This document shows positions 1 to 64,000 of a DNA stretch of 64,000 nucleotides, piece after piece; the first letter of the stretch is position 1, and every line of letters begins with the position of its first letter. The notes below the pieces were generated by a model. That model saw only the letters and a program-made list of their open reading frames with translations. It searched no databases and was not told where the DNA came from. The position numbers and the translations under genes are program-made. The DNA is from Frondihabitans sp. PAMC 28766 (lineage in GTDB: Bacteria; Actinomycetota; Actinomycetes; Actinomycetales; Microbacteriaceae): positions 4,216,001 to 4,280,000 of the forward strand of contig NZ_CP014513.1 in assembly GCF_001577365.1 (NCBI RefSeq), in the 5' to 3' direction.

Positions 1-56
1 ACGCGGCGGGGCTTCGGGCCGGCCTCTTCGAGTGCCGCGTGGTCGTGTGAGGTCAT
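1..56 (-). CDS. 5' end of an unidentified CDS leaving the left edge
   Basis: An ATG at 56-54 overlaps the TGA of the upstream flippase gene in an ATGA arrangement, so the two are probably translationally coupled. Only about 18 codons are visible (MTSHDHAALEEAGPKPRR), a hydrophilic start with no recognisable domain. Being behind a flippase it may be another cell-surface polysaccharide gene, such as a glycosyltransferase, but that is inference from position only. Confidence 0.5.
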   Translation of the reverse strand, partial: MTSHDHAALEEAGPKPRR

Positions 57-1696
57 GCTGGGGTCCCCCCGGTGGTGTGGACGTCGGCGGGCGTTTCGGG
101 CGCACCGTCGGAGTCGTCAGAGATGGAAGTGGATTCGGTGGCGTCGCCCGCGCTCCGCGCCGACCGGAGCCGGACGAGGAACCAGGGCAGACAGGCGAGC
201 GCCGCGGCCGTGCGCCCGAGGTTCCAGGCGAGGGTCTGCGGAAGCAGGATGGAGGCGCCGGCGACGAGCACGGACGCGAAGATCATGAGGGTGATGGTCG
301 CGGACGGCCCGCGCCAGGGCGGCTTCGTCGCCGCTCGACGCCCGGTCGAGCCGCGCCGCCAGCCACGGAGGGCTCGCAGCTGCAGGATCGCGAGCACGCT
401 GTACGCCACGAGCGTGGCCAGAGCCGCCCCGGTGATGCCCATGATCGGCACGAGCACGAGGTTGACGGCGATGTTGACGACCGCTGCCACGCCGGCGAGC
501 GCGCCGAGCGTCTTGCCGCGCCGCTGCACGATCAGCAGCCGGTCGGTGGCGCCGCTCGCGGCGACCGGGAAGGCGGTGAGCGCCACGATGAAGACGACGA
601 GGGTGAGGTCGTTCGGCTTGAAGCTCGCCGGAGCCAGGATCCGCAGCGCGAGAGGCGACACGAGGGTCACGGCCAGCGTGATCGGCATCAGCAGACGGTA
701 GAGCTCGTCGCGCGACCGCATCGCCAGGGCGTACCGGGCGACCTCGCTGCGGAGTCTCGCGAACTGCGGCGTCCACGCCGAGTTCGTGAAGTTTAGCAGC
801 AGGATCACCGCGGAGCCGACCACGTAGGCCACCTGGTAGCGACCCACCTCGGTCGCCCCGAGGTCGCGCTGCACGATCACGCGGTCACCCGCGTTGAGCA
901 CGAAGTAGGCGAGCGACCCGAGCGCGAGCGGAATGCCCAGGGTGATCGCACGCCCGGTGACCTTCCACTGCCAGAGCCCGCGGATCCTGGGCTTCGTGAC
1001 CGCGAAACCGACGAACATCGCGAGGAACTGGCAGACGACGCCGCCCCAGGCGTAGGTGATCGCGTCGGAGCCGGGGATGGTGACGAGCAGGATCAGCCCG
1101 ACGAACGAGCCGCCGACGGCGCTCAGCACGCTGACGATCGAGAAGGTGCGGAGGCGGTCCTCGGCGATCAGCAGCGAGAGCATCACCTGAACGGCGGCCG
1201 ACGGCCCCGTCCACAGGATCACGAGGATCACGAGCTTCGGCTCGGCCGTGAAGCCGAGGGCACCGCCCCAGATCGGCGACGTCAGGAGTGCGAGCGCCGT
1301 GACGAGGAAGGAGATGACGACGGCCACGGCGACGAGACCGCGGGAGTCACGGGCGTCGCCGTCTTCGGCGCGCTGCAGCACGAGCGCCTGGTCGAGCCCC
1401 AGGAGGGCCACGACGCTGAGCACCTGGTAGAGCGCGATCGCCGTGGCGAGCGAGCCGAACTGGGTCGGGCCGAGCAGGTGCGCCAGGATTGGCGACACGA
1501 TCGTCGAGCCGAGCAGCTGCAGCGACCAGACCACCACGTAGAGCAGGCCGCGGCCGAAGAGGCCGGAGTTCGTCGGCTCGGTGGTCTGCTCGGTGCCGTG
1601 CTCGGCAGCCTGCTCGGCAGGCGACTGCTCGCCCGTCCGGGCGGCGCCGGAGACGGGTGCGGCCTGCGACATCTCGGCCGTCTCGGGCGCGCTCAT
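53..1696 (-). CDS. Wzx-type polysaccharide flippase (oligosaccharide translocase family)
   Basis: A 547-residue polytopic membrane protein. After a hydrophilic N-terminal stretch of about 45 residues rich in Glu, Thr and Ala come some 12-14 hydrophobic segments (for example GLLYVVVWSLQLLGSTIV and LGIPLALGSLAYFVLNAGDR), the layout of the polysaccharide-biosynthesis/MOP flippase superfamily, which moves lipid-linked glycans across the membrane. The C-terminal 25 residues are acidic and polar. I chose the ATG at 1696 because the hydrophilic lead begins there; the frame stays open to 1885, but that part is Arg/Pro-rich and unlike a protein. The next gene starts within its stop codon. The substrate cannot be read from sequence. 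Confidence 0.85.
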   Translation of the reverse strand: MSAPETAEMSQAAPVSGAARTGEQSPAEQAAEHGTEQTTEPTNSGLFGRGLLYVVVWSLQLLGSTIVSPILAHLLGPTQFGSLATAIALYQVLSVVALLGLDQALVLQRAEDGDARDSRGLVAVAVVISFLVTALALLTSPIWGGALGFTAEPKLVILVILWTGPSAAVQVMLSLLIAEDRLRTFSIVSVLSAVGGSFVGLILLVTIPGSDAITYAWGGVVCQFLAMFVGFAVTKPRIRGLWQWKVTGRAITLGIPLALGSLAYFVLNAGDRVIVQRDLGATEVGRYQVAYVVGSAVILLLNFTNSAWTPQFARLRSEVARYALAMRSRDELYRLLMPITLAVTLVSPLALRILAPASFKPNDLTLVVFIVALTAFPVAASGATDRLLIVQRRGKTLGALAGVAAVVNIAVNLVLVPIMGITGAALATLVAYSVLAILQLRALRGWRRGSTGRRAATKPPWRGPSATITLMIFASVLVAGASILLPQTLAWNLGRTAAALACLPWFLVRLRSARSAGDATESTSISDDSDGAPETPADVHTTGGTPA

Positions 1697-1800
1697 CGCT
1701 TCTGCTCTGTCGATACTCGACCCGCGCGTGCGGGGAGGGCAGGGGGTCGCTGGTCGCGCAAGGGGATCCTGTCGGTTCGGGTTCCGAGTCGGAGGGAGCG

Positions 1801-1893
1801 GCCGGCCCCGATGGGCCGGCATCGGTTGGTTCAACGGTAGGCGACCAACCTTGGGGTCACAATGACGCTTTGTGGTGACAGACAAGTGTGTCT
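1801..1893. promoter_or_regulatory. Divergent control region with a hairpin and a short palindrome
   Basis: The gap between the flippase gene and the divergent dehydrogenase holds a perfect hairpin (GCCGGCCC, 4-nt loop, GGGCCGGC at 1801-1820) and a palindrome AGACA-AGTG-TGTCT at 1880-1893, preceded by GTCAC...GTGAC half sites. The palindrome lies 45 bp upstream of the dehydrogenase start and may be an operator. The hairpin would fall in the flippase leader. The regulator is unknown. Confidence 0.35.
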
Positions 1894-1937
1894 AGTCTGT
1901 ACCCGAATGAATTCTCAGGGGCCGATAGCCTGGAGTC

Positions 1938-2885
1938 ATGCGCGCTCGACTCACCATCCTCGACGACTATCAGTCGGTCGCCCTCGCCTCCGCCGACTGG
2001 AGCGCGGTCGCCGATAGCCACGACATCGACGTCGTGACGACGCACCTCGACGGCGATGAGCTGATCTCCCGGCTGGAGGCGTCGGAGATCGTCGTCGCCA
2101 TGCGCGAGCGCACCGCCTTCCCTGCTTCGGTGCTGGCGCAGCTGCCAGACCTCAAGCTGCTCGTCACGACGGGGATGGCGAACGCGGCGATCGACCTCTC
2201 GGCAGCTCACGAGCAGGGCGTCGTCGTCAGCGGCACCGGCGGATCAGGCCGCGAGGTCGCCGAGCTGACCATGGGCCTCATCGTGTCACTCGCCCGCCAC
2301 ATCATCACCGAAGACCGCTCGATGCACGAGGGCGGCTGGCAGCACACCGTCGGCACCCGGATCGAGGGCAAGACCCTCGGGCTCGTGGGCCTCGGCAAGC
2401 AGGGCGCCTGGGCGGCCGAGCTCGCGAACGCCTTCAGGATGCGAGTGGTCGCCTGGAGCCCACACCTCACCCCCGCGCGTGCGGCTGCGCACGGCGCGAC
2501 CGCCGTCAGCAAAGAAGAGCTGTTCGCGACCAGCGACTTCGTCTCGGTGCACATGCCCCTCACCGACTCCACGCGCGGCCTCATCGGTGCCGAAGAGCTC
2601 GCCACGATGAAGGAGACCGCGTACATCGTCAACACCTCGCGCGGGCCGATCATCGACGGGGAGGCCCTCCTGATGGCGCTGATGGTCGACACGCTCGCCG
2701 GTGCCGCCCTCGACGTGTTCGACGTCGAGCCGCTGCCCGCGGCCGACCCTCTGCGGAAGCTCTCGAACGTGATCCTGCTGCCCCACATCGGCTACGTCGT
2801 CGACGACGTCTACCGCGTCTTCTTCGGCGAGGCCGTCGAAGACGTCTTGGCGTTCGACGCCGGATCGCCTCTGCGCGTGCTGTAG
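1938..2885 (+). CDS. D-isomer-specific 2-hydroxyacid dehydrogenase family protein
   Basis: At 315 residues it has the normal length for NAD(P)-dependent D-2-hydroxyacid dehydrogenases, which interconvert 2-oxo acids and D-2-hydroxy acids. The Rossmann motif GLVGLGKQG (GxGxxG) lies near residue 150. The catalytic triad is visible: Arg in NTSRGPIIDG, Glu in FDVEPLP and His in LLPHIGY. The ATG at 1938 follows GATAGCCTGGAG as ribosome-binding context. The next gene, an FAH-family hydrolase, starts 12 bp downstream on the same strand, so the two probably form an operon for degrading a small organic acid. The exact substrate is not evident. Confidence 0.88.
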   Translation: MRARLTILDDYQSVALASADWSAVADSHDIDVVTTHLDGDELISRLEASEIVVAMRERTAFPASVLAQLPDLKLLVTTGMANAAIDLSAAHEQGVVVSGTGGSGREVAELTMGLIVSLARHIITEDRSMHEGGWQHTVGTRIEGKTLGLVGLGKQGAWAAELANAFRMRVVAWSPHLTPARAAAHGATAVSKEELFATSDFVSVHMPLTDSTRGLIGAEELATMKETAYIVNTSRGPIIDGEALLMALMVDTLAGAALDVFDVEPLPAADPLRKLSNVILLPHIGYVVDDVYRVFFGEAVEDVLAFDAGSPLRVL

Positions 2886-2897
2886 CAGGCTGGTGTC

Positions 2898-3602
2898 ATG
2901 ACCTACGTCTTCTCGCCTACTGCCGTCCCGTCGCTCGCCGTGGCCGGCTCCGCCGACCTGTTCCCGGTGCGGCGCATCCTGTGCGTCGGCCGCAACTACG
3001 CCGACCACGCCCGCGAGATGGGCAGCGACCCCGACCGTGAGCCGCCGTTCTTCTTCTCGAAGCCGGGAGACGCGATCCTGCCGGCGTCGGGCACGGTGCC
3101 CTACCCGACGCAGACGTCTCGGCTGGAGTACGAGGTCGAGCTGGTCGTCGCCATCGGCGTCGGCGGCTCGTCGATCCCCGCGACGTCCGCGCTCGACCAC
3201 GTGTGGGGGTACGGCGTCGGAGTCGACCTCACGCGGCGCGACCTGCAGCAGCAGGCCAAAGACACCCGACGGCCGTGGGACGTGTCGAAGGGGTTCGACG
3301 CGTCGGCCCCGGTGACCCCGCTGATTCCGGCAGCATCTCTGGCAGGTGGGCCGGGCGCCGGGCGGATCTGGCTCGCGGTCAACGGCGGCGTGCAGCAGGA
3401 CGGCGACCTCGCCGACATGATCTGGCCCGTCGCCGACATCGTCGCCGCGGCCTCCCGCTCGTGGCGGCTGGCGCCGGGCGACCTGATCTTCACCGGCACG
3501 CCCTCGGGGGTCGGCCCTGTGTCGCCCGGCGACGCCGTCACCGGCGGCGTGGCCGGCATCGGCTCGTTCGAGTTCACGATCGGCGCCGCTCCCGCCGCCT
3601 GA
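2898..3602 (+). CDS. Fumarylacetoacetate hydrolase family protein
   Basis: A 234-residue single-domain FAH protein. It shows family signatures in order: CVGRNYADHAREMG near the start, PFFFSKPGDAI, the metal-ligand segment LEYEVELVV, GVDLTRRDLQ, then WDVSKGFD and the C-terminal LIFTGTPSGVGPV. Members hydrolyse or decarboxylate oxo-acids (acylpyruvases, oxaloacetate decarboxylases, isomerases of aromatic meta-cleavage) using a divalent metal held by Glu/Glu/Asp. It is co-directional with the 2-hydroxyacid dehydrogenase 12 bp upstream, which supports a shared 2-oxo-acid pathway. Specific activity cannot be assigned. Confidence 0.88.
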   Translation: MTYVFSPTAVPSLAVAGSADLFPVRRILCVGRNYADHAREMGSDPDREPPFFFSKPGDAILPASGTVPYPTQTSRLEYEVELVVAIGVGGSSIPATSALDHVWGYGVGVDLTRRDLQQQAKDTRRPWDVSKGFDASAPVTPLIPAASLAGGPGAGRIWLAVNGGVQQDGDLADMIWPVADIVAAASRSWRLAPGDLIFTGTPSGVGPVSPGDAVTGGVAGIGSFEFTIGAAPAA

Positions 3603-3624
3603 CGTGTTGCCCGACATTGCGACA

Positions 3625-3684
3625 CCCGGCATTTCGGCCTGCGTCACCGCGCCGCGGCGCTGGGAAGTCGGCCGAAAGCCCGGG
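3625..3684. terminator. Hairpin between convergent genes
   Basis: CCCGGCATTTCGGCC at 3625-3639 pairs with GGCCGAAAGCCCGGG at 3670-3684 with two mismatches around a 30-nt loop. It sits between the FAH gene ending at 3602 and the convergent VOC gene ending at 3704. There is no T-tract, so bidirectional termination is only plausible. Confidence 0.4.
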
Positions 3685-3703
3685 TCTCGCGCGAAGTGCT
3701 GTC

Positions 3704-4147
3704 TCAGAACTCGTTGCCCTCGGGGTCGGCGAGCACGACCCACGTGATGTCCGAGCCCTGGCCGATGTCGATGCGGGTGGCGCCGCGGTCGACGAGCGCC
3801 TGGACGTCGGCTGCCTGGTCGTCGTCGGGACCGGGCGCGAGGTCGACGTGCAAGCGGTTCTCGACGGTCTTGCCCTCGGGCACGGAAACGAAAGTGAGCG
3901 TCGGCGACAGCGTGGGCCGGCTCGGTTGCACGCTCGCCGAGGCCACGTCGAGCGTGGTGGCCGGCGAGACCTCGACCTCGTCGTCGGCATCGTAGGTGAT
4001 CGGCCAGCCGAGAGTCTCGCTCCACCACGCTGCCAGAGCGTGCACGTCGCGGCTGTCGACGACGACGCTGGCCCACCGAACTGTCCTGCCGCCCTGTCTA
4101 CTCCGGCGCAGTCCCGGTGCGCCACCGCCGCGCCTCCATTGCGGCAC
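3704..4147 (-). CDS. VOC (glyoxalase-like) family protein
   Basis: The recognisable domain runs from WASVVVDSRDVHALAAWWSE through the HVDLAP strand (probable metal-binding His) to the classic ending LADPEGNEF, typical of small glyoxalase/bleomycin-resistance-fold proteins of about 130 residues. The start is uncertain: no ATG lies near the domain. The GTG at 4147 would give 147 residues with a basic lead, while the open frame continues upstream through two palindromic repeats to 4432 with nothing protein-like. The gene is isolated between convergent and tail-to-head neighbours, and its function is unknown. Confidence 0.7.
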   Translation of the reverse strand: MPQWRRGGGAPGLRRSRQGGRTVRWASVVVDSRDVHALAAWWSETLGWPITYDADDEVEVSPATTLDVASASVQPSRPTLSPTLTFVSVPEGKTVENRLHVDLAPGPDDDQAADVQALVDRGATRIDIGQGSDITWVVLADPEGNEF

Positions 4148-4167
4148 CCGGGTGGGTGCCGCCCGCC

Positions 4168-4257
4168 CCGTTGGCAAAACAGGGGAAGGCCGTCCGCCGC
4201 GACGAGGGCCGCGGTGCGCACGGCCCGTGCGTGCAGAAAATCCGGTTTCACCAACGG
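4168..4257. repeat. Palindromic element copy 1
   Basis: Ends CCGTTGGCAAAACAGGGGAA and TCCGGTTTCACCAACGG form an imperfect inverted repeat around a GC-rich loop. It lies immediately upstream of the VOC gene, so it could affect that gene's leader. The inner arms are less well matched than in copy 9. Confidence 0.8.
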
Positions 4258-4344
4258 CCCAGTCCTCCGACGAGCGGCGGGCCGCTGCCGCCGAGGCCGC
4301 GCAGCGCCAGCGAGGCCGCGCAGGCGGCTCGCGCCCGGCGCCGG

Positions 4345-4436
4345 CCGGTTGGTAAAACCGGAGTTCGCGCAGAGTGCGCCGAGACCGCCCGGCCGCTTGT
4401 GCCGAGCTGCGCGCATTCTCCGGTTGTACCAACCGG
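4345..4436. repeat. Palindromic element copy 2
   Basis: Ends CCGGTTGGTAAAACCGGAG and TCTCCGGTTGTACCAACCGG. The terminal pairing GGTTGG/CCAACC differs from the GTCGG/CCGAC pairing of other copies, a compensatory change. It lies about 90 bp from copy 1. Confidence 0.85.
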
Positions 4437-4548
4437 GGGCGGCGGCGCGGGGTGCGACGGCGCGGGCGGGCAGCGGGCGAGCGGCGCGGGGTGCAATGCC
4501 GGATGCGAGCGGCGGCAGCGCGACGGTGCGCGGGCGTGCGGGCGGGGC

Positions 4549-4652
4549 GTCAGGGGCGCCGGCCGTCAGGGGCGCGCGGCGTCACGGGCGCGCGGCGTCA
4601 CGGGCGCGCGGCGTCAGGGGCGCGCGGGCCGGGGCCGTCAGGGGCGCGCGGC
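4549..4652. repeat. 16-bp tandem repeat at the 3' end of a hypothetical gene
   Basis: About six copies of a unit like GTCACGGGCGCGCGGC, one displaced by an 8-bp insert. The last copy contains the stop codon (TGA, 4640-4638) of the hypothetical gene, so slippage here could alter its C-terminus. Confidence 0.75.
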
Positions 4653-5282
4653 GCGGATGGTGGTCGTGACGTCGACGAGAGCGGGGGTGGCCGGGGCCGA
4701 ACCGAAGCCGAAGCGGACGGGAGGCGACAGGCGGGCGAGGGCCCCGAGATCCTGCCCCTCGAACGTCGCCTCGAGTGACGTGATGCGGCGGGCGAGTGTG
4801 ACGCCGTAGTACTCGCGGCGGCCGCGACCGGCGGTGCCGGCTGTGGCCGCCCCGGGCACCAGGATGCGGGCGATCGGGTCGACGAGGCCGAGCCAGCCGG
4901 GCCGCGTGGCGAAGGCCGACGGCACGGCCCGCAGCAGGGCGCCCAGCCAGGTGATGCGGCCGACGCCGAGCCGCGCGTGCAAGAGGGGCTCCTCCCCCGC
5001 GCGCCCGGCGACGACCTCCAGCCCGCCGTCGACCTTGCGCCACGAGACCGGCACGACCCGCACCTCGTCGAACGTGTAGGTCGACGAGACGTACTCGGCG
5101 ACGTCGTCGCCCGGGGCCAGCAGGAGGCGATGGCCCACCTCGGTCTCGATCATCACGTCGGCGAAGCGGCCGAGGGGTGACTCCGCCCACAGCCCCATCA
5201 CGATGCGGGTCTTCGCGGCCGTGCCGACGCCGGCGATGCGGCCGACGAAGCGCTCGTCAGCGGTGCAAATGGTGGTCATCAC
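4638..5282 (-). CDS. Conserved-looking hypothetical protein
   Basis: A 214-residue soluble protein beginning MMTTICTADERFVGRIAGVG; the second Met at 5279 is an alternative start. I do not recognise the family. It has alternating beta-rich segments (RIVMGLWAESPLGRFADVMI, HRLLLAPGD, TYTFDEVRVVPVSW) that resemble small lipocalin- or decarboxylase-like beta-barrels, but no catalytic motif I can name. It is divergent from the fructose operon with 133 bp between them. The C-terminus ends in the 16-bp tandem repeat. Codon usage matches neighbours, so it is likely a real gene. Confidence 0.65.
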   Translation of the reverse strand: MMTTICTADERFVGRIAGVGTAAKTRIVMGLWAESPLGRFADVMIETEVGHRLLLAPGDDVAEYVSSTYTFDEVRVVPVSWRKVDGGLEVVAGRAGEEPLLHARLGVGRITWLGALLRAVPSAFATRPGWLGLVDPIARILVPGAATAGTAGRGRREYYGVTLARRITSLEATFEGQDLGALARLSPPVRFGFGSAPATPALVDVTTTIRAARP

Positions 5283-5321
5283 TCGAGCGTACGCAGGGGT
5301 TCCTCACTCGACACATCTGGC

Positions 5322-5366
5322 ATTGTCTGCGATTGTCTTGTTTTCTGTGTCATTCGGGCATATCGT
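5322..5366 (+). promoter_or_regulatory. Fructose operon promoter with direct-repeat operator candidate
   Basis: A -35 TTGTTT (5338-5343) and -10 TATCGT (5361-5366) are separated by exactly 17 bp, 50 bp before the regulator's ATG. Two ATTGTCT direct repeats at 5322-5328 and 5332-5338, spaced one helical turn apart, abut the -35 box and are candidate sites for the DeoR-type regulator encoded by the first gene. This is inference from position. Confidence 0.5.
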
Positions 5367-5415
5367 CTCTGCAAGCACAGGCAAAGCAACGAGTAGGCGA
5401 CGCGGAGGTCACCGG

Positions 5416-6204
5416 ATGTACGCACTGGAGCGACACGACTCGATCACCGAGCTGCTCCGCGTCGAGGGGCGCGTCGTCGTCGCCGACCTCGCCGCCCGGT
5501 TCGACGTGACGACCGAGACCATCCGGCGCGACCTCGACTCGCTCGAACAGGCCGGCCTTCTGCAGCGCGTGCACGGTGGTGCGGTCGCAAGCGGCCACAC
5601 GAGCGTCTCCGAGCTCAGCTTCGACGAGCGGCAGGGGCAGCAGACGCCGGGCAAGGCCGCCATCGCCCGCGCCGCCGCACACCTCGTGCCGCCGACGTTC
5701 GTGGGCTCCGTCGCCATCGACGCCGGCACGACGACCGCGGCCGTGGCGGCCGAGCTCGCGTCGTGGCAGCCGTCCGAGGCGGGCCGCCTGCTCACCGTCA
5801 TCACGAATGCGGTGCCCATCGCCGCGATGCTCCAGCACAGCCCTCACATCGACCTGCGGCTGCTCGGCGGCCGCGTCCGAGGCCTGACGAGCGCGGCCGT
5901 CGGCACCGCGACTGTCGAGCAGGTCGCAGCCCTCCGCCCCGACATCGCGTTCGTCGGGTCGAACGGCATCAGCGCCGGCTTCGGCCTGTCGACCCCCGAC
6001 GAGCTCGAGGGCGCGGTGAAGACCGCGTACGTGCGGGCGGCGAGGCGTGTCGTCGCCGTCGTGGACTCGACCAAGCACGGCGCCGAAGCCCTCACCCGCT
6101 TCGCCCGGCTCGACGAGGTCGACACGCTCATCACCGAGGTCGCGCCGCCGGCCGATCTCGCCGGCGCCCTGGCCGAATCCGGAGTCGAGGTGATCGTCGC
6201 GTGA
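5416..6204 (+). CDS. fruR: DeoR/GlpR-family transcriptional regulator of the fructose operon
   Basis: A 262-residue DeoR-family repressor. The N-terminal winged helix-turn-helix (residues 1-57) reads ERHDSITELLRVEGRVVVAD, then FDVTTETIRRDLDSLEQAG, the DeoR recognition helix signature. The C-terminal sugar-phosphate-sensing domain includes IDAGTTTAAVAAEL and AFVGSNGISAGFGLSTPDE. The ATG at 5416 is chosen because GGAGG lies 7 bp upstream and the product starts exactly at the HTH; the frame extends further upstream without protein features. Its last codons overlap the 1-phosphofructokinase GTG start. By family and context it should repress this operon and respond to a fructose phosphate. Confidence 0.88.
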   Translation: MYALERHDSITELLRVEGRVVVADLAARFDVTTETIRRDLDSLEQAGLLQRVHGGAVASGHTSVSELSFDERQGQQTPGKAAIARAAAHLVPPTFVGSVAIDAGTTTAAVAAELASWQPSEAGRLLTVITNAVPIAAMLQHSPHIDLRLLGGRVRGLTSAAVGTATVEQVAALRPDIAFVGSNGISAGFGLSTPDELEGAVKTAYVRAARRVVAVVDSTKHGAEALTRFARLDEVDTLITEVAPPADLAGALAESGVEVIVA

Positions 6205-7166
6205 TCATCACCCTCACCCCCAACCCCTCGCTCGACCGCACCATCGAGCTCTCCGCACCCCTGGCCCGCGGGGCCGTGCAACGCTCCGTCCGCACCACGG
6301 ACGAGCCCGGCGGCAAAGGCGTCAACGTGTCGCGGGCGATCGCGGCATCAGGAGGCGACACCGTCGCCATCCTGCCGGGCGCCCTCGACGACCCCGTGCT
6401 GGTGGGTTTGCGCGCCCGCTCGGTGAGCACGGTGTCGCTGCCCATCGACGGGCGGCTACGAGCGAACGTCACACTGACCGAGCCCGACGGCACCACGACC
6501 AAGATCAACGAGCCCGGGCCCGACCTCGGGCCGCACTCGATCGCACTGCTCGACCTCGTCGTCGAGCACGCCGCGAGCGCCGACTGGCTGGTGCTCGCCG
6601 GCTCGCTTCCGCCCGGGCTGCCCGACGACTTCCTCGCCGGCGTCGTGCACGCGGTGCGGCTCGTCCACGGCGACCGCGCCCCGCGCATCGCCGTCGACTC
6701 GTCGGGGGCGCCGTTCCGCTGCCTTCTCGACTCCGGCGTGCCCGTCGACCTGGTGAAACCCAACGCCGACGAACTGGCGGAGGTCGTCGGCGGCGACCCG
6801 GCCCACTACGAGTCGGATCGCGACGCCGCGGTGGCGGGTGCCCGGCTCCTGCAGGCGCGAGGTGTCGGGGCCGTGCTTCTGACGCTCGGAGCCCAGGGCG
6901 CCGTGCTGGTCGACGGCGACGGCGCGTGGTTCGCCGCAGCCCCCGCCATCACCGCCCTCTCGACCGTCGGCGCCGGCGACTCGTCGCTCGCGGGCTACCT
7001 GCTCGCCGACGAGGCGGGCGCGACCGCACCACGTCGGCTCGCCCAGGCCGTCGCATCCGGGGCGGCCGCGGCGTCGCTGCCCGGCAGCGTCGTGCCGACC
7101 CTCGACCAGACCCACCCCGAGCAGATCGACGTCGTCGCCTTCGGCCGCACCGCCGAGGCGCGCTGA
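6201..7166 (+). CDS. fruK: 1-phosphofructokinase (PfkB family)
   Basis: A 321-residue PfkB-family sugar kinase that would phosphorylate fructose 1-phosphate made by the adjacent PTS to fructose 1,6-bisphosphate. Family motifs: the start MIITLTPNPSLDRTIEL, sugar-binding GGKGVNVSRAIAASGG near residue 36, VKPNADELAEVVG, and the PfkB signature with catalytic Asp in STVGAGDSSLAGYLL. The GTG at 6201 overlaps the regulator's TGA (GTGA), indicating translational coupling. The order regulator-kinase-PTS is the classic bacterial fru operon. Confidence 0.93.
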   Translation: MIITLTPNPSLDRTIELSAPLARGAVQRSVRTTDEPGGKGVNVSRAIAASGGDTVAILPGALDDPVLVGLRARSVSTVSLPIDGRLRANVTLTEPDGTTTKINEPGPDLGPHSIALLDLVVEHAASADWLVLAGSLPPGLPDDFLAGVVHAVRLVHGDRAPRIAVDSSGAPFRCLLDSGVPVDLVKPNADELAEVVGGDPAHYESDRDAAVAGARLLQARGVGAVLLTLGAQGAVLVDGDGAWFAAAPAITALSTVGAGDSSLAGYLLADEAGATAPRRLAQAVASGAAAASLPGSVVPTLDQTHPEQIDVVAFGRTAEAR

Positions 7167-7250
7167 CCCTCCCCAGGCCCACGCGTCGCACCACTTGTCG
7201 CATCACTGAACTGGCACCACCCATTCGCAGCAGCAAAGGAGCTCCAGCCC

Positions 7251-9395
7251 ATGTCCTCACTCATCAGCACCGATCTCGTCGGGCTCGACGAAGACCTCGG
7301 GGGCACGTCGTCCGATGTGATCCACGCCCTCGCCGCGCGCGTCGCCGGCGCCGGGCGCGCCGGGTCGGCCGAGTCGCTCGCCGCCGACGCCATCGCCCGC
7401 GAGGCGTCCGTCGGCACGGGCGTGCCCGGTGGCATCGCGATCCCTCACGCCCGTTCGGCGTCGGTCGTCGAGCCGACGCTCGCCTTCTCGCGCCTGTCGC
7501 GGAAGGTCCCGTTCGGCGCCCCTGACGGCGACGCCGACATCGTCTTCATGATCGCCGTGCCCGAGGGCGCCGACGCCGACCACATGACGGTGCTGTCGAC
7601 TCTCGCCCGGGCGCTCATCCGCGACGACTTCACCGCGGCGCTGCGAGCCGCGGCCACCCCCGCCGACATCGTCAAGCTCGTCGACGACGAGGTGGGCGGC
7701 GAGGTCGATCAGGCGCGCGGGGTCACCGGCACGTCGGCTCCTGCCACAGGTGCTGCCGCTGCCGCCGGCGCCGCGGCGGGCACCGAGGGCGCTGCCGCGG
7801 GCGCAGGATCCGACCGGGCCGCCTCGACCCCGCGCGTCAGGCTGGTCGGCGTCACGGCCTGCCCCACGGGCATCGCCCACACGTACATGGCCGCCGACGC
7901 CCTGGTCGCGGCCGCCACCAAGCTCGGAGCCGACCTGCAGATCGAGACGCAGGGGTCGGGCCAGGTGACCCCGCTGGATCCTGCCGTCATCCAGGCCGCC
8001 GATGCCGTGATCTTCGCCGTCGACGTCGACGTGCGCGACAAGGGGCGCTTCGCGGGCAAGCCCGTCGTGCAGGGGCCCGTCAAGCGCGGCGTCGACGAGC
8101 CGACGAAGATGGTCGAGGAGGCCATCGCCGCAGCCTCCGACCCGCATGCCGCCCGTGTCTCGTCGAGCATCGCCTCGGGGCCGGCCATGGCGCAGGGGCG
8201 GCGCGGCTTCGGATCGTCGCTCAAGACGTGGCTCTTGACCGGGGTCTCGTACATGATCCCGTTCGTCGCAGGCGGCGGCCTCCTGGTCGCGTTGGGCTTC
8301 CTGATCGGCACCGACAGCATCGCGAAGACCGCGACGGGCCATACGGTCAACAACGCCGTCTACGCCCTCATGAACTACAACCTGCTGCACCTGCCGCCGG
8401 AGGGGCTGCACTGGTACCTCGGCGCCGCCGCCTTCGAGATCGGGCAGCTCTCGCTGGCCTTCCTGGTGCCGGCGCTCGCGGGCTACATCGCCTACGCCAT
8501 CGCCGACCGCCCGGGCATCGCGCCCGGGTTCGTCGCGGGCTCGGTCGCGGTCTTCCTCGGCGCCGGCTTCCTCGGCGGTCTCGTCGGCGGTCTGCTCGCC
8601 GGTCTTGCAGCGTGGTTCATCGGCCGCTTCGAGGTGCCGCGTTTCGTGCGCGGTCTCATGCCGGTCGTGATCATCCCGCTGCTGGCGTCGATCTTCGCCT
8701 CGGGCCTGCTCCTTCTCGTGCTCGGCGGCCCGATCGCATTCATCACGAAAGAGCTGGGCCTCTGGCTCAACTCCCTGACAGGATCCGGCGTGGTGCTGCT
8801 CGGCATCATCCTCGGCCTCATGATGTGCTTCGACCTCGGCGGCCCGGTCAACAAGGTCGCCTACGCGTTCGCCGTCGCCGGCCTCTCGGCGGGCTCTGCC
8901 GCGCACCCGGCACCGCTCGAGATCATGGCCGCCGTGATGGGCGCCGGCATGGTGCCGCCGCTCGCCATGGCTCTCGCGTCGACCGTGCTCTACCGCAGGG
9001 GGTTCACGCAGGTCGAGCGCAACAACGGGGCCGCAGCCTGGCTGCTCGGCGCCTCGTTCATCTCGGAGGGCGCCATCCCGTTCGCCGCGGCCGACCCGCT
9101 GCGCGTCATCCCGTCCGCGATGGTGGGCGGGGCTGTGACCGGCGCCATCTCGATGGCCGCCGGGGTCACCTCCGAGGCGCCTCACGGCGGTATCTTCGTC
9201 TTCTTCGCGATCGGCAACCTGCTGATGTGGATCGTCGCCATCCTGTCCGGCACCGTGGTCGCGGCCGCCGTGCTCGTGCTGCTGAAGCGCTTCGTGCGGC
9301 GGTCGGCGGCGCTGCCGGCCGGTGACGCCGAGGCGACGGCCGACGCGGCCGCGGCGGCCGACCTCGTCGACCAGCGCACGCCCATCACCGTCTAG
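7251..9395 (+). CDS. fruA: PTS fructose transporter, fused EIIA-EIIB-EIIC
   Basis: A 714-residue three-domain fructose permease that imports fructose and phosphorylates it at C1. Domain order is EIIA (about 1-150; phosphorylatable His66 in GGIAIPHARS), an Ala/Gly-rich linker (about 160-192), EIIB (about 195-300; phospho-Cys204 in VTACPTGIAHTYMAADA) and EIIC (about 315-690; many transmembrane helices starting with TWLLTGVSYMIPFVAGGGLL and containing GGPVNKVAYAFAVAG). An HPr domain is absent, so it relies on a separate HPr. AGGAGC lies about 13 bp before the ATG. It ends the fru operon, with a strong hairpin 53 bp downstream. Confidence 0.95.
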   Translation: MSSLISTDLVGLDEDLGGTSSDVIHALAARVAGAGRAGSAESLAADAIAREASVGTGVPGGIAIPHARSASVVEPTLAFSRLSRKVPFGAPDGDADIVFMIAVPEGADADHMTVLSTLARALIRDDFTAALRAAATPADIVKLVDDEVGGEVDQARGVTGTSAPATGAAAAAGAAAGTEGAAAGAGSDRAASTPRVRLVGVTACPTGIAHTYMAADALVAAATKLGADLQIETQGSGQVTPLDPAVIQAADAVIFAVDVDVRDKGRFAGKPVVQGPVKRGVDEPTKMVEEAIAAASDPHAARVSSSIASGPAMAQGRRGFGSSLKTWLLTGVSYMIPFVAGGGLLVALGFLIGTDSIAKTATGHTVNNAVYALMNYNLLHLPPEGLHWYLGAAAFEIGQLSLAFLVPALAGYIAYAIADRPGIAPGFVAGSVAVFLGAGFLGGLVGGLLAGLAAWFIGRFEVPRFVRGLMPVVIIPLLASIFASGLLLLVLGGPIAFITKELGLWLNSLTGSGVVLLGIILGLMMCFDLGGPVNKVAYAFAVAGLSAGSAAHPAPLEIMAAVMGAGMVPPLAMALASTVLYRRGFTQVERNNGAAAWLLGASFISEGAIPFAAADPLRVIPSAMVGGAVTGAISMAAGVTSEAPHGGIFVFFAIGNLLMWIVAILSGTVVAAAVLVLLKRFVRRSAALPAGDAEATADAAAAADLVDQRTPITV

Positions 9396-9447
9396 AGCGG
9401 CGCTTCGGCGTCGCGGCGCTTGCGCCCTGGGCACCGGCGGCCCGCCC

Positions 9448-9503
9448 CGGGATCGCAGTTCGGCCCGGCCACCCTCCCGTACCCGGGCCGAACTGCGATC
9501 CCG
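9448..9503. terminator. Perfect 21-bp-arm hairpin after the fru operon
   Basis: The arm starting CGGGATCGCAGTTCGG (9448-9468) is exactly complementary to 9483-9503 across a 14-nt loop. No T-tract follows. It probably terminates fruA transcription and, being symmetric, may also serve the converging cysteine desulfurase gene. Confidence 0.6.
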
Positions 9504-9547
9504 CCCGCCGCCCGCGGGGCGCTGACCGGGGCGGAGCGTCGGCCTGG

Positions 9548-9640
9548 CCCTTGGCAAAACAGGAGAAACCGCGCGGCCCGAGCGGCCGTCGGCGCGGAAG
9601 TCCCGAGGGTCAGCGTCAAATCCTGTTTTGCCAACAGGGG
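9548..9640. repeat. Palindromic element copy 3
   Basis: Ends CCCTTGGCAAAACAGGAG and TCCTGTTTTGCCAACAGGGG. Both arms carry the CAGG/CCTG variant instead of CCGG/CCGG, so base pairing is preserved by paired changes. Confidence 0.88.
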
Positions 9641-9745
9641 GGCAGTGAACGGGCCGGCGCAGCCCGACTTCGATCAACGGGGAAGCTACCCGGGTGACGC
9701 TGCACTCGACCAGGCGGCACGCGAAGACTCCGCGACGAAAGCCGC

Positions 9746-10885
9746 TCAGGCGACGATGGAGCGGACCGCTGCCACCGACTCGCGCAGCAGGCCGGCCACC
9801 TCGAGCAGCTGAGCGGCGGTCACGTCGGCCGCCCAGGTGAAGCGCACGGCCGTCTGCGCCACCTCCGCCGGAACGACGAGGGCCGTCAGCACGTGCGAGG
9901 GCTCGTCGCTGCCGGCCGCGCACGCCGAGCCGCTCGACGACACCACGCCGCGCCGCTCCAGTTCGAGCAGCACCGACTCGCCGCTCGTGCCGGGGAAGAC
10001 GAACGAGGCATGGCGGGGCAGGCGCCGGGCGCCGGGCGCGCCGTCGGCCCCGGTCAGCTGCGCGCCCGGTACCCGCGCCAGCACAGCGGCGATGAAGTCG
10101 TCGCGCGCAGCGACCGAGACCGGCGAGAGCGACACGAGCGACGCTGCGACGCCCAGCGCCACCGCCCCCGCGACGTTCTCGGTGCCCGACCGCCGCCCGC
10201 GCTCCTGCCCGCCGCCGTGCAGCACCGGCTCGAGCGGCAGCGCGCCGGCGACGAACAGCACGCCCGTTCCCTTCGGGGCTCCGAGTTTGTGGCCCGAGAG
10301 AGAAAGGGCCTGCACACCGAGCGCGCCGACGTCGACCGGCAGCTGACCGGCCGACTGCACGGCATCGGTGTGGAACGGCACACGGTGGGCTCGGGTGGCG
10401 GCCGTGAGAGCCTCGAGATCCTGCACCGTTCCGATCTCGTTGTTCGCGTGGGCGATCGAGACCAGCGTGGTGTCGGGCCGCAGCACGGCGGCGAGCGCGG
10501 CCGGCGTCACGAGGCCCTCCGCGGTGAGCGGCGCGAACGACACCTCGAAGCCGTGCGTGCGCACCAGGTAGTCGATCGACGAGAGCACCGCCTCGTGCTC
10601 GATCGCCGTCGTGACGATGTGGCGCCCCCGCGGCCTGCCGAGGGCGATGCCCTTGATCGCGAGGTTGTCGGCCTCGGTGCCGCCGCCCGTGAAGACGATC
10701 TCGGCCGGCCGGCAGCCGAGCATCTCGGCGACCTGCGAGCGAGCCCGGGCCAGCCCGCGCGCCGCCGACTCTCCGACGGTGTGGTGGCTCGACGGGTTGC
10801 CGAAGTCACCGGTCAGGTACGGCCACATCGCCTCGAGCGCCTCGCGGCGGACGGGCGTCGTGGCGGCGGCGTCGAGATAGAGCAT
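9746..10885 (-). CDS. Cysteine desulfurase (NifS/IscS type)
   Basis: A 379-residue class-V PLP enzyme that removes sulfur from cysteine for Fe-S cluster building. The PLP lysine lies in LSLSGHKLGAPKGTGVLF, the sulfur-accepting Cys in SSGSACAAGSDEPSHVL, and the cofactor-binding TGGGTEADNLAIKG and ANNEIGTVQDL are intact. The ATG at 10885 gives the canonical start MLYLDAAATTPV; an upstream extension to 10930 would overlap nadC and adds Pro-rich residues. It is last in the nadA-nadB-nadC operon, so it probably supplies sulfur for the [4Fe-4S] cluster of quinolinate synthase, a role known for nadA-linked NifS-like proteins. Confidence 0.92.
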   Translation of the reverse strand: MLYLDAAATTPVRREALEAMWPYLTGDFGNPSSHHTVGESAARGLARARSQVAEMLGCRPAEIVFTGGGTEADNLAIKGIALGRPRGRHIVTTAIEHEAVLSSIDYLVRTHGFEVSFAPLTAEGLVTPAALAAVLRPDTTLVSIAHANNEIGTVQDLEALTAATRAHRVPFHTDAVQSAGQLPVDVGALGVQALSLSGHKLGAPKGTGVLFVAGALPLEPVLHGGGQERGRRSGTENVAGAVALGVAASLVSLSPVSVAARDDFIAAVLARVPGAQLTGADGAPGARRLPRHASFVFPGTSGESVLLELERRGVVSSSGSACAAGSDEPSHVLTALVVPAEVAQTAVRFTWAADVTAAQLLEVAGLLRESVAAVRSIVA

Positions 10886-10901
10886 GAGAGTACGAGGCGC
10901 G

Positions 10902-11792
10902 TCAGACGGCGGCGAACCCGGCGGGGGCACGCCCTGCGGGCACGTCGATGGCGATGTCGAGCCCTAGATCGAGAGCGCGGGCGCTGTGCGTCAGGGCGCC
11001 GACCGAGATGAGGTCGACTCCGCTCGCGGCGATCCTGCCGACCGTGCCGAGATTCACCCCTCCACTGGCCTCGACCAGCGCCCGGCCGGCGACCTGGGCG
11101 ACCCCTTCGACGAGATCGTCGGGCCCGAAGTTGTCGAGCATGATCGTGTCGACCCCGGCCGCGAGCACCTCCTCGATCTGGTCGAGCCGGTCGACCTCGA
11201 CTTCGACGCGGGTGGTGTGCGACAGCCGCTGCTTCAGGTCGACGAGGGCTTCGGTCACCGTGAGCCCCTGGGCCAGCAGGATCGCGAGGTGGTTGTCTTT
11301 CACGAGCACCGCATCGCTCAGCGAGAAGCGGTGGTTGCGGCCCCCGCCCGCCACCACGGCGTCGCGCTCGAGGGCGCGCAGCCCCGGCGTGGTCTTGCGC
11401 GTGTCGACGATCTGCGCCCGCGTGCCCTCGGTCTGGGCGACGTAGGCCGAGGTCAGCGTCGCGATTCCCGAGAGCCGCTGCAGCAGGTTCAGCGCGATGC
11501 GCTCGGCCCGCAGGATGCCACGGGCCGAGCCGCTCAGCTCGGCGAGGGTCTGCCCTGGGGCGAAGTGGTCGCCATCCGCGGCGCGCAAGGTCACCTCGAT
11601 CAGCGGGTCGACTTCGCGCGCCACCGAGAGCAGCACGCGGGTGCCCGCCAGCACGCCGGCCTCACGGGCCACGACGCTCGCGGTCGCCGAGGCCTCCTCG
11701 GGGATCAGCGCCTCGCTGGTGACGTCGCCCCAGGGCGCGTCCTCGCGGAGAGCTCTCTGGACGACCTCGGTGATGGCGTCATCGGTCAGCAT
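10902..11792 (-). CDS. nadC: Nicotinate-nucleotide pyrophosphorylase (carboxylating), quinolinate phosphoribosyltransferase
   Basis: A 296-residue enzyme converting quinolinate and PRPP to nicotinate mononucleotide, CO2 and PPi. The diagnostic core DTRKTTPGLRALERDAVVAG followed by GGRNHRFSLSDAVLVKDNHL is present, with VEVEVDRLDQ and the C-terminal EASGGVNLGTVGRIAASGVD phosphate-binding segment. Its ATG lies 14 bp inside the end of nadB, so translation is coupled. Length and motifs are normal for the family. Confidence 0.95.
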   Translation of the reverse strand: MLTDDAITEVVQRALREDAPWGDVTSEALIPEEASATASVVAREAGVLAGTRVLLSVAREVDPLIEVTLRAADGDHFAPGQTLAELSGSARGILRAERIALNLLQRLSGIATLTSAYVAQTEGTRAQIVDTRKTTPGLRALERDAVVAGGGRNHRFSLSDAVLVKDNHLAILLAQGLTVTEALVDLKQRLSHTTRVEVEVDRLDQIEEVLAAGVDTIMLDNFGPDDLVEGVAQVAGRALVEASGGVNLGTVGRIAASGVDLISVGALTHSARALDLGLDIAIDVPAGRAPAGFAAV

Positions 11793-13641
11793 GTTCGTTC
11801 ACCTTTCGGGCCCAGCTGGTCGAGCGGGCGAGTGTCGGGTCGGTGCGAGCGAAGTCGCGGCGGAAGTGGGCGCCGCGCGACTCTTCGCGGGCGAGGGCGG
11901 CGGCCACCACGAGGCGGGCGACGTCGCGGAGGTTGGCGGTCTCGAGCAGCGCGGTGCGCGGGGCTGTGCCCGCAGCGGTTCTGTCGGCGCCCCCGTCAGC
12001 GCCCCCGTCAGCGCCCCCGTCAGCGCCCCCGTCAGCGCCCCCGTCGGCGCCCCCGTCGGCGCCCCCGTCGGTAAAACCGGAGTTCTGACGGAGCGTCGCC
12101 GCGGCAGCCCGGGCGGCGTGCCCAGACCGTGCGGATTCTCCGGTTTGACCAACCGGCGCCGCGGCCCCGACGGCAGCCGCCTCCGGCAGCTCGCCCTCGT
12201 CGAGGGCGTCGAGCGCGGCGGCGAGGGTCTCACCCGAGCGCTCGACACCGGCCGCGCCCCACATCAGCCTCTGCAGCGCCGCCCGCTCGGGCACGGCGTC
12301 GTCGACCGACGGGGGCCGCACGGCGTCGTGCCGCGACGCGTCGTCGAAAGCCGACGACCCGGTCGCGTCCGCGCCGACCGCGGTGGCCGCGCGCCAGCCG
12401 AAGACGGCGGCTTCGAGCAGCGAGTTCGACGCGAGCCGGTTGGCCCCGTGCACCCCGGTCGAGGCGACCTCGCCGACGGCGTAGAGGCCTTCGAGCGACG
12501 TGCGGCCGTCGAGGTCGGTCGCGATGCCGCCCATGAAGTAGTGCGCCGCCGGTGTGACGGGGATCGGCTCGCTCGCCCAGTCGAGGCCTGCCGCCCTCAT
12601 CGCCGCGGTGATGGTCGGGAAGCGCCGGGCGAGGCCGGCCGCCCCGATCATCGTGGCGTCGAGCAGGGCGGGAAGCCCCGCCTGGCCGGCCATCATGTCG
12701 AAGATGCCGCGGGCGACCACGTCGCGGGGTGCCAGCTCGGCACGGCGGTCGACGGCGGCCATGAAGCGGCGGCCGCCGGCGTCGAGCAGCACCGCGCCCT
12801 CGCCGCGCACTGCCTCGCTGATCAAGAAGGAGCCCGGCATGGCGAGGGCCGTGGGGTGGAACTGGAAGAACTCGAGATCCTGCACCCGTGCGCCGGCCCG
12901 CCAGGCCGCGGCGAGGCCGTCGCCGGTCGCGGCGAGGGGGTTCGTCGTGAACTCGTAGAGCTGCCCGGCCCCACCCGACGCGAGCACCACGGCGTCGGCG
13001 CGGAGGTCGCTGACGCCGGCGGCCGTGACGAGCGAGACGCCCACGACGCGGCGCTCGTCGCTGGAGGCCAACAGGAGGTCGGCGACGAACGCCTGCTCGA
13101 CGACTTTGACGTCGGAGGCGGCTAAGCGGGCCAGCAGGGCCTGGACGATCGCGGCGCCGGTCGCGTCGCCGCCGGCGTGCAGCACGCGGGCACGGCTGTG
13201 CGCGGCCTCCAGCCCGCGGGCCCAGCCCGCGGCACCACCGGCGGCAGGACCACCAGCTCGAGCCGCGTCGGCAAAACCGGAATTCGCGCCGCCACCGACC
13301 TCCGCGCGGTCGAACTCGACGCCCCAGCGCGCGAGATCCTGAATTCTCAACGCGCCGTCGGTGCAGAGCGCCAGGACGGCGTCGTGCACGGAAAGCCCGG
13401 CCCCGGCCGCGAGAGTGTCGCCGACGTGCAACTCGACGGAGTCGTCGTCGAAGACGGCGGCCGCGATGCCGCCCTGCGCGTAGCGGGAGTTGCTCTCGTC
13501 GAGGGCGCCCTTCGTGACGAGGGTGACCGAATGCCCGAGAGCCGAGGCCCGGAGCGCGGCGGTCAGCCCGCCGAGCCCCGAGCCGACCACGACGATGCTG
13601 CGCGGCGCAAGCAGGCGAGCGGCCGACGCGGCGCCACTCAC
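11779..13641 (-). CDS. nadB: L-aspartate oxidase with a palindromic-element insertion
   Basis: A FAD enzyme oxidising L-aspartate to iminoaspartate, the first step of de novo NAD synthesis. The FAD motif is IVVVGSGLGGLTAAL near the start; SRYAQGGIAAAV, VVLASGGAGQLYEFTTNPL, FFQFHPTAL and GVHGANRLASNSLLEA are canonical. The GTG start overlaps nadA's TGA (GTGA). At 620 residues it is about 70-80 longer than usual. The excess comes from the encoded palindromic element plus GGAD tandem repeat at 11983-12156, lying before the C-terminal helical domain, and from a smaller Ala/Gly-rich insert (ANSGFADAARAGG) near residue 120 that resembles half an element. The frame and flanking domains remain intact, so the enzyme is probably functional. 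Confidence 0.93.
   Translation of the reverse strand: MSGAASAARLLAPRSIVVVGSGLGGLTAALRASALGHSVTLVTKGALDESNSRYAQGGIAAAVFDDDSVELHVGDTLAAGAGLSVHDAVLALCTDGALRIQDLARWGVEFDRAEVGGGANSGFADAARAGGPAAGGAAGWARGLEAAHSRARVLHAGGDATGAAIVQALLARLAASDVKVVEQAFVADLLLASSDERRVVGVSLVTAAGVSDLRADAVVLASGGAGQLYEFTTNPLAATGDGLAAAWRAGARVQDLEFFQFHPTALAMPGSFLISEAVRGEGAVLLDAGGRRFMAAVDRRAELAPRDVVARGIFDMMAGQAGLPALLDATMIGAAGLARRFPTITAAMRAAGLDWASEPIPVTPAAHYFMGGIATDLDGRTSLEGLYAVGEVASTGVHGANRLASNSLLEAAVFGWRAATAVGADATGSSAFDDASRHDAVRPPSVDDAVPERAALQRLMWGAAGVERSGETLAAALDALDEGELPEAAAVGAAAPVGQTGESARSGHAARAAAATLRQNSGFTDGGADGGADGGADGGADGGADGGADGGADRTAAGTAPRTALLETANLRDVARLVVAAALAREESRGAHFRRDFARTDPTLARSTSWARKVNEHADR
11983..12066. repeat. 12-bp tandem repeat inside nadB
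   Basis: Seven consecutive units like GTCAGCGCCCCC, read on the minus strand as GGAD repeats. The array runs straight into the palindromic element: the CCCCCGTCGG of the last unit is also the element's terminus. Confidence 0.9.
12065..12156. repeat. Palindromic element copy 4, in frame inside nadB
   Basis: Ends CCGTCGGTAAAACCGGAG and TCTCCGGTTTGACCAACCGG. On the coding strand it reads PVGQTGESARSG...LRQNSGFTDG without a stop, adding about 31 residues to L-aspartate oxidase between the catalytic region and the C-terminal helical domain. Confidence 0.88.
13265..13288. repeat. Half palindromic element inside nadB
   Basis: The stretch CGTCGGCAAAACCGGAATTC matches the left arm of the family. The facing arm is not recognisable. 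On the coding strand it gives ANSGFADAA, close to QNSGFTDGG of the full copy in the same gene. It may be a decayed copy. Confidence 0.5.
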
Positions 13642-14948
13642 ACCGACACCGTGTGGTTCGGCTTCGCGGCGAGCATCCGCTCGAGCGCGATTCGAGCGGG
13701 CGCAGCGACGGACGCCGGCACGGTGATCCGATTGAGCACCTCCGAAGGGCGTGCAGCCGTGCCGACCAGTGCCTCCAGCGCCCAGGCGATGTAGCCGGGG
13801 TGGATGCGGTACATCGTCGAGCACGGGCAGACGACCGAGTCGAGACAGAAGATCGTGTGCTGCGGGTACTCGGCCGCGAGCCGCTGCACGAGGTTGATCT
13901 CGGTGCCGATGGCGAAGGTCGACCCGGCCGGCGCCGCCTGGATCGCCTTCACGATGAAGTCGGTCGATCCGTACGAGTCGGCCGCGTCGACGACGGGCAT
14001 CGGGCACTCGGGGTGCACGATGACCTGCACGTCGGGGTGCGTCGTGCGCGCCTCGTCGATCTGAGCGACGGTGAAGCGCTTGTGCACCGAGCAGAAGCCG
14101 TTCCACAGGATCACCTGCGCGTCGACGAGCTGGGGCACGCTCGAGCCGCCGAGGGGCCGACGCGGGTTCCACATCGGCATCGCCTCGAGCGGCACACCCA
14201 TGGCCTTGGCGGTGTTGCGCCCGAGGTGCTGGTCGGGGAAGAACAGCACGCGGCGCCCTCGAGCGAACGCCCACTCGAGCACCGTCGTGGCGTTCGACGA
14301 CGTGCAGACGATGCCGCCGTGGCGCCCGCAGAAGCCCTTGAGGTCGGCGGCCGAGTTCATGTAGGTGACGGGGATCACCGGCACCCGCCCGTCGGAGTCG
14401 ACGGCGGTGAGGTCGCCGTAGACGTCTTCGAGCTGCGACCACGCCGCCTCGACGCTGTCGATGTCGGCCATGTCGGCCATCGAGCAGCCGGCGCTGAGAT
14501 TCGGCAGGATCACGGCCTGGTCGGCTCCTGAGAGCAGGTCGGCCGTCTCGGCCATGAAGTGCACGCCGCAGAAGACGATCGCCTCGGCCTGCGGAGACGC
14601 CGCGGCTTTGACGGCGAGCTGGAACGAGTCGCCCACGTAGTCGGCGTACTGCACCACCTCGTCGCGCTGATAGAAGTGGCCCAGCATCAGCACCCGGTCG
14701 CCGAGCGTCTCGCGAGCCGCGCGGATGCGCCGGTCGAGCTCGGCGGGCGACGCCTCGCGGTATTCGAGCGGGATCTCGCCCTGCAGCGGCGACCCCAGCG
14801 GGATGGAGTCGAACATCGACGAGCCGGGGCCGTACGACGGCGTACCGGTGTCGAAGTTCCACGGCGCGATCCGGAGGTCGGTGGCGCACACCTCGCCAGG
14901 CAGCTCGCCGTTCGTGATGCGACGGATCGTGGTGTCGACGGAGGTCAT
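13638..14948 (-). CDS. nadA: Quinolinate synthase
   Basis: A 436-residue [4Fe-4S] enzyme condensing iminoaspartate and dihydroxyacetone phosphate to quinolinate. Cluster-type cysteines appear in IVFCGVHFMAETADLL, GFCGRHGGIVCTSSNA and LDSVVCPCSTMYRIHPG, and the substrate motif VMLGHFYQRDEVVQYADYVG is intact. The length matches the long actinobacterial form. It follows nrtR by 39 bp containing GGGAGGA, and its stop overlaps the nadB GTG. The cysteine desulfurase at the operon end likely serves its cluster. Confidence 0.95.
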   Translation of the reverse strand: MTSVDTTIRRITNGELPGEVCATDLRIAPWNFDTGTPSYGPGSSMFDSIPLGSPLQGEIPLEYREASPAELDRRIRAARETLGDRVLMLGHFYQRDEVVQYADYVGDSFQLAVKAAASPQAEAIVFCGVHFMAETADLLSGADQAVILPNLSAGCSMADMADIDSVEAAWSQLEDVYGDLTAVDSDGRVPVIPVTYMNSAADLKGFCGRHGGIVCTSSNATTVLEWAFARGRRVLFFPDQHLGRNTAKAMGVPLEAMPMWNPRRPLGGSSVPQLVDAQVILWNGFCSVHKRFTVAQIDEARTTHPDVQVIVHPECPMPVVDAADSYGSTDFIVKAIQAAPAGSTFAIGTEINLVQRLAAEYPQHTIFCLDSVVCPCSTMYRIHPGYIAWALEALVGTAARPSEVLNRITVPASVAAPARIALERMLAAKPNHTVSV

Positions 14949-14987
14949 CGATGTTCTTCTTTCGCAGGTTCGGGAGGAAGCGCGGCG

Positions 14988-15746
14988 TCAGACGCCGAGC
15001 GGGTCGGGGTCGACGAGGTCGACCGCGGTGTCGTAGCGGTAGAGCTTCGGCGGCCGGTGGGCCGTGCCGGTGAGACGCTCGCCGGTGTCGACGACGGAGT
15101 CGCTCGACTCGACCATGCGTCTGAAGTTCGCCGGGTCGAGCGACCGCCCCAGCACCGCCTCGTGCACCTCTCGCAATTGCGCGAGCGTGAACGTCTCGCC
15201 GACGAAGGCATGGGCGATGCGGCTGTACTCGATCTTCGTGCGCAGCCGCCAGAGCGCGTAGTCGACGATGGTGCGGTGGTCGAAGGCCAGCTTCGGCAGC
15301 GCGTCGGCGTCGAACCAGCACACGTTCGGGTCGCCCGTCACGAGCGACGGGGCGGGCGATGCGACGGCGAGCGCAGGATCCGACGACGCAGGAGGCGAGG
15401 CAGCCACGCCCTGCGACACCAGCGCCCAGTACACGATCGACACGACCCGCTCGTCCGCACCCCTCCCCCGCGCCCCGAACGCGTACAGCTGTTCGAGATA
15501 GCTGGGCGACAGCCCCGTGGTCTCGTAGAGGTGGCGGCGAGCGGCCTCGGCGAGGTCCTCGGCCGCGCCGAGCGGCCCTCCGGGCAGGGCCCACTGGCCG
15601 CGGTAGGGGTCGCGGATGCGGCGCACGAGCGGGATGTGCAGCGCCATGCGGGCGGTGACTTCGGAGGGCATCAGCGAGAAGATCACGGTCGACACGGCGA
15701 GCGTCGGCGACCCCTGCGGTGTGGCTTCGGCGTGCTGTTGCGACAT
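14988..15746 (-). CDS. nrtR: NrtR-type NUDIX transcriptional regulator of NAD synthesis
   Basis: A 252-residue protein with an N-terminal NUDIX-like domain (PYRGQWALPGGPLGAAEDLA, AARRHLYETTGL) followed by a winged helix-like C-terminus (TFTLAQLREVHEAVLG, NFRRMVESSDSVVD). This is the NrtR architecture: a repressor that senses ADP-ribose or NAD metabolites rather than hydrolysing nucleotides. The NUDIX box lacks the full catalytic REXXEE, consistent with a sensor. The ATG at 15746 gives MSQQHAEATP; the upstream extension is basic and crosses the promoter. It heads the nadA-nadB-nadC operon, which makes NAD control almost certain. Confidence 0.87.
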   Translation of the reverse strand: MSQQHAEATPQGSPTLAVSTVIFSLMPSEVTARMALHIPLVRRIRDPYRGQWALPGGPLGAAEDLAEAARRHLYETTGLSPSYLEQLYAFGARGRGADERVVSIVYWALVSQGVAASPPASSDPALAVASPAPSLVTGDPNVCWFDADALPKLAFDHRTIVDYALWRLRTKIEYSRIAHAFVGETFTLAQLREVHEAVLGRSLDPANFRRMVESSDSVVDTGERLTGTAHRPPKLYRYDTAVDLVDPDPLGV

Positions 15747-15790
15747 GGTGTCGGCTCTCGTCGTGCGGCCGAGGAGGCGCCGCGAGGTTA

Positions 15791-15829
15791 AGGTCAACAC
15801 GACCCTATCACTTAAAGTCGTAATCACCT
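15791..15829. promoter_or_regulatory. Candidate NrtR operator upstream of the NAD operon
   Basis: Two inverted 14-bp sites, AGGTCAACACGACC (15791-15804) and AGTCGTAATCACCT (15816-15829, complement AGGTGATTACGACT), share 10 of 14 bases. They lie between nrtR and the divergent hydrolase. The region is much more AT-rich than its surroundings, as expected for a promoter/operator. Confidence 0.5.
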
Positions 15830-15868
15830 AATGCCACCCCGATCAGGCTTCGGTCTAGGGTCGAGCGC

Positions 15869-16771
15869 ATGTCCCTGCCCCTCGCGGTCGTCCGCTCGCT
15901 GCTTCGCCTCCTGCCGCGGTCGACCGACACGGCCGACTCGCTCACCAAAGCCATCTCCGACCGGAAGGGCGAGGCGCCGGTCACCGACGCCGCCCGCCGA
16001 GCAGCGCACGTGACGGAGCGCCGGGTCGAGGGCATGCGCGTCGTCCGGCTCGAACCGCGGCACGCCCACCGTGACGACTCAGAGCGTGCGGTGCCTCGCG
16101 CGCACCTGATCTACACCCACGGCGGGTGCTACACCTTCCCGATCCGGGGCCTGCATTGGGACCTCCTGGCCAGGCTCGTCGAGGGAGCGCACGTCAGCAT
16201 CGACGTTCCGCTCTACGGGCTCGCCCCCGAGCACATTGCGGCCACCGAGTATCCGGCGCTCGAGGCCGTCTATCGGCAGGCGATCGCCGAGCACCCCGGC
16301 CGCGTGTTCTTGGGCGGCGACTCGGCGGGCGGTGGCCTGGCACTCGGCCAGGCGATCGCGTATCGCGGTGCGGGGCTGGAGGCGCCCCGTGGCATCCTGC
16401 TCCTCTCGCCCTGGGTCGACGTGACGATGACGAACCCCGGCATCGCCCGGCTCGAGCCGCGCGACCACCTGATCGCGCCGCTCGGCCTCGTCGAGGCCGG
16501 GCGGCTCTGGGCGGGTGATCTGGACGTGCGCGACCCGCGCGTCAGCCCGCTCTACGGCGACCTCGCCGGGCTCGCGCCCGTGCACATCTACCAGGGCGAC
16601 CGCGACATCCTCGCGGCTGACGCGTACGAGGTGACCCGTCGCCTCCTGCGGGCGGGGACGCCCGCAGAGCTGCGGATCACGCGCGGCGGCTTCCACGTCT
16701 TCCCCGCGGTCGGCGTGCTGCCCGAGGCCCGCCTCGCCGTGTCGCGCATGGTCGACGTGCTGCGGGCCTGA
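15869..16771 (+). CDS. Alpha/beta hydrolase, hormone-sensitive-lipase-like esterase
   Basis: A 300-residue esterase. The oxyanion motif HGGC (in LIYTHGGCYTFPI), nucleophile elbow GGDSAGGGLAL, and C-terminal acid and His in YQGDRDILAAD and TRGGFHVFP define the HSL/type IV carboxylesterase family, which hydrolyses small acyl esters. It is divergent from nrtR and shares the intergenic region, but has no obvious link to NAD metabolism. Natural substrate unknown. Confidence 0.88.
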   Translation: MSLPLAVVRSLLRLLPRSTDTADSLTKAISDRKGEAPVTDAARRAAHVTERRVEGMRVVRLEPRHAHRDDSERAVPRAHLIYTHGGCYTFPIRGLHWDLLARLVEGAHVSIDVPLYGLAPEHIAATEYPALEAVYRQAIAEHPGRVFLGGDSAGGGLALGQAIAYRGAGLEAPRGILLLSPWVDVTMTNPGIARLEPRDHLIAPLGLVEAGRLWAGDLDVRDPRVSPLYGDLAGLAPVHIYQGDRDILAADAYEVTRRLLRAGTPAELRITRGGFHVFPAVGVLPEARLAVSRMVDVLRA

Positions 16772-16839
16772 GTTTTTGCGGGCCCGAAGGCCGATTGTCG
16801 GCGCCTCAGGCCCGCCCGTCGGATCCGACGACCCGACGA

Positions 16840-17592
16840 TCAGACGGCAAGCCGACCGCCATCGACGGGCAGGATCACGCCGTGCACGTTCGATGCCGCA
16901 GCCGAGGCCAGGAAGACGACGGCGTTCGCGATCTCGGTCGGCGTGCTGACCCGGCCTGCCGGAGTCGTGGCGGCGAGCGCATCCAGCCCGTCGCCCATCC
17001 CTGCGGTGCCCTCGGTGCGGGTCGGCCCGGGGCTCACGGCGTTGACCCGTACCCCCGCTGGGGCGAACTCGGCCGCCCACGCCTTCGTCAAGAGCTGCAG
17101 CGCCGCTTTCGACGAGCCGTAGAGCGACATGCCGCTCATGCCGAAGGAGGCCACCATCGTCGAGACGTTGACGATCGCGCCGTGACCACGGTCGGCCATG
17201 GCAGGGGCCAGGGCTGCGACCAGGGTGAACGGCGCTCGCACGTTGACCGCCATCACGGCGTCGAACGTCTCGACGTCGACCTCGGCGGTCGGGCCGAACG
17301 GGAACATGCCCGCGTTGTTGACCAGCACGTCGACGTGGCCGCCGCCGAGCCGACTGGCCTCGTCGGCGAGGTGGGAGACGGCGGCCGCCTCGGCGAGGTC
17401 GACGGCCACGAAGTCGGCCGAACCGCCGGCCTCGACGATCGAACGCACGGTGGCTGCCCCGCGTTCGGCATCCCGGCCGGTGACGACGACGTGCGCGCCG
17501 CCGGCCCCGAGCTGGAGGGCGACCTCGCGGCCGATCCCGCTGGTGCCGCCCGTCACGAGTGCGGTCTGCCCTGCAAAGTCTGTCGTGGTCAT
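16840..17592 (-). CDS. Short-chain dehydrogenase/reductase
   Basis: A 250-residue classical SDR. The cofactor motif is ALVTGGTSGIG (TGxxxGxG) at residues 11-21; VDVLVNNAGMF, the catalytic Ser in VNVSTMVAS, and YGSSK (Tyr and Lys of YxxxK) follow, then VRVNAVSPGPTRT. It ends with the usual VHGVILPVDGGRLAV. Arg in VTGRDAERG suggests NADP preference. It is divergent from a TetR regulator with a 24-bp palindrome between them, so it is probably that regulator's target. Substrate unknown. Confidence 0.92.
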   Translation of the reverse strand: MTTTDFAGQTALVTGGTSGIGREVALQLGAGGAHVVVTGRDAERGAATVRSIVEAGGSADFVAVDLAEAAAVSHLADEASRLGGGHVDVLVNNAGMFPFGPTAEVDVETFDAVMAVNVRAPFTLVAALAPAMADRGHGAIVNVSTMVASFGMSGMSLYGSSKAALQLLTKAWAAEFAPAGVRVNAVSPGPTRTEGTAGMGDGLDALAATTPAGRVSTPTEIANAVVFLASAAASNVHGVILPVDGGRLAV

Positions 17593-17603
17593 GTGAAGCC
17601 TTT

Positions 17604-17627
17604 CGATTGGAGTGATTGCTCCAATCG
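17604..17627. promoter_or_regulatory. TetR operator candidate between SDR and TetR genes
   Basis: CGATTGGAG - TGATTG - CTCCAATCG is a perfect 9-bp inverted repeat with a 6-bp centre, 12 bp upstream of the SDR start and about 50 bp from the TetR start. Size and position fit a TetR-family operator for the divergent pair. Confidence 0.65.
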
Positions 17628-17676
17628 TGACGACCAAAAAATGGAATGTCCACTCTAAAACCGGTATCGTGGCTGT

Positions 17677-18342
17677 ATGCCCTCCGCGCCTCCTGCCGAA
17701 CTCGTCGCCGTCGGCGGCCGCCCACTGACGGCGAAGGGCAGAGCCACCCGGCAGCGCATCGTCGAGACGGCGTCGCGACTCATGCTCGAGGTGGGTGTCG
17801 AGCGCGCCACGATCGACGACATCCAGCAGGTGGCCGGCGTCAACACCTCGCAGCTGTACCACTATTTCACCGACAAGAACGCGCTGATCCTGGCCGTCAT
17901 CGACCACCAGACCCAGACGGTGCTGGACATCCATCGGTCGAGCCTCGAGCGCGTCGAAGGCTTCGACGGCCTGGTCGCGTGGCGCAACATGATCGTCGAC
18001 GTCCTTCAGGCGCAGCAGTGCGTCGGCGGCTGCCCCATCGGCAGTCTCGCGAGCGACCTGGTCGAGACCGACCTCGTGGCGCGAAAGGCGCTGCAGGGAT
18101 CGTTCGCGGCGTGGGAGGGCCTTCTCCGAGACGGGCTGTCGACCATGCGCGACCGCGGCATCCTGCCGCCGGGTCTCGACGTCGAGCGCTCGGCGCTCGC
18201 TCTGCTCGCGGCAGTCCAGGGCGGGCTCCTCCTCAGCCAGACCCGCCGCGACACGATCGCCCTCGAGGCCGCGCTCGACGCCGCCATCGACCACCTGCGG
18301 TCGCTGTCGGCCTCGGCCCGCTCACGCGAGGCCCAGCCGTGA
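17677..18342 (+). CDS. TetR/AcrR-family transcriptional regulator
   Basis: A 221-residue repressor. The N-terminal HTH covers residues 15-62 (GRATRQRIVETASRLMLEVG, then ATIDDIQQVAGVNTSQLYHY and FTDKNALILAVIDHQ). The C-terminal ligand domain contains QCVGGCPIGSLASDL, typical of the subgroup that regulates a neighbouring oxidoreductase. The 24-bp palindrome in the divergent intergenic gap supports control of the SDR gene. The inducer is unknown. Confidence 0.9.
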   Translation: MPSAPPAELVAVGGRPLTAKGRATRQRIVETASRLMLEVGVERATIDDIQQVAGVNTSQLYHYFTDKNALILAVIDHQTQTVLDIHRSSLERVEGFDGLVAWRNMIVDVLQAQQCVGGCPIGSLASDLVETDLVARKALQGSFAAWEGLLRDGLSTMRDRGILPPGLDVERSALALLAAVQGGLLLSQTRRDTIALEAALDAAIDHLRSLSASARSREAQP

Positions 18343-18344
18343 GG

Positions 18345-19511
18345 TCAGACCGCCCGGTGAGGCGGCTCGTCCCTCTCTTTGGCCTCGGGGTCGGGGTCGT
18401 GGCCGGCCCCGGTGATCTCGTCGGGGTCGTGGTGGTAGGCGGCCACGACCATCGCGTTGACGGTGGCGATGAACGGGACGGCGAAGAAGGCGCCGGCGAT
18501 CCCGGCGAGCGTCGTGCCGGCGGTCACGCCGAGGACGACGCCCAGCGGGTGCACCTTCACGGCCGACCCGGTCAGCAGCGGGTGCAGCACGTGGCTCTCG
18601 ATCTGTTGCACGAGCAGGACGATGCCCAGCATGATCAGCGCGTGCAGCCAGCCGTTGAAGACGAGGGCGATGCCGACCGCGGCGATTCCGCCGACGATCG
18701 CGCCGACGACGGGCACGAAGGCGCCGAAGAAGACGATCACTGCCACCGGCACTGCCAGCGGCACGCCCAGGATGAAGGCGCCCAGCCCGATGCCGACGGC
18801 GTCGGTCGCCGCCACGACCAGCTGCACGCGGATGAAGGCCGTGAGGGTGCGCCAGCCGGCGTCACCGGCGGCGTGGATGCGACCACTGGCACGGCGAGGG
18901 AAGAGGCCCGTGACCCACTGGAAGATGCGGCCGCCGTCGATGAGCGTGAACAGCAGCACGAAGAACGCGATGAAGACGCCCTCGAGGATGTGGATGGCCG
19001 AGGTGCCGGCGGCGGCGGCCCCCGCCCCGAGTTTGGACGCGTTCTTCGTGAGGAACGACTCGATGTCTTTGACGTAGCCGTTGACCTTGTCGTCGGTCAG
19101 ACCGAACGGGTGCGTCGCCAAGAGCGACTCCGCCGACTTCACCGACGCGGTGATCTGCTTCTCGAGCGCCGGCAGCTCGGAGATGACCTGCTGCGTGACG
19201 AGCAGGCCGAGGCCGGCGATCACGACGACCACGACGAGAAGCGAGATCACGATCGACAGCCACTTGGGCACGTGATGGCGACGCAGGAGAGACTCCAGCG
19301 GCATGAGGAGCGCCGCCAGGATGAGCCCGATGAGGAAGGGGATGACGATCTCGGACAGCTCGTAGACGAGCACTCCCACGAGCGCGAGCCCCGCTGCGAT
19401 GATGAGGATTCGGGCGGTGAAGCCCGCCCCGATCGTGAGCCCCTTCGGAATCGGATCCGACGCGGGGGTCGGAACGCGCGGCGCGCTCGGGGCTTTTCGG
19501 AGAAAACTCAT
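18345..19511 (-). CDS. AI-2E family transporter (PerM-like membrane protein)
   Basis: A 388-residue polytopic protein of the AI-2E/PerM family with about eight transmembrane segments. It shows the central amphipathic region after the third helix (QVISELPALEKQITASVKSA) and the conserved pattern FGAFVPVVGAIVGGIAAVGI and AGIAGAFFAVPFIATVNAM. Family roles include autoinducer-2 export and Na+/H+ antiport, so the substrate cannot be assigned. The ATG at 19511 is preferred over 19532. It converges on the TetR gene with a 2-bp gap. Confidence 0.88.
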   Translation of the reverse strand: MSFLRKAPSAPRVPTPASDPIPKGLTIGAGFTARILIIAAGLALVGVLVYELSEIVIPFLIGLILAALLMPLESLLRRHHVPKWLSIVISLLVVVVVIAGLGLLVTQQVISELPALEKQITASVKSAESLLATHPFGLTDDKVNGYVKDIESFLTKNASKLGAGAAAAGTSAIHILEGVFIAFFVLLFTLIDGGRIFQWVTGLFPRRASGRIHAAGDAGWRTLTAFIRVQLVVAATDAVGIGLGAFILGVPLAVPVAVIVFFGAFVPVVGAIVGGIAAVGIALVFNGWLHALIMLGIVLLVQQIESHVLHPLLTGSAVKVHPLGVVLGVTAGTTLAGIAGAFFAVPFIATVNAMVVAAYHHDPDEITGAGHDPDPEAKERDEPPHRAV

Positions 19512-19559
19512 AGCGTGACCGTAGCCGGTCACCGCCCCACCCGCCGGGAGCCACTCGGA

Positions 19560-20531
19560 TCATGCGCTCAGTGGCTTTTCGCTCAGTGGCTTGTCGCTCA
19601 GCGGCTCTTCGCTCGGCCGCGACGCCTTCCTGTCGCTGAGGAGGCGATGGCGCCGCTCGATGGACCGACCCCAGCTCGTCGCAGCCAGGATCAGGGCGAT
19701 GCCGCAGTAGCCGACGGCGGCGACGTGGTCGTGCGCGATCACGATTCCGCCGATGGCGGCCCACACGGGCTCGGTGCCGAGCAGCAGACCGACGCGCGAC
19801 GGCGACGTGCGACGCACCGCCCAGGTCTGCACGAAGAACGCGAAGACCGTGCACACCACAACGAGATACAGGAAGAGCAGCGCGCGGCCCGGGTCGAGGC
19901 GCACGACGTAGCTCGGGATCGACTCGCCCGTGAAGACGGAGATCACGGTGAAGACGGCTGCGCAGGTCGCTAGTTGCACGGCGGTGAGGTGAAGCGTGTC
20001 CATCGGCCTGGCCATCGTGATCCTGTGCGTCGACGTGACGTAGACGGCCCGCGCGAGGGCCGCGCCGAGGACGAGCAGGTCGCCGAGCGAGGGCGGGCGG
20101 ACACCGCCGTCGCCGGCGAGCAGCACGACCCCGAGGACGGCGACCCCCGCTGCGGAGAAGAATCTGCCGGGCAGGTGACGGCCCGAGACGACGGAGTCGA
20201 GGAGCGGGGTGAACACGATCGTCAGGCTGATGATGAGACCGGCGTTCGTCGCCGAGGTGTGAGCTATGCCGAACGTCTCGAACGCGAACACCGCGCTCAG
20301 CAGCAGACCGAGCAGCGCGCCGGCGCGCACCTCCGCGAGCGTCACGCGCTGCCGCCGGACGCCCACGACGCCGGCCATGATCGCGGCCGCCAGCAGCATC
20401 CGCAGCGCGAGCAGTGCGACGACCGAACTCGGCGTGACCAGCTCCTTGGCCACGAGGTAGGTCGACCCCCACGAGACGGCGACGACGAGCAGGAGAAGGT
20501 CGACGCGGAATCGTGAGCGAGAGGCAGCCAT
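19560..20531 (-). CDS. EamA/DMT-family transporter
   Basis: A 323-residue drug/metabolite-type transporter with ten hydrophobic segments in two EamA repeats, starting with LLLLVVAVSWGSTYLVAKEL and including AALARAVYVTSTHRI at the repeat boundary and GIVIAHDHVAAVGYCGIALI at the end. These export amino acids or other small metabolites. The C-terminus ends in a 15-bp tandem repeat coding SEEPLSDKPLSEKPLSA. It is divergent from a LysR regulator 72 bp away, a common exporter/regulator pairing. Substrate unknown. Confidence 0.9.
   Translation of the reverse strand: MAASRSRFRVDLLLLVVAVSWGSTYLVAKELVTPSSVVALLALRMLLAAAIMAGVVGVRRQRVTLAEVRAGALLGLLLSAVFAFETFGIAHTSATNAGLIISLTIVFTPLLDSVVSGRHLPGRFFSAAGVAVLGVVLLAGDGGVRPPSLGDLLVLGAALARAVYVTSTHRITMARPMDTLHLTAVQLATCAAVFTVISVFTGESIPSYVVRLDPGRALLFLYLVVVCTVFAFFVQTWAVRRTSPSRVGLLLGTEPVWAAIGGIVIAHDHVAAVGYCGIALILAATSWGRSIERRHRLLSDRKASRPSEEPLSDKPLSEKPLSA
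19566..19610. repeat. 15-bp tandem repeat at the end of the EamA gene
   Basis: Three units like GCTCAGTGGCTTTTC, read in the coding strand as (D/E)KPLS repeats just before the stop codon. Confidence 0.8.
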
Positions 20532-20603
20532 GGCTTCATGGTCGTTCGGCCCGACTCGTAAGACAAGACACGAATTTGCACCGCGTTGGTTTAGTGTCAG
20601 CTT

Positions 20604-21509
20604 ATGGAACAGGGTCAGCTCCGCGCTCTCCGAGAGCTCGGCGATCGGGGCAGCATCGCCGCTGTGGCCCTCGCGCTGCGGGTCACCCCGTCGTCCGTCT
20701 CGCAGCAGATCAGCGCTCTCCAGCGCCGATCATCCGTCCCCCTGACCGTCAAGGACGGGCGTCGGCTGACGCTGACCGATGCCGGCCGAGTGCTGGCGCG
20801 CGCCGCGATCGACGTCGAGGTGGCGTTCGAACGGGCCGAGCAGGCGGTGGCGCGATTCCAGAGCGAGCCTGCCGGCACGGTGACGGTGGCCGCCTTCAAC
20901 AGCGCGGCCCTGTCGATCTTCGGCCCCCTGATCATCGGGCTGAGCGGCCCCGATCAGCCGCGGGTCGGCCTCAGCGATCAGGACGTGGCCCAGGAGGGCT
21001 TCCCGTCGCTCACGGCCGATCACGACCTCGTGATCGCGCACCGCCTGGTGGGAAGCGCGCCGTGGCCGGCCACGGTGCGAGTCGAACCGCTGCTGTTCGA
21101 ACCCCTCGATCTCGTCGTCCGGCGCGATCATCGGCTTGCGGCGATGGAGACGATCGAGCCGGCGGATCTCGACGGCGAGGCCTGGGTGGCCGTGCACGAG
21201 GGATTCCCGCTCGAGAGCGCGATCGCGGCGATCGCCGGCATCGGAGGGAGAGACGCGCGCATCCTGCATCGGATCAACGAGTTCTTCGTCGCCGCCCGAG
21301 TCGTCGAGGCGAGCGGCTGCATCGCGTTGATGCCGCGCTACACGAGCGACCTCCGCCACCACCCCGATCTCGTCCTCCGGCCCCTGTCGCCCTCGGGGCT
21401 CGGGCGCCACATCGACTGCCTCGCTCGGCCGGAGACGCTCGAGCGCGCCGCCGTGCGCACGGTGCTCGAGCGGCTGCGCACCATCGCGAGCGGCCTCGCC
21501 GAGGCGTGA
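20604..21509 (+). CDS. LysR-family transcriptional regulator
   Basis: A 301-residue LysR regulator. The HTH (residues 1-60) reads MEQGQLRALRELGDRGSIAA, then RVTPSSVSQQISALQRRSSV and LTLTDAGRVLARAA. The periplasmic-binding-like effector domain follows, including LDLVVRRDHRLAA and EAWVAVHEGFPLES. It lies divergent from the EamA exporter, so the intergenic 20532-20603 probably holds shared operators and the regulator likely activates the exporter in response to its substrate. Confidence 0.9.
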   Translation: MEQGQLRALRELGDRGSIAAVALALRVTPSSVSQQISALQRRSSVPLTVKDGRRLTLTDAGRVLARAAIDVEVAFERAEQAVARFQSEPAGTVTVAAFNSAALSIFGPLIIGLSGPDQPRVGLSDQDVAQEGFPSLTADHDLVIAHRLVGSAPWPATVRVEPLLFEPLDLVVRRDHRLAAMETIEPADLDGEAWVAVHEGFPLESAIAAIAGIGGRDARILHRINEFFVAARVVEASGCIALMPRYTSDLRHHPDLVLRPLSPSGLGRHIDCLARPETLERAAVRTVLERLRTIASGLAEA

Positions 21510-21526
21510 AGATGCGGCCGCGAGGC

Positions 21527-21749
21527 TCAGATGGCCCCGAGGTTCGCCGTCGGCGTCGCCTCGGTGCAGTCGGACCGGATCAGCCCCCGCTTCCGCAGCT
21601 CGGGCGCGAGCCCTGACGCGATCTCGTCGACGTAGCGCCTCGAGTGGGTGCGCTGCGACTCGCCGCGGGGTGCCCTCCGCCCACGGCGACTTCCAGGCAG
21701 GCACTTCGAACGGGGTGAGCCAGGCGAGGTGAAACGGATCTGCACTCAT
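21527..21749 (-). pseudogene. Internally deleted LLM flavin monooxygenase remnant
   Basis: The reading starts MSADPFHLAWLTPFEVPAWK, like the first strand of NtaA/SnaA-type flavin monooxygenases, then after about 33 codons shifts frame and continues YVDEIASGLAPELRKRGLIR to NLGAI. This matches the last 40 residues of the intact paralogs here (FVAEVVPLLQDRGVFR...LRGNLG). The roughly 380 residues in between are gone. It is a scar of a deleted monooxygenase gene. Confidence 0.7.
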
Positions 21750-21859
21750 CACGGGCGACTCTACGAACGGCGTGAATCGTCGACGAGCACCCGGTGTAAA
21801 GCGGTGGTGACGCCTCGAGGTGCGGGCCGCAGGATCCGGTCGCCTGCGTGATAACGCGG

Positions 21860-21927
21860 CTCGCGGCCCGCTCCCGGGCCCCGGCGCCGTGATCTCGCGG
21901 CCCGCTCCCGGGCCCCGGCGCCGTGAT
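21860..21927. repeat. Perfect 34-bp tandem duplication upstream of aroE
   Basis: Two identical 34-bp units beginning CTCGCGGCCCGCTCCCGGGC lie head to tail at 21860-21893 and 21894-21927, 55 bp before the aroE GTG. Each unit contains an internal GC palindrome. It probably lies in or near the aroE promoter or leader. Confidence 0.85.
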
Positions 21928-21981
21928 AACGCCGCGCCCTCGACGATAAACTGACGCTCCCACCACCGACCGGAGGATTTT

Positions 21982-22920
21982 GTGCCTGCAGCCCCGCTTC
22001 GACCGGATGCGCGCCGCCGGCTCGCCGTGCTCGGCTCCCCCATCGGGCACTCCCTCTCGCCGCGGCTGCAGGGCATCGCGTACGACCGGCTCGGGCTGCC
22101 CTTCGACTACGGCCTGGCCGAGGTCGCCTCGGGTGCCCTCGCTCCGTTCGTCGACTCGCTCGACGAGTCGTGGCGGGGGCTCAGCCTCACCATGCCACTC
22201 AAGCGCGAGGTCGTCCCGCTGCTCGACGAGGCCTCTCCGCTCGTGCGGAAGCTCGGCGTCGCGAACACGGTCGTCCTGTCGCAGGTCGACGGCTCCCGGC
22301 ACCTGGCCGGTCACAACACGGACGTCGACGGCATCACTCGCGCCGTGTCGTCGCGCCTGGCCGACGTGAACGATCTCCGCGGCGACGAGACGATCATCGT
22401 CGGCGGGGGCGCGACCGCCGCATCGGCCCTCGCGGCCGTCGCCGAGCTCGGCGTGGGGCGCGTGCGCCTGTACCTGCGCGACGTCACCAAGGCGTCCGAG
22501 TTGAGCGGCCTGGCATCCTCGCTCGGCGTCGCCCTCGAAGCGCTTCCCCTCGACCGCCTGGCCGATGCGGGCCCGGCCGACCTCGCCGTCAGCACGCTGC
22601 CCGGCGGCGCGGCCGACGACCTGCCGCTCACCCCGTCGGGCCCCGGCGCCGTGCTGCTCGACGTCGCCTACGACCCGTGGCCGAGCGCCCTCGCCACCCG
22701 CTGGGCCGACGCCGGAGGGCTCATCGTCTCGGGGCTCGACATGCTCATCGAGCAGGCCGTCGGGCAGATCCGGCTCTTCGCCGGGCTGCCGCAGACTGTC
22801 TCGGTGCCCGACGAGGACGCCATCCGCCGCGACATGCGCGCCGCCGTCGGCGTGCCTCCGGTGCCGGTGCCGGTCCGTGTGCCGGTCTCGCTCCCGGTCC
22901 CGGGCGAGGTCGTGCGATGA
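21982..22920 (+). CDS. aroE: Shikimate dehydrogenase family protein
   Basis: A 312-residue AroE-family enzyme reducing 3-dehydroshikimate with NADPH. Motifs: substrate-binding VLGSPIGHSLSPRLQGIAYD, catalytic Lys in LSLTMPLKREVVP, HNTDVDGI, and nucleotide loop IIVGGGATAASALAAV. The GTG start is supported by CGGAGGA 5 bp upstream. The TGA overlaps the aroD ATG (ATGA), so the two steps of the shikimate pathway are translationally coupled. The C-terminal 20 residues are a Pro/Val-rich tail. Confidence 0.9.
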   Translation: MPAAPLRPDARRRLAVLGSPIGHSLSPRLQGIAYDRLGLPFDYGLAEVASGALAPFVDSLDESWRGLSLTMPLKREVVPLLDEASPLVRKLGVANTVVLSQVDGSRHLAGHNTDVDGITRAVSSRLADVNDLRGDETIIVGGGATAASALAAVAELGVGRVRLYLRDVTKASELSGLASSLGVALEALPLDRLADAGPADLAVSTLPGGAADDLPLTPSGPGAVLLDVAYDPWPSALATRWADAGGLIVSGLDMLIEQAVGQIRLFAGLPQTVSVPDEDAIRRDMRAAVGVPPVPVPVRVPVSLPVPGEVVR

Positions 22921-23867
22921 CCGACACGATCCGGCCCGTCACGCTGCGCGGGCTCGAACTCGGCACCGGCCGCCCCAAGATCTGCGTGCCACTGGTCGCG
23001 TCGACCGTCGACGACCTGCGCCAGACCGTCGCCGGGCTGCCCGAGGGGGCCTTCGACCTCGTCGAGCTGCGCATCGACCACTTCGTCGACGTCGACGACC
23101 TCGACGCCGTTCGCATCGCCATCTACGCCGTCCGCGAGGGCGTGGGCGAAAACGTGCCGATCCTCTTCACCTTCCGGTCGCGACCCGAGGGCGGCAGCCG
23201 CGACATCGAGCCCCGCCACTACCGCGACCTCCTCGCCTCGGCCGTGGCCACCGGGCAGGTGGACGCCATCGACGTCGAGATGTTCACCGAGCTCGGCATG
23301 CTCGAGCAGATCGTCAACGGCGCCCACGAGCACGACGTGTCGGTCGTCATGTCGTCGCACGACTTCGAGAAGACCCCCGACCACGACCAGTTGATCGCCC
23401 GCCTCGCCCTCCAGCAAGACCTGGGGGCCGACGTGCTGAAGCTCGCGGTGATGCCGCAGAGCCCCGCCGACGTGCTGACCCTGCTGACGGTGACCGAGGA
23501 GTTCGTGCGCGAGCAGGCGCACCGGCCCGTCATCACGATGTCGATGGCCGCGCTCGGCGTGGTGACGCGCCTGGCCGGCGAGACGTTCGGATCCTGCCTC
23601 ACCTTCGGGTCGTCGGGCGCGGCCAGCGCGCCCGGGCAGGTGGAGGCGTGCGAGCTGCGCGGCATCCTCGACCTCGTGCACGGCAGCCTCGATGACGAAG
23701 GTCTCGGCAGCGGCAGGGGCCCCGCCGATCGACGCAGCCCGGCTGCGGCAGCCGCCGAAGGCGAGCCCGGCACCGGCCGCGACGACATCGCCGCCCGGCG
23801 CGACATCGCGGGCCGAGACCGCAACGACTCGTTCGGGCGACCCGCGGCAGCACCCGCCGAAGGCTGA
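22917..23867 (+). CDS. aroD: Type I 3-dehydroquinate dehydratase
   Basis: A 316-residue protein whose first 250 residues form a class I dehydroquinase, making 3-dehydroshikimate through a Schiff base. Core motifs: ELRIDHFVDVDDLD, PILFTFRSRPEGG, catalytic-type His in VVMSSHDFEKTP, the Schiff-base Lys in DVLKLAVMPQSP, and MAALGVVTRLAGETFGSCLTF. The last 65 residues are a disordered Ala/Gly/Arg/Asp-rich extension not found in the family. Overlap with aroE is 4 bp. The next gene begins 2 bp after its stop. Confidence 0.92.
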   Translation: MTDTIRPVTLRGLELGTGRPKICVPLVASTVDDLRQTVAGLPEGAFDLVELRIDHFVDVDDLDAVRIAIYAVREGVGENVPILFTFRSRPEGGSRDIEPRHYRDLLASAVATGQVDAIDVEMFTELGMLEQIVNGAHEHDVSVVMSSHDFEKTPDHDQLIARLALQQDLGADVLKLAVMPQSPADVLTLLTVTEEFVREQAHRPVITMSMAALGVVTRLAGETFGSCLTFGSSGAASAPGQVEACELRGILDLVHGSLDDEGLGSGRGPADRRSPAAAAAEGEPGTGRDDIAARRDIAGRDRNDSFGRPAAAPAEG

Positions 23868-23869
23868 GC

Positions 23870-24777
23870 ATGTCGCACGAACACGGCACCCCCTCGTCGA
23901 GCCCCGGGAGGCTCGCCACAGCCCTCGCCATCACGTCGCTGATCCTGGTCGCCGAGATCGTCGGCTCGGTGCTCACCGGCAGCCTTGCGCTGCTCGTCGA
24001 TGCGGGCCACATGCTCACCGACGTCGCGGGCCTCACGACCGCCCTCGTCGCGGCCTGGTTGATCACCCGGCCGGCGACGTCGTCGCGTACCTGGGGTACC
24101 GACGGGCCGAAGTGCTGGCCGCGCTCGGGCAGTCGGCGGTGCTCCTTGCCGTGGGCATCTACGCGTTCGTCGAGGGCGTGCAGCGCCTGTTCGCGCCGCC
24201 GTCGGTGCCGTCGGGCTCCCTGTTGCTGTTCGGCGCCATCGGCCTGGCCGGCAACATCGCCTCCATCGTCGTGCTCGCCTCGGCGCGCAACTCGACGATG
24301 AACCTCCGCGCCGCCTTCCTCGAGGTGGTGAACGACGCGCTCGGCTCCGTCGCCGTGATCGTCGCGGCCGTCGTCATCGCCCTCACCGGCTGGGCGCAGG
24401 CCGACGCCGTGGCCGGCATGCTCGTCGCCGTCCTGATCGTGCCCCGCACCGTCCTGCTGCTGCGTGAGACGACCGGCGTGCTGCTCGAGTCCACGCCCCG
24501 GGGGCTCGATCTCGACGACGTCCGCCGGCACATGCTCGAACTCCCCCACGTCCGGGCCGTGCACGACCTGCACGCGTCGCAGATCGCGACCGGCCTGCCG
24601 ATCCTGTCGGCCCACGTCGTCGTCTCGCAGGGCTGCTTCGAAGACGGGCACGCGCCGCGTATCCTCGACGACCTGCAGGCCTGCGTGCTCGAGCACTTCA
24701 GCATCGCGATCGAGCACTCCACCTTCCAGCTCGAGCCCGAGCAGCACGCCGCGCACGAGCACATCGACCACGCCTGA
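23870..24777 (+). pseudogene. Frameshifted cation diffusion facilitator (CDF) transporter
   Basis: The first frame reads MSHEHGTPSSSPGRL, then TM segments and the metal motif LLVDAGHMLTDVAG, ending RPATSSRTWG. The sequence continues in the +1-related frame as YRRAEVLAALGQSAVLLAVG, LEVVNDALGSVAVI and the cytoplasmic domain to HEHIDHA. Adding one base in the GGGG run at 24093-24096 restores a normal 302-residue Zn/Co/Cd efflux protein with six TM helices and His-rich ends. All later sequence is conserved, so a sequencing error is quite possible; otherwise the gene is recently broken. Confidence 0.85.
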
Positions 24778-24850
24778 CCGGCGCGCCGCCCCGCCCCTCC
24801 CCGCCCCTCTGCTCCCGTCGCCCCGCCCCACCCGTCGCCCCGCCCCACCC

Positions 24851-24910
24851 GGCGGCTCCGCTTCCCGCCCGGCCGCTCCGCTTCCCGCCCGGCCGCTCCG
24901 CTTCCCGCCC
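24851..24910. repeat. 20-bp tandem repeat
   Basis: Three units of GGCGGCTCCGCTTCCCGCCC with one variable base, 47 bp before palindromic copy 6. Confidence 0.8.
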
Positions 24911-24956
24911 CGTCGTCGTCCCGCTCCGCCTCCGGGCCGCCCGGCCCGCTCCCGAC

Positions 24957-25042
24957 GTTGGCAAAACCGGAGATTCCAGGGCAGCGCCTTCGGGGCTTCC
25001 ACCCCCAGGTCTCCGCCGCGTGAATACTCCGGTTTTGCCAAC
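24957..25042. repeat. Palindromic element copy 6
   Basis: Ends GTTGGCAAAACCGGAG and ACTCCGGTTTTGCCAAC are a perfect 15-bp terminal inverted repeat apart from the innermost base. One of the best-preserved copies. Confidence 0.9.
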
Positions 25043-25167
25043 AAGACTGCCCAGGCGCAACACGCTCGTCCGCCCCACGCCACCCGCCACCCGCCGCACG
25101 CCACCCGCGCCACGGCGCCCCGCCCTTGCCTCCGGTGTGGCGCAGCCCCCGGGCCCGCCTGGGCGCG

Positions 25168-25260
25168 CCCTGTTGGAGAAATCGGACTCTCTGCCCGACC
25201 GCTGCCAACTATCGCCGCACGGGCTTCGCGCAGAGGGGTTTCTCCGGTTTTGCCGACCGG
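25168..25260. repeat. Palindromic element copy 7
   Basis: Left end CCCTGTTGGAGAAATCGGA is diverged; right end TTTCTCCGGTTTTGCCGACC is canonical. It lies 126 bp from copy 6. Confidence 0.75.
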
Positions 25261-25353
25261 AGCGACCACCGCGCACGCAGAATGCCCCCGCCCACGGTCT
25301 GGAGCGCCGGGACGAGAGCCGTCGGCCTCGGGAGGGAGGACGAGCCCGCGGGC

Positions 25354-26445
25354 TCAGCCCATGTCGCGCTGGCTGTCGCGCAGCAGCTGGTGCTTGAGCG
25401 CCGGGGCGAGGTCGTCGATGATCGAGGCGGTGTACGTACGGCTGAGCGACTGGTTGTGGATCAGGAAGCTGTCGCCGCCGACCTCGGCCATGATCGCCTC
25501 CATCTCGTCGGCCACCGACTCGGCCATGCCGATGAGCGGTACCGACGAGGTGCGCCCACCCGACGCGGCTTCGCGGATCGTCCTATCGCCCCAGGCACCC
25601 TTCGTGTTCTCGAGGGTCGACTGGTGCCCGTTGGTCGACACGCCGGTGGGCAGCTGCTGGTCGAGGTCGAACTGCGACCTGTCGATCTCCTGCGTCGCTT
25701 CGACGTGCGACATCGAGATCTCGAAGTTCGTCCCGCCCCGAGCGTTCCAGGCCTCCGACATCTCCTGGGCGTGCCCTATCGTGTCGGCGATCAGCGGCAG
25801 GATCACGAAGAACACCTTGATCTCGTCGGGGTCGCGCCCGAATCCCTCGGCACGGCGGCGAATGTCGTCGCGGAACTCCTTCATGCCCGCGGCCCCATTG
25901 GGGATGTCCAGGATCAGGTCGGTGTGCTCGGCCGCGAAGTCCCGGCCCGCAGGCGACCCGTCGGCCTGGCAGTAGGCCGGGTAGTGCTATGGCGAGCGCG
26001 GCACGTTGAGCGGCCCGCGAGTCTTGTAGAACTCGCCCTCGAAGTCGGCGCGGTGCACCTTGGTGTAGTCGGCGTAGTAGCCGGTCTCGGGGTCGGCGAC
26101 GATGGCATCCTCCTCTCACGAGTCCAGAGGGCTTCGGCCGCCTCCGTGAACTCGTTCGCCATCTCGTGGCGGAGGTCGTGCTCGGGCAGCTTGTCCATGC
26201 CGAAGTTCTGGGATGCACGGTCTTCTGACGAGGTGACCATGTTCCAGCCGATGCGGCCGCGGGTGAGGTGGTCGAGCGTGGCCAACTGGCGGGCCGGCCG
26301 GTACGGGTTGTCGAACGTCGTCGACGCCGTGCAGATGATGCCGATGTGCTCGGTGGCGTGGGCCAGCGTCGACGCGGCGACCACCGGGTCGAGCTTCGGA
26401 GCGTAGCGCCCGTGCTTCAGGGCGATCTCGCTGTTGCCCCTGATC
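25354..26445 (-). pseudogene. Truncated, multiply mutated LLM flavin monooxygenase (NtaA/SnaA/DszA type)
   Basis: Fragments in two frames add up to most of an LLM monooxygenase: GNSEIALKHGRYAPKLDP, HIGIICTASTTFDNPYRPAR, GRIGWNMVTSSEDRASQNFG, then after a frameshift near 26124 EEDAIVADPETGYYADYTKV, RDFAAEHTDLILDIPNGAAG and the C-terminal SRTYTASIIDDLAPALKHQL. A Trp codon has become TGA next to the frameshift and a Gln codon has become TAG at about 25990. The first 60 or so residues are missing, the break lying next to a GntR fragment. This is clearly a dead gene. Confidence 0.85.
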
Positions 26446-26447
26446 TG

Positions 26448-26702
26448 TCAGGACGAGCAGCTGACGCGGGTGCCGACGTGGCGCTGACGGATGACGAGCA
26501 CCCCGATCGCAAGCTGCACGAGCGCCTGGCGGATGCTGACGCGAGGCAGATCGAACCTCTTGACGAGCTCGTCCTCGACGAATTGCTCGCTGTTGACGAG
26601 CACCCCGGAACGGATGAGCGAGCGCACCATCTCGAAGGCGCGGCGGGTCTGGTTGTCGGGTGGTCGCCGCGAGTGGGTGGGTTTGATAGGTGAAGTGATC
26701 AC
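26448..26702 (-). pseudogene. GntR-family regulator fragment (DNA-binding domain only)
   Basis: The 84 residues contain a GntR winged helix: FEMVRSLIRSGVLVNSEQFV, EDELVKRFDLPRVSIRQALV and GVLVIRQRHVGTRV. The reading stops just after the wing, where a full GntR protein would continue into an effector domain. The break abuts the truncated monooxygenase, so one deletion probably removed the effector domain and the monooxygenase N-terminus. It might still make a small DNA-binding protein. Confidence 0.7.
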
Positions 26703-26860
26703 GCGAGGGGCTCCGGTCCGAACGGCAGTAATCGAAATAGCTCCTGGGCAAGTTCAAGCGCGCTGGTGTTTCGCCCACTCTGACGGGCGTGTGACGTCAT
26801 CGCTTCGCGTGCCTGTGACAGCCACTCGCCCACTTCTGGCGTTTCGATCGGTACTTTTGA

Positions 26861-26889
26861 TTGACAGTCGTCAGAAGTCTGACCAAGAT
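26861..26889 (+). promoter_or_regulatory. Promoter with operator in its spacer, upstream of the Gfo/Idh gene
   Basis: A consensus -35 TTGACA (26861-26866) is followed after 17 bp by CAAGAT (26884-26889). The spacer holds the palindrome GTCAG-AAGT-CTGAC (26870-26883), whose GTC...GAC shape fits GntR-type operators. It lies 66 bp before the ATG. The adjacent GntR remnant may once have bound it. Confidence 0.5.
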
Positions 26890-26954
26890 CGAATCAGACG
26901 ACGGCCGGCACAGTGCAGTGCCGGGCAAGCCGGCGCCTGCTATCAAGGAGAACC

Positions 26955-28226
26955 ATGCCGAGCGACTCGCCGACCACTCCCTCCGCCCTGCGAGTGGCCA
27001 TCATCGGCACGGGAATGATCGGCGCAGTGCATCGGCGGGCCGCTCGAGACGCAGGATCCGTCGTCTCCGGCGTGCTCGCATCCTCGCCCGAGAAATCGCT
27101 CGAGTTCGCTGCCGCCTGGGGTGTCCCTTCCGGCTACGCGTCGCTCGACCAGTTGCTCGCCGATCGCCCGGACGTCGTGCAGATCTGCACCCCGAACGCG
27201 ACGCATCACGCGTACGCGCTGGCCGTGATCCGCGCCGGAATCCACGTCGTCTGCGAGAAGCCGCTGGCGCTCGGCGCGGCCGAGGCCCTCGAGCTCGCCT
27301 CGGCAGCCCGGGCCGCCGGGGTCGTGGCGACCGTGCCGTTCGCCTACCGCTATCACCCGCTCGTGCGCGAGCTGCGGGCCCGCCGACAGGCCGGCGAATT
27401 CGGCGAGGTCGTGCTCGTGCACGGCTCGTACCTGCAGGACTGGCTGCTCGACCCGTCGTCGTCGTCGTGGCGAGTGGATTCCGCGGCCGGCGGCACGTCG
27501 CGCGCCTTCGCCGACATCGGATCGCACTGGTGCGACCTCGCCGAGTTCATTTCGGGCGAGCGGTTCGAAAGCGTCTCGGCGGTGATGACGACTGTCTATC
27601 CGACCCGGCCCCGGCCGATGGGCCCGTCGTTCGGGGCGGGCGCCGGCGGGTATGCGGCATCGTCCTTCGCCGGGGCCGCGTCGTCTGCGTCTGCGTCGCA
27701 CGGCGAGCCCGCATCGCACGGCGAGCCCGCATCGCACGGCGAGCGCGCGTCGCACGGCGAGCCCGATCGCATCGAGGTCACGACCGAGGACACCGCCGTC
27801 GCCACTTTCCGCACGGCCTCGGGCATCACGGCGAACACTGTGATCTCGCAGGTCTCGGCCGGGCGCAAGAACCGCCTCTGGGTCGAAATCGACGGGTCGC
27901 GCGGCAGCGCCGTCTTCGACCAGGAGAACCCCAACACCGTGTGGATCGGCACCGACGAGGGAGCGCGGCTGCTCGACCGCGCCTCGGGGGCGGTCGCGCC
28001 CGACCAGGCCCGCCTCGACCTCGTGCCCGCAGGGCACCCGCAGGGCTACCCCGACGCCTTCGCCGCTTTCCTCGCCGACACCTACGCGGCCGTTCGCGCC
28101 GCACAGGCCGGAGGCCAGCCCCCGGACGGCCTCCCGACCTTCGCCGACGGCCTCCGCGCGGCGCGGATCATCGACGCCGTAGTCGCCTCGGCCGCCTCGG
28201 CCGCCTGGACGCCCATCCCCGCCTGA
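26955..28226 (+). CDS. Gfo/Idh/MocA-family oxidoreductase
   Basis: A 423-residue NAD(P)-dependent sugar or inositol oxidoreductase. The Rossmann motif is VAIIGTGMIGAVHRRAA at about residue 13; the family signature VVCEKPLALG holds the EKP lysine, and GGTSRAFADIGSHWCDLAEF carries the catalytic-type Asp and His. AAGGAG 5 bp before the ATG at 26955 fixes the start. Residues about 247-270 are four in-frame SHGEPA-type repeats inserted between two strands of the C-terminal domain, an unusual expansion. Neighbours upstream are dead monooxygenase/GntR genes. Substrate unknown. Confidence 0.9.
   Translation: MPSDSPTTPSALRVAIIGTGMIGAVHRRAARDAGSVVSGVLASSPEKSLEFAAAWGVPSGYASLDQLLADRPDVVQICTPNATHHAYALAVIRAGIHVVCEKPLALGAAEALELASAARAAGVVATVPFAYRYHPLVRELRARRQAGEFGEVVLVHGSYLQDWLLDPSSSSWRVDSAAGGTSRAFADIGSHWCDLAEFISGERFESVSAVMTTVYPTRPRPMGPSFGAGAGGYAASSFAGAASSASASHGEPASHGEPASHGERASHGEPDRIEVTTEDTAVATFRTASGITANTVISQVSAGRKNRLWVEIDGSRGSAVFDQENPNTVWIGTDEGARLLDRASGAVAPDQARLDLVPAGHPQGYPDAFAAFLADTYAAVRAAQAGGQPPDGLPTFADGLRAARIIDAVVASAASAAWTPIPA
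27693..27764. repeat. 18-bp in-frame tandem repeat in the Gfo/Idh gene
   Basis: Four units like GCATCGCACGGCGAGCCC encode (A)SHGEP repeats. The copies differ by single bases. Unit length is a multiple of three, so copy-number changes keep the frame. Confidence 0.9.
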
Positions 28227-28318
28227 GCCCCGAGCCGGTCCGGCCTCGCGACGAGCGATGCCCGCACCGCTCACGCGAAGACCTCCTGCGCCCCGCTCGG
28301 GAGGACGTCCTCCGCGGC

Positions 28319-29290
28319 TCACGCGCCCAGCCCTTCCGCCACCCGGCGCAGCCCGGCGGACGCTCGGCACCGCCACAGCCGTCGCCTGCCCTGCGGTCGA
28401 GGCCAGGTCGTCACGGCCGGCGGCATCGACCGTCGTGCCTCGTTCCACCGTGACAGCGGCCTGACATGCAGCTCGAGCGCCGACCGAACGGCCGCGAGGA
28501 TCTTCGCCCACTCGTACCGGACCATAGAATAGCTGCCCCGCAGGACCAACCAGCCCTGCCGCACGATCGCGAGGTCCTTTCGACGGTCCGACTCGAAGCG
28601 GTCCTGATGGAACTCCCGCCCGTCGAGCTCGATCGCGACAGTGCCGTCGACCACGAGGTCGACCTTGGACGCGCCCGGAACGGGGTGCTGGGTCACGATC
28701 GTGTGACCCTCGCGGAGGAGACGAACGCGACCGACGCTCTCGATGACGCTGTCGGATCCTGCGTCGCCCCATTCTGCGATCCCCCGCCGATCGAGAGGGA
28801 GGAGTGCTGCCACCTCGTCGAGGGCGCTCTCGCTGAACCACTCGCACGCCAGCGCCCAATCCCAGAGAGCCACCGCCGACTCGAAGTCGACCTCGGCGAG
28901 GGCCCGCACGAGTGCGTCGCGCGGATCGACCACGCTGGCAGTGCCGCGGCGCTCGACCCGCGGCGGGTCGTAGGCGACGACGGCCTTCCGGTCGACTGTC
29001 AGGCGCGACGAGTGGGCCGGCACAGACACCGAGAAAGTCGACGCGCGATTCCAGGTCCACGCCCCGAAGATTTCGAGAGCGGCCTGGCCGGTGAGGCGCC
29101 CACCGGCGCGAGCGGCTCGAAAACGCAAGTCGTCGGGCGAGAAGGTCGAATACCACCCCCGCCGGGGTCTCCGCACTTCGCCCTCTCGTACGGCTCGCGT
29201 GAGGTCGCGGTCGCCGGCCCCTCGGGCGACGAGATCGCGCTTGTGCAGCAGCCCGCCTGCCTCGGCAACCCACTCGTGAATGCTGGTCAT
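28319..29290 (-). CDS. DUF559/AbiEi-like protein with winged helix and endonuclease-fold domain
   Basis: A 323-residue protein. The N-terminus (HEWVAEAGGLLHKRDLVARG, then VREGEVRRPRRGWYS) resembles the winged-helix antitoxin-like domain common in actinobacterial AbiEi-type proteins. The C-terminal half contains a PD-(D/E)xK/Vsr-like core, VDLVVDGTVAIELDGREFHQ and DLAIVRQGWLVLRGSY, with Asp, Glu-x-Asp and His in the expected places. Such proteins are widespread and mostly uncharacterised. No toxin partner lies next to it. The start MTSIHEW at 29290 is favoured, since the frame upstream runs through a palindromic element. Confidence 0.75.
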   Translation of the reverse strand: MTSIHEWVAEAGGLLHKRDLVARGAGDRDLTRAVREGEVRRPRRGWYSTFSPDDLRFRAARAGGRLTGQAALEIFGAWTWNRASTFSVSVPAHSSRLTVDRKAVVAYDPPRVERRGTASVVDPRDALVRALAEVDFESAVALWDWALACEWFSESALDEVAALLPLDRRGIAEWGDAGSDSVIESVGRVRLLREGHTIVTQHPVPGASKVDLVVDGTVAIELDGREFHQDRFESDRRKDLAIVRQGWLVLRGSYSMVRYEWAKILAAVRSALELHVRPLSRWNEARRSMPPAVTTWPRPQGRRRLWRCRASAGLRRVAEGLGA

Positions 29291-29416
29291 GGCGACAAGG
29301 ATCGCTGGATTCGCGGTGCGGCGAGGGCCACTTCGGCAATCTGTGGAGAACTCGCTACGCGAGGCGGCATGTGGAGGACAGGACGCGCGCGGAGCGCGAC
29401 CGCGGTCGCTCCACGC

Positions 29417-29502
29417 GTCGGCAAAACCGGAGTTCGGGCGGCGCGCGTCGCGCGCGGGCCGCCGCCCGGCGCCGCCACCCCCGAACTCCTCTTTTGCCAG
29501 CA
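29417..29502. repeat. Palindromic element copy 8
   Basis: Ends GTCGGCAAAACCGGAGTTCG and CGAACTCCTCTTTTGCCAGC. The inner arms GGAGTTCGGGCGGCG and the facing CCGCCACCCCCGAACTCC extend the pairing. Confidence 0.85.
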
Positions 29503-29551
29503 GAGGGGCCCGCCCGGGCACGAGGGTTCGCCAGCAGAGGGGCCCGCCCGG
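29496..29551. repeat. 34-bp-period duplication beginning at the end of palindromic copy 8
   Basis: The 22-bp string starting GCCAGCAGAGGGGCCCGCCC occurs at 29496-29517 and 29530-29551. The first copy overlaps the terminus of the palindromic element. Confidence 0.85.
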
Positions 29552-29646
29552 CGGCCCGCGCCGGCGCGGGAGCCACCTCCGGCCGCCCCTCTCACGGGAG
29601 AGCTGCACACCCCGAAGCACCCTCCTCCGCGCCGCAGTGCGGCCCG

Positions 29647-29740
29647 CCCTGACGGCACAACAGGAGTTCGCGCCCCGCGCGGCTGGGGCCGCCAGCGAAG
29701 CGAGCGGCGCCCCGCGCGAACTCCTGTTTTGCCGACAGGG
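29647..29740. repeat. Palindromic element copy 9
   Basis: Ends CCCTGACGGCACAACAGGAG and ACTCCTGTTTTGCCGACAGG. It carries the CAGG/CCTG variant in both arms and the best inner pairing of all copies (CAGGAGTTCGCGC with GCGCGAACTCCTG). Confidence 0.88.
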
Positions 29741-29802
29741 GCAGGACCAAAAGCGGCAGCCCCGGCGGCACGGTAGCGTCGAGGGTGTTCGAAGGAGAGC
29801 CC

Positions 29803-30720
29803 ATGACCCGCACCGCCCTGACCACCCTCGGCCTCCTGCCGGAGGGCGCCTCGCTCGAGATGCTGTCGCAGATCTCGACCTGGGCCGAAGGCCCCGTCTG
29901 GCTGCCCGACCGCCAGTCCCTCCGCTGGAGCGACATCAAGGGCGACCGCATCCTCGAGTGGTCGTGGGCCAGCCGCGAGACGACCATTTACAAAAGCGGC
30001 GTGGAGTTCACGAACGGCCGCATCCTCGACCACGACGGCAGCGTGCTGCAGTGCTCGCACGGCCGTCGCCGGGTCGAGCGAGACCGCGACGGAGTAGTCA
30101 CGCCGGTCGTCGAGCAATGGCAGGGCCACCGCTTCAACTCGCCCAACGACATCGTGGTGGCGCGAGACGGCGCGATCTGGTTCACCGACCCCGACTACGG
30201 CATCACGCAGCCGCTCGAGGGCCACCCCGGCGAGCTCGAGTACGGCGATCACTGGGTGTTCCGAGTGGCCCGGCCTGCACCGGGCGCGGCGTCCGAGGCG
30301 GTGCCGATCGTGCGCGACGCGGTTCGCCCCAACGGTCTCGCCTTCTCACCCGACGAGAGCGTGCTCTACGTCGTCGACTCCGACGGCCACGAGCGCCTGA
30401 TCCGGGCCTACGACGTCGCACCGGGTCGGGGCGAGACCGCCGAGACCCCGGTGGCCACCGGCTGCCGCGTCTTCGCGACTCCTCGCCCCGGCGGCCCGGA
30501 CGGGATCCGCGTCGACGAGCGCGGCAACGTGTGGTCGTCGTGCGGGGGCGGCGTCGTCGTCTACTCGCCCCAGGGCGACGAGCTCGGCCGCATCGAGGTT
30601 CCCGAGGTCACAGCGAACCTGTGCTTCGGCGGCCCCGACGGGACGACGCTCTTCGTCACGGCAACGACCGGCCTCTACCGCATCGAGACTCTCACCCGCG
30701 ACGCGCACCTGCCCCGCTGA
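29803..30720 (+). CDS. SMP-30/gluconolactonase/LRE-family protein
   Basis: A 305-residue six-bladed beta-propeller lactonase. Metal-ligand and family motifs: AEGPVWLPD (Glu), GHRFNSPNDIVVARDGAIWF (Asn), RPNGLAFSPDESVLYVVDSD (Asn, Asp) and GGPDGIRVDERGNVWSS. Members hydrolyse sugar lactones such as gluconolactone with Ca2+ or Zn2+. The ATG at 29803 has AAGGAG 8 bp upstream; a GTG at 29785 is less likely. It stands alone, converging on sodA with a strong hairpin between them. Confidence 0.9.
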   Translation: MTRTALTTLGLLPEGASLEMLSQISTWAEGPVWLPDRQSLRWSDIKGDRILEWSWASRETTIYKSGVEFTNGRILDHDGSVLQCSHGRRRVERDRDGVVTPVVEQWQGHRFNSPNDIVVARDGAIWFTDPDYGITQPLEGHPGELEYGDHWVFRVARPAPGAASEAVPIVRDAVRPNGLAFSPDESVLYVVDSDGHERLIRAYDVAPGRGETAETPVATGCRVFATPRPGGPDGIRVDERGNVWSSCGGGVVVYSPQGDELGRIEVPEVTANLCFGGPDGTTLFVTATTGLYRIETLTRDAHLPR

Positions 30721-30791
30721 CCGCGCGGCCGAGGGCTTCGGCCCAGGGCCGAGCAAGAACACGCACAGCGAAAGTACGCGCGCACGGCAAA

Positions 30792-30821
30792 GCGCCCGTC
30801 GCCGGTGAGGGCGACGGGCGC
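30792..30821. terminator. Perfect 12-bp stem hairpin between SMP-30 gene and sodA
   Basis: GCGCCCGTCGCC - 6-nt loop - GGCGACGGGCGC. It lies 72 bp after the SMP-30 stop and 31 bp after the convergent sodA stop, so it can serve both. No T-tract is visible. Confidence 0.7.
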
Positions 30822-30851
30822 AGGATCCTGACGTGGCAGGAACGCGACAAC

Positions 30852-31475
30852 CTAGAAGACGAGGAGGCCTTGGGTCTTGGAGGCTGCTGCGGTGTAGCGG
30901 GCCTGGACGTTGTCCCAGTTGACGATGTTCCAGAACGCCTTGACGTAGTCGGCGCGGACGTTCTTGTAGTCGAGGTAGTAGGCGTGCTCCCAGACGTCGA
31001 GCATCAAAAGCGGCACGAGGCCGAAGGGGACGTTGCCCTGCTGGTCGAAGAGCTGGAAGATGCTGAGCTTCTGGCCGAGGACGTCGTACGCGAGCACGCT
31101 CCAGCCGGAGCCCTGCACGCCGAGAGCGGTGGCGGTGAAGTGCGCGGTGAACTTGTCGAACGACCCGAACTGGTCGTCGATCGCCGAGGCGAGGTCGCCG
31201 GTGGGCTTGTCGCCGCCGTCGGGCGAGAGGTTCGTCCAGAAGATCGAGTGGTTGACGTGGCCGCCGAGGTTGAAGGCCAGGTCTTTCTCGAGCTTGTTGA
31301 CGCCTCCGAGGTTGCCCGACTCGCGGGCCTCGGCGAGCTGCGCGTTCGCGGTGTTCGCACCGGTGACGTAGGTCTGGTGGTGCTTGTCGTGGTGCAGCTC
31401 CATGATCTGAGCCGAAATGTGCGGAGCAAGAGCCGCATAGTCGTACGGAAGGTCGGGCAGGGTGTATTCAGCCAC
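30852..31475 (-). CDS. sodA: Superoxide dismutase (Mn/Fe family)
   Basis: A 207-residue Mn/Fe superoxide dismutase converting superoxide to peroxide and oxygen. Metal ligands: His in [14 protein letters not shown], His in [10 protein letters not shown], and Asp and His in [27 protein letters not shown] and [10 protein letters not shown] are typical. The start is GTG at 31475, giving [13 protein letters not shown], with GAGAAAG upstream. The promoter upstream has SoxR-type architecture and the divergent neighbour is soxR, so redox induction is likely. Confidence 0.95.
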
Positions 31476-31505
31476 GGTTGTCGCTTTCTCTCGATTGTGA
31501 TTCCA

Positions 31506-31536
31506 GCCTAGGATCTCAAGTGCGCTTGAGGTCAAG
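31506..31536 (-). promoter_or_regulatory. sodA promoter with a SoxR box in a 19-bp spacer
   Basis: On the minus strand TTGACC (31536-31531) and TAGGCT (31511-31506) are separated by 19 bp, the overlong spacing typical of MerR/SoxR-activated promoters. The spacer and -35 contain TCTCAAGTGCGCTTGAGG (31515-31532 on the plus strand), a palindrome matching 14 of 18 positions of the enteric soxS SoxR site CCTCAAGTTAACTTGAGG. The divergent gene encodes SoxR. Direct SoxR control of sodA is inferred. Confidence 0.7.
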
Positions 31537-31592
31537 CGATGTCCAGCATTCATGCGGATTCACAAAGGATTCACTAGGCAATTGGACGACAG

Positions 31593-32054
31593 GTGACGAA
31601 AAGCAGCCAAGACACCCTCACCATCGGCGAGGTCGCCCGGCGCTCGGGCGCCACTGTTGCGACCATACGCTTCTACGAGCAGAAGGGGCTCGTGCACTCC
31701 ACCCGCACGGTGGGCGGCAGCCGCCTGTTCGCCCGCCACGCCCTTCGTCGCGTGTCGATGGTGCGTCTCGGCGCGCAGCTCGGAATCCCCCTCGCCGACA
31801 TCGCGATCGCCTTCGAGGCGCTGCCGACCGACCGGCCGCCGTCCAGAGCCGACTGGCAGACGATCTCGACCGCCTGGAACGCGACGGTCGAGAGCAGGAT
31901 CGACGAGTTGGCCAGGATGCGCGAGAAGCTCACCGACTGCATCGGCTGCGGCTGCCTCTCGCTCGGCACCTGCTCGCTGTTGAACCCCGACGACACACTC
32001 GCGGTCCAGGGAGCGGGCCCGCAGCGGGTCCAGCCGGGTCGACCGCTAGCCTGA
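31593..32054 (+). CDS. soxR: Redox-sensitive MerR-family activator SoxR
   Basis: A 153-residue MerR-family protein. The HTH (LTIGEVARRSGATVATIRFY then EQKGLVHSTRT) is followed by the dimerisation helix, and the C-terminus holds the [2Fe-2S] motif C-x2-C-x-C-x5-C in DCIGCGCLSLGTCSLLNP, diagnostic of SoxR. Oxidation of the cluster by redox-cycling compounds activates transcription. The start is GTG at 31593. It is divergent from sodA across a 117-bp gap containing the SoxR box. The thioesterase gene starts 4 bp after its stop and may be co-transcribed. Confidence 0.93.
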   Translation: MTKSSQDTLTIGEVARRSGATVATIRFYEQKGLVHSTRTVGGSRLFARHALRRVSMVRLGAQLGIPLADIAIAFEALPTDRPPSRADWQTISTAWNATVESRIDELARMREKLTDCIGCGCLSLGTCSLLNPDDTLAVQGAGPQRVQPGRPLA

Positions 32055-32058
32055 GTAC

Positions 32059-32487
32059 ATGTCAGGACAAGCGACCCCCGACGACGAGATCACCTTCCGC
32101 ACGCGCAAGTGGGTCCGCCCCGAAGACCTCAATGCGAACGGATCGCTCTTCGGAGGGTCTCTGCTGCGCTGGATCGACGAGGAGGCGGCCATCTACGCGA
32201 TCCTGCAGCTCGGAAACGGCTTCGTCGTGACCAAGTACATGTCGGAGATCAACTTCGTCTCGAGCGCCAAGCAGGGCGACCTGATCGAGATGGGTCTGCG
32301 CGCGACGAACTTCGGCCGCACCTCGCTGTCGATGCGGGCCGAGGTGCGGAACATGGTGACGCGCCAGAGCATCCTGACCGTCGACAAGATCGTGATGGTC
32401 AACCTGTCGCCGGAGGGCGTGCCCCTGCCGCACGGGTACACGACGATCACGTACGACCGCGACCGCATCCCCGACACCATGAGGTGA
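32059..32487 (+). CDS. Acyl-CoA thioesterase (hotdog fold, YciA-like)
   Basis: A 142-residue single hotdog-domain thioesterase. The motif HPEDLNANGSLFGG-like (PEDLNANGSLFGGSLLRWID) with the helix EEAAIYAILQ and the strand INFVSSAKQGDLIEM are those of the YciA/acyl-CoA hydrolase group, which cleaves acyl-CoAs to fatty acids and CoA. Catalytic-type Asn and Asp are present. It begins 4 bp after soxR. Confidence 0.88.
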   Translation: MSGQATPDDEITFRTRKWVRPEDLNANGSLFGGSLLRWIDEEAAIYAILQLGNGFVVTKYMSEINFVSSAKQGDLIEMGLRATNFGRTSLSMRAEVRNMVTRQSILTVDKIVMVNLSPEGVPLPHGYTTITYDRDRIPDTMR

Positions 32488-32544
32488 CACCGAGCCAAGC
32501 CGGATACAGTTCGTTCGACCGCCCCCGTCTGCAGAGGAAGCCTG

Positions 32545-32904
32545 ATGTCCGTCGTCAAGATCAATGCCATCCACGTCCCCGAGGGCCACGGAGCCGAGCT
32601 CGAGAAGCGCTTCGCGGCGCGCAAGCACTCCGTCGACGGCTCGAAGGGCTTCGAGGGCTTCCAGTTGCTGCGCCCGGTGAAGGGCGACGACCGCTACTTC
32701 GTCGTGACCACGTGGGACACCGAAGAGAGCTTCCAGGACTGGGCCGCGAACGGCGCGAAAGCCGCCCACGGCCACGGCGCGCCCACCGGCGGCGCTCACG
32801 CGGCCGCCACTCCGGCCGACGGCGCCCACCACGGTGGCGAGGGCGCCCAGGGCCCCGTCGCGACTGGCGCCGACCTCCTCGAGTTCGAGGTCGTCGAGCT
32901 CTAG
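32545..32904 (+). CDS. Antibiotic biosynthesis monooxygenase (ABM) domain protein, HmoA/IsdG-like
   Basis: A 119-residue dimeric ferredoxin-fold protein. MSVVKINAIHVPEGHGAELE, FEGFQLLRPVKGDDRYFVVT and TWDTEESFQDWAAN are typical of ABM proteins, some of which degrade heme. Residues 74-103 form an unusual His/Gly/Ala-rich insertion (AHGHGAPTGGAHAAA...GAHHGG) before the last strand LLEFEVVEL, which might bind metal or heme. Whether it acts on heme is not shown by sequence. Confidence 0.85.
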   Translation: MSVVKINAIHVPEGHGAELEKRFAARKHSVDGSKGFEGFQLLRPVKGDDRYFVVTTWDTEESFQDWAANGAKAAHGHGAPTGGAHAAATPADGAHHGGEGAQGPVATGADLLEFEVVEL

Positions 32905-32942
32905 CTCCGTCCCGGCACACACACCCGAAGTAGTCTTGCACC

Positions 32943-33629
32943 GTGAGTGATCGCGGCGAATTCCTGGCGGCTCTGTCGACGCTCTCGCAGGCGGCGGCAC
33001 CCCGCGCCGACCTGTGCGGGCCCTTTCTCCGGGCCCTGCCGGTCGCCGGTGCGTCCGTCTCGACCCTGGGCGACCCGCTCGGCAGCGCTACGGTGTGTTC
33101 GAGCGACGAACGTGCCGCGCGCCTCGACGAGATCCAGATCGACCTCGGCGAGGGCCCCTGCTGGGACGCCCTCGTCACCGATGCGCCCGTGCTCGCGTTC
33201 GATGTCCAGACCGTCGCCAACGACCGCTGGCCGGTGGCTGCGGCGGCCCTTCGCGAGACGGGCCTCGAGGCCGTCTTCGCGTTCCCGCTCAGCTACGGCC
33301 GTCTCGGCATGGGCGCCGTCGATCTGTACGCCGACAAGCCCGTAAAGCTGTCGGACGACGAGGTCTCCGACGCCTCGACCCTCGCGAACGTGGCCGCCCG
33401 GCACGTGCTGCACCGGGCAGTCGCCGCCTTGGCCCCGAGCGCGTTCGAGGAGGTCGACCGGTACTCCCGCCGCGAGGTGCACCAGGCCTCGGGCATGGTG
33501 TCGGCGCAGCTCACGGTCGACGTCGACGACGCCCTCCTGGTGCTCCGCGGGCACGCGTTCGCCACCGACACTCCCCTCCGCGAGATCGCGGCCGACGTGG
33601 TCGCGCGGCGGCTGGACTTCAGCGAATGA
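32943..33629 (+). CDS. GAF-ANTAR domain regulator
   Basis: A 228-residue protein with a GAF sensor domain (about 10-150; LGEGPCWDALVTDAPVLAFD and FAFPLSYGRLGMGAVDLYAD) and a C-terminal ANTAR RNA-binding domain (about 165-225; REVHQASGMVSAQLTVDVDD and DTPLREIAADVVARRLDF). ANTAR proteins bind paired hairpins in nascent RNA and prevent termination. Start is GTG at 32943. It lies 40 bp upstream of a second GAF-ANTAR gene in the same direction. Ligand unknown. Confidence 0.88.
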   Translation: MSDRGEFLAALSTLSQAAAPRADLCGPFLRALPVAGASVSTLGDPLGSATVCSSDERAARLDEIQIDLGEGPCWDALVTDAPVLAFDVQTVANDRWPVAAAALRETGLEAVFAFPLSYGRLGMGAVDLYADKPVKLSDDEVSDASTLANVAARHVLHRAVAALAPSAFEEVDRYSRREVHQASGMVSAQLTVDVDDALLVLRGHAFATDTPLREIAADVVARRLDFSE

Positions 33630-33669
33630 CTCCCCGGATGCCCGCCTTCGGCGTGCGTAGGATGCAGCA

Positions 33670-34383
33670 ATGACCGAGTCCAGCCGAGAGGCGCAGCTGC
33701 TCGAGACGTTCGTGACCCTCGCGGACTCCCTGGTGGTGGGCTTCGACGTGCTCGACCTGCTGCAGACACTGGTCGACCGCTGCACCGTGCTCTTCCCCGC
33801 GAAGGACGCCGGCATCCTCCTGGCCTCGTCGACCGGCGAACTCGAGGTGGTCGTCTCCACCAGCGAGCGCAGTCGCCTCGTCGGCCTCCTGCAGCTCGGC
33901 GCCGACGAGGGCCCGTGCGTCGAGGCCTACACGTCGAGCAAGGTCGTCACGGTGGTCGACGCCGCCGAGATCACGAGGCGCTGGCCGACGTTCGCCGCCC
34001 GCAGCGTCGAATCCGGCTACCAATCGGTGCACGCCGTGCCGTTGCGCCTCCGCGGCACGTCGCTCGGCTCGCTCAACCTCTTCAGTGAAGTGCCCGGTGC
34101 GCTCGACGAGGGCGACACCGTCGCGATCCAGGCGCTGACCGACGTGGCGACCATCAGCATCCTGCAGGAGCGGGCGCTCCGCGAGACCTCGGTAGCCCGC
34201 GAGCAGCTGCAGCGCGCCCTCGACAGCCGGATCATCATCGAGCAGGCCAAAGGCGTCATCTCGTACACGCACGACATCGACATGGATGCCGCCTTCCGGT
34301 TGATCCGCGAGTACGCGCGGTCCAACCGCGTGCGGCTGTCCGACGTCGCCGAAGGCATCGTGCGGCGCTCGCTCACGGTCTGA
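33670..34383 (+). CDS. Second GAF-ANTAR domain regulator
   Basis: A 237-residue paralog of the preceding gene. GAF domain about 10-160 (LVVGFDVLDLLQTLVDRCTV, LGADEGPCVEAYTSSKVVTV, VHAVPLRLRGTSLGSLNLFS), ANTAR about 172-235 (LQRALDSRIIIEQAKGVISY, AFRLIREYARSNRVRLSDVA). The ANTAR part is closer to consensus than in its neighbour (EQAKG). The two adjacent proteins could form heterodimers, which is inference. They probably act by antitermination on unknown transcripts. Confidence 0.9.
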   Translation: MTESSREAQLLETFVTLADSLVVGFDVLDLLQTLVDRCTVLFPAKDAGILLASSTGELEVVVSTSERSRLVGLLQLGADEGPCVEAYTSSKVVTVVDAAEITRRWPTFAARSVESGYQSVHAVPLRLRGTSLGSLNLFSEVPGALDEGDTVAIQALTDVATISILQERALRETSVAREQLQRALDSRIIIEQAKGVISYTHDIDMDAAFRLIREYARSNRVRLSDVAEGIVRRSLTV

Positions 34384-34522
34384 AGCGCGGGCCACGAGCC
34401 CCGCACATCGACGTTCTTCGCGCAACGGGTTGCCGACGGAGGCGACCGCGTCTAGCGTTTACGAGGTCAAACGCGCCTCCCCAGCCCCGGTGGTTCCTCG
34501 TTCCCTAGTTCAGGAGGCCACG

Positions 34523-34636
34523 ATGTCACCCCGCATCACCCCCGATCCCATCCCCGACCCGGCCGAGCCCGACCACGTCGAGAGTCTCGACATCGACGAC
34601 TACCTCGACGACTCGACCGGCGACCCCGCGCTCTGA
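34523..34636 (+). CDS. Small acidic protein, 37 residues
   Basis: The ATG at 34523 is preceded by CAGGAGG, 5 bp upstream, one of the best ribosome-binding sites in the window. The product, MSPRITPDPIPDPAEPDHVE then SLDIDDYLDDSTGDPAL, is proline- and aspartate-rich with no hydrophobic core, so it is likely disordered. It lies 139 bp after the GAF-ANTAR pair and 13 bp before the MOSC gene. Function unknown. Confidence 0.6.
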   Translation: MSPRITPDPIPDPAEPDHVESLDIDDYLDDSTGDPAL

Positions 34637-34649
34637 CCGGCGTGGCACC

Positions 34650-35303
34650 ATGGGTGTCATGGCTCAGATCAGCTCCGTCTGCCGTGTCGCCCAGCTGATG
34701 CCCGACTCGGGCACGGTCGGCGTCACGGCCATCGACAAACGCCCACTCGACGAACCGGTGCTCGTCAAGAAGCTCGGCCTCTACGGCGACGTCCAGGCCG
34801 ACCGCACGCATCACGGCGGGACCGACAAGGCCGTCTACGCGTTCGCCGACGAAGACGCCGCTCACTTCGAAGGCCTCCTCGACCGGGTCGTCGAGCCGGG
34901 ACTGTTCGGCGAGAACCTCCGCACGCAGGGTCTCGACGTCACCGGCGCCGTGATCGGCGAGCGCTGGCACGTCGGCGAGAAGCTCATCCTCGAGGTGACC
35001 ATGCCGCGCACGCCGTGCGGCACCTTCGCGCGGCGCATGGGCGAGCAGCAGTGGGTCAAGCGGTTCACGGCGGAGGGCCGGCCGGGTGCCTACCTGCGGG
35101 TGGTGCGGGCCGGGGCCGTGGCCGAGGGGGACGGCATCCTGGTGTCGGATCGCCCTGCTCACGGGGTCACGATCGGCGACGTCTTCGGCGGGCTCACAGC
35201 GGCTGCGGCTCAGCGCCTCCTGGCTGGGGCGGCCGCGGGTGGGCGAGTGGCCGAGCCCGTGCTCGACGCCGCCTCGCGAGCGGCCGCGCGTCTGTCGGCC
35301 TGA
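34650..35303 (+). CDS. MOSC domain-containing protein (YiiM-like)
   Basis: A 217-residue MOSC protein. The family core is visible: LGLYGDVQADRTHHGGTDKA, GLFGENLRTQGLDVTGAVIG, and the invariant cysteine in TMPRTPCGTFARRM. MOSC domains bind sulfur carriers or molybdenum cofactor; YiiM-type proteins detoxify N-hydroxylated bases using Moco. Met at 34650 or 34659 could start. The C-terminal 40 residues are Ala-rich. It follows the small acidic peptide by 13 bp. Confidence 0.88.
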   Translation: MGVMAQISSVCRVAQLMPDSGTVGVTAIDKRPLDEPVLVKKLGLYGDVQADRTHHGGTDKAVYAFADEDAAHFEGLLDRVVEPGLFGENLRTQGLDVTGAVIGERWHVGEKLILEVTMPRTPCGTFARRMGEQQWVKRFTAEGRPGAYLRVVRAGAVAEGDGILVSDRPAHGVTIGDVFGGLTAAAAQRLLAGAAAGGRVAEPVLDAASRAAARLSA

Positions 35304-35377
35304 GCCCGGCTCGCACTCGGCCTGCACCCGGCTCGCGCCCGGCCTGCACCTGACCTCTACCCGGCGTGCGCGTGGCC

Positions 35378-36847
35378 TCAGCCCTTGGCTGCCACGGGCT
35401 TGTCGGTGAGCAGCTGCGCGATCCGGTCGGTCGAGCGCTTCGCCGCGCCCGAGTCGGCGAGGAAGGCGAGCGCCATGATCACCAGCGCGAACCCGAGCAT
35501 CACCCACCACATCGAGTGCGCAGCCATCGAGAAGTTCGAGCCGACGGTGGCCGCGCCGCTCACGCCGGTGAGAGTGCCGGCGAGCGCCACCCCCAACGAC
35601 ACTCCCGTCTGGCGCGATGTGGAGGCCACCCCCGCTGCCGATCCTGACCGCGACCGGGGCATGCCCGACACCGCGGTGTTGGTGAGCGGCGGGTTGATGA
35701 GACCGAGGCCCGCGCCGATCAGCAGGTACGTGAAGAGCAGGAAGGGGACGGGCGTCGTCGCACCCGTCGTGAGCAGCAGGATCGCGCCGACACCGAGCGA
35801 CGCGGAGCCCAGCACGAGCGGCCGCCGAGTGCCGGTGTTCGACACGAGCCGCCCGGCGAGAGGCGCGCAGATCAGCTGTGCGACCCCGAGCGGCAGCGTG
35901 CGGAGCCCGGCCTGGAACGGCGAGTACCCGCGCACCTCCTGGAGGTAGAGAGCCGTGATGAAGATGAAGGCTCCCTGGGCTGCGAACGCGCAGACCGCGG
36001 TGATGATCGCCGACGAGAACGGGATGCTCGTGAAGAACCGGAAGTCGAGCAGCGGATCATCGCGAGCGCCTTCGTACCGGTAGAGGACGAACAGCGCGAC
36101 CGCCCCGAGTGCGAACAGGCCGATAGTGAACGGCGACCCCCAGCCGAAGCGCGGCCCCTCGATCAGCCCCGTGACGACGGAGGCGAGCAGCACGATGACG
36201 AGAAGCTGGCCGACGGGGTCGAACTTGCGGGCTCGGCCACCTTTCGACTCGGGCACGAAGGCGAAGGTCAGCACGATGGCGGCGATGCCGATCGGGATGT
36301 TGATCCAGAAGATGGCACGCCACCCGACGCTGTCGGTCAGAGCCCCGCCGATCAGCGGCCCGAAGCCGGTCGAGATGCCGACGACGGCGCCCCACACGCC
36401 GACGGCGCGAGCTCGCTGGCCGGCATCGGTGAAGGTCGCCGAGATGATCGACAGAGCGACGGGGTTCAGCATCGAGCCGCCGATCGCCTGCAGCATCCGA
36501 CAGGCCACCAGGATCGGCACGCTGGGCGCCAGGCTGCACAGCAGCGACCCGATCACGAACACCGTCAGCCCGATCTGGAAGACGCGCCGGCGCCCGAACT
36601 TGTCGGCGGTCGACCCCGAGAGCATCAGGAAGCTGGCGATGACGAGCGTGTAGCCGTCGATGGTCCACTGCAGGCCCGAGATCGTCGAGTGCAGCTCGCG
36701 GCCGATCGAGGGCAGCGCGACGTTCACGACCGTCGCGTCCATCGACGCGATGAAGAGGCTCATGCAGCAGATCGCGAGGATGCCGTATTTGTGCGTGTAG
36801 CGCGATGGGAGGGTGCGGGAGGGCGAGGTGGACGAAGCGACGGTCAC
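35378..36847 (-). CDS. MFS transporter, DHA2 (EmrB/QacA) drug-exporter family
   Basis: A 489-residue permease with about 14 transmembrane segments. Motifs: helix 1 DATVVNVALPSIGRELH (D1 motif of DHA2), motif A STADKFGRRRVF, and motif C-like GWRAIFWINIPIGIAAIVL. These proton-driven pumps export drugs or toxic metabolites. The start is taken as GTG at 36847, 20 residues before the first helix; the frame upstream runs through a palindromic element. It is tail-to-head with the LLM remnant and could export products of the neighbouring oxidative cluster, though that is speculative. Confidence 0.88.
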   Translation of the reverse strand: MTVASSTSPSRTLPSRYTHKYGILAICCMSLFIASMDATVVNVALPSIGRELHSTISGLQWTIDGYTLVIASFLMLSGSTADKFGRRRVFQIGLTVFVIGSLLCSLAPSVPILVACRMLQAIGGSMLNPVALSIISATFTDAGQRARAVGVWGAVVGISTGFGPLIGGALTDSVGWRAIFWINIPIGIAAIVLTFAFVPESKGGRARKFDPVGQLLVIVLLASVVTGLIEGPRFGWGSPFTIGLFALGAVALFVLYRYEGARDDPLLDFRFFTSIPFSSAIITAVCAFAAQGAFIFITALYLQEVRGYSPFQAGLRTLPLGVAQLICAPLAGRLVSNTGTRRPLVLGSASLGVGAILLLTTGATTPVPFLLFTYLLIGAGLGLINPPLTNTAVSGMPRSRSGSAAGVASTSRQTGVSLGVALAGTLTGVSGAATVGSNFSMAAHSMWWVMLGFALVIMALAFLADSGAAKRSTDRIAQLLTDKPVAAKG

Positions 36848-36936
36848 TCGTTCGATTGTGCACCCGGCCGGCCCGGGGGCGCTCAGGTCGTTCGGCTGCC
36901 GAACTACCGCCTCGACGAGTGCCCCGCCGGCGGCCT

Positions 36937-37026
36937 CCGTCGGCAAAACCGGAGAAACAACTGCGGCGGCGCGGGCCACCCCCGGAGCCCGTTGTCGGGC
37001 GGCGCATTCTCCGGTTTTGCCAACGG
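36937..37026. repeat. Palindromic element copy 10
   Basis: Ends CCGTCGGCAAAACCGGAGAA and TTCTCCGGTTTTGCCAACGG, paired over 20 bp with one G.T-type mismatch. Confidence 0.9.
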
Positions 37027-37140
37027 GGATCGCGACCGCGAGAGCTTCGTGGTCTCGCCGAGGTGCCCGCACGACGCCGAGACAAGGGTGCAGCCGAGCG
37101 CTCGGGAGCCCCTGCAGCGTGCCCGGCGGCGGGCCCACCT

Positions 37141-37230
37141 CGGTCGAAAAAACAGGAGAAAGCGCAGCGGCAGCTCCGGCTGGCGGCGAGATCTGCCGAC
37201 GGGCGACGCGATCTCCGGTTTTGCCAGCGG
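37141..37230. repeat. Palindromic element copy 11
   Basis: Left end CGGTCGAAAAAACAGGAGAA is diverged; right end ATCTCCGGTTTTGCCAGCGG is canonical. The right end runs into GCGGGCGGGC and AAGCAGGC short tandem repeats. Confidence 0.8.
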
Positions 37231-37350
37231 GCGGGCGGGCAAGCAGGCAAGCAGGCGATCACCCGTTCGCAGGGCGGGCTGGGCGCGCGGAATGTGACGC
37301 CCGAGTCAGAACGACAGCTGTCGCGTTGACGCACCGGTGGCCCGCGGGCG

Positions 37351-37737
37351 ATCCTGAAATCCACGAGCGTTCCGCGCCGCCTGCTGAAGCTCGGCGCCGC
37401 GGACGTCGTCGAGCAGGCGCGACTCGACGGCCTGACCCTCCGCCAGGTGCTCGACCTCCAGGCCGCCAACCACTGGGCAACGTTCGTCGGCACCGCGGAC
37501 ACCGTCGCCGACGAGATCGAGCGCTGGTATCGCTCGGGTGGCGCCGACGGCTTCAATCTCTTCCTGCAGTACCCCGCCGACTTCGAGCGCTTCCGCAGCG
37601 AGGTGATCCCGAGGCTGCAGGATCGCGGGGTCTACCGCACCGAGTACGAGGGTGACACCCTCCGCGCCAACCTCGAGCTTCGCGTGCCTGTGAACAGGCA
37701 AAGCCCTGTGAACAGGCACGGCCCCGCCCACATCTGA
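37351..37737 (+). pseudogene. C-terminal fragment of an LLM flavin monooxygenase
   Basis: About 128 codons without a suitable start encode KLGAADVVEQARLDGLTLRQ, WATFVGTADTVADEIERWYR, GGADGFNLFLQYPADFERF and RLQDRGVYRTEYEGDTLRAN, the last third of an NtaA/SnaA-type monooxygenase. It ends VPVNRQSPVNRHG, where CCTGTGAACAGGCA is duplicated. The N-terminal 320 residues are absent. It faces the intact paralog ending at 37753, 15 bp away. Confidence 0.85.
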
Positions 37738-37752
37738 GAAGGGGCCCGAGGG

Positions 37753-39102
37753 CTACACCCCCGCGGGGGCGAGCCGCGCGGCCGTGTGGCGGTTGACGGG
37801 CACGGGGATGCCGAGGTTGCCGCGCAGGGTCGACGAGTCGTAGTCGCGACGGAAGACGCCGCGATCCTGCAGCAGCGGCACCACTTCGGCCACGAAGCGC
37901 CGGAACTGCGCGGGGTGCTCGACATGCACGTTGAAGCCGTCGACCCCGCCTCCCTCGAACCACTCGATGAGGCGGTCGGCGACCGTCGCCGCAGTCCCGA
38001 CGAAGATGCCGGGCTTCGGCGCGGCGAACCGCTCGACGACCTGGCGGAGGCTGAGGCCCTCGCGCAGGGCGTCGTCGGTGATCCTGTCGGCCTGCGTCTT
38101 GAAGCTCAGCGCTGCGACGTCGCGCACGTCGGGGAAGGCCGCGTCGGGGTCGTACTGGCTGAAGTCGTGCCAGCCGAAGGGGCGCCCGAGCTCGGCTCGG
38201 GCGCGCTCGAAGCTGTAGTTGAGAGCCTGGGCCTCGCTCTCGAGACGGCGGGCGTCGTCGTCGGTGTCGCCGACGAACACGGCGATGCCGGGCATGATGC
38301 GAAGCTCGTCGGCGTCCCGGCCCTTCGCGGTCGCACGAGAGCGCAGATCGTCGCGGAACGCCTTCGCCTGGGCGAGCGAGACCGCGTGCGTGAAGATGCC
38401 CTCGCCGAACGCGGCGCCCAGGTCGCGGCCCTGCTCGGAGTCGCCGGCCTGGAAGATCACCGGCTGCCCCTGCGGTGAGCGTTCGATGTTCAGCGGGCCC
38501 ACGACGCGGGGGAAGTAGGTGCCCTCGTGGTTCAGCGCGTGCTGCTTGGTCGGGTCGAAGAAGACGCCCGAGGCGCGGTCGCGCGGGAAGGCGTCGTCCT
38601 CGTACGAGTCCCACAGCCCCTGGATGACCTCCAGGGCCTCCTGCGCGCGCCCGTACCGGGTGTCGTAGTCGTAGTGCTCGTCGCGACCGTAGTTGCCCGC
38701 CGTGCCGGCGTCGCCCGAGGTGACCACGTTCCATCCGGCGCGCCCGCGGCTGATCAGGTCGAGGGAGGCGAACCGGCGAGCGAGGTTGAAGGCGTCGTTG
38801 TACGACGTGGTCGCGGTCCCGACGAGCCCGATGTGCTTCGTCGTGACGGCGAGCGCCGACAGCAGCGTCAGCGGCTCGAGGCGGTTGAGGTAGTGGGGAG
38901 GCGAGTTCGGGGTGATGAACTGGCTGTCGACGATGAAGACCAGGTCGAACTTCGCGCTCTCGGCGAGCCGCGCGTACTCGATGTACCAGTCGACGTTGAC
39001 GCTCGAATCGACGGGCAGGTCGGGGTCGAGCCAGGTGTTCGGGTGGCCGGGGCCGCCGGCGCCGGTCAGCACGACGCCCAGATGCAGCTGCGTGTCAGTC
39101 AT
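37753..39102 (-). CDS. LLM class flavin-dependent monooxygenase (NtaA/SnaA/DszA family)
   Basis: A 449-residue FMNH2-dependent monooxygenase. Family motifs: HLGVVLTGAGGPGHPNTWLD, FDLVFIVDSQFITPNSPPHY, HIGLVGTATTSYNDAFNLAR, SRGRAGWNVVTSGDAGTAGN and PVIFQAGDSEQGRDLGA. Homologs oxidise nitrilotriacetate, dibenzothiophene sulfone or pristinamycin and need a separate flavin reductase. The ATG at 39102 has AAGGAG upstream and overlaps the hydroxylase stop by 8 bp. It is the last gene of the eight-gene operon; its paralog heads the same operon and has the same length. No flavin reductase gene is present nearby. Confidence 0.93.
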   Translation of the reverse strand: MTDTQLHLGVVLTGAGGPGHPNTWLDPDLPVDSSVNVDWYIEYARLAESAKFDLVFIVDSQFITPNSPPHYLNRLEPLTLLSALAVTTKHIGLVGTATTSYNDAFNLARRFASLDLISRGRAGWNVVTSGDAGTAGNYGRDEHYDYDTRYGRAQEALEVIQGLWDSYEDDAFPRDRASGVFFDPTKQHALNHEGTYFPRVVGPLNIERSPQGQPVIFQAGDSEQGRDLGAAFGEGIFTHAVSLAQAKAFRDDLRSRATAKGRDADELRIMPGIAVFVGDTDDDARRLESEAQALNYSFERARAELGRPFGWHDFSQYDPDAAFPDVRDVAALSFKTQADRITDDALREGLSLRQVVERFAAPKPGIFVGTAATVADRLIEWFEGGGVDGFNVHVEHPAQFRRFVAEVVPLLQDRGVFRRDYDSSTLRGNLGIPVPVNRHTAARLAPAGV

Positions 39103-40932
39103 GTCGTTCTCCTTCGAATTGCAGTTCGGGTTCCGGTTCGTGGGGGCCGTTCGAGGCGGCAGGAGCCGACGGGTCAGCAGGAGCCGACGGGTCGGCAGGA
39201 GCCGACGGGTCGGCAGGGCCCGACGACACGGCTCGCACCCGCCCGTACGCCCGGTCGAGGACGGCGCCGACATCCGTGGCATCCTGCGCCGCCCCGCGCC
39301 AGGCCACGTGGTGGTCGGGCCGAACGAGCGCGAAGTCGGCCCCGTAGGCCTCGCGCGCGTCGCTCTCGTCGAGGTAGACGACGTCGAGGGCGATGCCCCG
39401 CGCGGCCGCGGCCGACACGAACGGCTCGACGAGCGTGAGGTCACGGGTCAGCACGAGCAGGGCCGTGTTCGCGCCGATGCGGTTGTAGAGGGTGTCGCCG
39501 TAGGGGTCGACGTTGCCGTTCGGGGCACGGTGGCCCGGGCGGCCTTCGGGGAGGTACCGGAAGGGGTCCCAGGCGGGATCCGACGCCGTCTGCCCGTCTT
39601 CGTACCAGACGACGCTCGACTCGTCGTAGCGCTCGTCGAGGTCCACGCCGACGGCCGGGCCGTCGTGGCGCGCGATGATGTCGCCCATCTCCGCGCGCTT
39701 TCGCGCCGCCTCGTCGCTCGTGTCGGAGTCGTCGGGCACGCCGAGGGCGCGCACCCGCTGCCACGCGGCGTCGGAGGCGCGGCTCGACGCGAGCGCGTGG
39801 GCCGAGACCCGCGCATCGTGGAGGTGGCGCTCCTCGTGGTACGAGTGCAGCAGAGCCTCGCCGCCGGTGCCGCGCAGCACCGCCGCCAACTTCCAGCCGA
39901 GGTTGAACACGTCGCCGAAGCCCTGACCCAGATTGCCGCCCGGTGCCCGGATGTGAGCCGCGTCGCCGACCAGCGCGACCCGCCCGCGCACGAATTCGTC
40001 GGCGATCCTGGTGCTCTTGAAGAACGGGGTGATCGACACCACCTCGAGGTCGATGTCGAAGCCGAACGCGGCCCTCCCCACGGCGAGGAACTCGTCGTCG
40101 GTCGGCCGGTGGTCGAGGGCGTACGGGCCGCAGTGGATGCGCCAGTCGGTCGCGTCGAGGGCGGCGAGAAAACCGGAGTACTCGTTGTTGAAAATGATGT
40201 TCGTCGCGCTGGGGTAGGGCTCGAGCCGCGCCGGCAGCGGGCCCTTCACGCGGACGACGACGCGGAAGTGGCGCTCGGTCGCGTGTTCTCCTGATCGCTC
40301 GACGCCCACGAGCTGCCGCACGGTGCTGCGTGAGCCGTCCGCCGCGACGACGTAGCGCGAGCGGATGTCGCGCTCGTCGCCGGTCGCCTCCGAGCGCACG
40401 CGCGTCGTGACTCCTGCGCCGTCGTCGTCCACGGCGCTCACGCGCCAGCCGCCGCTGACCGGCACGCCGCGCGACGCCAGCTTCTCGAGGAACACCTTCT
40501 GCAGTACCGTCTGAGGCCGCCGGATCCCGTCTTCGAACGAGTGCGCGCCACCCACGCCCTTGCCGAAGCTACGGGTCGTCGTGCCGCGCAGGCGATGGCC
40601 CACCAGAGAGGTGAGGAAGAGAGTGCCCTTGTTCCACTCGGGCGGGAAGGTCCACTCCTCTTTGATGCGGTCGACCACGCCCCAGCGCCGGAAGAACTCG
40701 ACGGTGCGCGGCGAGTGCCCGAAGGCGCCGGCGCGGATGAGGGTGAACTCGGTCGCGGCGTCGACCACGGCGACGTCCACCCCGTGGCGGTCGAGCTCGA
40801 TGGCGGTGGCGAGCCCGGACGGCCCGGCCCCACGACGAGCACGTCGACGTCGACGGGCGGCGGCCCCTGTCGGGGAATCAGGACGACGTCGACCCGGCGG
40901 CCGTCGGCGTGCGCCGTGTCAGTGGTGCCCAT
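39095..40932 (-). pseudogene. Frameshifted FAD-dependent monooxygenase (aromatic hydroxylase type)
   Basis: The gene starts MGTTDTAHADGRRVDVVLIP at 40932 and reaches VDVDVLVVGPG, then needs one base in the CCCC run (GGGG in the mRNA) at 40828-40831 to continue as PSGLATAIELDRHGVDVAVV. With that base it encodes 612 residues: GxGxxG FAD motif, SRYVVAADGSRSTVRQLVGV (DG motif), ALVGDAAHIRAPGGNLGQG (GD motif) and a thioredoxin-like C-terminal domain, as in phenol or 3-(3-hydroxyphenyl)propionate hydroxylases. The tail has three to four ADPSAP repeats. Everything downstream is intact, so an assembly error is quite possible. Confidence 0.85.
39158..39211. repeat. 18-bp in-frame tandem repeat at the end of the FAD monooxygenase gene
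   Basis: Three units like GGCAGGAGCCGACGGGTC plus a partial fourth encode ADPSAP repeats in the C-terminal tail. The unit includes CCGACGGG, resembling a palindromic-element terminus. Confidence 0.85.
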
Positions 40933-40957
40933 ACGATTCTCCTGTTTTCTCAGCGCG
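40864..40957. repeat. Degenerate palindromic element over the start of the FAD monooxygenase gene
   Basis: Left end CCCTGTCGGGGAATCAGG and right end GATTCTCCTGTTTTCTCAGC are spaced like family members and resemble copy 7. It spans the ATG at 40932 and would supply the N-terminal residues HADGRRVDVVLIPRQG, absent from typical family members. Weak similarity. Confidence 0.4.
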
Positions 40958-40992
40958 GGCCGGGCGGGCCCCGGACGGGGCGGCTGCGTGGG

Positions 40993-41856
40993 CTACTCGA
41001 TCTCGACGCGGTCGCGCAGGGCGTCGCGGGTGGCGCGGGCGCTGGCTGCGCCACCGAGGGTCGGCGCCGAGCCGACGAGCAACTGCGTGTAGGGGTGTTT
41101 CGGTTCGTTGATGATCAGGTCGGTCTCGTTCACCTCGACGATGCGGCCCTGGTAGAGCACCACGACGCGGTCGGTGATGCCCGCGACCGAGCCGAGGTCG
41201 TGCGAGATGAAGAGCAGTGACACGGAGGGCCCGGCGAGCCCCTGCAGCAGCTCGAGGATCTGCACGCGGTTGGCCGAGTCGAGCGCGGACACCGGCTCGT
41301 CGAGGATCAGCAGCGCAGGCTCGGTGACGAGCGCCCGGGCGATCGCGGCTCGCTGGCGCTGGCCGCCCGAGACCTGCCCGGGCAGGCGCGGCAGGAGGCT
41401 CTCGTCGAGGTGCACCCGGGCGAGGTACTCGCGCACGCGGCTCGCGATCTCGGCCGCCGAATGGCCGCCGGCGTTGACAAGCGGCTCGGCGATGGACTGT
41501 TCGATCGTGAACTCGGGGTCGAGCGAGCGCATCGGATCCTGGAAGACGTACTGCAGCGCCCCCGTGCGCCGGAACTCGCGCCACTGCGCGGGCGTCAGCG
41601 ACGTCAGGTCTCGCCCGCCGAACGTGACGGTGCCTCCGGTGGCCTTCACGAGACCGAGCACCGTGCGCGCGAGGGTCGACTTGCCCGACCCGGTCTCGCC
41701 GATGAGGCCGATGACCTCGCCGCTCGCGATCTCGAGTGACGCGTCGAAGATGACCTGCTTCTGGCGAGAGCCCCGGCCGTAGGCGACCTGGAGGCCCTGC
41801 ACGGAGAGGACGGGTGCCGAGAGGACGGGCGCCGCGAGGCCGGGTGCCGCGCTCAT
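40993..41856 (-). CDS. ABC transporter ATP-binding protein (dipeptide/oligopeptide type, DppF/OppF-like)
   Basis: A 287-residue ATPase. Walker A GETGSGKSTL, Q-loop LQYVFQDPMRSLDPEFTIEQ, signature VSGGQRQRAAIARAL, Walker B LLILDEPVSALD and the switch His in LLFISHDLGSVAG. The second ATPase starts head-to-tail with a 4-bp overlap. The usual C-terminal oligopeptide extension is short. Together with the other four genes it forms a complete binding-protein-dependent importer. Confidence 0.93.
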   Translation of the reverse strand: MSAAPGLAAPVLSAPVLSVQGLQVAYGRGSRQKQVIFDASLEIASGEVIGLIGETGSGKSTLARTVLGLVKATGGTVTFGGRDLTSLTPAQWREFRRTGALQYVFQDPMRSLDPEFTIEQSIAEPLVNAGGHSAAEIASRVREYLARVHLDESLLPRLPGQVSGGQRQRAAIARALVTEPALLILDEPVSALDSANRVQILELLQGLAGPSVSLLFISHDLGSVAGITDRVVVLYQGRIVEVNETDLIINEPKHPYTQLLVGSAPTLGGAASARATRDALRDRVEIE

Positions 41857-42692
41857 GCCGACGCCTCGCTCTCGCCGACCGGGTGGCGGAGGAACCGCTC
41901 GAGCCCGAACCGGTGGTGCTCGTCGAGCAGCAGCCGGGTGTACTGGTGCTGAGGCGAGTACAGGATCTCGGCTGTCGGCCCCTGCTCGACGACCTGCCCT
42001 TCGCGCATCACGAGCACCTCGTCGCAGAGCTCGGCGACGACGGCGAGGTCGTGCGACACCACGATCAGGGCCAGCCCGAGGCGATCCTTCAGGTCGGTGA
42101 GCAGGTCGAGGATCTCCGCCTGGACGGTCACGTCGAGAGCGGTCGTCGCCTCGTCGGCGATCAGCACGGCGGGCTCGCAGGCCACGGCCGAGGCGATGAG
42201 CACGCGCTGCAGCATGCCGCCCGAGAGCTCGAACGGGTACTGGAAGTAGACGTACTCGGGGTCGCGGATTTTGACCTGGTCGAGCAACTCGATCGCCTGC
42301 GCCTTGGCGTCGGCCCGCGACAGCTTCTTCTTGACACGCAGCACCTCGGCCACCTGCTTACCCACCGGGATCGACGGGTTGAGGTAGGTCGCGGGGTCCT
42401 GGAACACCGCCGAGATCGTCGAGCCGCGCAGGGCGGTCCACTCCTTGCGCGAGAGCGTCGCGGTGTCGCGCCCTTCGAGCGTGATGCTGCCCGACTCGAT
42501 CTCGAACAGCTCGGGCAGGATGCCGAGGAGGGCACGGCAGGTGATCGTCTTGCCCGACCCCGACTCCCCCACGATGCCGAGGGCCTGACCGGCGCGCAGC
42601 TCGAACGAGACGCTTTCGACGGTGGTGGAGTCCTGCAGGTGGTTGTAGATGCGCACCTGGTCGACTGCCAGGACGGGTGGGGTGGTGGTCAT
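41853..42692 (-). CDS. ABC transporter ATP-binding protein (DppD/OppD-like)
   Basis: A 279-residue ATPase. Walker A GESGSGKTIT, signature LSGGMLQRVLIASAV, Walker B VLIADEATTALDVTVQ and switch His in LIVVSHDLAVVAE. It overlaps the upstream permease and the downstream ATPase by 4 bp each (ATGA), which indicates tight translational coupling and stoichiometric production. Confidence 0.93.
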   Translation of the reverse strand: MTTTPPVLAVDQVRIYNHLQDSTTVESVSFELRAGQALGIVGESGSGKTITCRALLGILPELFEIESGSITLEGRDTATLSRKEWTALRGSTISAVFQDPATYLNPSIPVGKQVAEVLRVKKKLSRADAKAQAIELLDQVKIRDPEYVYFQYPFELSGGMLQRVLIASAVACEPAVLIADEATTALDVTVQAEILDLLTDLKDRLGLALIVVSHDLAVVAELCDEVLVMREGQVVEQGPTAEILYSPQHQYTRLLLDEHHRFGLERFLRHPVGESEASA

Positions 42693-43600
42693 CGTGATCC
42701 TGCCTTCCCGGCGACGGCGGGGTTGACGCGGGCGCCATGCAGGGCCCGCTTCCGCCGCTTCCTGATCTCGCGGCGACGCAGCAGGATCCGGCCCGACTCG
42801 CCCGAGACGTCACGCAGCACGTCGGCCATGAGGTTGAGCGCCAGCACGGTCAGCATGATCAGCACGACGGGGAAGACCGGCGCCCACGCCTGATACGACA
42901 GATAGCCGAGGTCGCTCGAGAGCAGGCCGCCCCAGGTGGGAGCGGGCGGCTGCACGCCGATGCCGAGGAAGGTGAGGCTGGCGACGATGACGAGGCCGAC
43001 ACCGGTGGCGTTCGCGAAGGCGATGCCGACGGGCGCGATGACCTTCGGTCCGATGTGGCGGCGCAGCACCCACGAGGTGGAGGCGCCGCTCAGCACGGCC
43101 GCCTCGACGTACTGCGAGCTCGACACCGAGAAGGCGGCGGCTCGCGACACCCGGTAGAACATCGGGGCCAGCAGGATCCCGACGGCCAGCATGGCCTGCT
43201 GCAGCCCGTTGCCGAGAAGCGCCGTCATGGCGACCGCGAAGACGAGGAAGGGCAGGGCGATCAGGGTGTCCATGATGCGGAGGGTGAACCACTCGAAGAC
43301 GCGTCCGAGGTAGACCGAGAGGAGGCCCGGAATCGTGCCGACGATGAGGGCGATCGCCGCGACCTCGAACGCGCTGAGCACGCTGACCGGGGCGCCGGCG
43401 AGGATGCGCGAGAGCACGTCGCGACCGAGGTAGTCGGTGCCGAGCAAGTGCGCGCCCGACGGCGACGCCAGGATCGGCGTGCCGCCGGTCAGCGGGTTGT
43501 CGGGCGCGAGCAGCTTGCCGAACACCCCGAGGAAGAGGATGCACAGCAGTATGCCGGCGGAGACCCAGAACGACGGCAGGCGGATGAGTCGGCCGAACAT
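42689..43600 (-). CDS. ABC transporter permease (DppC-like)
   Basis: A 303-residue membrane protein with an N-terminal helix, an extracytoplasmic segment ending LLGTDYLGRDVLSRILAG (the DppC/OppC N-terminal signature) and five more helices. The EAA loop (VEAAVLSGASTSWVLRRHIG) contacts the ATPases. It lies 1 bp from the partner permease gene. Confidence 0.93.
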   Translation of the reverse strand: MFGRLIRLPSFWVSAGILLCILFLGVFGKLLAPDNPLTGGTPILASPSGAHLLGTDYLGRDVLSRILAGAPVSVLSAFEVAAIALIVGTIPGLLSVYLGRVFEWFTLRIMDTLIALPFLVFAVAMTALLGNGLQQAMLAVGILLAPMFYRVSRAAAFSVSSSQYVEAAVLSGASTSWVLRRHIGPKVIAPVGIAFANATGVGLVIVASLTFLGIGVQPPAPTWGGLLSSDLGYLSYQAWAPVFPVVLIMLTVLALNLMADVLRDVSGESGRILLRRREIRKRRKRALHGARVNPAVAGKAGSR

Positions 43601-43601
43601 G

Positions 43602-44714
43602 TCAGACCCCTCTCTTCGCGGCGGGATCGATGCGGTTGAGGGCGATGTTGATGAGCAGGTTGAAGCCGACCACGATGACGATGGAGACGACGAGCACCCC
43701 TTCGACGCTCGGCACGTCGCCGTGGAGGGCCGACGTCGACGCGAAGACGCCGTAGCCTGCGAGCCCGAAGATCGACTCGGTGACGACAGCGCCGCCGAGC
43801 AGGGTGGGGAAGGTGAGCCCGACGTAGGCCAGCGCGGGGCCGCCGCCGTTCCGGAGCACGTGCGTGAAGAAGATGCGGCGCGGGCTGAGCCCGTGCACGA
43901 TGGCGCCGGTGATGTAGTTCTGGCCGTAGGTCGTGACGAGCCCGGCCCGCAGCTGCCTCGCGACGCCGGTGATCATGTCGAAGCTGAGGGCGATGGCCGG
44001 CAGGATGATGTGACTGAACCAGATGCTGAAGCCCTGGTGCAGCGACACGTAGCCGGCGGACGGCAGGATCTTGAACTGCACCGCGAACACCGCGACCAGG
44101 ATCACGCCGACCGTGAAGGGCGGCATCGACGCCATCACCGACGTCACGGCCGTCACGGTGCGGTCGAGCCACGAGGCCCGGAAGAGCGCAGCCAGCGTGC
44201 CGAGGATCGCCCCGACGACGACGCCGATGATCAGGGCCAGCACCGCCACCGAGAGGCTGATGCCGATCCGCTGCCCGATGAGGGTCGACACCGAGATGCC
44301 GTCGACCCAGCTCTGGCCGAGCGAGCCGTGCAGCAGGTCGGTGAACCAGTTCCAGTACTGCACGATGAACGGCCGGTCGAGCCCGTACTGGTGGTTCAGC
44401 CGGGCGACGGCGGCAGGCGTGGCCGCGTCGCCCAGCTGAACGTAGGCCGGGTTGAGACCCGACAGGGTGCCCAGCAGGAAGGTGATGAAGGTGCCGAACA
44501 GGAACACCGGGATGAAGACCAGGAACGGGCGCAGGATCGCGAACCCCACGCGGCGTGCGCGCAGGGAGCCCGTCGTGCGTGGCTCGCGCCGACGCGCGAC
44601 CGCCACCCGTCTCACTTCGATCTCGCGGCGTGCGCGCAGGGAGCCCGTCGTGCGTGGCTCGCGCCGACGCGCGACCGCCACCCGTCTCACTTCGATCTCG
44701 GTGCCTGTGGCCAT
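43602..44714 (-). CDS. ABC transporter permease (DppB-like) with a duplicated N-terminal segment
   Basis: A 370-residue DppB/OppB-type permease: IPVFLFGTFITFLLGTLSG in helix 1, GLDRPFIVQYWNWFTDLLHG, GQSWVDGISVSTLIGQRIGI, and the EAA loop TYGQNYITGAIVHGLSPRRI. The first 55 residues are unusual: after MATGT comes the basic segment EIEVRRVAVARRREPRTTGS-LRARR encoded twice by a perfect 75-bp tandem duplication. A start after the repeats is conceivable but no better ribosome-binding site was seen. The SBP gene stops 7 bp upstream. Confidence 0.9.
   Translation of the reverse strand: MATGTEIEVRRVAVARRREPRTTGSLRARREIEVRRVAVARRREPRTTGSLRARRVGFAILRPFLVFIPVFLFGTFITFLLGTLSGLNPAYVQLGDAATPAAVARLNHQYGLDRPFIVQYWNWFTDLLHGSLGQSWVDGISVSTLIGQRIGISLSVAVLALIIGVVVGAILGTLAALFRASWLDRTVTAVTSVMASMPPFTVGVILVAVFAVQFKILPSAGYVSLHQGFSIWFSHIILPAIALSFDMITGVARQLRAGLVTTYGQNYITGAIVHGLSPRRIFFTHVLRNGGGPALAYVGLTFPTLLGGAVVTESIFGLAGYGVFASTSALHGDVPSVEGVLVVSIVIVVGFNLLINIALNRIDPAAKRGV
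44551..44700. repeat. Perfect 75-bp tandem duplication in the permease gene
   Basis: Units 44551-44625 and 44626-44700 are identical over all 75 bp, beginning CGGCGTGCGCGCAGGGAGCC. The length keeps the frame and duplicates 25 basic residues at the permease N-terminus. Lack of any divergence suggests a very recent event. Confidence 0.95.
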
Positions 44715-44721
44715 GCTTCGA

Positions 44722-46281
44722 TCAGCTCCCTGAGATGGTGACGCCGGTCCAGGTGATCTTCGCCGGGATCTTCGGGATGCTCGAGACCGACTTCGACTTG
44801 ACGAAGAGATTCGGCACCGTGTCGGTGAAGACGAGACCGGTAGTGGCCATGCCGGCCGCGGTGGCCGCCTGGATGTTCTTCTGGTAGTCGGCGGAGTTCA
44901 GCGGGGTGGCCAGAGCCTTCGCGACGGCCGCCTCGTAGGCGGTGCCGCCGTCCTTGCCGCTGAGGTTGAGCGCGCCCGCCGCACCGAAGTGCGCCTGGAG
45001 CGTCTGCACCGGCGAGTCGCGACCGGTGGTGCCGTAGGTCGAGATCGGCAGCTTCTTGGCGAAGAACGACGTCGCCCAGTTGGGGTCGACCTTGAGGGTC
45101 GCGTCGATGCCGACGGCCTTCAGCTGCGCCTGGAGCAGCTCGTTCTCGGCTGTGCCGACGGCGGTGCCGACGGTGAGCGTCACGGACAAGCCCTTCGGGT
45201 AACCCGCCGCTGCCAAGAGGGCCTTCGCCTTCGAGACGCTGAACGGATACTTGTTCGCGACGCTCGAGTTGTAGGCGATGTAGCCCTTCGGGAAGGGCTC
45301 GTACGCCGGGGTGCCGTAGCCGAAGTCGGCCTGGCTCACGATCTGCTGGCGGTCGATCGCGTAGTTCACGGCCTCGAGCACCTTCGGGTTGTTGAAGGGC
45401 GCGATCGACGTGTTGACACTGAGGTTGTTCGCGTTGAAGCCGGGCTGGTCGACCACGTCCAGGCCGGCGGCCTTGGCCGACTTCGCCTGGCTCGTCGCCA
45501 GGTCGGCGAAGTTGTAGACGCCGCTCTGGATGCCCGAGACGACCTGGGTCGGGTCGATGCCGAACGAGACGGTCACGTTCTTGATGTGGATGTCTTTCGC
45601 GTCCCAGTAGTACGGGTTCTTGACGAACGTCGCCTTGGCGCCCGCCTCGACGGTGACTGCCTTGAACGGGCCCGCGCCTTCGGGTTTCTGGTTGAGCTCG
45701 GCGGTGGTGTACTTCGGGTTGGTGATCTGGCCGACACGCTCGGCGAGCACGAGGGGCAGCTGGTAGTCGGCCTGGCTCAGGTTGAGCACGACGCTCGTGG
45801 CGCTCGGAGTGTCGATCGACTTGATCACCGAGATGCCCTCGCCGACGAGCGCCGACGTCTTCTGGCTCTGCGCGCGCAGCAGGTAGTCCTTGACCGCCGT
45901 GGCGTTCAGGGCAGAGCCGTCGGAGAACTTCAGGCCGGAGCGCAGGGTGAAGGTGACCTGGGTTCCTGCCGAGTTGTACTTCCAGCTCTTCGCGAGAGCC
46001 GGCACGGCCTCGCCCTGGGTGTTCGTGCTGGTCAGCGAGGCGTAGGCCAGCTGGGTCACGCGGAAGGTCGCACCGGAGCCGTTGACCACCGGGTCCCAGC
46101 TCGTGGGATCCTGCGCCGACGCCCAGTTGAGCGTGCCGTTGTCGCCTGACGCGGCACCCGTGCTAGACGTCGTGCCGGAGGCCGTGGTGCAGCCGGCGAG
46201 GACGAGCGTGACGGCGGCGAGCGACGCGGCGACGGCTGCGACCCTGGCTCTCGGCGAGCGAATCGGGGGTGTGAGTTTCAC
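44722..46281 (-). CDS. ABC transporter substrate-binding lipoprotein (family 5, peptide/opine/nickel type)
   Basis: A 519-residue exported binding protein. A basic start (MKLTPPIRSPRARVA) and hydrophobic core end in the lipobox LVLAGC, so it is lipid-anchored. The mature part has family-5 features: LNWASAQDPTSWDPVV, VTFTLRSGLKFSDGSALNAT and VLEAVNYAIDRQQIV. The start is GTG at 46281 with GGGAGA 7 bp upstream. It would give the importer its specificity, probably for the compound oxidised by the flanking monooxygenases. Confidence 0.93.
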   Translation of the reverse strand: MKLTPPIRSPRARVAAVAASLAAVTLVLAGCTTASGTTSSTGAASGDNGTLNWASAQDPTSWDPVVNGSGATFRVTQLAYASLTSTNTQGEAVPALAKSWKYNSAGTQVTFTLRSGLKFSDGSALNATAVKDYLLRAQSQKTSALVGEGISVIKSIDTPSATSVVLNLSQADYQLPLVLAERVGQITNPKYTTAELNQKPEGAGPFKAVTVEAGAKATFVKNPYYWDAKDIHIKNVTVSFGIDPTQVVSGIQSGVYNFADLATSQAKSAKAAGLDVVDQPGFNANNLSVNTSIAPFNNPKVLEAVNYAIDRQQIVSQADFGYGTPAYEPFPKGYIAYNSSVANKYPFSVSKAKALLAAAGYPKGLSVTLTVGTAVGTAENELLQAQLKAVGIDATLKVDPNWATSFFAKKLPISTYGTTGRDSPVQTLQAHFGAAGALNLSGKDGGTAYEAAVAKALATPLNSADYQKNIQAATAAGMATTGLVFTDTVPNLFVKSKSVSSIPKIPAKITWTGVTISGS

Positions 46282-46340
46282 TGGTTCTCCCTGGCGGCGG
46301 GGGTCGTGCGGGGGTAACGACCTCGGGTGCACCGCGCGTT

Positions 46341-46367
46341 GTGAAGCGATGATCGCAGGCGCTTCAC
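46341..46367. promoter_or_regulatory. Inverted repeat between monooxygenase and SBP genes
   Basis: GTGAAGCG - 11 nt - CGCTTCAC is a perfect 8-bp inverted repeat in the 159-bp gap, about 60 bp before the SBP start. It could be an operator for the transporter genes or an attenuator. No regulator is encoded nearby. Confidence 0.45.
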
Positions 46368-46440
46368 TGAGCCTGCTCGGTGCGCGACACACGGCGTCAC
46401 ACGGTTACGAAGTGTTGCGATAAGCGGCGACAGTCGTTGC

Positions 46441-47790
46441 CTAAGCGAGCACCTTCTGTGAGCGGCGAGCGGTATGGCGGTTCTCGGGGACGGGGAGCCC
46501 GAGGTTGCCGCGCAGGGTCGACGACTCGTACTCGGTGCGGAAGATGCCGCGCTGCTGCAAGAGCGGCACGACGTCGTCGACGAAGCGCCTGAACTGCGAC
46601 GGCTGCTCGAGGTAGATGTTGAACCCGTCGACGGCACCGCCGGTGAACCACTCCTCGATGAGGTCGGCCACGTGCTCGGGCGTGCCGACGAAGTGGCCGC
46701 GCTTCGGCGCCGAGAATCGCTCGACGGTCTGGCGCAGCGTCAGGCCCTCGGCGAGAGCGGTGTCGGTGATCTCGTCGGCGCGGGTCTTCCAGGCGAGCGT
46801 CGCGATCTCGCGCACGTCGGGGAAGGGTGCCTCGGTGTCGTACCCGCTGAAGTCGTACCAACCGAACGCGCGACCGAACTCGGCGCGGGCCCGGTCGAAG
46901 TCCCAGTTCATGTCGTTGGCCCGCTGCTCGAGCGCGCGCGCCTCGTCGTCGGTGTCGCCGATGAAGAAGCGGACACCCGGCTGGATCAGGAGGTCGTCGC
47001 AGCGACGCCCGGCCTCGGCCGCGCGACGGCGCATGTCGTCGCGGAAGGCCTTCGTCTTCTCGAAGCTCTCGCCGTGCGTGAAGATGCCCTCGCCGAGCTG
47101 GGCCCCGAGGTCGCGGCCCTGGTCGGAGTCGCCGCCCTGGAAGATGACCGGCTGACCCTGCGCCGAGCGCTCGATGTTGAGCGGGCCGACGATCTTCGGG
47201 AAGTAGGTGCCCTGGTGGTCGAGGGTGTGCTGCTTGGAGGGGTCGAAGAACGCCCCAGTCTCGCGGTCGCGAGGGAAGGCGTCGTCCTCGTAGGAGTCCC
47301 AGAGGCCCTGGATGACCTCGATCGCCTCGTGGGCGCGGCCGTAGCGGGTGTCGTAGTCGTAGTGCTCGTCACGGCCGTAGTTGCCCGAGGTGCCCGAGTC
47401 GCCTGTCGTCACGACGTTCCAGCCGGCGCGTCCCCGGCTGATCAGGTCGAGGGAGGCGAAGCGGCGGGCCAGGTTGAACGGGTCGTTGTACGAGGTGGTC
47501 GCGGTGCCGACGAGACCGATGTTCTTCGTCGTGACGGCGAGCGCCGAGAGCAGGGTGAACGGCTCGAGGCGGTTGAGGTAGTGAGGCGGCGAGTTCGGCG
47601 TGATGAACTGGCTGTCGACGATGAAGACCAGGTCGAACTTGCCCTCTTCGGCGACGCGAGCCTGTTCGATGTACCAGTCGACGTTGACGCTCGAGTCGAG
47701 GGGCAGATCGTCGTAGAGCCAGGTCTTGGGGCGACCGGGGCCGCCGGCACCGGTCAGGATCACGCCGAGGTGGAGACTGCGTTCGGTCAT
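46441..47790 (-). CDS. LLM class flavin-dependent monooxygenase, first gene of the transport/oxidation operon
   Basis: A 449-residue paralog of the monooxygenase at the other end of the operon, sharing long identical stretches such as SRGRAGWNVVT and NYGRDEHYDYDTRYGRA. MTERSLHLGVILTGAGGPGR is the start; PVIFQGGDSDQGRDLGAQLG and LRGNLGLPVPENRHTARRSQ mark the end. Like relatives acting on chelators or organosulfur compounds it should use FMNH2 from an unlinked reductase. The two paralogs may act on successive intermediates or be partly redundant. The promoter presumably lies in 47791-47925, shared with the divergent MFS gene. Confidence 0.93.
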   Translation of the reverse strand: MTERSLHLGVILTGAGGPGRPKTWLYDDLPLDSSVNVDWYIEQARVAEEGKFDLVFIVDSQFITPNSPPHYLNRLEPFTLLSALAVTTKNIGLVGTATTSYNDPFNLARRFASLDLISRGRAGWNVVTTGDSGTSGNYGRDEHYDYDTRYGRAHEAIEVIQGLWDSYEDDAFPRDRETGAFFDPSKQHTLDHQGTYFPKIVGPLNIERSAQGQPVIFQGGDSDQGRDLGAQLGEGIFTHGESFEKTKAFRDDMRRRAAEAGRRCDDLLIQPGVRFFIGDTDDEARALEQRANDMNWDFDRARAEFGRAFGWYDFSGYDTEAPFPDVREIATLAWKTRADEITDTALAEGLTLRQTVERFSAPKRGHFVGTPEHVADLIEEWFTGGAVDGFNIYLEQPSQFRRFVDDVVPLLQQRGIFRTEYESSTLRGNLGLPVPENRHTARRSQKVLA

Positions 47791-47925
47791 GGTTGTGCCT
47801 TCCGGGTTGGCTGTGCCTTCAGGTTCGACTGGCTCTCCCGAGTGTTGTCGCCGTGTCTTTGAATGGCCTATGGCGAGCCTTTATGTTGCGCAGTGTGACG
47901 CTGTGGGTCGCCTTAGGCTGGAGCG

Positions 47926-49307
47926 GTGAACACTACCGACGTCGACACCCGGGGTGCCGGCGTCTTCAGCCGGCAGTACCTCCTCTCGACCGTCGGCATG
48001 GTCGTCCTGATCGGCATCGCGGCGTTCGAGTCGCTGGCCGTGACCACCGTCATGCCGACGATCAGCCGCGAGCTGCGCGGTGAGGCGCTCTACTCGCTGA
48101 GCTTCGCGGCCCCCTCGCGACGAGCCTCGTCGGCATGGTCGTCGCCGGCAACTGGGCCGACCGCTCGGGGCCGCGCGCCGTCGTGATCGCGTCGATGATC
48201 ACCTTCGGCGCAGGGCTCCTGGTCGTCGGCACGAGCCCCACCATGACGGTCCTGCTGCTCGGCCGGCTGCTGCAGGGCTTCGGCTCGGGGGCCCTGATCG
48301 TCGGCCTCTACGTGATCGTCTCGCGGCTCTACCCGCCGTCGCTGCACCCGTCGGTCTTCGCCGGGTTCGCCGCCGCGTGGGTGATCCCCGGGCTCGTCGG
48401 GCCCGTGATCGCGGGCTCGGTGACGCAGGCGTTCGGCTGGCACTGGGTGTTCATCGGGGCATTGGCGGCGTGCGTGCCGGCGGTGGCGATGATCGTGCCG
48501 AGCCTCCGGAAGCTGCCGCGTGAGGATCCTGCCGCCTCGGGGGTGTCGTGGAGCCTCTCGCGCATCGCATGGTCGGCCGGTGCCGCAGCCGCGGTGGTCG
48601 CGCTCAACCTGTTGAACGAGGTGCCCACGTGGGCGAAACCTCTGGTCGTAGTGCTCGCCGTCGCGCTGCTGGCGGTCGCCCTGCGCCCCCTGCTGCCGAA
48701 GCGCACGCTGCGAGCCGCGGCCGGCGTGCCGACACTCGTTCTGATGCGCGGGCTCGTCAGCGCGGCGTTCACGGGCGGTGACATCTACATCCCCTACCTG
48801 CTGGTGTCGCTCTTCGGGTTCGAGCCCGCGGCGTCCGGGCTGACGCTCACGCTCGGATCGGTGAGCTGGGCGCTGGCCAGCTGGATCCAGGGGCGGCTCG
48901 GCTCGCGGCCCCGGCAACTCGTCGGCATCCGCATCGGAGTCGTGCTCATCCTCGTCGGGATCCTGGCGGCCCTCTCGACCGCACTGTTGCACCTCTCGCC
49001 CGTTGTGATCATCGTGGGCTGGACGATCACAGGGTTCGGCATGGGCTTCATGTACCCGCGGTTCGCGGTGCTGACCCTCAAGTGGTCGGGCGACGACGAG
49101 AAGGGCTTCAACAGCTCGGCGCTCACGATCGCCGACTCGGCCGGCGGCGCCGTCGTGCTGGCGCTGGCGGGCGCGGCGTTCGGTGTGCTCGGCGGGGCCG
49201 GGGCGGCGGGGGCGTTCGTGGCGTGCTTCGGGATCGCAGGAGCCGTGGCCGTCGTCGCACTCGGCGTCAGCGGGCGGGCGATCCCGCGGGCTCTGCGGGC
49301 GGAGTAG
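47926..49307 (+). pseudogene. Frameshifted MFS transporter
   Basis: The first frame starts GTG (MNTTDVDTRGAGVFSRQYLL) and covers helix 1 (VGMVVLIGIAAFESLAVTTV) to YSLSFAAP. The CCCCC run at 48110-48114 needs one more base to continue LATSLVGMVVAGNWADRSGP (motif A) and the remaining 11-13 helices to 49307, giving 460 residues. The rest, including TGGDIYIPYLLVSLFGF and GWTITGFGMGFMYPRF, is intact. It is divergent from the monooxygenase/ABC operon and might export its products. The lesion may be a sequencing error. Confidence 0.85.
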
Positions 49308-49355
49308 CGCTCGCGCGGGGCGCCTGACGAGCGCTTCGCCTGTCAGACTGGGGCC

Positions 49356-49751
49356 ATGGCAACTCTTTCGTACGACGTCACCGTCAGCCGCGACGGGGCC
49401 GCATGGCTCCTCGAGATCGCACCAATCGACGGCACGGCCGAGGCCCGCTGGCTGGGCGAGTCCGAAGACGTCGCGCGCGCGTTCATCGCCGACTTCGAAG
49501 GCGTCGACCCGTCCGATGTCGAGATCGCGCTGACCGTGGTCTACCCCGGCGAGACCGCCGGCTACCTCGATGAGGCGGCGAACCAGCGGGCCATCTCGGC
49601 CACGGCCCTCGAAGACGAGTGGCTGGCCCTCGCGAACGCCGCCCACGAGCTCGACGAGGCCGGCGTCACGAAGCGCGACATCGGCGACATCCTCGGCCTC
49701 GCCGTGCCGCGGGTGCGCAAGATCCTGCGCGGCGGGCCGCGCGACCAGTAA
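49356..49751 (+). CDS. HicB-like small protein
   Basis: A 131-residue protein whose first 70 residues look like the HicB partial RNase H fold (YDVTVSRDGAAWLLEIAPID, SEDVARAFIADFEG) and whose last 45 residues contain a helix-turn-helix-like segment (EAGVTKRDIGDILGLAVPRV). HicB antitoxins pair with HicA toxins, but no hicA-sized gene lies on either side, so it may be an orphan regulator. A nested hairpin follows immediately. Confidence 0.7.
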   Translation: MATLSYDVTVSRDGAAWLLEIAPIDGTAEARWLGESEDVARAFIADFEGVDPSDVEIALTVVYPGETAGYLDEAANQRAISATALEDEWLALANAAHELDEAGVTKRDIGDILGLAVPRVRKILRGGPRDQ

Positions 49752-49752
49752 G

Positions 49753-49828
49753 CCGGGCTTCGCACCACGCGATTCGCTTCGCGCCGCTGAATCCCGTGGC
49801 GCGAACGGGATCGCGTGGTGCGACCCGG
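49753..49828. terminator. Nested hairpin between convergent genes
   Basis: CGCACCACGCGAT (49761-49773) pairs perfectly with ATCGCGTGGTGCG (49810-49822), and inside it TTCGCGCC pairs with GGCGCGAA. Outer bases CCGGG/CCCGG extend the stem. It is unrelated in sequence to the dispersed palindromic family. It probably terminates the HicB-like and NRDE genes. Confidence 0.6.
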
Positions 49829-49845
49829 GTGCCGTCGGCACCTGC

Positions 49846-49885
49846 GCGTCAGCGCGTCAGCGCGTCAGCGCGTCAGCGCGTCAGC
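49846..49885. repeat. 8-bp tandem repeat at the end of the NRDE gene
   Basis: Five units of GCGTCAGC; the last contributes the stop codon (TGA at 49883-49881) of the NRDE gene. Confidence 0.85.
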
Positions 49886-50642
49886 GCCAGTCGAGCGCAC
49901 CCTCGAGATGGCCCGGGTGCGCGAGCCGGGCGTGCTTCAGCAGCACCTCGCCGGGCCGCAGCGCCACCACCGACACCGACAGCGACGCGTAGCGATGGCC
50001 ATCGATCTCGTCGCTGCGGAAGAGCGCCTCGTCGTCGTCGGTCGGGAGGTGCGAGCTGGCCCGCAGCACGTCGAGCCAGGTGTCCCAGCTGCCGCCGTCG
50101 AGCGGGCCGTCCGGCCGCGCGGCCGCCCTGAACTCGGGCAGCCAGCGCACCTCGCGCGGCACGCTCGCGACGTCGGGGCCCTCGTGCGTGATCACGTGCA
50201 CACCGGGAGCGAGGGCCGTGGTCACCACGTCGCGGCCGTCCCACGCCGTGTAGCGGATGCCGCCGGGCGAGGCCTCGACGAGGTTGAAGGTGCGGGTCTT
50301 CGGGTGGCGGGCCGTGGCATCCTGCCACCCGCCGTCGGCCCCCGCCGAAGCGGCCGGGCTCACGGCGTCGAGCGGCAGGATGCCACGGGTCACCCACCCG
50401 CCACGGGGCTCGGGCGTCTGCTCGTGGCGATTCAGCACGACCGCGGCCCTCGACGTCGCGTCGTCGACGGCGAGCCACGCACCCCCGGCCTCCCGGTCGC
50501 GGATGCCCCGCACGCTCGGCCCCCGCTCGGGCCACCACGCCCCCGGCGGGTCCCACGGGCGGTCGACCGACTCGTCGCGGAGACCCAGCATCACCACCGG
50601 GTACACGGCGGACGGGTCGAGGCTCATGACGACGGTGCACAC
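49881..50642 (-). CDS. NRDE (TANGO2-like) family protein
   Basis: A 253-residue NRDE-family protein. The GTG at 50642 gives the family start MCTVVMSL with Cys2, followed by VVMLGLRDESVDRPWDPPG (the RDE motif) and GGAWLAVDDATSRAAVVLNR. The signature Asn-Arg-Asp-Glu is mostly preserved. Eukaryotic TANGO2 is linked to heme or lipid trafficking; the bacterial role is unknown. The start is chosen by the conserved MCTVV, not by a ribosome-binding site. Palindromic copy 12 lies directly upstream, possibly in the leader. Confidence 0.82.
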   Translation of the reverse strand: MCTVVMSLDPSAVYPVVMLGLRDESVDRPWDPPGAWWPERGPSVRGIRDREAGGAWLAVDDATSRAAVVLNRHEQTPEPRGGWVTRGILPLDAVSPAASAGADGGWQDATARHPKTRTFNLVEASPGGIRYTAWDGRDVVTTALAPGVHVITHEGPDVASVPREVRWLPEFRAAARPDGPLDGGSWDTWLDVLRASSHLPTDDDEALFRSDEIDGHRYASLSVSVVALRPGEVLLKHARLAHPGHLEGALDWR

Positions 50643-50660
50643 GGTCTCCACGCTAGCCGC

Positions 50661-50753
50661 CCCGTCGGTAAAACCGGACTTCCGTGCCGCCCCGACCACC
50701 GAGATGCGAAGCCGGCTGCTGCGCCGAACGAATCTCCGGTTTTTCCGACGGGG
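50661..50753. repeat. Palindromic element copy 12
   Basis: Ends CCCGTCGGTAAAACCGGACT and AATCTCCGGTTTTTCCGACG. The terminal pairing is GTCGG/CCGAC, compensatory to GTTGG/CCAAC of other copies. It lies between the divergent NRDE and coaBC genes. Confidence 0.88.
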
Positions 50754-50768
50754 CGACGACGGGGCGAC
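50747..50768. repeat. 11-bp tandem repeat starting in the end of palindromic copy 12
   Basis: Two units of GACGGGGCGAC; the first overlaps the element's terminus and a partial third (GACG) follows. Confidence 0.8.
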
Positions 50769-50808
50769 GACGTGGGGCAGACTGGAGTGACCGAGCTGGA
50801 GGAGCACC

Positions 50809-52035
50809 GTGGCCGATCGCCTCACCGTCGTCGTCGGAATCAGCGGGGGCATCGCCGCCTACAAGGCCGTCGGCGTGGTGCGGCTGCTGGTCAAGGCCGG
50901 CCACGACGTCCATGTCGTGCCCACCCCGGCGGCTCTGCAGTTCGTCGGGCTGCCCACCCTCGAGGCCCTCAGCCGAAACCCGGTGACCGCGTCGCTCTAC
51001 GACGACGTCGCCGCCGTCCGGCACGTGGCGCTCGGGCAGGCCGCCGACCTGGTGATCGTCGCCCCCACCACCGCGAACACGCTCGCGAAGCTCGCCACGG
51101 GGCTCGCCGACGACCTGCTCGGCACCACGATCCTCGCGACGAAGGCACCGGTCGTGGTGGCGCCGGCGATGCACACCGAGATGTGGCAGAACGCGGCGAC
51201 GCAGCACAACGTCGAGGTGCTGCGGTCGCGGGGTGTGACAATCGTGGGCCCCGAGTCGGGGCAGCTCACCGGGGCCGACAGCGGGCCGGGGCGGATGAGC
51301 GAGCCGGAGGACATCGTCGCGGCAGCTCTCGCGATCCTGCAGCCCCCGACGACTCCGCAGGATCTCGCGGGCCTCGACGTGGTCGTCTCGGCCGGCGGTA
51401 CCCGCGAGCCCCTCGACCCCGTGCGCTTTCTCGGCAACCGGTCGAGCGGCAAGCAGGGCGTGGCGCTTGCCGTCGCTGCTCTCGCCCGGGGTGCCCTGGT
51501 CACGCTCGTGGCCGCGCATCTCGAGGTGCCGGTGCCGGTCGACGCCCGGCTCACCGTGGTCGACGTCACGACGGCCCTCTCACTGTCCGAGGCGATGACG
51601 GCCGCTGCCAACAGGGCGGACATCGTCGTGATGGCAGCGGCCGTGGCCGACTACCGCCCGGTCGAGGTCAGCGACGGCAAGATCAAAAAGGAGACCGGTG
51701 ACGGCACCCTCACCCTGCGGCTCGTCGAGAACCCCGACATCCTCGCCGGGCTGACCGCGGCACGGCGCCCCGGGCAGGTGATCGTCGGCTTCGCGGCCGA
51801 GACCGCGGCCGATCGAGACGAGCTTGTGACGCTCGGGCGTGCGAAAGCCCAGCGGAAGGGCGCCGACCTGCTCGCCCTCAACGCCGTCGGCTGGGCGCAG
51901 GGCTTCGGCACCGACGACAACACGGTGCTGCTGCTCGACGAGGCGGGCGCTCTCGTCGCCGAGGCGACGGGCGCGAAGTCGGCAGTGGCCGACGCGGTGC
52001 TCACGGCCGCCCTGAGTGTGCGCGCTTCGCGCTAG
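50809..52035 (+). CDS. coaBC: Bifunctional phosphopantothenoylcysteine decarboxylase / phosphopantothenate-cysteine ligase
   Basis: A 408-residue fusion making 4'-phosphopantetheine for coenzyme A. CoaC domain about 1-180: VGISGGIAAYKAVGVVRLLV, NTLAKLATGLADDLL and VVAPAMHTEMW. CoaB domain about 185-400: VVSAGGTREPLDPVRFLGNR, SSGKQGVALAVAAL, AAVADYRPVEVSDGKIKKE. The flexible-loop region is LTGADSGPGRMSEP, lacking the cysteine of the E. coli CGDIGPGRM motif; other actinobacteria seem to lack it too. The start is GTG at 50809 with GGAGGAG 6 bp upstream. Confidence 0.94.
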   Translation: MADRLTVVVGISGGIAAYKAVGVVRLLVKAGHDVHVVPTPAALQFVGLPTLEALSRNPVTASLYDDVAAVRHVALGQAADLVIVAPTTANTLAKLATGLADDLLGTTILATKAPVVVAPAMHTEMWQNAATQHNVEVLRSRGVTIVGPESGQLTGADSGPGRMSEPEDIVAAALAILQPPTTPQDLAGLDVVVSAGGTREPLDPVRFLGNRSSGKQGVALAVAALARGALVTLVAAHLEVPVPVDARLTVVDVTTALSLSEAMTAAANRADIVVMAAAVADYRPVEVSDGKIKKETGDGTLTLRLVENPDILAGLTAARRPGQVIVGFAAETAADRDELVTLGRAKAQRKGADLLALNAVGWAQGFGTDDNTVLLLDEAGALVAEATGAKSAVADAVLTAALSVRASR

Positions 52036-52109
52036 CCCGACGAGCCCTGCCGCCCCGTTCCCCGACCCGCCCGGCCCCGAGCCGCCCCGCGCCAGCCCGC
52101 TCCGCCCGT

Positions 52110-52204
52110 CCCTGGTTGGTAAAACCGGACTTCAGGTCGAAGCCGACCGACACGTCCCACCATTCGGTCGACGCCACGTCCGATGTCCGGTTTCGCCAAC
52201 CGGG
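52110..52204. repeat. Palindromic element copy 13
   Basis: Ends CCCTGGTTGGTAAAACCGGA and TCCGGTTTCGCCAACCGGG. The GGTTGG/CCAACC ends pair perfectly. It lies 75 bp after coaBC. Confidence 0.88.
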
Positions 52205-52306
52205 CCGACCCCGAGAGCGCCTCGCCCGGTGCCCGCGCTCCGACGGGCCGACCCCGAGAGCGCTCCGCCCGGTGCCCGCGCTCCACCGGGCCGGCCCCGA
52301 GCGCCC
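52201..52306. repeat. 43-bp tandem repeat starting at the end of palindromic copy 13
   Basis: Two full and one partial unit starting CGGGCCGACCCCGAGAGCGC at 52201, 52244 and 52287. The first base of the array coincides with the element's end. Confidence 0.85.
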
Positions 52307-52322
52307 CTGCCCGCAACTCGGG

Positions 52323-52787
52323 TCAGCGGCCGGCGTCGCCCATCGACCGGTTCAGCGAGAAGATGAGGCTGGACAGGATGCGCCGGGTGGCGACCTGATC
52401 GTCGACGGTCAGCCCCTCGAGCATCTGCTTCTCGATGCCCCTGACGACGACCGTCGCCTTCGCGAGACTCCGGCGGCCCGCCGGGGTGAGGCTCGTGGGC
52501 AGCGCCTTGCCCACAGGAGCCTCCGTGGGGCGGGTCACTTGGCCGTCGCGCTCGAGCGACTGCAGGAGGACGTTCATCGACTGCCGGGTCACGAACGTGC
52601 CCCGGGCGAGGTCGGAGTTGGACAGGCCGGGGCGCTGCGCCAGCAATTCGAGGCACGAGTAGTGCGTCACCGTCATCCCGAGCGGGCGGAGGACCGCTTC
52701 CATCGCAGCGCGCAGCGCACTGGAGGCCTGCTTCAGCAGATACCCCAGAGATGTTTCCAGGTCGACGCCCTCATCCGCTTGACTCAT
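52323..52787 (-). CDS. MarR-family transcriptional regulator
   Basis: A 154-residue MarR protein: LGMTVTHYSCLELLAQRPGL, SNSDLARGTFVTRQSMNVLL (recognition helix) and SLERDGQVTRP with the wing. Start ATG at 52787 (MSQADEGVDL); an upstream ATG at 52823 would run through the operators. It is divergent from a VOC-family gene 62 bp away with two palindromes between, so it very likely controls that gene and itself. Confidence 0.9.
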   Translation of the reverse strand: MSQADEGVDLETSLGYLLKQASSALRAAMEAVLRPLGMTVTHYSCLELLAQRPGLSNSDLARGTFVTRQSMNVLLQSLERDGQVTRPTEAPVGKALPTSLTPAGRRSLAKATVVVRGIEKQMLEGLTVDDQVATRRILSSLIFSLNRSMGDAGR

Positions 52788-52830
52788 GTCAGCATTCTGA
52801 CATAGGTTGATGCGTGTCAACAAACTGACA
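52786..52830. promoter_or_regulatory. Two MarR operator candidates
   Basis: ATGTCAG-CATT-CTGACAT (52786-52803) covers the MarR gene's own start codon, and TGTCA-ACAAAC-TGACA (52815-52830) lies 20 bp from the VOC start. Both share TGTCA half sites, centres 28 bp apart. This arrangement would repress both divergent genes. Confidence 0.65.
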
Positions 52831-52849
52831 AACGAAACGGAGCATCACC

Positions 52850-53218
52850 ATGGCTGTCACCGGACCCGACTTCATCAACCTCCAGGCGACCGACCTCGCC
52901 GCATCGCAGGCGTTCTACGAGCACTACCTCGGCCTCGTCCGGTCGCAGGCAGGGCCCCCTCACGCCGTCGTCTTCGAGACGACGCCCATCGCCTTCGCCC
53001 TGCGCGACGTCATCCCCGGCACCGACATCGCATCCACCCCGCAACCCGGCATCGGGGCTGCGATCTGGCTTCACGCGACCGATGTCCAGGCCATCCACGA
53101 CGCCCTCGTGGCCGACGGCAAGACGATCGTCTCCAGCCCGATCGACGGCCCCTTCGGCCGCACGTTCACCTTCGCCGACCCCGACGGCTACCAGATCACC
53201 CTCCACGACCGCGCCTGA
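52850..53218 (+). CDS. VOC-family protein (glyoxalase/bleomycin-resistance fold)
   Basis: A 122-residue VOC protein: DFINLQATDLAASQAFYEHY, LGLVRSQAGPPHAVVFE and the ending RTFTFADPDGYQITLHD are typical. AACGGAG lies 8 bp before the ATG. It is the likely target of the divergent MarR regulator, suggesting a role in resistance or detoxification, e.g. sequestration or ring-cleavage. Substrate unknown. Confidence 0.88.
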   Translation: MAVTGPDFINLQATDLAASQAFYEHYLGLVRSQAGPPHAVVFETTPIAFALRDVIPGTDIASTPQPGIGAAIWLHATDVQAIHDALVADGKTIVSSPIDGPFGRTFTFADPDGYQITLHDRA

Positions 53219-53250
53219 GCGGCGCACGGTGACGGCGGGCTAGGCCCCGT

Positions 53251-54579
53251 TCAGTACTGGATCTTCTTCGAGCAGGTCTTCTGCGCGGCGGTCTGCCCCG
53301 TGACCGACGGCGGCAACGTCACCGTCGACGTCGAGCCGGCCGAGGTCGTGGGCGTGCTCGTGGGAGCCGACGACGTCGACGGTGAGGCGGACGCAGAAGC
53401 CGAGGTCGACGGCGAGGCCGACGAACTCGGCTGCACCGACGCGCCGTCCCCGGTCGTCCCGGTCAGCACCAGGGGCTGGTCGGCGACGAGAGCCTGGTTG
53501 ACCTGCTGCGCCGCGTACTCGCTAGGGATCACGCGGTTGATGTTCGTCGGATCCTCACCGACCGGGTACTGCAAGAAGACCATGTTGGAGAGCCCCACCG
53601 TCCGCACCGCTTGGAACACACCGAGCAGGAAGGAGGGGGTGACGGTGTCGGAGTAGGTGGTGTTCTCGGTGACCGCCTTGGCGATCTTGTAGAGCGTGAA
53701 CGGGTTGCTCAGGGTGCCGCTCGACGTCAGCTGGCGCGCGAGAGACGACATGAACACCTGCTGGTTCGAGATGCGGCCGAGGTCGGACCCGTCGCCGACG
53801 CCGTGCCGGCTGCGCAGGAAGGCGAGCGCCTGGCCGCCCACCAGCGTGTGCTCGCCGGCCGACAGGTTGAGCGCGGGGGTGACGTTGTCGTCGACGATTG
53901 GCGTGGCGAGACACACGTTCACGCCGCCGACCGCGGTCGAGATCGCGGCGGTGCCGGCGAAGGTGACGCTCGCGGCGTAGGGGATGTTGAGGCCGGTGAG
54001 CTTCTCGATGGTCAGCACGGCGCACTGCAGCCCGTGGGCCTCGTCGCCGCCACGGCTGAGAGCTGTGTTGAGCATGTCCTGCGACGACGCGTACGAGTAG
54101 CCGCCGCCGGCCGTGGGGCAGGCGGGGATGGGGATCTCGAGGTCGCGAGGGAAGCTGACGACGGACGCGCTCTTATGGTCGGCCGAGATGTGCAGCAGGA
54201 TGTTGACGTCGTTGTTGCCGGCCCCCTGCGAGGCGGCCTGGTCGGCGGCGTCGCCGTACCCCGCCTGACCCGACCGGGTGTCCGACCCGATCACGAGCAT
54301 GTTGACCTCGCCGACGGATTCGCCGGCGGGAGCGGAGGGCAGCGGCGTCGCGGTGTGCCCGGGCAGCTGAGCCAAGTGCACGGGCGGTTTCGTCGACGTG
54401 ACGACGTCGTGCAGAGCGTAGGCAGCGACCCCGGTCGTGCTGATCAGCACGACCGCGACGACGACTCCGACGAGCTTCCCGAGCGCGCCCACGGGGTGCG
54501 AGCGCCCCAGCCGTCCGTGCCGGATCTGCCCGGCAGCCGTTCTGCCCGCCGCGCTCGACGTCGTACCGCTAGCCGCCAT
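53251..54579 (-). CDS. LCP-family (LytR-CpsA-Psr) cell-wall glycopolymer transferase
   Basis: A 442-residue membrane-anchored protein. A cytoplasmic Ser/Thr/Ala lead and one TM helix (LVGVVVAVVLISTTGVAAYA, about residues 33-53) precede the LCP catalytic domain: VNMLVIGSDTRSGQ, ASVVSFPRDLEIPIPA with the key Arg and Asp, and LAFLRSRHGVGDGSDLGRIS. These ligases attach teichoic acid or arabinogalactan-type polymers to peptidoglycan. The last 70 residues are a Ser/Thr/Pro-rich tail ending CSKKIQY. Its upstream region 54580-54690 is rich in short CAGTG/CACTG and TCACAGT palindromes. Confidence 0.9.
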   Translation of the reverse strand: MAASGTTSSAAGRTAAGQIRHGRLGRSHPVGALGKLVGVVVAVVLISTTGVAAYALHDVVTSTKPPVHLAQLPGHTATPLPSAPAGESVGEVNMLVIGSDTRSGQAGYGDAADQAASQGAGNNDVNILLHISADHKSASVVSFPRDLEIPIPACPTAGGGYSYASSQDMLNTALSRGGDEAHGLQCAVLTIEKLTGLNIPYAASVTFAGTAAISTAVGGVNVCLATPIVDDNVTPALNLSAGEHTLVGGQALAFLRSRHGVGDGSDLGRISNQQVFMSSLARQLTSSGTLSNPFTLYKIAKAVTENTTYSDTVTPSFLLGVFQAVRTVGLSNMVFLQYPVGEDPTNINRVIPSEYAAQQVNQALVADQPLVLTGTTGDGASVQPSSSASPSTSASASASPSTSSAPTSTPTTSAGSTSTVTLPPSVTGQTAAQKTCSKKIQY

Positions 54580-54742
54580 TGCCGCCCCTCGCCCGGTCCC
54601 CGAGAGCCGGTGCTCTCAGTGGTCACTGTGAACCCGGTGCTCACAGTCAACTCTGATCACACTGATAACAGAGTTCGTGTGCAACCCTAGGCGACGCGAC
54701 CCGGGGATCCGAGCAGTTCGCGGCCCCTTTTCGGGGCGGGCC

Positions 54743-55492
54743 TCAGCCGGCCAGCTCAGCGGGCTGGCGCTGGGCGACGGGGCGGAGGCCCTGGTGGGGC
54801 GTCCGCAGACGCTCGACGAACTGAACGATCTGGGCGGCGACCTGCCGGTGCGTGATGTCGTTCAGCACGTCGTGCTTGCCGTCGTCGAGCACGAACAGGC
54901 GCGCCTCGGGCAGGGAGTCGTAGACGACGAAGGCGGCCTCGGCCGAGCTGATGACGTCGTTCTCGCCGTGCAGCACGAGGGCGGGCACCAGGATGCCACG
55001 GGCCAGCTCGTCGGTCACCTCGTCGGAGGCGTCGGTGCGGGTCAGCTCACCCGACTCCAGCACGCCGTCGGCGGCGAGCTTGCCGCGGTGCACCGGGCAC
55101 GCCGTCCGGGCCTCGATCTCGGCGGCCCCGTCGACACTGCCGGCACCGGCCTCGGTCAGGGCTCCGGCCGAGACGACTCCGGTGGCACCGAGGCGGCCGT
55201 CGGCGATCGCGCGCCAGGCGAGGGCGGCCCCGGAGTCGGAGCCGACGACGACGCGGGGGCCGGCTTCGGTGGCGTCGAACTCGGCGGCGGCAGCGGCCAC
55301 GACCTCGTCCGCCGCCGAGCGCGAGTCGCCGAACGCCACCACGCGGTAGCCGTCGACGGCGATCCGGTTGGCGAAGCGCTCGTACACCTCGGGGGTCTCG
55401 CCGCGGCCGCCGAGCACCACGATGGTGCCGCGCACGACGACGCCGGCGGCGGGGGTGCGCTCGAGACGAGCGGGCGTAGAGGAAGAAGTCAT
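54743..55492 (-). CDS. Alpha/beta hydrolase
   Basis: A 249-residue hydrolase. VVRGTIVVLGGRGETPEVYE (oxyanion region), nucleophile elbow VVGSDSGAALAW (GSDSG), VPALVLHGENDVISSAE with the acid Asp and a late DDGKHDVLNDI with His make a full catalytic triad. This resembles lysophospholipase-like serine hydrolases. The ATG at 55492 is used. It is divergent from the metY-like gene (98-bp gap). Confidence 0.82.
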   Translation of the reverse strand: MTSSSTPARLERTPAAGVVVRGTIVVLGGRGETPEVYERFANRIAVDGYRVVAFGDSRSAADEVVAAAAAEFDATEAGPRVVVGSDSGAALAWRAIADGRLGATGVVSAGALTEAGAGSVDGAAEIEARTACPVHRGKLAADGVLESGELTRTDASDEVTDELARGILVPALVLHGENDVISSAEAAFVVYDSLPEARLFVLDDGKHDVLNDITHRQVAAQIVQFVERLRTPHQGLRPVAQRQPAELAG

Positions 55493-55590
55493 GTCACAAA
55501 TCGTCTCTCGGCTCGCGGCGGGGTGGGGATTTGTTACGAATTGCAACCGTCACCTGTCGTTCACGCCCCGCGAGAGAGGAGACTCGAGCG

Positions 55591-56949
55591 GTGACTGACG
55601 AGAAGACCCCGACCAGCCCGGCCACTACTCAGATCCACGGCGGCGTGGTGCCGCGCGAGACGCAGAACACCGTGGCGACGCCCATCTTCCAGACGGCCGC
55701 CTACGAGTTCGACGACCTCGCCACGGCTCAGGCGATCTTCGCGCTCGAGAAGCCCGGCAACCTCTACAGCCGCAACGCGAACCCGACCCAGGCGGTGTTC
55801 GAGCGTCGCATGGCAGCGCTCGAGGGCGGCGTCGCGGCCCTCGGCGTGGGCTCCGGCCAGGCGGCCGTCGCCGTCACGCTCCTGTCGCTCGTCAAGACCG
55901 GCCAGCACATCGTGGCGCCGGCTCAGCTCTACGGCGGCACCATCGACCTGCTGACCGACTCGTTCGCCGACTTCGGCATCGAGGTGACGCTGGTCGACCA
56001 GGACGACCTCGACGCCTGGCGCAGAGCGATCCGCCCGAACACCCGGGTGCTCTTCGCCGAGGGCATCGGCAACCCGACCGCCACCGTGCTGCCGATGGCC
56101 GAGGTCGCCGAGATCGCTCACGCGGCGGGCGTGCCGCTCGTCATCGACTCGACGCTCGCGACCCCGATCCTGCAGCGCCCCAAAGACTTCGGGGCCGACT
56201 TCGTCGTGCACTCGGCCACGAAGTTCCTCGGCGGCCACGGCTCGTCGATCGCGGGCGTGATCGTCGACCTCGGCACGTTCGACTTCGGTGCCGAGCCTCG
56301 GAAGTGGCCGCAGTTCACCGAGCCGTACAAGCGTGTCGGCGGCGTCGTGCTCTGGGAGCGCTTCGGACGCGACAAGAGCGCCTTCCTGGTCTACGCCAAG
56401 ACGAAGTGGGTGCACGACCTCGGGCCGTCGCTCTCGCCGTTCAACTCGTTCCAGATCCTCCAGGGCATCGAGACCCTCGACCTGCGCGTGTCGCGGCAGT
56501 CGGCGTCAGCCCTGGCGATCGCCGAGTTCCTCGAGGCGCATCCTGCGGTCTCGAAGGTCAACCACCCGGGGCTGGCCTCGAGCCCGTATCACGAGCTCGC
56601 GGCCCGCTACCTGCCGAAGGGCTCGGGCGCCGTCTTCTCGTTCGACGTCGCCGCGGGCGAGGACGCCGTCGCGACCGTTGTCGACTCCCTCGGCGTCTTC
56701 TCGCTCGTCGCCAACATCGGCGACGTCCGCAGCCTCGTGATCCAGCCGGCGACCACGACCCACAGCCACCTCACAGAAGACCAGCTGCGCGACGCCGGCT
56801 TCTCGCGGGCGACCATCCGTCTCAGCATCGGGCTCGAAGACGTGCAGGATCTCATCGCCGACCTCGGCCAGGCACTGGACACGGTCGTCCCGGCCACCGT
56901 GCCGTCCGCTGCAGGCGTCGTCGGCAGCACCGCATCACGAAAGGACTGA
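55591..56949 (+). CDS. metY: O-acetylhomoserine/O-acetylserine sulfhydrylase (MetY type)
   Basis: A 452-residue Cys/Met-metabolism PLP enzyme making homocysteine from O-acetylhomoserine and sulfide. PLP Lys in VVHSATKFLGGHGSSIAGVI; substrate and cofactor residues in NLYSRNANPTQAVFERRMAA, EGIGNPTATVLPMAEVAEI and VIQPATTTHSHL. Start GTG at 55591 with GAGAGGAGA 8 bp upstream. The SsuD-like monooxygenase starts 2 bp after its stop, linking sulfide assimilation with organosulfur oxidation. Confidence 0.9.
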   Translation: MTDEKTPTSPATTQIHGGVVPRETQNTVATPIFQTAAYEFDDLATAQAIFALEKPGNLYSRNANPTQAVFERRMAALEGGVAALGVGSGQAAVAVTLLSLVKTGQHIVAPAQLYGGTIDLLTDSFADFGIEVTLVDQDDLDAWRRAIRPNTRVLFAEGIGNPTATVLPMAEVAEIAHAAGVPLVIDSTLATPILQRPKDFGADFVVHSATKFLGGHGSSIAGVIVDLGTFDFGAEPRKWPQFTEPYKRVGGVVLWERFGRDKSAFLVYAKTKWVHDLGPSLSPFNSFQILQGIETLDLRVSRQSASALAIAEFLEAHPAVSKVNHPGLASSPYHELAARYLPKGSGAVFSFDVAAGEDAVATVVDSLGVFSLVANIGDVRSLVIQPATTTHSHLTEDQLRDAGFSRATIRLSIGLEDVQDLIADLGQALDTVVPATVPSAAGVVGSTASRKD

Positions 56950-56951
56950 CC

Positions 56952-58015
56952 ATGCACTTCGGCTACTGGACCCCGGTCTACGGGGGCTTCCTCCGCAACG
57001 TCGGCGACGAGGGCATGCCCGCCGCGTGGTCGTACATCAAGCAGATTTCGCAACAGGCCGATCGCCTGGGCTACCACACCACTCTCGTGCCCGAGCTCTA
57101 CCTCAACGACCGCAAAGGCATCGACGCCCCGTCGCTCGAGGCGTGGTCGCTCTCGACCGGCATCCTCGCGGTCACCGAGCGTCTGCGCGTCATGACCGCG
57201 GTTCGCCCCGGCTTCCACCTGCCGGCCGTGATCGCGAAAGCGACGAGCACGATCAGCGACATCGCCGGCCTCTCCCCGAGGGCGCGAGCCGCTTCGCTCT
57301 GAACGTCGTCGCGGCCTGGTGGGCCGAGGAGGCCAAGCAGTACGGCGGCGTCTTCACCACGCACGACCGGCGCTACGAGCAGGCGACCGAGTTCGTCGAG
57401 ATCCTGCACGGGATGTGGACCGAGCCTCGCTTCGACTACGACGGCGCGTTCTGGAAGGCCGAGGGCGCGATCCTCGAGCCCAAGCCGGCGGCCCTGCCTG
57501 CCATCTTCGCCGGCGGCGAGAGCGAGGCCGGCCGCGAGGCGATCGCCGCGTTCGCGGACAGCTACGTGCTGCACGGCGGCACCCTCGACGAGGTGGCCGA
57601 CAAGGTGCAGGACATGGACGAGCGGCGCCTCCGGATCACGGGCGAGCGCTTTCGCGAGTACGGCATGGCCGCCTACGTCATCGTGCGCGACACCGAGGCC
57701 GAGGCCCAGAAAGAGCTCGACCGCATCACCGAGGTCGATCCGGACTCGCCCGGCTACGCCTCGTTCGAGGAGTTCCGCGCGCACTCGAACCTCGACGTCG
57801 AGCTCTCGAAGCGCGAGTACTCGGTCGGCACCCGCGGCCTCCGCCCGAACCTCGTCGGCACGCCCGAGCAGGTCGCCGACAAGATCCGGGCCTACCAGGA
57901 TGCAGGTCTGACGCTGCTCCTGATCCAGTCGAGCCCGCTCGACGAAGAGCTCGAGCGCATCGCGCGCGACGTCTTCCCGCTCGTCCCGGCGCGGGCCGCG
58001 ACTCCCGTCGTCTGA
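56952..58015 (+). pseudogene. Frameshifted LLM monooxygenase, alkanesulfonate/sulfone type
   Basis: It starts MHFGYWTPVYGGFLRNVGDE, characteristic of the SsuD/SfnG-like branch that releases sulfite from organosulfur compounds with FMNH2. It runs through HTTLVPELYLNDRKG to SDIAGLSP, where the CCCC at 57274-57277 needs one added base to continue EGASRFALNVVAAWWAEEAK, LPAIFAGGESEAGREA and NLVGTPEQVADKIRAYQDAG, for 354 residues. Its start is 2 bp after metY, so a sulfur-scavenging role fits. The gene may be intact in reality. Confidence 0.85.
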
Positions 58016-58037
58016 GGTCGCGCGAAATCGGCTTCCG

Positions 58038-59489
58038 CTAGGCGGCGACTTCGGCGGAGGCGGGGGCGAGCACCGCATCGGCGATGCGGTAGGCCACCTG
58101 GCGCACTTCGCCGATGGCGACGGTCTCCCAGAGGGCGCCCTTGAGCGCTGCGCCGATGGTCAGGATGCGCGTCGACGGCTCGCCGTCGGCGCTGCGGACG
58201 AAGCCGGACGGGTCCGCGTCGACTCCGATGCCCGTCGGGTCGGCGACGATCGTGCCGCGCCCGAGCAGCCGGTCGACGAGCGGGCTCCAGCCCGCTGACG
58301 CCACCGACGCGGGCCCGGTGCAATTGATCGCGACGTCGAACGACTCTCCCGCGACGTCGCCGGACGACTTCAGCGTGAGCGTACCGTCCTCGAGCAGAGC
58401 CGAGAGCTCAGCCCAGACAGCGGGCGCCATGCGGTGACGATGCACGTCCCACCGGCGGGCGGCGTGGGCGAGGAAGCGCTCGCGATCGGCGACGGAGAGC
58501 CGGAGCCACAGGGCCTGCGTCTGCGGTCGCAGGCCGTCGAGGACTGCCTGCCACGGGGATCCTGTAGCCGTCGCATCGCGCAACTGCCGCCCGAACAGCG
58601 TGGCCATCTCGCCGAGCGTCGAGACGTCGTCGCCGAGGCCGGGCCCGGGGGCCGCGGGGCCGGTGAGGTGCACGGCCGGCAGCATCAGGTGGCGGCTGGT
58701 GGCCGTCAAGCGGATGCCCGGGCTTCGGCGCGCGAGCGAGGTCGCGACGTCGATCATGGTGAGGCCGGTGCCGATCAGCAGGATGCGATCGCTCGCGGTG
58801 ACACGGTCGAGAGCGCCGGGCGCCCACGGATCGTCGATCGACCGCTGGGCGTTCGACGGCACGAGGCCCGGGGCCGGGTTGCCGAGCGCCAGCACGACGC
58901 GGTCGGCCGACAGCGTGCGGCCGTCGGCGAGGGTCGCGGTCACGCCCGCGTCGCCGCTCGGCCCGTCAGCGCTCGGCCCGTCAGCGCTCGGCCCGCCAGC
59001 GCTCGGCCCGTCGACGCGGCGCCCGTCGGCACTCTGCCCGTCGATAAGACCGGAGATCTCGCCCTCCGCCACGTCGACGACCTCGCCCTGGACGAACCGC
59101 ACACCGGAATCCGGTTTTCCCGACAGGGCAGCGAAGCTCGACGCCACGTAGTCGCCGAAGACGCGACGCGGAACGAAGGTGCCTGCTCCTGCCGCCGAGC
59201 CGTCGACATCGCGCCAGCCGACCTCGTCGAGATAGCGGAGGAAGGCGGCATCGTCGGTGGCCGAGAGGCTCATCTTGCCGGCAGGGCTATTGAGGCGGTG
59301 GTGTTCGTCCGCGCGCCCGTAGGCGAGGCCGCGGCCGACCTCGGGCTCGCGCCCGACGACGGTGATGCGAGGTGCAGGCGTTCCTCCGACTGCCGCGCGG
59401 TCGCGAAGCGCGAACGTCACGAAGACGGCGCTGGCGCCCCCTCCGACGATGAGGATCTCGTCACTGCCGACGGTTGCATGAGGGCTCAT
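58038..59489 (-). CDS. FAD/NAD(P)-binding protein with an embedded palindromic element
   Basis: A 483-residue flavoprotein. N-terminal dinucleotide motif ILIVGGGASAVFVTFAL, the GRGLAYGRADEHHRLNSPAG segment typical of FAD-NAD(P)-binding proteins of the HI0933/CmoJ-like sort, VVLALGNPAPG, LIGTGLTMIDVATSLA and INCTGPASVASAG. Residues about 120-185 comprise a palindromic element (LSGKPDSGVRF...GEISGLIDGQS) and ADGPS tandem repeats before DAGVTATLADGRTLS. The catalysed reaction is unknown. It converges on the SsuD-like gene. Confidence 0.82.
   Translation of the reverse strand: MSPHATVGSDEILIVGGGASAVFVTFALRDRAAVGGTPAPRITVVGREPEVGRGLAYGRADEHHRLNSPAGKMSLSATDDAAFLRYLDEVGWRDVDGSAAGAGTFVPRRVFGDYVASSFAALSGKPDSGVRFVQGEVVDVAEGEISGLIDGQSADGRRVDGPSAGGPSADGPSADGPSGDAGVTATLADGRTLSADRVVLALGNPAPGLVPSNAQRSIDDPWAPGALDRVTASDRILLIGTGLTMIDVATSLARRSPGIRLTATSRHLMLPAVHLTGPAAPGPGLGDDVSTLGEMATLFGRQLRDATATGSPWQAVLDGLRPQTQALWLRLSVADRERFLAHAARRWDVHRHRMAPAVWAELSALLEDGTLTLKSSGDVAGESFDVAINCTGPASVASAGWSPLVDRLLGRGTIVADPTGIGVDADPSGFVRSADGEPSTRILTIGAALKGALWETVAIGEVRQVAYRIADAVLAPASAEVAA
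58956..59045. repeat. 15-bp in-frame tandem repeat beside palindromic copy 14
   Basis: Six increasingly diverged units from GCTCGGCCCGTCAGC to ACTCTGCCCGTCGAT, coding ADGPS-type pentapeptides. The last unit is the terminus of the palindromic element. Confidence 0.85.
59037..59128. repeat. Palindromic element copy 14, in frame inside the FAD/NAD(P)-binding gene
   Basis: Ends CCCGTCGATAAGACCGGAGA and AATCCGGTTTTCCCGACAGG. More diverged than others (GATAAG for GGTAAA) but spacing and pairing are those of the family. It stays open in the coding frame. Confidence 0.7.
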
Positions 59490-59545
59490 GCGGGCAACGG
59501 TAGTGATTCATGCAAGGGAATGCACTGGTGCCGGCCAAGAGCCTC

Positions 59546-59998
59546 CTATGAGCGGACGGAGAGTTCTCTCGAGCAGGCCTCGGCGGCGACCCAGGCGAGC
59601 ATGCCGCACTTCACCCGCATGACGAACTTCGAGACTCCCTGGAAGACGACGGCGTCGCCGAGCAGGTCTTCGTCGGGCTCGTCGGCCCCGCGCGAGCGCA
59701 TCATCGACCGGAAGGCGTCGACCCGCTCGCCCAGCTCGGCGAGCGTGAGGCCCGGGGCCATGTCGGCGAGCACCGAGGCCGAGGCCATCGAGATGCTGCA
59801 GCCGTCACCCTGCCAGGCCAACTCGGCGATCCTGTCGCTGTCGCCCTCGAGCCGGACTCGCACGGTGATTTCGTCGCCGCATGTCGGGTTCTTCTCGAAG
59901 TGCTCGGCGTCGAAGCCTTCCAGCGCGTGGTCGCCGGTGCGCGCCTTGGCGTGGTCGAGGATGACCTGCTGGTAGAGGCCGGCGAGCAAGTCGGCCAT
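59546..59998 (-). CDS. sufU: SufU-type Fe-S cluster assembly / sulfur relay protein
   Basis: A 150-residue SufU: YQQVILDHAKARTGD, NPTCGDEITVRVRL (first Cys), WQGDGCSISMASASVLADM (second Cys) and the late CGMLAWVAAEACS. SufU carries Zn and accepts sulfur from SufS. Its ATG overlaps the sufS stop (ATGA). No sufBCD genes lie in the window. Confidence 0.92.
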   Translation of the reverse strand: MADLLAGLYQQVILDHAKARTGDHALEGFDAEHFEKNPTCGDEITVRVRLEGDSDRIAELAWQGDGCSISMASASVLADMAPGLTLAELGERVDAFRSMMRSRGADEPDEDLLGDAVVFQGVSKFVMRVKCGMLAWVAAEACSRELSVRS

Positions 59999-61287
59999 CA
60001 GCGCGCCCTCTCGACGCCGAAGTAGCCGCGCACCTCGGCGGTGGCGGCCAGGAACCGGTCGACCTCGTCGTCGGTCGTGTAGAGGTAGGTCGACGCGCGG
60101 GTGGTGGCTGTCACGCCGAGGCGGCGGTGCAGCGGCTGCGCGCAGTGGTGGCCGACTCGCACGGCGATGCCCTCGGCGTCCAAGAACTGCCCGACGTCGT
60201 GGGCGTGCACCCCGTCGACGTCGAAGCTGACGAGGCCCGAACGCGGTACGCCGAGCGGCGGCCCGACGGTGCGGATGCCCGGGATCGCCGCGAGGCCGGC
60301 GAGCATCTTCTGCGCGAGGCGCTCTTCGTGCTCTTGCACCCAGCCCAAGCCCGCCGCGTCGAGGTAGCGGATCGCCTCGGCGAGCGCCACGGTCTGCGAG
60401 ACGGGCTGAGTGCCGGCCTCGAAGCGCTGCGGGGCGGGCAGGTACGTCGTCTCGTCCATCGACACGGTCGAGATCATCGAGCCGCCGGTGCGGAAGGGGG
60501 GCAGCGCGTCGAGCAGCTCGGGGCGGCCCCAGAGCACGCCGATGCCGGTCGGCCCGAGCATCTTGTGGCCCGAGAACGCGACGAAGTCGACGCCGAGCGC
60601 CTGCACGTCGATGGCGCGGTGCGGAGCCGACTGGCAGGCATCGAGCACGACGAGCGCTCCGACGCGGTGCCCGAGCTCTACCAGCTCGTCGACCGGCGCG
60701 ACGAACCCGGTCACGTTCGAGACGTGGGCGAAAGCCAGGATCCGGGTGCGCGCGGTGATCACGGATGCCGCGTCGTCGACCGTCCAGGTGCCGTCGTCGC
60801 GAACGGGCACGTAGCGGAAGGTGGCCCCGGTGCGGAGGGCCAGCTCTTGCCAGGGGACGAGATTGGCGTGGTGCTCGGCCTCCGTGACGACGATCTCGTC
60901 GCCGGCCTCCAGCACCAGGCGTGCCGCAGCGGGGCCGCCGCGACCGAGGGTCGCGTTGCCGATGCCATAGGCGATGAGGTTGAGGGCGTCGGTGGCGTTC
61001 TCGGTCCAGACGACCTCGTCGGCGCTGCCTGCCCCGATGAAGCGTGCCACGGTCTCACGCGCGTCTTCGTAGGCTTCGGTGGCCAGGGCCGCGAGGGTGT
61101 GCGCGCCGCGGTGCACGGCGGCGTTCGTGGTCTCGAGGAAGGTGCGTTCGGCGTCGAGCACCTGCACCGGGCGTTGAGCGGTCGCCCCCGAATCGAGGTA
61201 GGCGAGCGGGTGGCCGTTCACCTCCTGCTGGAGCGACGGGAAGTCCGCCCGGAAGAGAGCGCTGCGAGAGTCGGTGCCGGTGATCAC
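59998..61287 (-). CDS. sufS: Cysteine desulfurase SufS
   Basis: A 429-residue group II cysteine desulfurase: YLDSGATAQRPVQVLDA, HRGAHTLAALATEAYE, PLP Lys in FVAFSGHKMLGPTGIGVLWG, and the catalytic Cys in VRVGHHCAQPLHRRLG. It supplies sulfur to SufU next to it. It is distinct from the IscS-like enzyme in the NAD operon. The start ATG at 61287 gives MITGTDSRSALFRADFPSLQ. Confidence 0.94.
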   Translation of the reverse strand: MITGTDSRSALFRADFPSLQQEVNGHPLAYLDSGATAQRPVQVLDAERTFLETTNAAVHRGAHTLAALATEAYEDARETVARFIGAGSADEVVWTENATDALNLIAYGIGNATLGRGGPAAARLVLEAGDEIVVTEAEHHANLVPWQELALRTGATFRYVPVRDDGTWTVDDAASVITARTRILAFAHVSNVTGFVAPVDELVELGHRVGALVVLDACQSAPHRAIDVQALGVDFVAFSGHKMLGPTGIGVLWGRPELLDALPPFRTGGSMISTVSMDETTYLPAPQRFEAGTQPVSQTVALAEAIRYLDAAGLGWVQEHEERLAQKMLAGLAAIPGIRTVGPPLGVPRSGLVSFDVDGVHAHDVGQFLDAEGIAVRVGHHCAQPLHRRLGVTATTRASTYLYTTDDEVDRFLAATAEVRGYFGVERAR

Positions 61288-61348
61288 CTGTCAACGATCA
61301 CACAGCTGGCTGGCTCATCGCTGTTTGTTTCGCTTCGGGCTGAGCGAC

Positions 61349-62548
61349 CTACGCGGTGCGCGAAGGCACAGGCGCCGCCACGGTCGCGGGTCTCGCCGAC
61401 CACGAGGCGGGTTCGAAGCGCTTCTTCAGCGTCATGAACGGCTTCTCGATCACGAAGTGGCTCGCGATGGCGGAAACGATCGCGATGCCGATCACGATGA
61501 ACGTGCCCGTCAGGCCCGGGAAGAACGGCAGCAGGAGGCTCATGATCAGCACGTGCCAGAGGTAGAGCGAGTACGACACCTTCGCGCCGAACCAGGCGAG
61601 CGGCTTGAACGCCAGCACGGACGCGATGAGACTCGGCCGCGAGACGAGGCCGCCGACCATGAAGGTGGCGGCGATGCCGACGCTCGGAAGGATCACGCCG
61701 AAGAAGGGGGCGTGCTGGTTCCAGTCGGCCGACTTGATCGAGAACATCAGCGCGACGATGTACGCGGCGCCGACCCAGGTCGAGATCTGACCGAAGCGGC
61801 CCGAGAAGAGCCGGCGCGCCTTCTCGCTCGTCAGCGCGAGGGCCAGCACGCATCCGCTCAGCAGCGGCGCGATGTTGGCGACCGGGCTGAAGTAGATGTC
61901 GGCGGTGCCACCGGGGTTCGGCGTCGTGTACATCAGCCAGCCGAGGGCACAGGAGACAACGATCAGTGCGACGAGGCCCCATGCGATCACCTTGCGGCGG
62001 AAGCCCCAGGCGAGCAGGAAGACGAGAACGGGCGGCCACACGAGGTAGAACTGCTCTTCCATCGCGAGGCTCCAGCTCGGAGCGAAGATGCCCTGCGAGA
62101 CGTGGCCGAATGCGCGGGCGAAGTTGCCCGTGTAGGTGAGGGCGATGAGCGCGGCACCTCCGGCCGAGAGGTTCTTGGTCGTGCCGTCTTCGCCGACGAG
62201 GAACCAGAGGGAGGCGCCGACCGCCACCACGGCGATCAAGGTGGGGTACAGCCGAAGGACGCGTCGCGCCCAGAAGCGTCCGAGCTTGATGGTGTTCGTG
62301 CGCGAGTGCTCTTTGAGCAGCAGCGACGTGATCAGGTAGCCCGAGAGCACGAAGAAGACGTTGACGCCGACGAAGCCGCCCTTGAAGTGCGGCACATGGA
62401 AGTGGTAGAGCACGACGCCCAGGATCGCCAGGGTGCGCACCCCGTCGAGAGGGAGCACGCGGCGGGTCGGAGCCGATTGGGCCTCACCGCCCCGGGAGGT
62501 CGAGGAGAGGGTCGTGGCGGCCGGCTGGGTCAGGGTCGTCGTTGCCAT
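61349..62548 (-). CDS. Acyltransferase 3 family membrane protein (OafA-like)
   Basis: A 399-residue integral membrane acyltransferase with about ten helices. Family hallmarks: LDGVRTLAILGVVLYHFHVP with the catalytic-type His, GGFVGVNVFFVLSGYLITSL and RFWARRVLRLYP, then PSWSLAMEEQFYLVWP. It O-acetylates surface or secreted glycans. ATG at 62548 is favoured over the TTG at 62560. It stands alone, and may modify the same glycans as the flippase/LCP proteins. Confidence 0.9.
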   Translation of the reverse strand: MATTTLTQPAATTLSSTSRGGEAQSAPTRRVLPLDGVRTLAILGVVLYHFHVPHFKGGFVGVNVFFVLSGYLITSLLLKEHSRTNTIKLGRFWARRVLRLYPTLIAVVAVGASLWFLVGEDGTTKNLSAGGAALIALTYTGNFARAFGHVSQGIFAPSWSLAMEEQFYLVWPPVLVFLLAWGFRRKVIAWGLVALIVVSCALGWLMYTTPNPGGTADIYFSPVANIAPLLSGCVLALALTSEKARRLFSGRFGQISTWVGAAYIVALMFSIKSADWNQHAPFFGVILPSVGIAATFMVGGLVSRPSLIASVLAFKPLAWFGAKVSYSLYLWHVLIMSLLLPFFPGLTGTFIVIGIAIVSAIASHFVIEKPFMTLKKRFEPASWSARPATVAAPVPSRTA

Positions 62549-62776
62549 TCCGTTATACAACTCCCCTCACATTGGCGAAAGTGAAGCACTTCCTATGAGA
62601 AGTCTGTGGCCCCGCCCTGCCGCTCACTCCCAGTCAGCCAGGTTCTCGCGGAAGGTCGAGCCCGGACTGCTGCGGCGGATGAGCCCCGCGGCGCCGCAGT
62701 TCCGAGCTCAGCCCGTCGGTCACCTCAGCGAGGCTCCGGCGGGTCAGCTCGTTCTCGATCCTCTGGATCGTCTGTG

Positions 62777-63304
62777 TCAGATCGGCCGGGCCGGGGCGCC
62801 GGCGACGGTCGTGCCGGGCTCGACGTCGCGTGTGACCACCGAGTTCGCGCCCACTCGCGCGTCGTCCCCGACGGTGATGGCCCCCAGGATCGCGGCCCCG
62901 GCCCCGACCACCACGCCGTCGCCGAGGGTGGGGTGGCGCCGCCCCGCGAGGCCCACGCCGCGCCCGCCGAGCGTCACCCCGTGATAGATCAGCACGTCGT
63001 CGCCGATGACTGCTGTCTCGCCGATGACGACGCCCATGCCGTGGTCGATGAAGAGGCGCTGCCCGATCCGGGCGCCCGGGTGGATCTCGACCCCGGTCGC
63101 GCTGCGGGTCAGCTGCGAGAAGATGCGAGCGAGAAGACGGGAGCCGACGAACGGCTGCCGCCGCCAGAGCCGGCTGGTGACGCGGTACATCCAGACGGCG
63201 TGGAGCCCGGAGTAGACGAGGGCGATCTCGACCGACGAACGGGCCGCGGGATCCTGCCGCTGGGCGGTTCGGATGTCGTCGCGCAGTCGCGCCAGGAGTC
63301 GCAC
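62777..63304 (-). CDS. cysE: Serine O-acetyltransferase
   Basis: A 175-residue short-form serine acetyltransferase making O-acetylserine for cysteine synthesis. The left-handed beta-helix hexapeptides run through [60 protein letters not shown]; the His and Asp of [10 protein letters not shown] and the GGRG loop are catalytic. Start is GTG at 63304. cysK is not adjacent. It complements the metY and suf genes in the same 8-kb block. Confidence 0.93.
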
Positions 63305-63373
63305 CGGACGATTCTAGAGGCGCGGGTCCGGGCCTCGGCGGTTCATGACGGCCAGCGACCCGCAGTGCACGGG

Positions 63374-63856
63374 CTAGAGGGTGGCGAAGGAGGCGATCTG
63401 CACGTCGAGGTCGACGATCAGCGAGAGCATGCGACCGTCTTTGAGGGTGCGGAACTCGTACTGGTGGTCGCCGATCTCCTGCGGCTCGGCCCACGCGAGG
63501 GCGAGGCGGCTGCGGTGGTCGAGACCGGAGTGGATCGCGAGCCAGCGGATGACGGCGGCGCGCTCGTCACGGACGGCGCGGGTGTGGAGTGCGCGGCGGC
63601 GGCTGACGAGGGCTGCCACGACGGTGAAGGCGACCGTGGCGAGGAAGACGACGAGCTTGAGGGCGCCGTCGAGCGGCAGAAGGGCCGAGATGATCATCGA
63701 CTGCACGGCGACGAGCAGCAGAGTGGAGTCGATCATCGAGTAGCGACGCATCGGAAGACCACGGCCGTTGCCGCAGCGGAGGGTCTCGCAGGGCAGCTCG
63801 ATGTCGCGGAGCGCGTCGGTGGCCGCTGCAGATGCGGCTGGATTGATGATTGTCAC
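63374..63856 (-). CDS. Hypothetical membrane protein
   Basis: With the GTG at 63856, supported by GGGGAG 9 bp upstream, the product has 160 residues. Two hydrophobic segments (STLLLVAVQSMIISALLPL and ALKLVVFLATVAFTVVAALV) are followed by a soluble domain (VIRWLAIHSGLDHRSRLALA, YEFRTLKDGRMLSLIVDLDV). I do not recognise the family. It may be a small membrane-anchored sensor or assembly factor. Confidence 0.65.
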   Translation of the reverse strand: MTIINPAASAAATDALRDIELPCETLRCGNGRGLPMRRYSMIDSTLLLVAVQSMIISALLPLDGALKLVVFLATVAFTVVAALVSRRRALHTRAVRDERAAVIRWLAIHSGLDHRSRLALAWAEPQEIGDHQYEFRTLKDGRMLSLIVDLDVQIASFATL

Positions 63857-63919
63857 GATCAGGATCTCCCCTGGCCCGACCCTCGGGCACGTCTTCAATG
63901 GTGGCGGGACGTGCGCGAA

Positions 63920-63936
63920 GACGGGGAGCCCCCGTC
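63920..63936. other. Short GC hairpin near the right edge
   Basis: GACGGGG-AGC-CCCCGTC forms a 7-bp stem, about 64 bp upstream of the hypothetical membrane protein gene. It could be in that gene's leader. The last 60 bp of the window show no gene. Confidence 0.4.
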
Positions 63937-64000
63937 CGGGGCGCCGTTACCCCAGTTCAGGGGCAGTTTAGCGCGTCTTGGGGGTGATCAGTGCGCGGAC

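Follow-up and report, generated by a model that had tools for sequence, protein, structure and literature searches.

The dispersed palindromic elements of the window (the whole 64,000-nucleotide stretch analysed) are, with a probability of about 0.8, bipartite recognition sites of a winged-helix nuclease whose gene lies among them at 28319-29290 on the minus strand, each nuclease paralog having one motif of its own. The reading is based on the geometry of the elements, their conservation, their linkage to the nuclease gene and the private motifs of its paralogs.

A repeat family restricted to one stretch of the chromosome

The family of palindromic repeats proposed in an earlier note is real. 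A half-site profile, with pair distances of 60-130 bp allowed, recovers all 15 of the positions named there and finds 29 elements in the 246 kb scanned (C1:4100001-4345897), 15 of them in the window (Table 1). No element is found at the same threshold in four first-order Markov shuffles of the 246 kb. The excess that the note had set as a test is present. The element at 13267, described earlier as a half copy, has arm scores of 31.5 and -3.0, and the one at 40869, described as degenerate, 7.5 and 12.7. Lengths are nearly constant (86 bp in 21 elements, 85 in four, 87 in three and 76 in one). The copies had also been called often paired; neighbouring elements are separated by less than 300 bp in 8 of 28 gaps.

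All 29 elements fit inside 156 kb. With up to two mismatches, GTTGGCAAAACCGGAG has 32 matches in the whole genome, all of them at 4,149,837-4,303,045, against one for the reversed-pattern control. A looser pattern places 39 of its 56 matches in the 156-kb region (control, 5), and the 17 outside all lack the A-rich core. By these whole-genome searches, the motif is restricted to one 156-kb stretch.

Elements differ in presence or absence from species to species, which is the variation that the earlier note had asked for; no clean empty site was isolated, and the variation was seen between species only. In the listed portion of the Frigoribacterium leuA intergenic alignment, the place of the element is conserved and there is no clean element-sized gap. 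Half-sites also fall within variable in-frame stretches of NadB. The idea of a non-autonomous mobile repeat thus holds in part, by the differences between species, the NadB stretches and the association with a gene described below.

Table 1. The putative partner gene and the elements of the window, in window coordinates; all elements were located by the half-site profile.
Feature	Position	Strand	Length	Remarks
Likely partner nuclease gene	28319..29290	-	323 aa	winged helix + nuclease domain; 14/29 elements to the left, 15/29 to the right
Element	4170..4255	.	86 bp	two strong half-sites
Element	4348..4433	.	86 bp	
Element	9550..9635	.	86 bp	interval between PTS gene and NifS-like cysteine desulfurase gene
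Element	12067..12153	.	87 bp	variable in-frame stretch close to nadB 3' end
Solo half-site (from 13267)	13267..13351	.		variable in-frame nadB stretch; second arm not significant
Element	24957..25042	.	86 bp	16-bp arms perfect
Element	25172..25257	.	86 bp	
Element	29417..29501	.	85 bp	126 bases upstream of nuclease start codon
Element	29651..29736	.	86 bp	second one upstream of nuclease gene
Element	36939..37024	.	86 bp	
Element	37143..37228	.	86 bp	
Element	40869..40954	.	86 bp	degenerate
Element	50664..50749	.	86 bp	
Element	52115..52200	.	86 bp	
Element	59040..59124	.	85 bp	inside predicted coding sequence 58038-59489(-)

Half-sites, spacing and pairing

An element comprises two conserved half-sites of about 20 bp and a centre that is not conserved. 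Among 93 pairs from six element domains, 64 are spaced at 85-87 bp, 12 at 75-76 and 10 at 97-98, while five (55, 116, 130, 143 and 150 bp) lie outside all classes and are counted in the total; the classes are steps of about one helical turn. In eight element pairs compared between congeners, picked on the condition that the element is present in both genomes, the half-sites are identical at 220 of 224 positions (98%), as against 317 of 512 in the centres and 495 of 800 in the flanks (both 62%).

Double changes in the arms had been taken earlier as a sign that pairing is kept. When 3' arms are shuffled among the 29 elements, the core complementarity of the real set (386/551) does not exceed that of the shuffled ones (392.3 +/- 7.5, p=0.82). 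The same test detects no covariation in the outer flank (p=0.60) or at positions 2 and 11, which account for most of the double changes (p=0.15 and 0.21), and a pair-by-pair test finds no pairing in the centre. On these tests we reject a hairpin or an RNA structure; a hairpin inside a single arm (CCNGT/ACNGG) is rejected as well, positions -1 and 11 being without such pairing. The argument for a hairpin fails because the halves do not covary. Of the selected structure that had been proposed, the selection stands, given the identity of the half-sites relative to centres and flanks, and the hairpin does not. With covariation absent, the centre unpaired and spacing in steps of about a helical turn, selection seems to act on paired sites for a protein; spacing and half-site conservation make the elements look like bipartite binding sites.

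The nuclease gene and its relatives

The gene sits in the middle of the cluster; its 3' end is without an element. It was missed in the earlier note, which saw no RAYT gene in the window, and none came to light in the present analysis. Its product appears to combine an AbiEi-like winged helix (residues 7-47) with a PF18741/DUF559 Vsr-like nuclease domain (190-272), by Pfam matches that score under the curated cut-offs (26.9 of 38.2, 24.2 of 25 and 19.3 of 20.6). PF13338 reaches 24.2 bits in this protein (cut-off 25), 27.9 in that of G068 and 14.0 in a paralog at 568 kb of the own genome, and is unlisted for G354; PF18741 and DUF559 stay under cut-off in all four proteins scanned. An alignment of 10 proteins shows E184, D211, E221, D223 and H228 unchanged in all of them. 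A sequence search for a relative of solved structure found none, and two collections of plasmid and phage records hold no match. The nuclease gene lies within the element cluster in all five other genomes examined.

Linkage extends to related genes. Among those of type i, 24 of 33 have an inverted repeat, with arms matching at 14/16 or better, whose end lies 90-190 bp upstream; 10 of 249 control genes have one (p=9.5e-20). The loci are not independent, 17 of the 33 being from Frigoribacterium (10) or Frondihabitans (7). The upstream element is found most frequently 100-135 bp ahead of the start. In another set of loci, which overlaps the first in part, 21 of 30 have an inverted repeat 60-210 bp upstream. 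At 14/16 the upstream repeat is absent in nine of the 33 genes, those at the syntenic position in Leaf304 and PhB188 included; PhB188 has the gene, one weak candidate element in 40 kb and no profile match.

A second element is often present at the 3' end of the nuclease genes. An arm common to both flanks is found at 14/16 or better in 10 of 33 type-i loci and in none of 249 controls, and at 13/16 in 13 and 7, respectively. At one of the 10 (L209), the scoring motif does not look cognate. Noise is evident at the looser cut-off of 12/16, where arms are shared in 18 of 33 loci against 52 of 249 controls, and at a looser cut-off at least two recurrences are seen in 23 of 33 against 54 of 249. TCCACAG occurs upstream in 7/33 and 8/249. 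For the type-ii DUF559 genes, arms are shared at 12/16 or better in 13 of 37 loci, two of which are duplicates (L213=L163, L228=L173), as compared to 0 of 249 controls. Nucleases of the DUF559/MTES_1575 type are present in many copies in this bacterial family: one type-ii query matches 43 of 60 genomes, with up to 13 matches per genome.

In all five genomes tested, it is around its own gene that each set of arms is most frequent, and the own genome shows this too. To judge from the letters of the arms, each paralog appears mostly to have a private motif. In a first look at 20 nuclease paralogs, a cluster of at least three elements was found at one only (own genome, 568 kb), and by eye like elements occur on both flanks at five (L161, L167, L168, L169 and L173). 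The situation varies elsewhere: a PhB188 paralog (L190) has its own upstream pair only, the two nuclease loci seen in G146 both carry other motifs, G061 has dispersed elements and a nuclease gene with a different motif, and a third own-genome motif (75 bp) is dispersed and unclustered. A profile search of 398 genomes scored only 10 candidates per genome, so that its counts are lower bounds; many of the weak matches are probably due to chance. The motifs met by profile in genera g43 and g73 flank a nuclease gene in five of six genomes (G122, G048, G375, G285 and G245).

Proposed role, alternatives and known systems

We propose that the AbiEi-like N-terminal winged helix of a single protomer would read one asymmetric half-site of about 20 bp, and that two protomers, each on one of the inverted half-sites and both on one face of the helix, would pair across the unconserved centre. 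Because the protomers would pair across it, the centre could have any sequence, with lengths mostly in whole-turn steps (76, 86 and 97 bp). The site just upstream of the nuclease gene would probably autoregulate it, as in AbiE operons, the remaining sites being scattered across the neighbourhood. The role we infer as most likely is nicking or cutting by the nuclease at its own sites or close to them, with repair having spread them locally. Purifying selection would keep the sites in place; inheritance would be mainly vertical and sites would be gained and lost slowly, much as REPINs are in REPIN-RAYT. The nuclease and its private sites look like an undescribed partnership. We give even odds to the broader proposal of an undescribed system widespread in Actinobacteria, in which DUF559/Vsr-like winged-helix nucleases, many paralogs to a genome, would each be bracketed by and set among private, helically phased bipartite sites that the nuclease spreads locally and selection keeps intact; in effect, the REPIN-RAYT lifestyle would have arisen independently a second time, with a restriction-type nuclease.

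A possible, if doubtful, alternative makes the protein a domesticated repressor and the sites plain transcription operators, which would control genes nearby or act by titrating the repressor. AbiEi relatives autoregulate via inverted repeats, according to the available text of PMC7319586, and an element lies upstream of most nuclease genes, typically 100-135 bp before the start. However, of the 14 intergenic intervals called that carry an element, six lie between convergent genes, and of the 29 elements 20 are intergenic and nine overlap coding sequence as predicted by a simple gene caller. Operators would also leave the elements at the 3' ends of nuclease genes and the invariant nuclease residues to be explained.

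It is improbable that the sites label a domain of about 150 kb for a nucleoid or segregation protein of the matS, parS or Ter kind, with the nuclease a bystander. Confinement to one domain, helical phasing and positions kept across genera, such as the intergenic region after leuA, would fit such a marker. However, the own domain (4.15-4.31 Mb) coincides with neither the origin nor the terminus, since dnaA is found at 0.868 Mb and a dif-like site at 2.54 Mb; a marker of origin or terminus is rejected on these positions. No GC-skew switch is evident in the region. The distance between domain and dif-like site is about 0.09-0.32 Mb in G068, G354 and G156. Nor does a domain marker predict the nuclease paralogs elsewhere with their own, differently lettered sites, and the same paralogs speak against a NarL-type regulator or the nad operon as partner, although both are in the domain. 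In other genera, what matches the NarL-type regulator may be a paralogous gene. Two further candidates were rejected: a horizontally acquired island, as other Frondihabitans have a syntenic region and the protein is absent from the plasmid and phage collections, and an integron-like cassette array, as the genes between sites are syntenic and many of them metabolic.

Very unlikely is a true MITE or REPIN, that is, single-stranded DNA hairpins with a GTYGGYAAAACMGGAG motif moved by a Y1 transposase encoded elsewhere in the genome: two inverted arms of about 20 bp, near-constant length, mostly intergenic location and variable presence between species agree with it, but not the lack of covariation, the unpaired centre, lengths quantised by helical turn, arms held in place as centres drift, or linkage to an enzyme of another, PF18741/DUF559 type. 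Least likely of all is selection on a transcript (a terminator or structured UTR), which the convergent intervals would suit, but which explains neither halves without covariation and spacing that tracks DNA turns nor confinement to a single domain.

If the elements are sites of the nuclease, each member of a gene family without known function gains a predictable DNA target; a stated role for DUF559/MTES_1575-type nucleases was not found in the papers listed by a literature search. A population of short repeats tied to a nuclease, apparently RAYT-free, would bear on why such populations persist. Confinement of sites to about 100-150 kb around the gene needs a mechanism that keeps either spread or action local, and none of the closest systems compared here offers one.

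Rickettsia palindromic elements are located in variable in-frame stretches of host proteins, as are the half-sites in NadB; unlike them, the present elements have a proposed partner gene, quantised spacing and selected arms. The Vsr-like (EDxHD) homing endonucleases have a Vsr-like fold in selfish genes, whereas here the gene is flanked by its sites, which survive in numerous intact copies, and our data give no sign of a nuclease gene inserted into its own site. The nuclease domain appears to be of the MTES_1575 type, described as a "novel Vsr-REase" that is joined to winged helices within a large HEPN protein; the available text of that description (PMC3710099) does not mention associated DNA repeats. 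As in the AbiE type IV toxin-antitoxin system, inverted repeats lie upstream, and the nuclease has a probable AbiEi-like winged helix. AbiEi attaches in monomeric form to inverted repeats of 23 bp, whose known gaps, 3 and 13 bp, differ by 10 bp (PMC7319586). Here, however, a C-terminal nuclease domain replaces the antitoxin domain, the sites are many and spread over 156 kb, and half-sites are about 50 bp apart.

In REPIN-RAYT, as far as the available texts describe it, each gene has its motif, copies flank the gene, inheritance is vertical and plasmids lack the system (PMC3116915, PMC8049555). The likeness lies in short elements with inverted arms (doublets of about 16-bp arms, more conserved than the spacer), a motif per gene, copies flanking it and a protein likewise without plasmid or phage match. 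Unlike REPINs, the elements here show no hairpin covariation, are spaced by DNA turns, number in the tens (69-235 in E. coli) and cluster around the gene rather than genome-wide (own genome, G068, G354 and G156), and the gene found flanked by their arms is of the PF18741/DUF559 type, the likely partner being a winged-helix Vsr-like nuclease.

Half-sites and their spacing

Applied to C1:4100001-4345897 (246 kb), a half-site profile derived from 39 arms finds 29 elements between 4,149,767 and 4,306,267, with 15 of them in the window (C1:4216001-4280000 of a 4.77-Mb, four-contig genome, G000), and none in four shuffles of the 246 kb. Most are 86 bp long (21 elements), the rest 85 (4), 87 (3) or 76 bp (1). 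The half-site consensus is approximately CCCnGTYGGYAAAACMGGAGWTY, and the centre has no conserved letters. The domain, the stretch holding the elements, contains all 32 genome-wide pattern matches at up to two mismatches and 39 of 56 with a looser pattern, the remaining 17 being without the A-rich core; by these searches the motif is absent from the rest of the genome. Short tandem repeats and a duplicated stretch also occur in the window (see table).

The earlier note took the elements for palindromes whose arm pairing is kept by double changes, and proposed a DNA or RNA structure or a mobile repeat. The pairing claim does not hold: p is 0.15 and 0.21 at the two positions where most of the double changes lie, and complementarity over the whole core is 386 against 392.3 +/- 7.5 with 3' arms shuffled among the 29 elements (p=0.82). 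In the 21 elements of 86 bp, arm complementarity is barely above the independent-column expectation and the centre does not pair. A hairpin is thus rejected, since the arms do not covary under shuffling and the centre is unpaired. Each half acts as a copy of one asymmetric site, separate from the other.

A sequence-only model of the element, run over 398 genomes of the bacterial family, gives mostly weak matches, some clustered, and inspection of them reveals related elements with lineage-specific half-sites. The TCAGGA-type pattern occupies a single chromosomal stretch in G068 (142 kb), G354 (37 kb) and G156 (45 kb), and mostly one contig in G043 and G049, with two and one elements, respectively, on other contigs; in G061 matches are spread over three contigs. 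Among 93 pairs in six domains the spacings are 85-87 (64 pairs), 75-76 (12), 97-98 (10) and 120 (2), and five pairs have other values. A period of 10.9 bp fits best (R=0.92, against 0.33 at the 99.9% point of uniform spacings); R owes its strength mostly to the 86-87 class, and the separate 76 and 97-98 classes reveal the step. The reversed motif gives no pair in any of the six domains, and some of the single half-sites that reach this threshold are due to chance (87 in the own domain, 37 for the reversed motif). Because the spacing steps by about one helical turn, it suggests that both half-sites would have to face the same side of the DNA. Elements are longer in genus g43 (matches of 106-129 bp) and shorter at genes of the second DUF559 subfamily, type-ii (mostly 44-65).

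Conservation, gain and loss

In eight congeneric pairs, picked because both genomes have the element, identity is 220/224 in half-sites, 317/512 in centres and 495/800 in flanks; a prior half-site count on six pairs, in which one arm was truncated, gave 164/164. Some element positions persist across genera; the intergenic region that follows leuA is one, shared by G068, G354, G156, G049 and Frigoribacterium. A purely regulatory or architectural use of the sites would explain such strict conservation in place.

In the element-free congener G001, 11 intervals are comparable, five more being left out because a flanking ortholog is missing; 8 are shorter (e.g. 61 vs 592, -4 vs 350, 38 vs 157 and 4 vs 586 bp), 2 are longer and 1 differs by no more than a base. 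No arm in these 11 exceeds 12 bits, and the top one, with 9.3, lies at the 99% point of background; one 12.2-bit arm lies elsewhere in the 100 kb compared. In NadB, half-sites sit in variable in-frame stretches. Perfect or near-perfect half-sites 200-360 bp apart also lie inside nadB and adjoining genes in G354 and G156, with conserved coding sequence between some.

The probable partner nuclease and private motifs

The sites and a winged-helix nuclease probably form a partnership (roughly an 80% chance). A synteny block is common to element neighbourhoods in five other genomes of four genera (in G354: leuA, a PF03458 gene, recO, a uppS-like gene, a class II tRNA synthetase gene, a dsbA-like gene, dus, an HD gene and dnaG). 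The own region shares fewer genes with those five, namely a nad operon, one fast-evolving gene, a NarL-type regulator and a few others. The fast-evolving gene is the nuclease gene, which has 14 elements on one side and 15 on the other. In all 10 aligned homologs the acidic and histidine residues that such a nuclease should have are invariant. At the syntenic place in G001 and G005 the gene is absent, with a homolog elsewhere in both genomes, and no elements were found in the stretches there (100 and 60 kb, respectively). G002 (PhB188) has the gene and hardly any recognisable element.

If the gene owns its sites, other family members should own different ones, which makes paralogs the decisive test. 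At 568 kb, the own paralog carries a private motif, CTTCGGYAATTCAGGCC, on its upstream side (87 bp) and again at the 3' end (98 bp). Over the entire genome, all 7 matches at up to one mismatch and 3 of 13 at two fall within 540-578 kb; most of the other 10 come from a different, dispersed family. A third motif family, GTCGG-AATTCAGGC pairs 75 bp long, is dispersed over the chromosome and unclustered.

A GTDB genome scan gave 33 loci in Microbacteriaceae and unnamed Micrococcales/Actinomycetota MAGs (10 Frigoribacterium, 7 Frondihabitans). An inverted repeat (at least 14/16) ends 90-190 bp upstream of 24 of the 33 nuclease genes and of 10 of 249 other genes at the same loci (p=9.5e-20, uncorrected for kinship). 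Both flanks share an arm (at least 14/16) at 10/33 against 0/249, where one of the ten, L209, scored on a motif that looks non-cognate; at 12/16 the contrast narrows to 18/33 against 52/249. Type-ii loci share arms (at least 12/16) across both flanks at 13/37 (35 without duplicates) against 0/249. Like elements lie on both flanks at 5 of 20 paralog loci, and within five genomes each gene's arms are commonest around that gene. In G122, G048, G375, G285 and G245 the odd g43 and g73 motifs border a nuclease gene; they do not at the two loci seen in G146, and G061 is an exception.

Mostly in Frondihabitans, TTNTCCACAG, which resembles a DnaA box, occurs upstream of nuclease genes in the gap from the element to the start codon; TCCACAG is upstream of 7/33 nuclease genes and 8/249 controls.

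Coordinates of the nuclease gene, repeats and neighbouring features
Feature	Location	Strand	Remarks
Nuclease gene	window 28319-29290	-	AbiEi-like winged helix and PF18741/DUF559 Vsr-like domain, all below curated cut-offs
TTNTCCACAG (example)	window 29335-29350		
Nuclease gene and neighbour	window 26955-29290; G003 ~2485732-2487871		inverted order relative to flanking gene between two Frondihabitans species
Nuclease gene, G043	C6 ~176900-177786		apparently frame-shifted in 5' half
GTCGG-AATTCAGGC pairs	G000:C1:652136-652210, 1071100-1071174, 1881240-1881314		
Half-sites, nadB region	G354:C1 2280172-2282174; G156:C1 1243364-1246595		
Short GC-rich tandem repeats	window 4542-4651, 11973-12069, 27693-27764, 39152-39223, 44549-44698, 58940-59040		units 12 to 75 bp; two abut elements (12067, 59040); 44549 is a 75-bp pair, 100% identical
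Duplicated stretch	window 37781-38684, 46469-47372		copies 8,688 bp apart, 77% and 85% identical in two 300-bp parts; its two genes correspond to one same G001 gene

Mechanism and known systems

In the partnership proposed here, two protomers would bind an element, joined across its centre. As for the role of the nuclease, local spread via nicking and repair is one candidate, which would account for the clustering around the gene and its bracketing. The upstream element most often ends 100-135 bp before the nuclease start codon. AbiEi proteins are described in PMC7319586 as monomers on 23-bp inverted repeats (gaps of 3 and 13 bp in two systems) that bend the promoter and autoregulate. That binding mode, as given there, fits ~20-bp asymmetric half-sites, one-turn steps and an element 100-135 bp before the start. 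The nuclease domain is named in PMC3710099. In the open-access literature on DUF559, AbiEi, MTES_1575 and REPIN/RAYT, titles and abstract beginnings among the matches listed hold no description of repeats tied to these nucleases. The elements, unlike REPIN-RAYT, have no hairpin and are not dispersed, so membership in that system fails. As portrayed in PMC3116915 and PMC8049555, REPIN-RAYT is nonetheless the nearest way of life, with doublets, gene-specific motifs, copies at the flanks of the gene and vertical inheritance.
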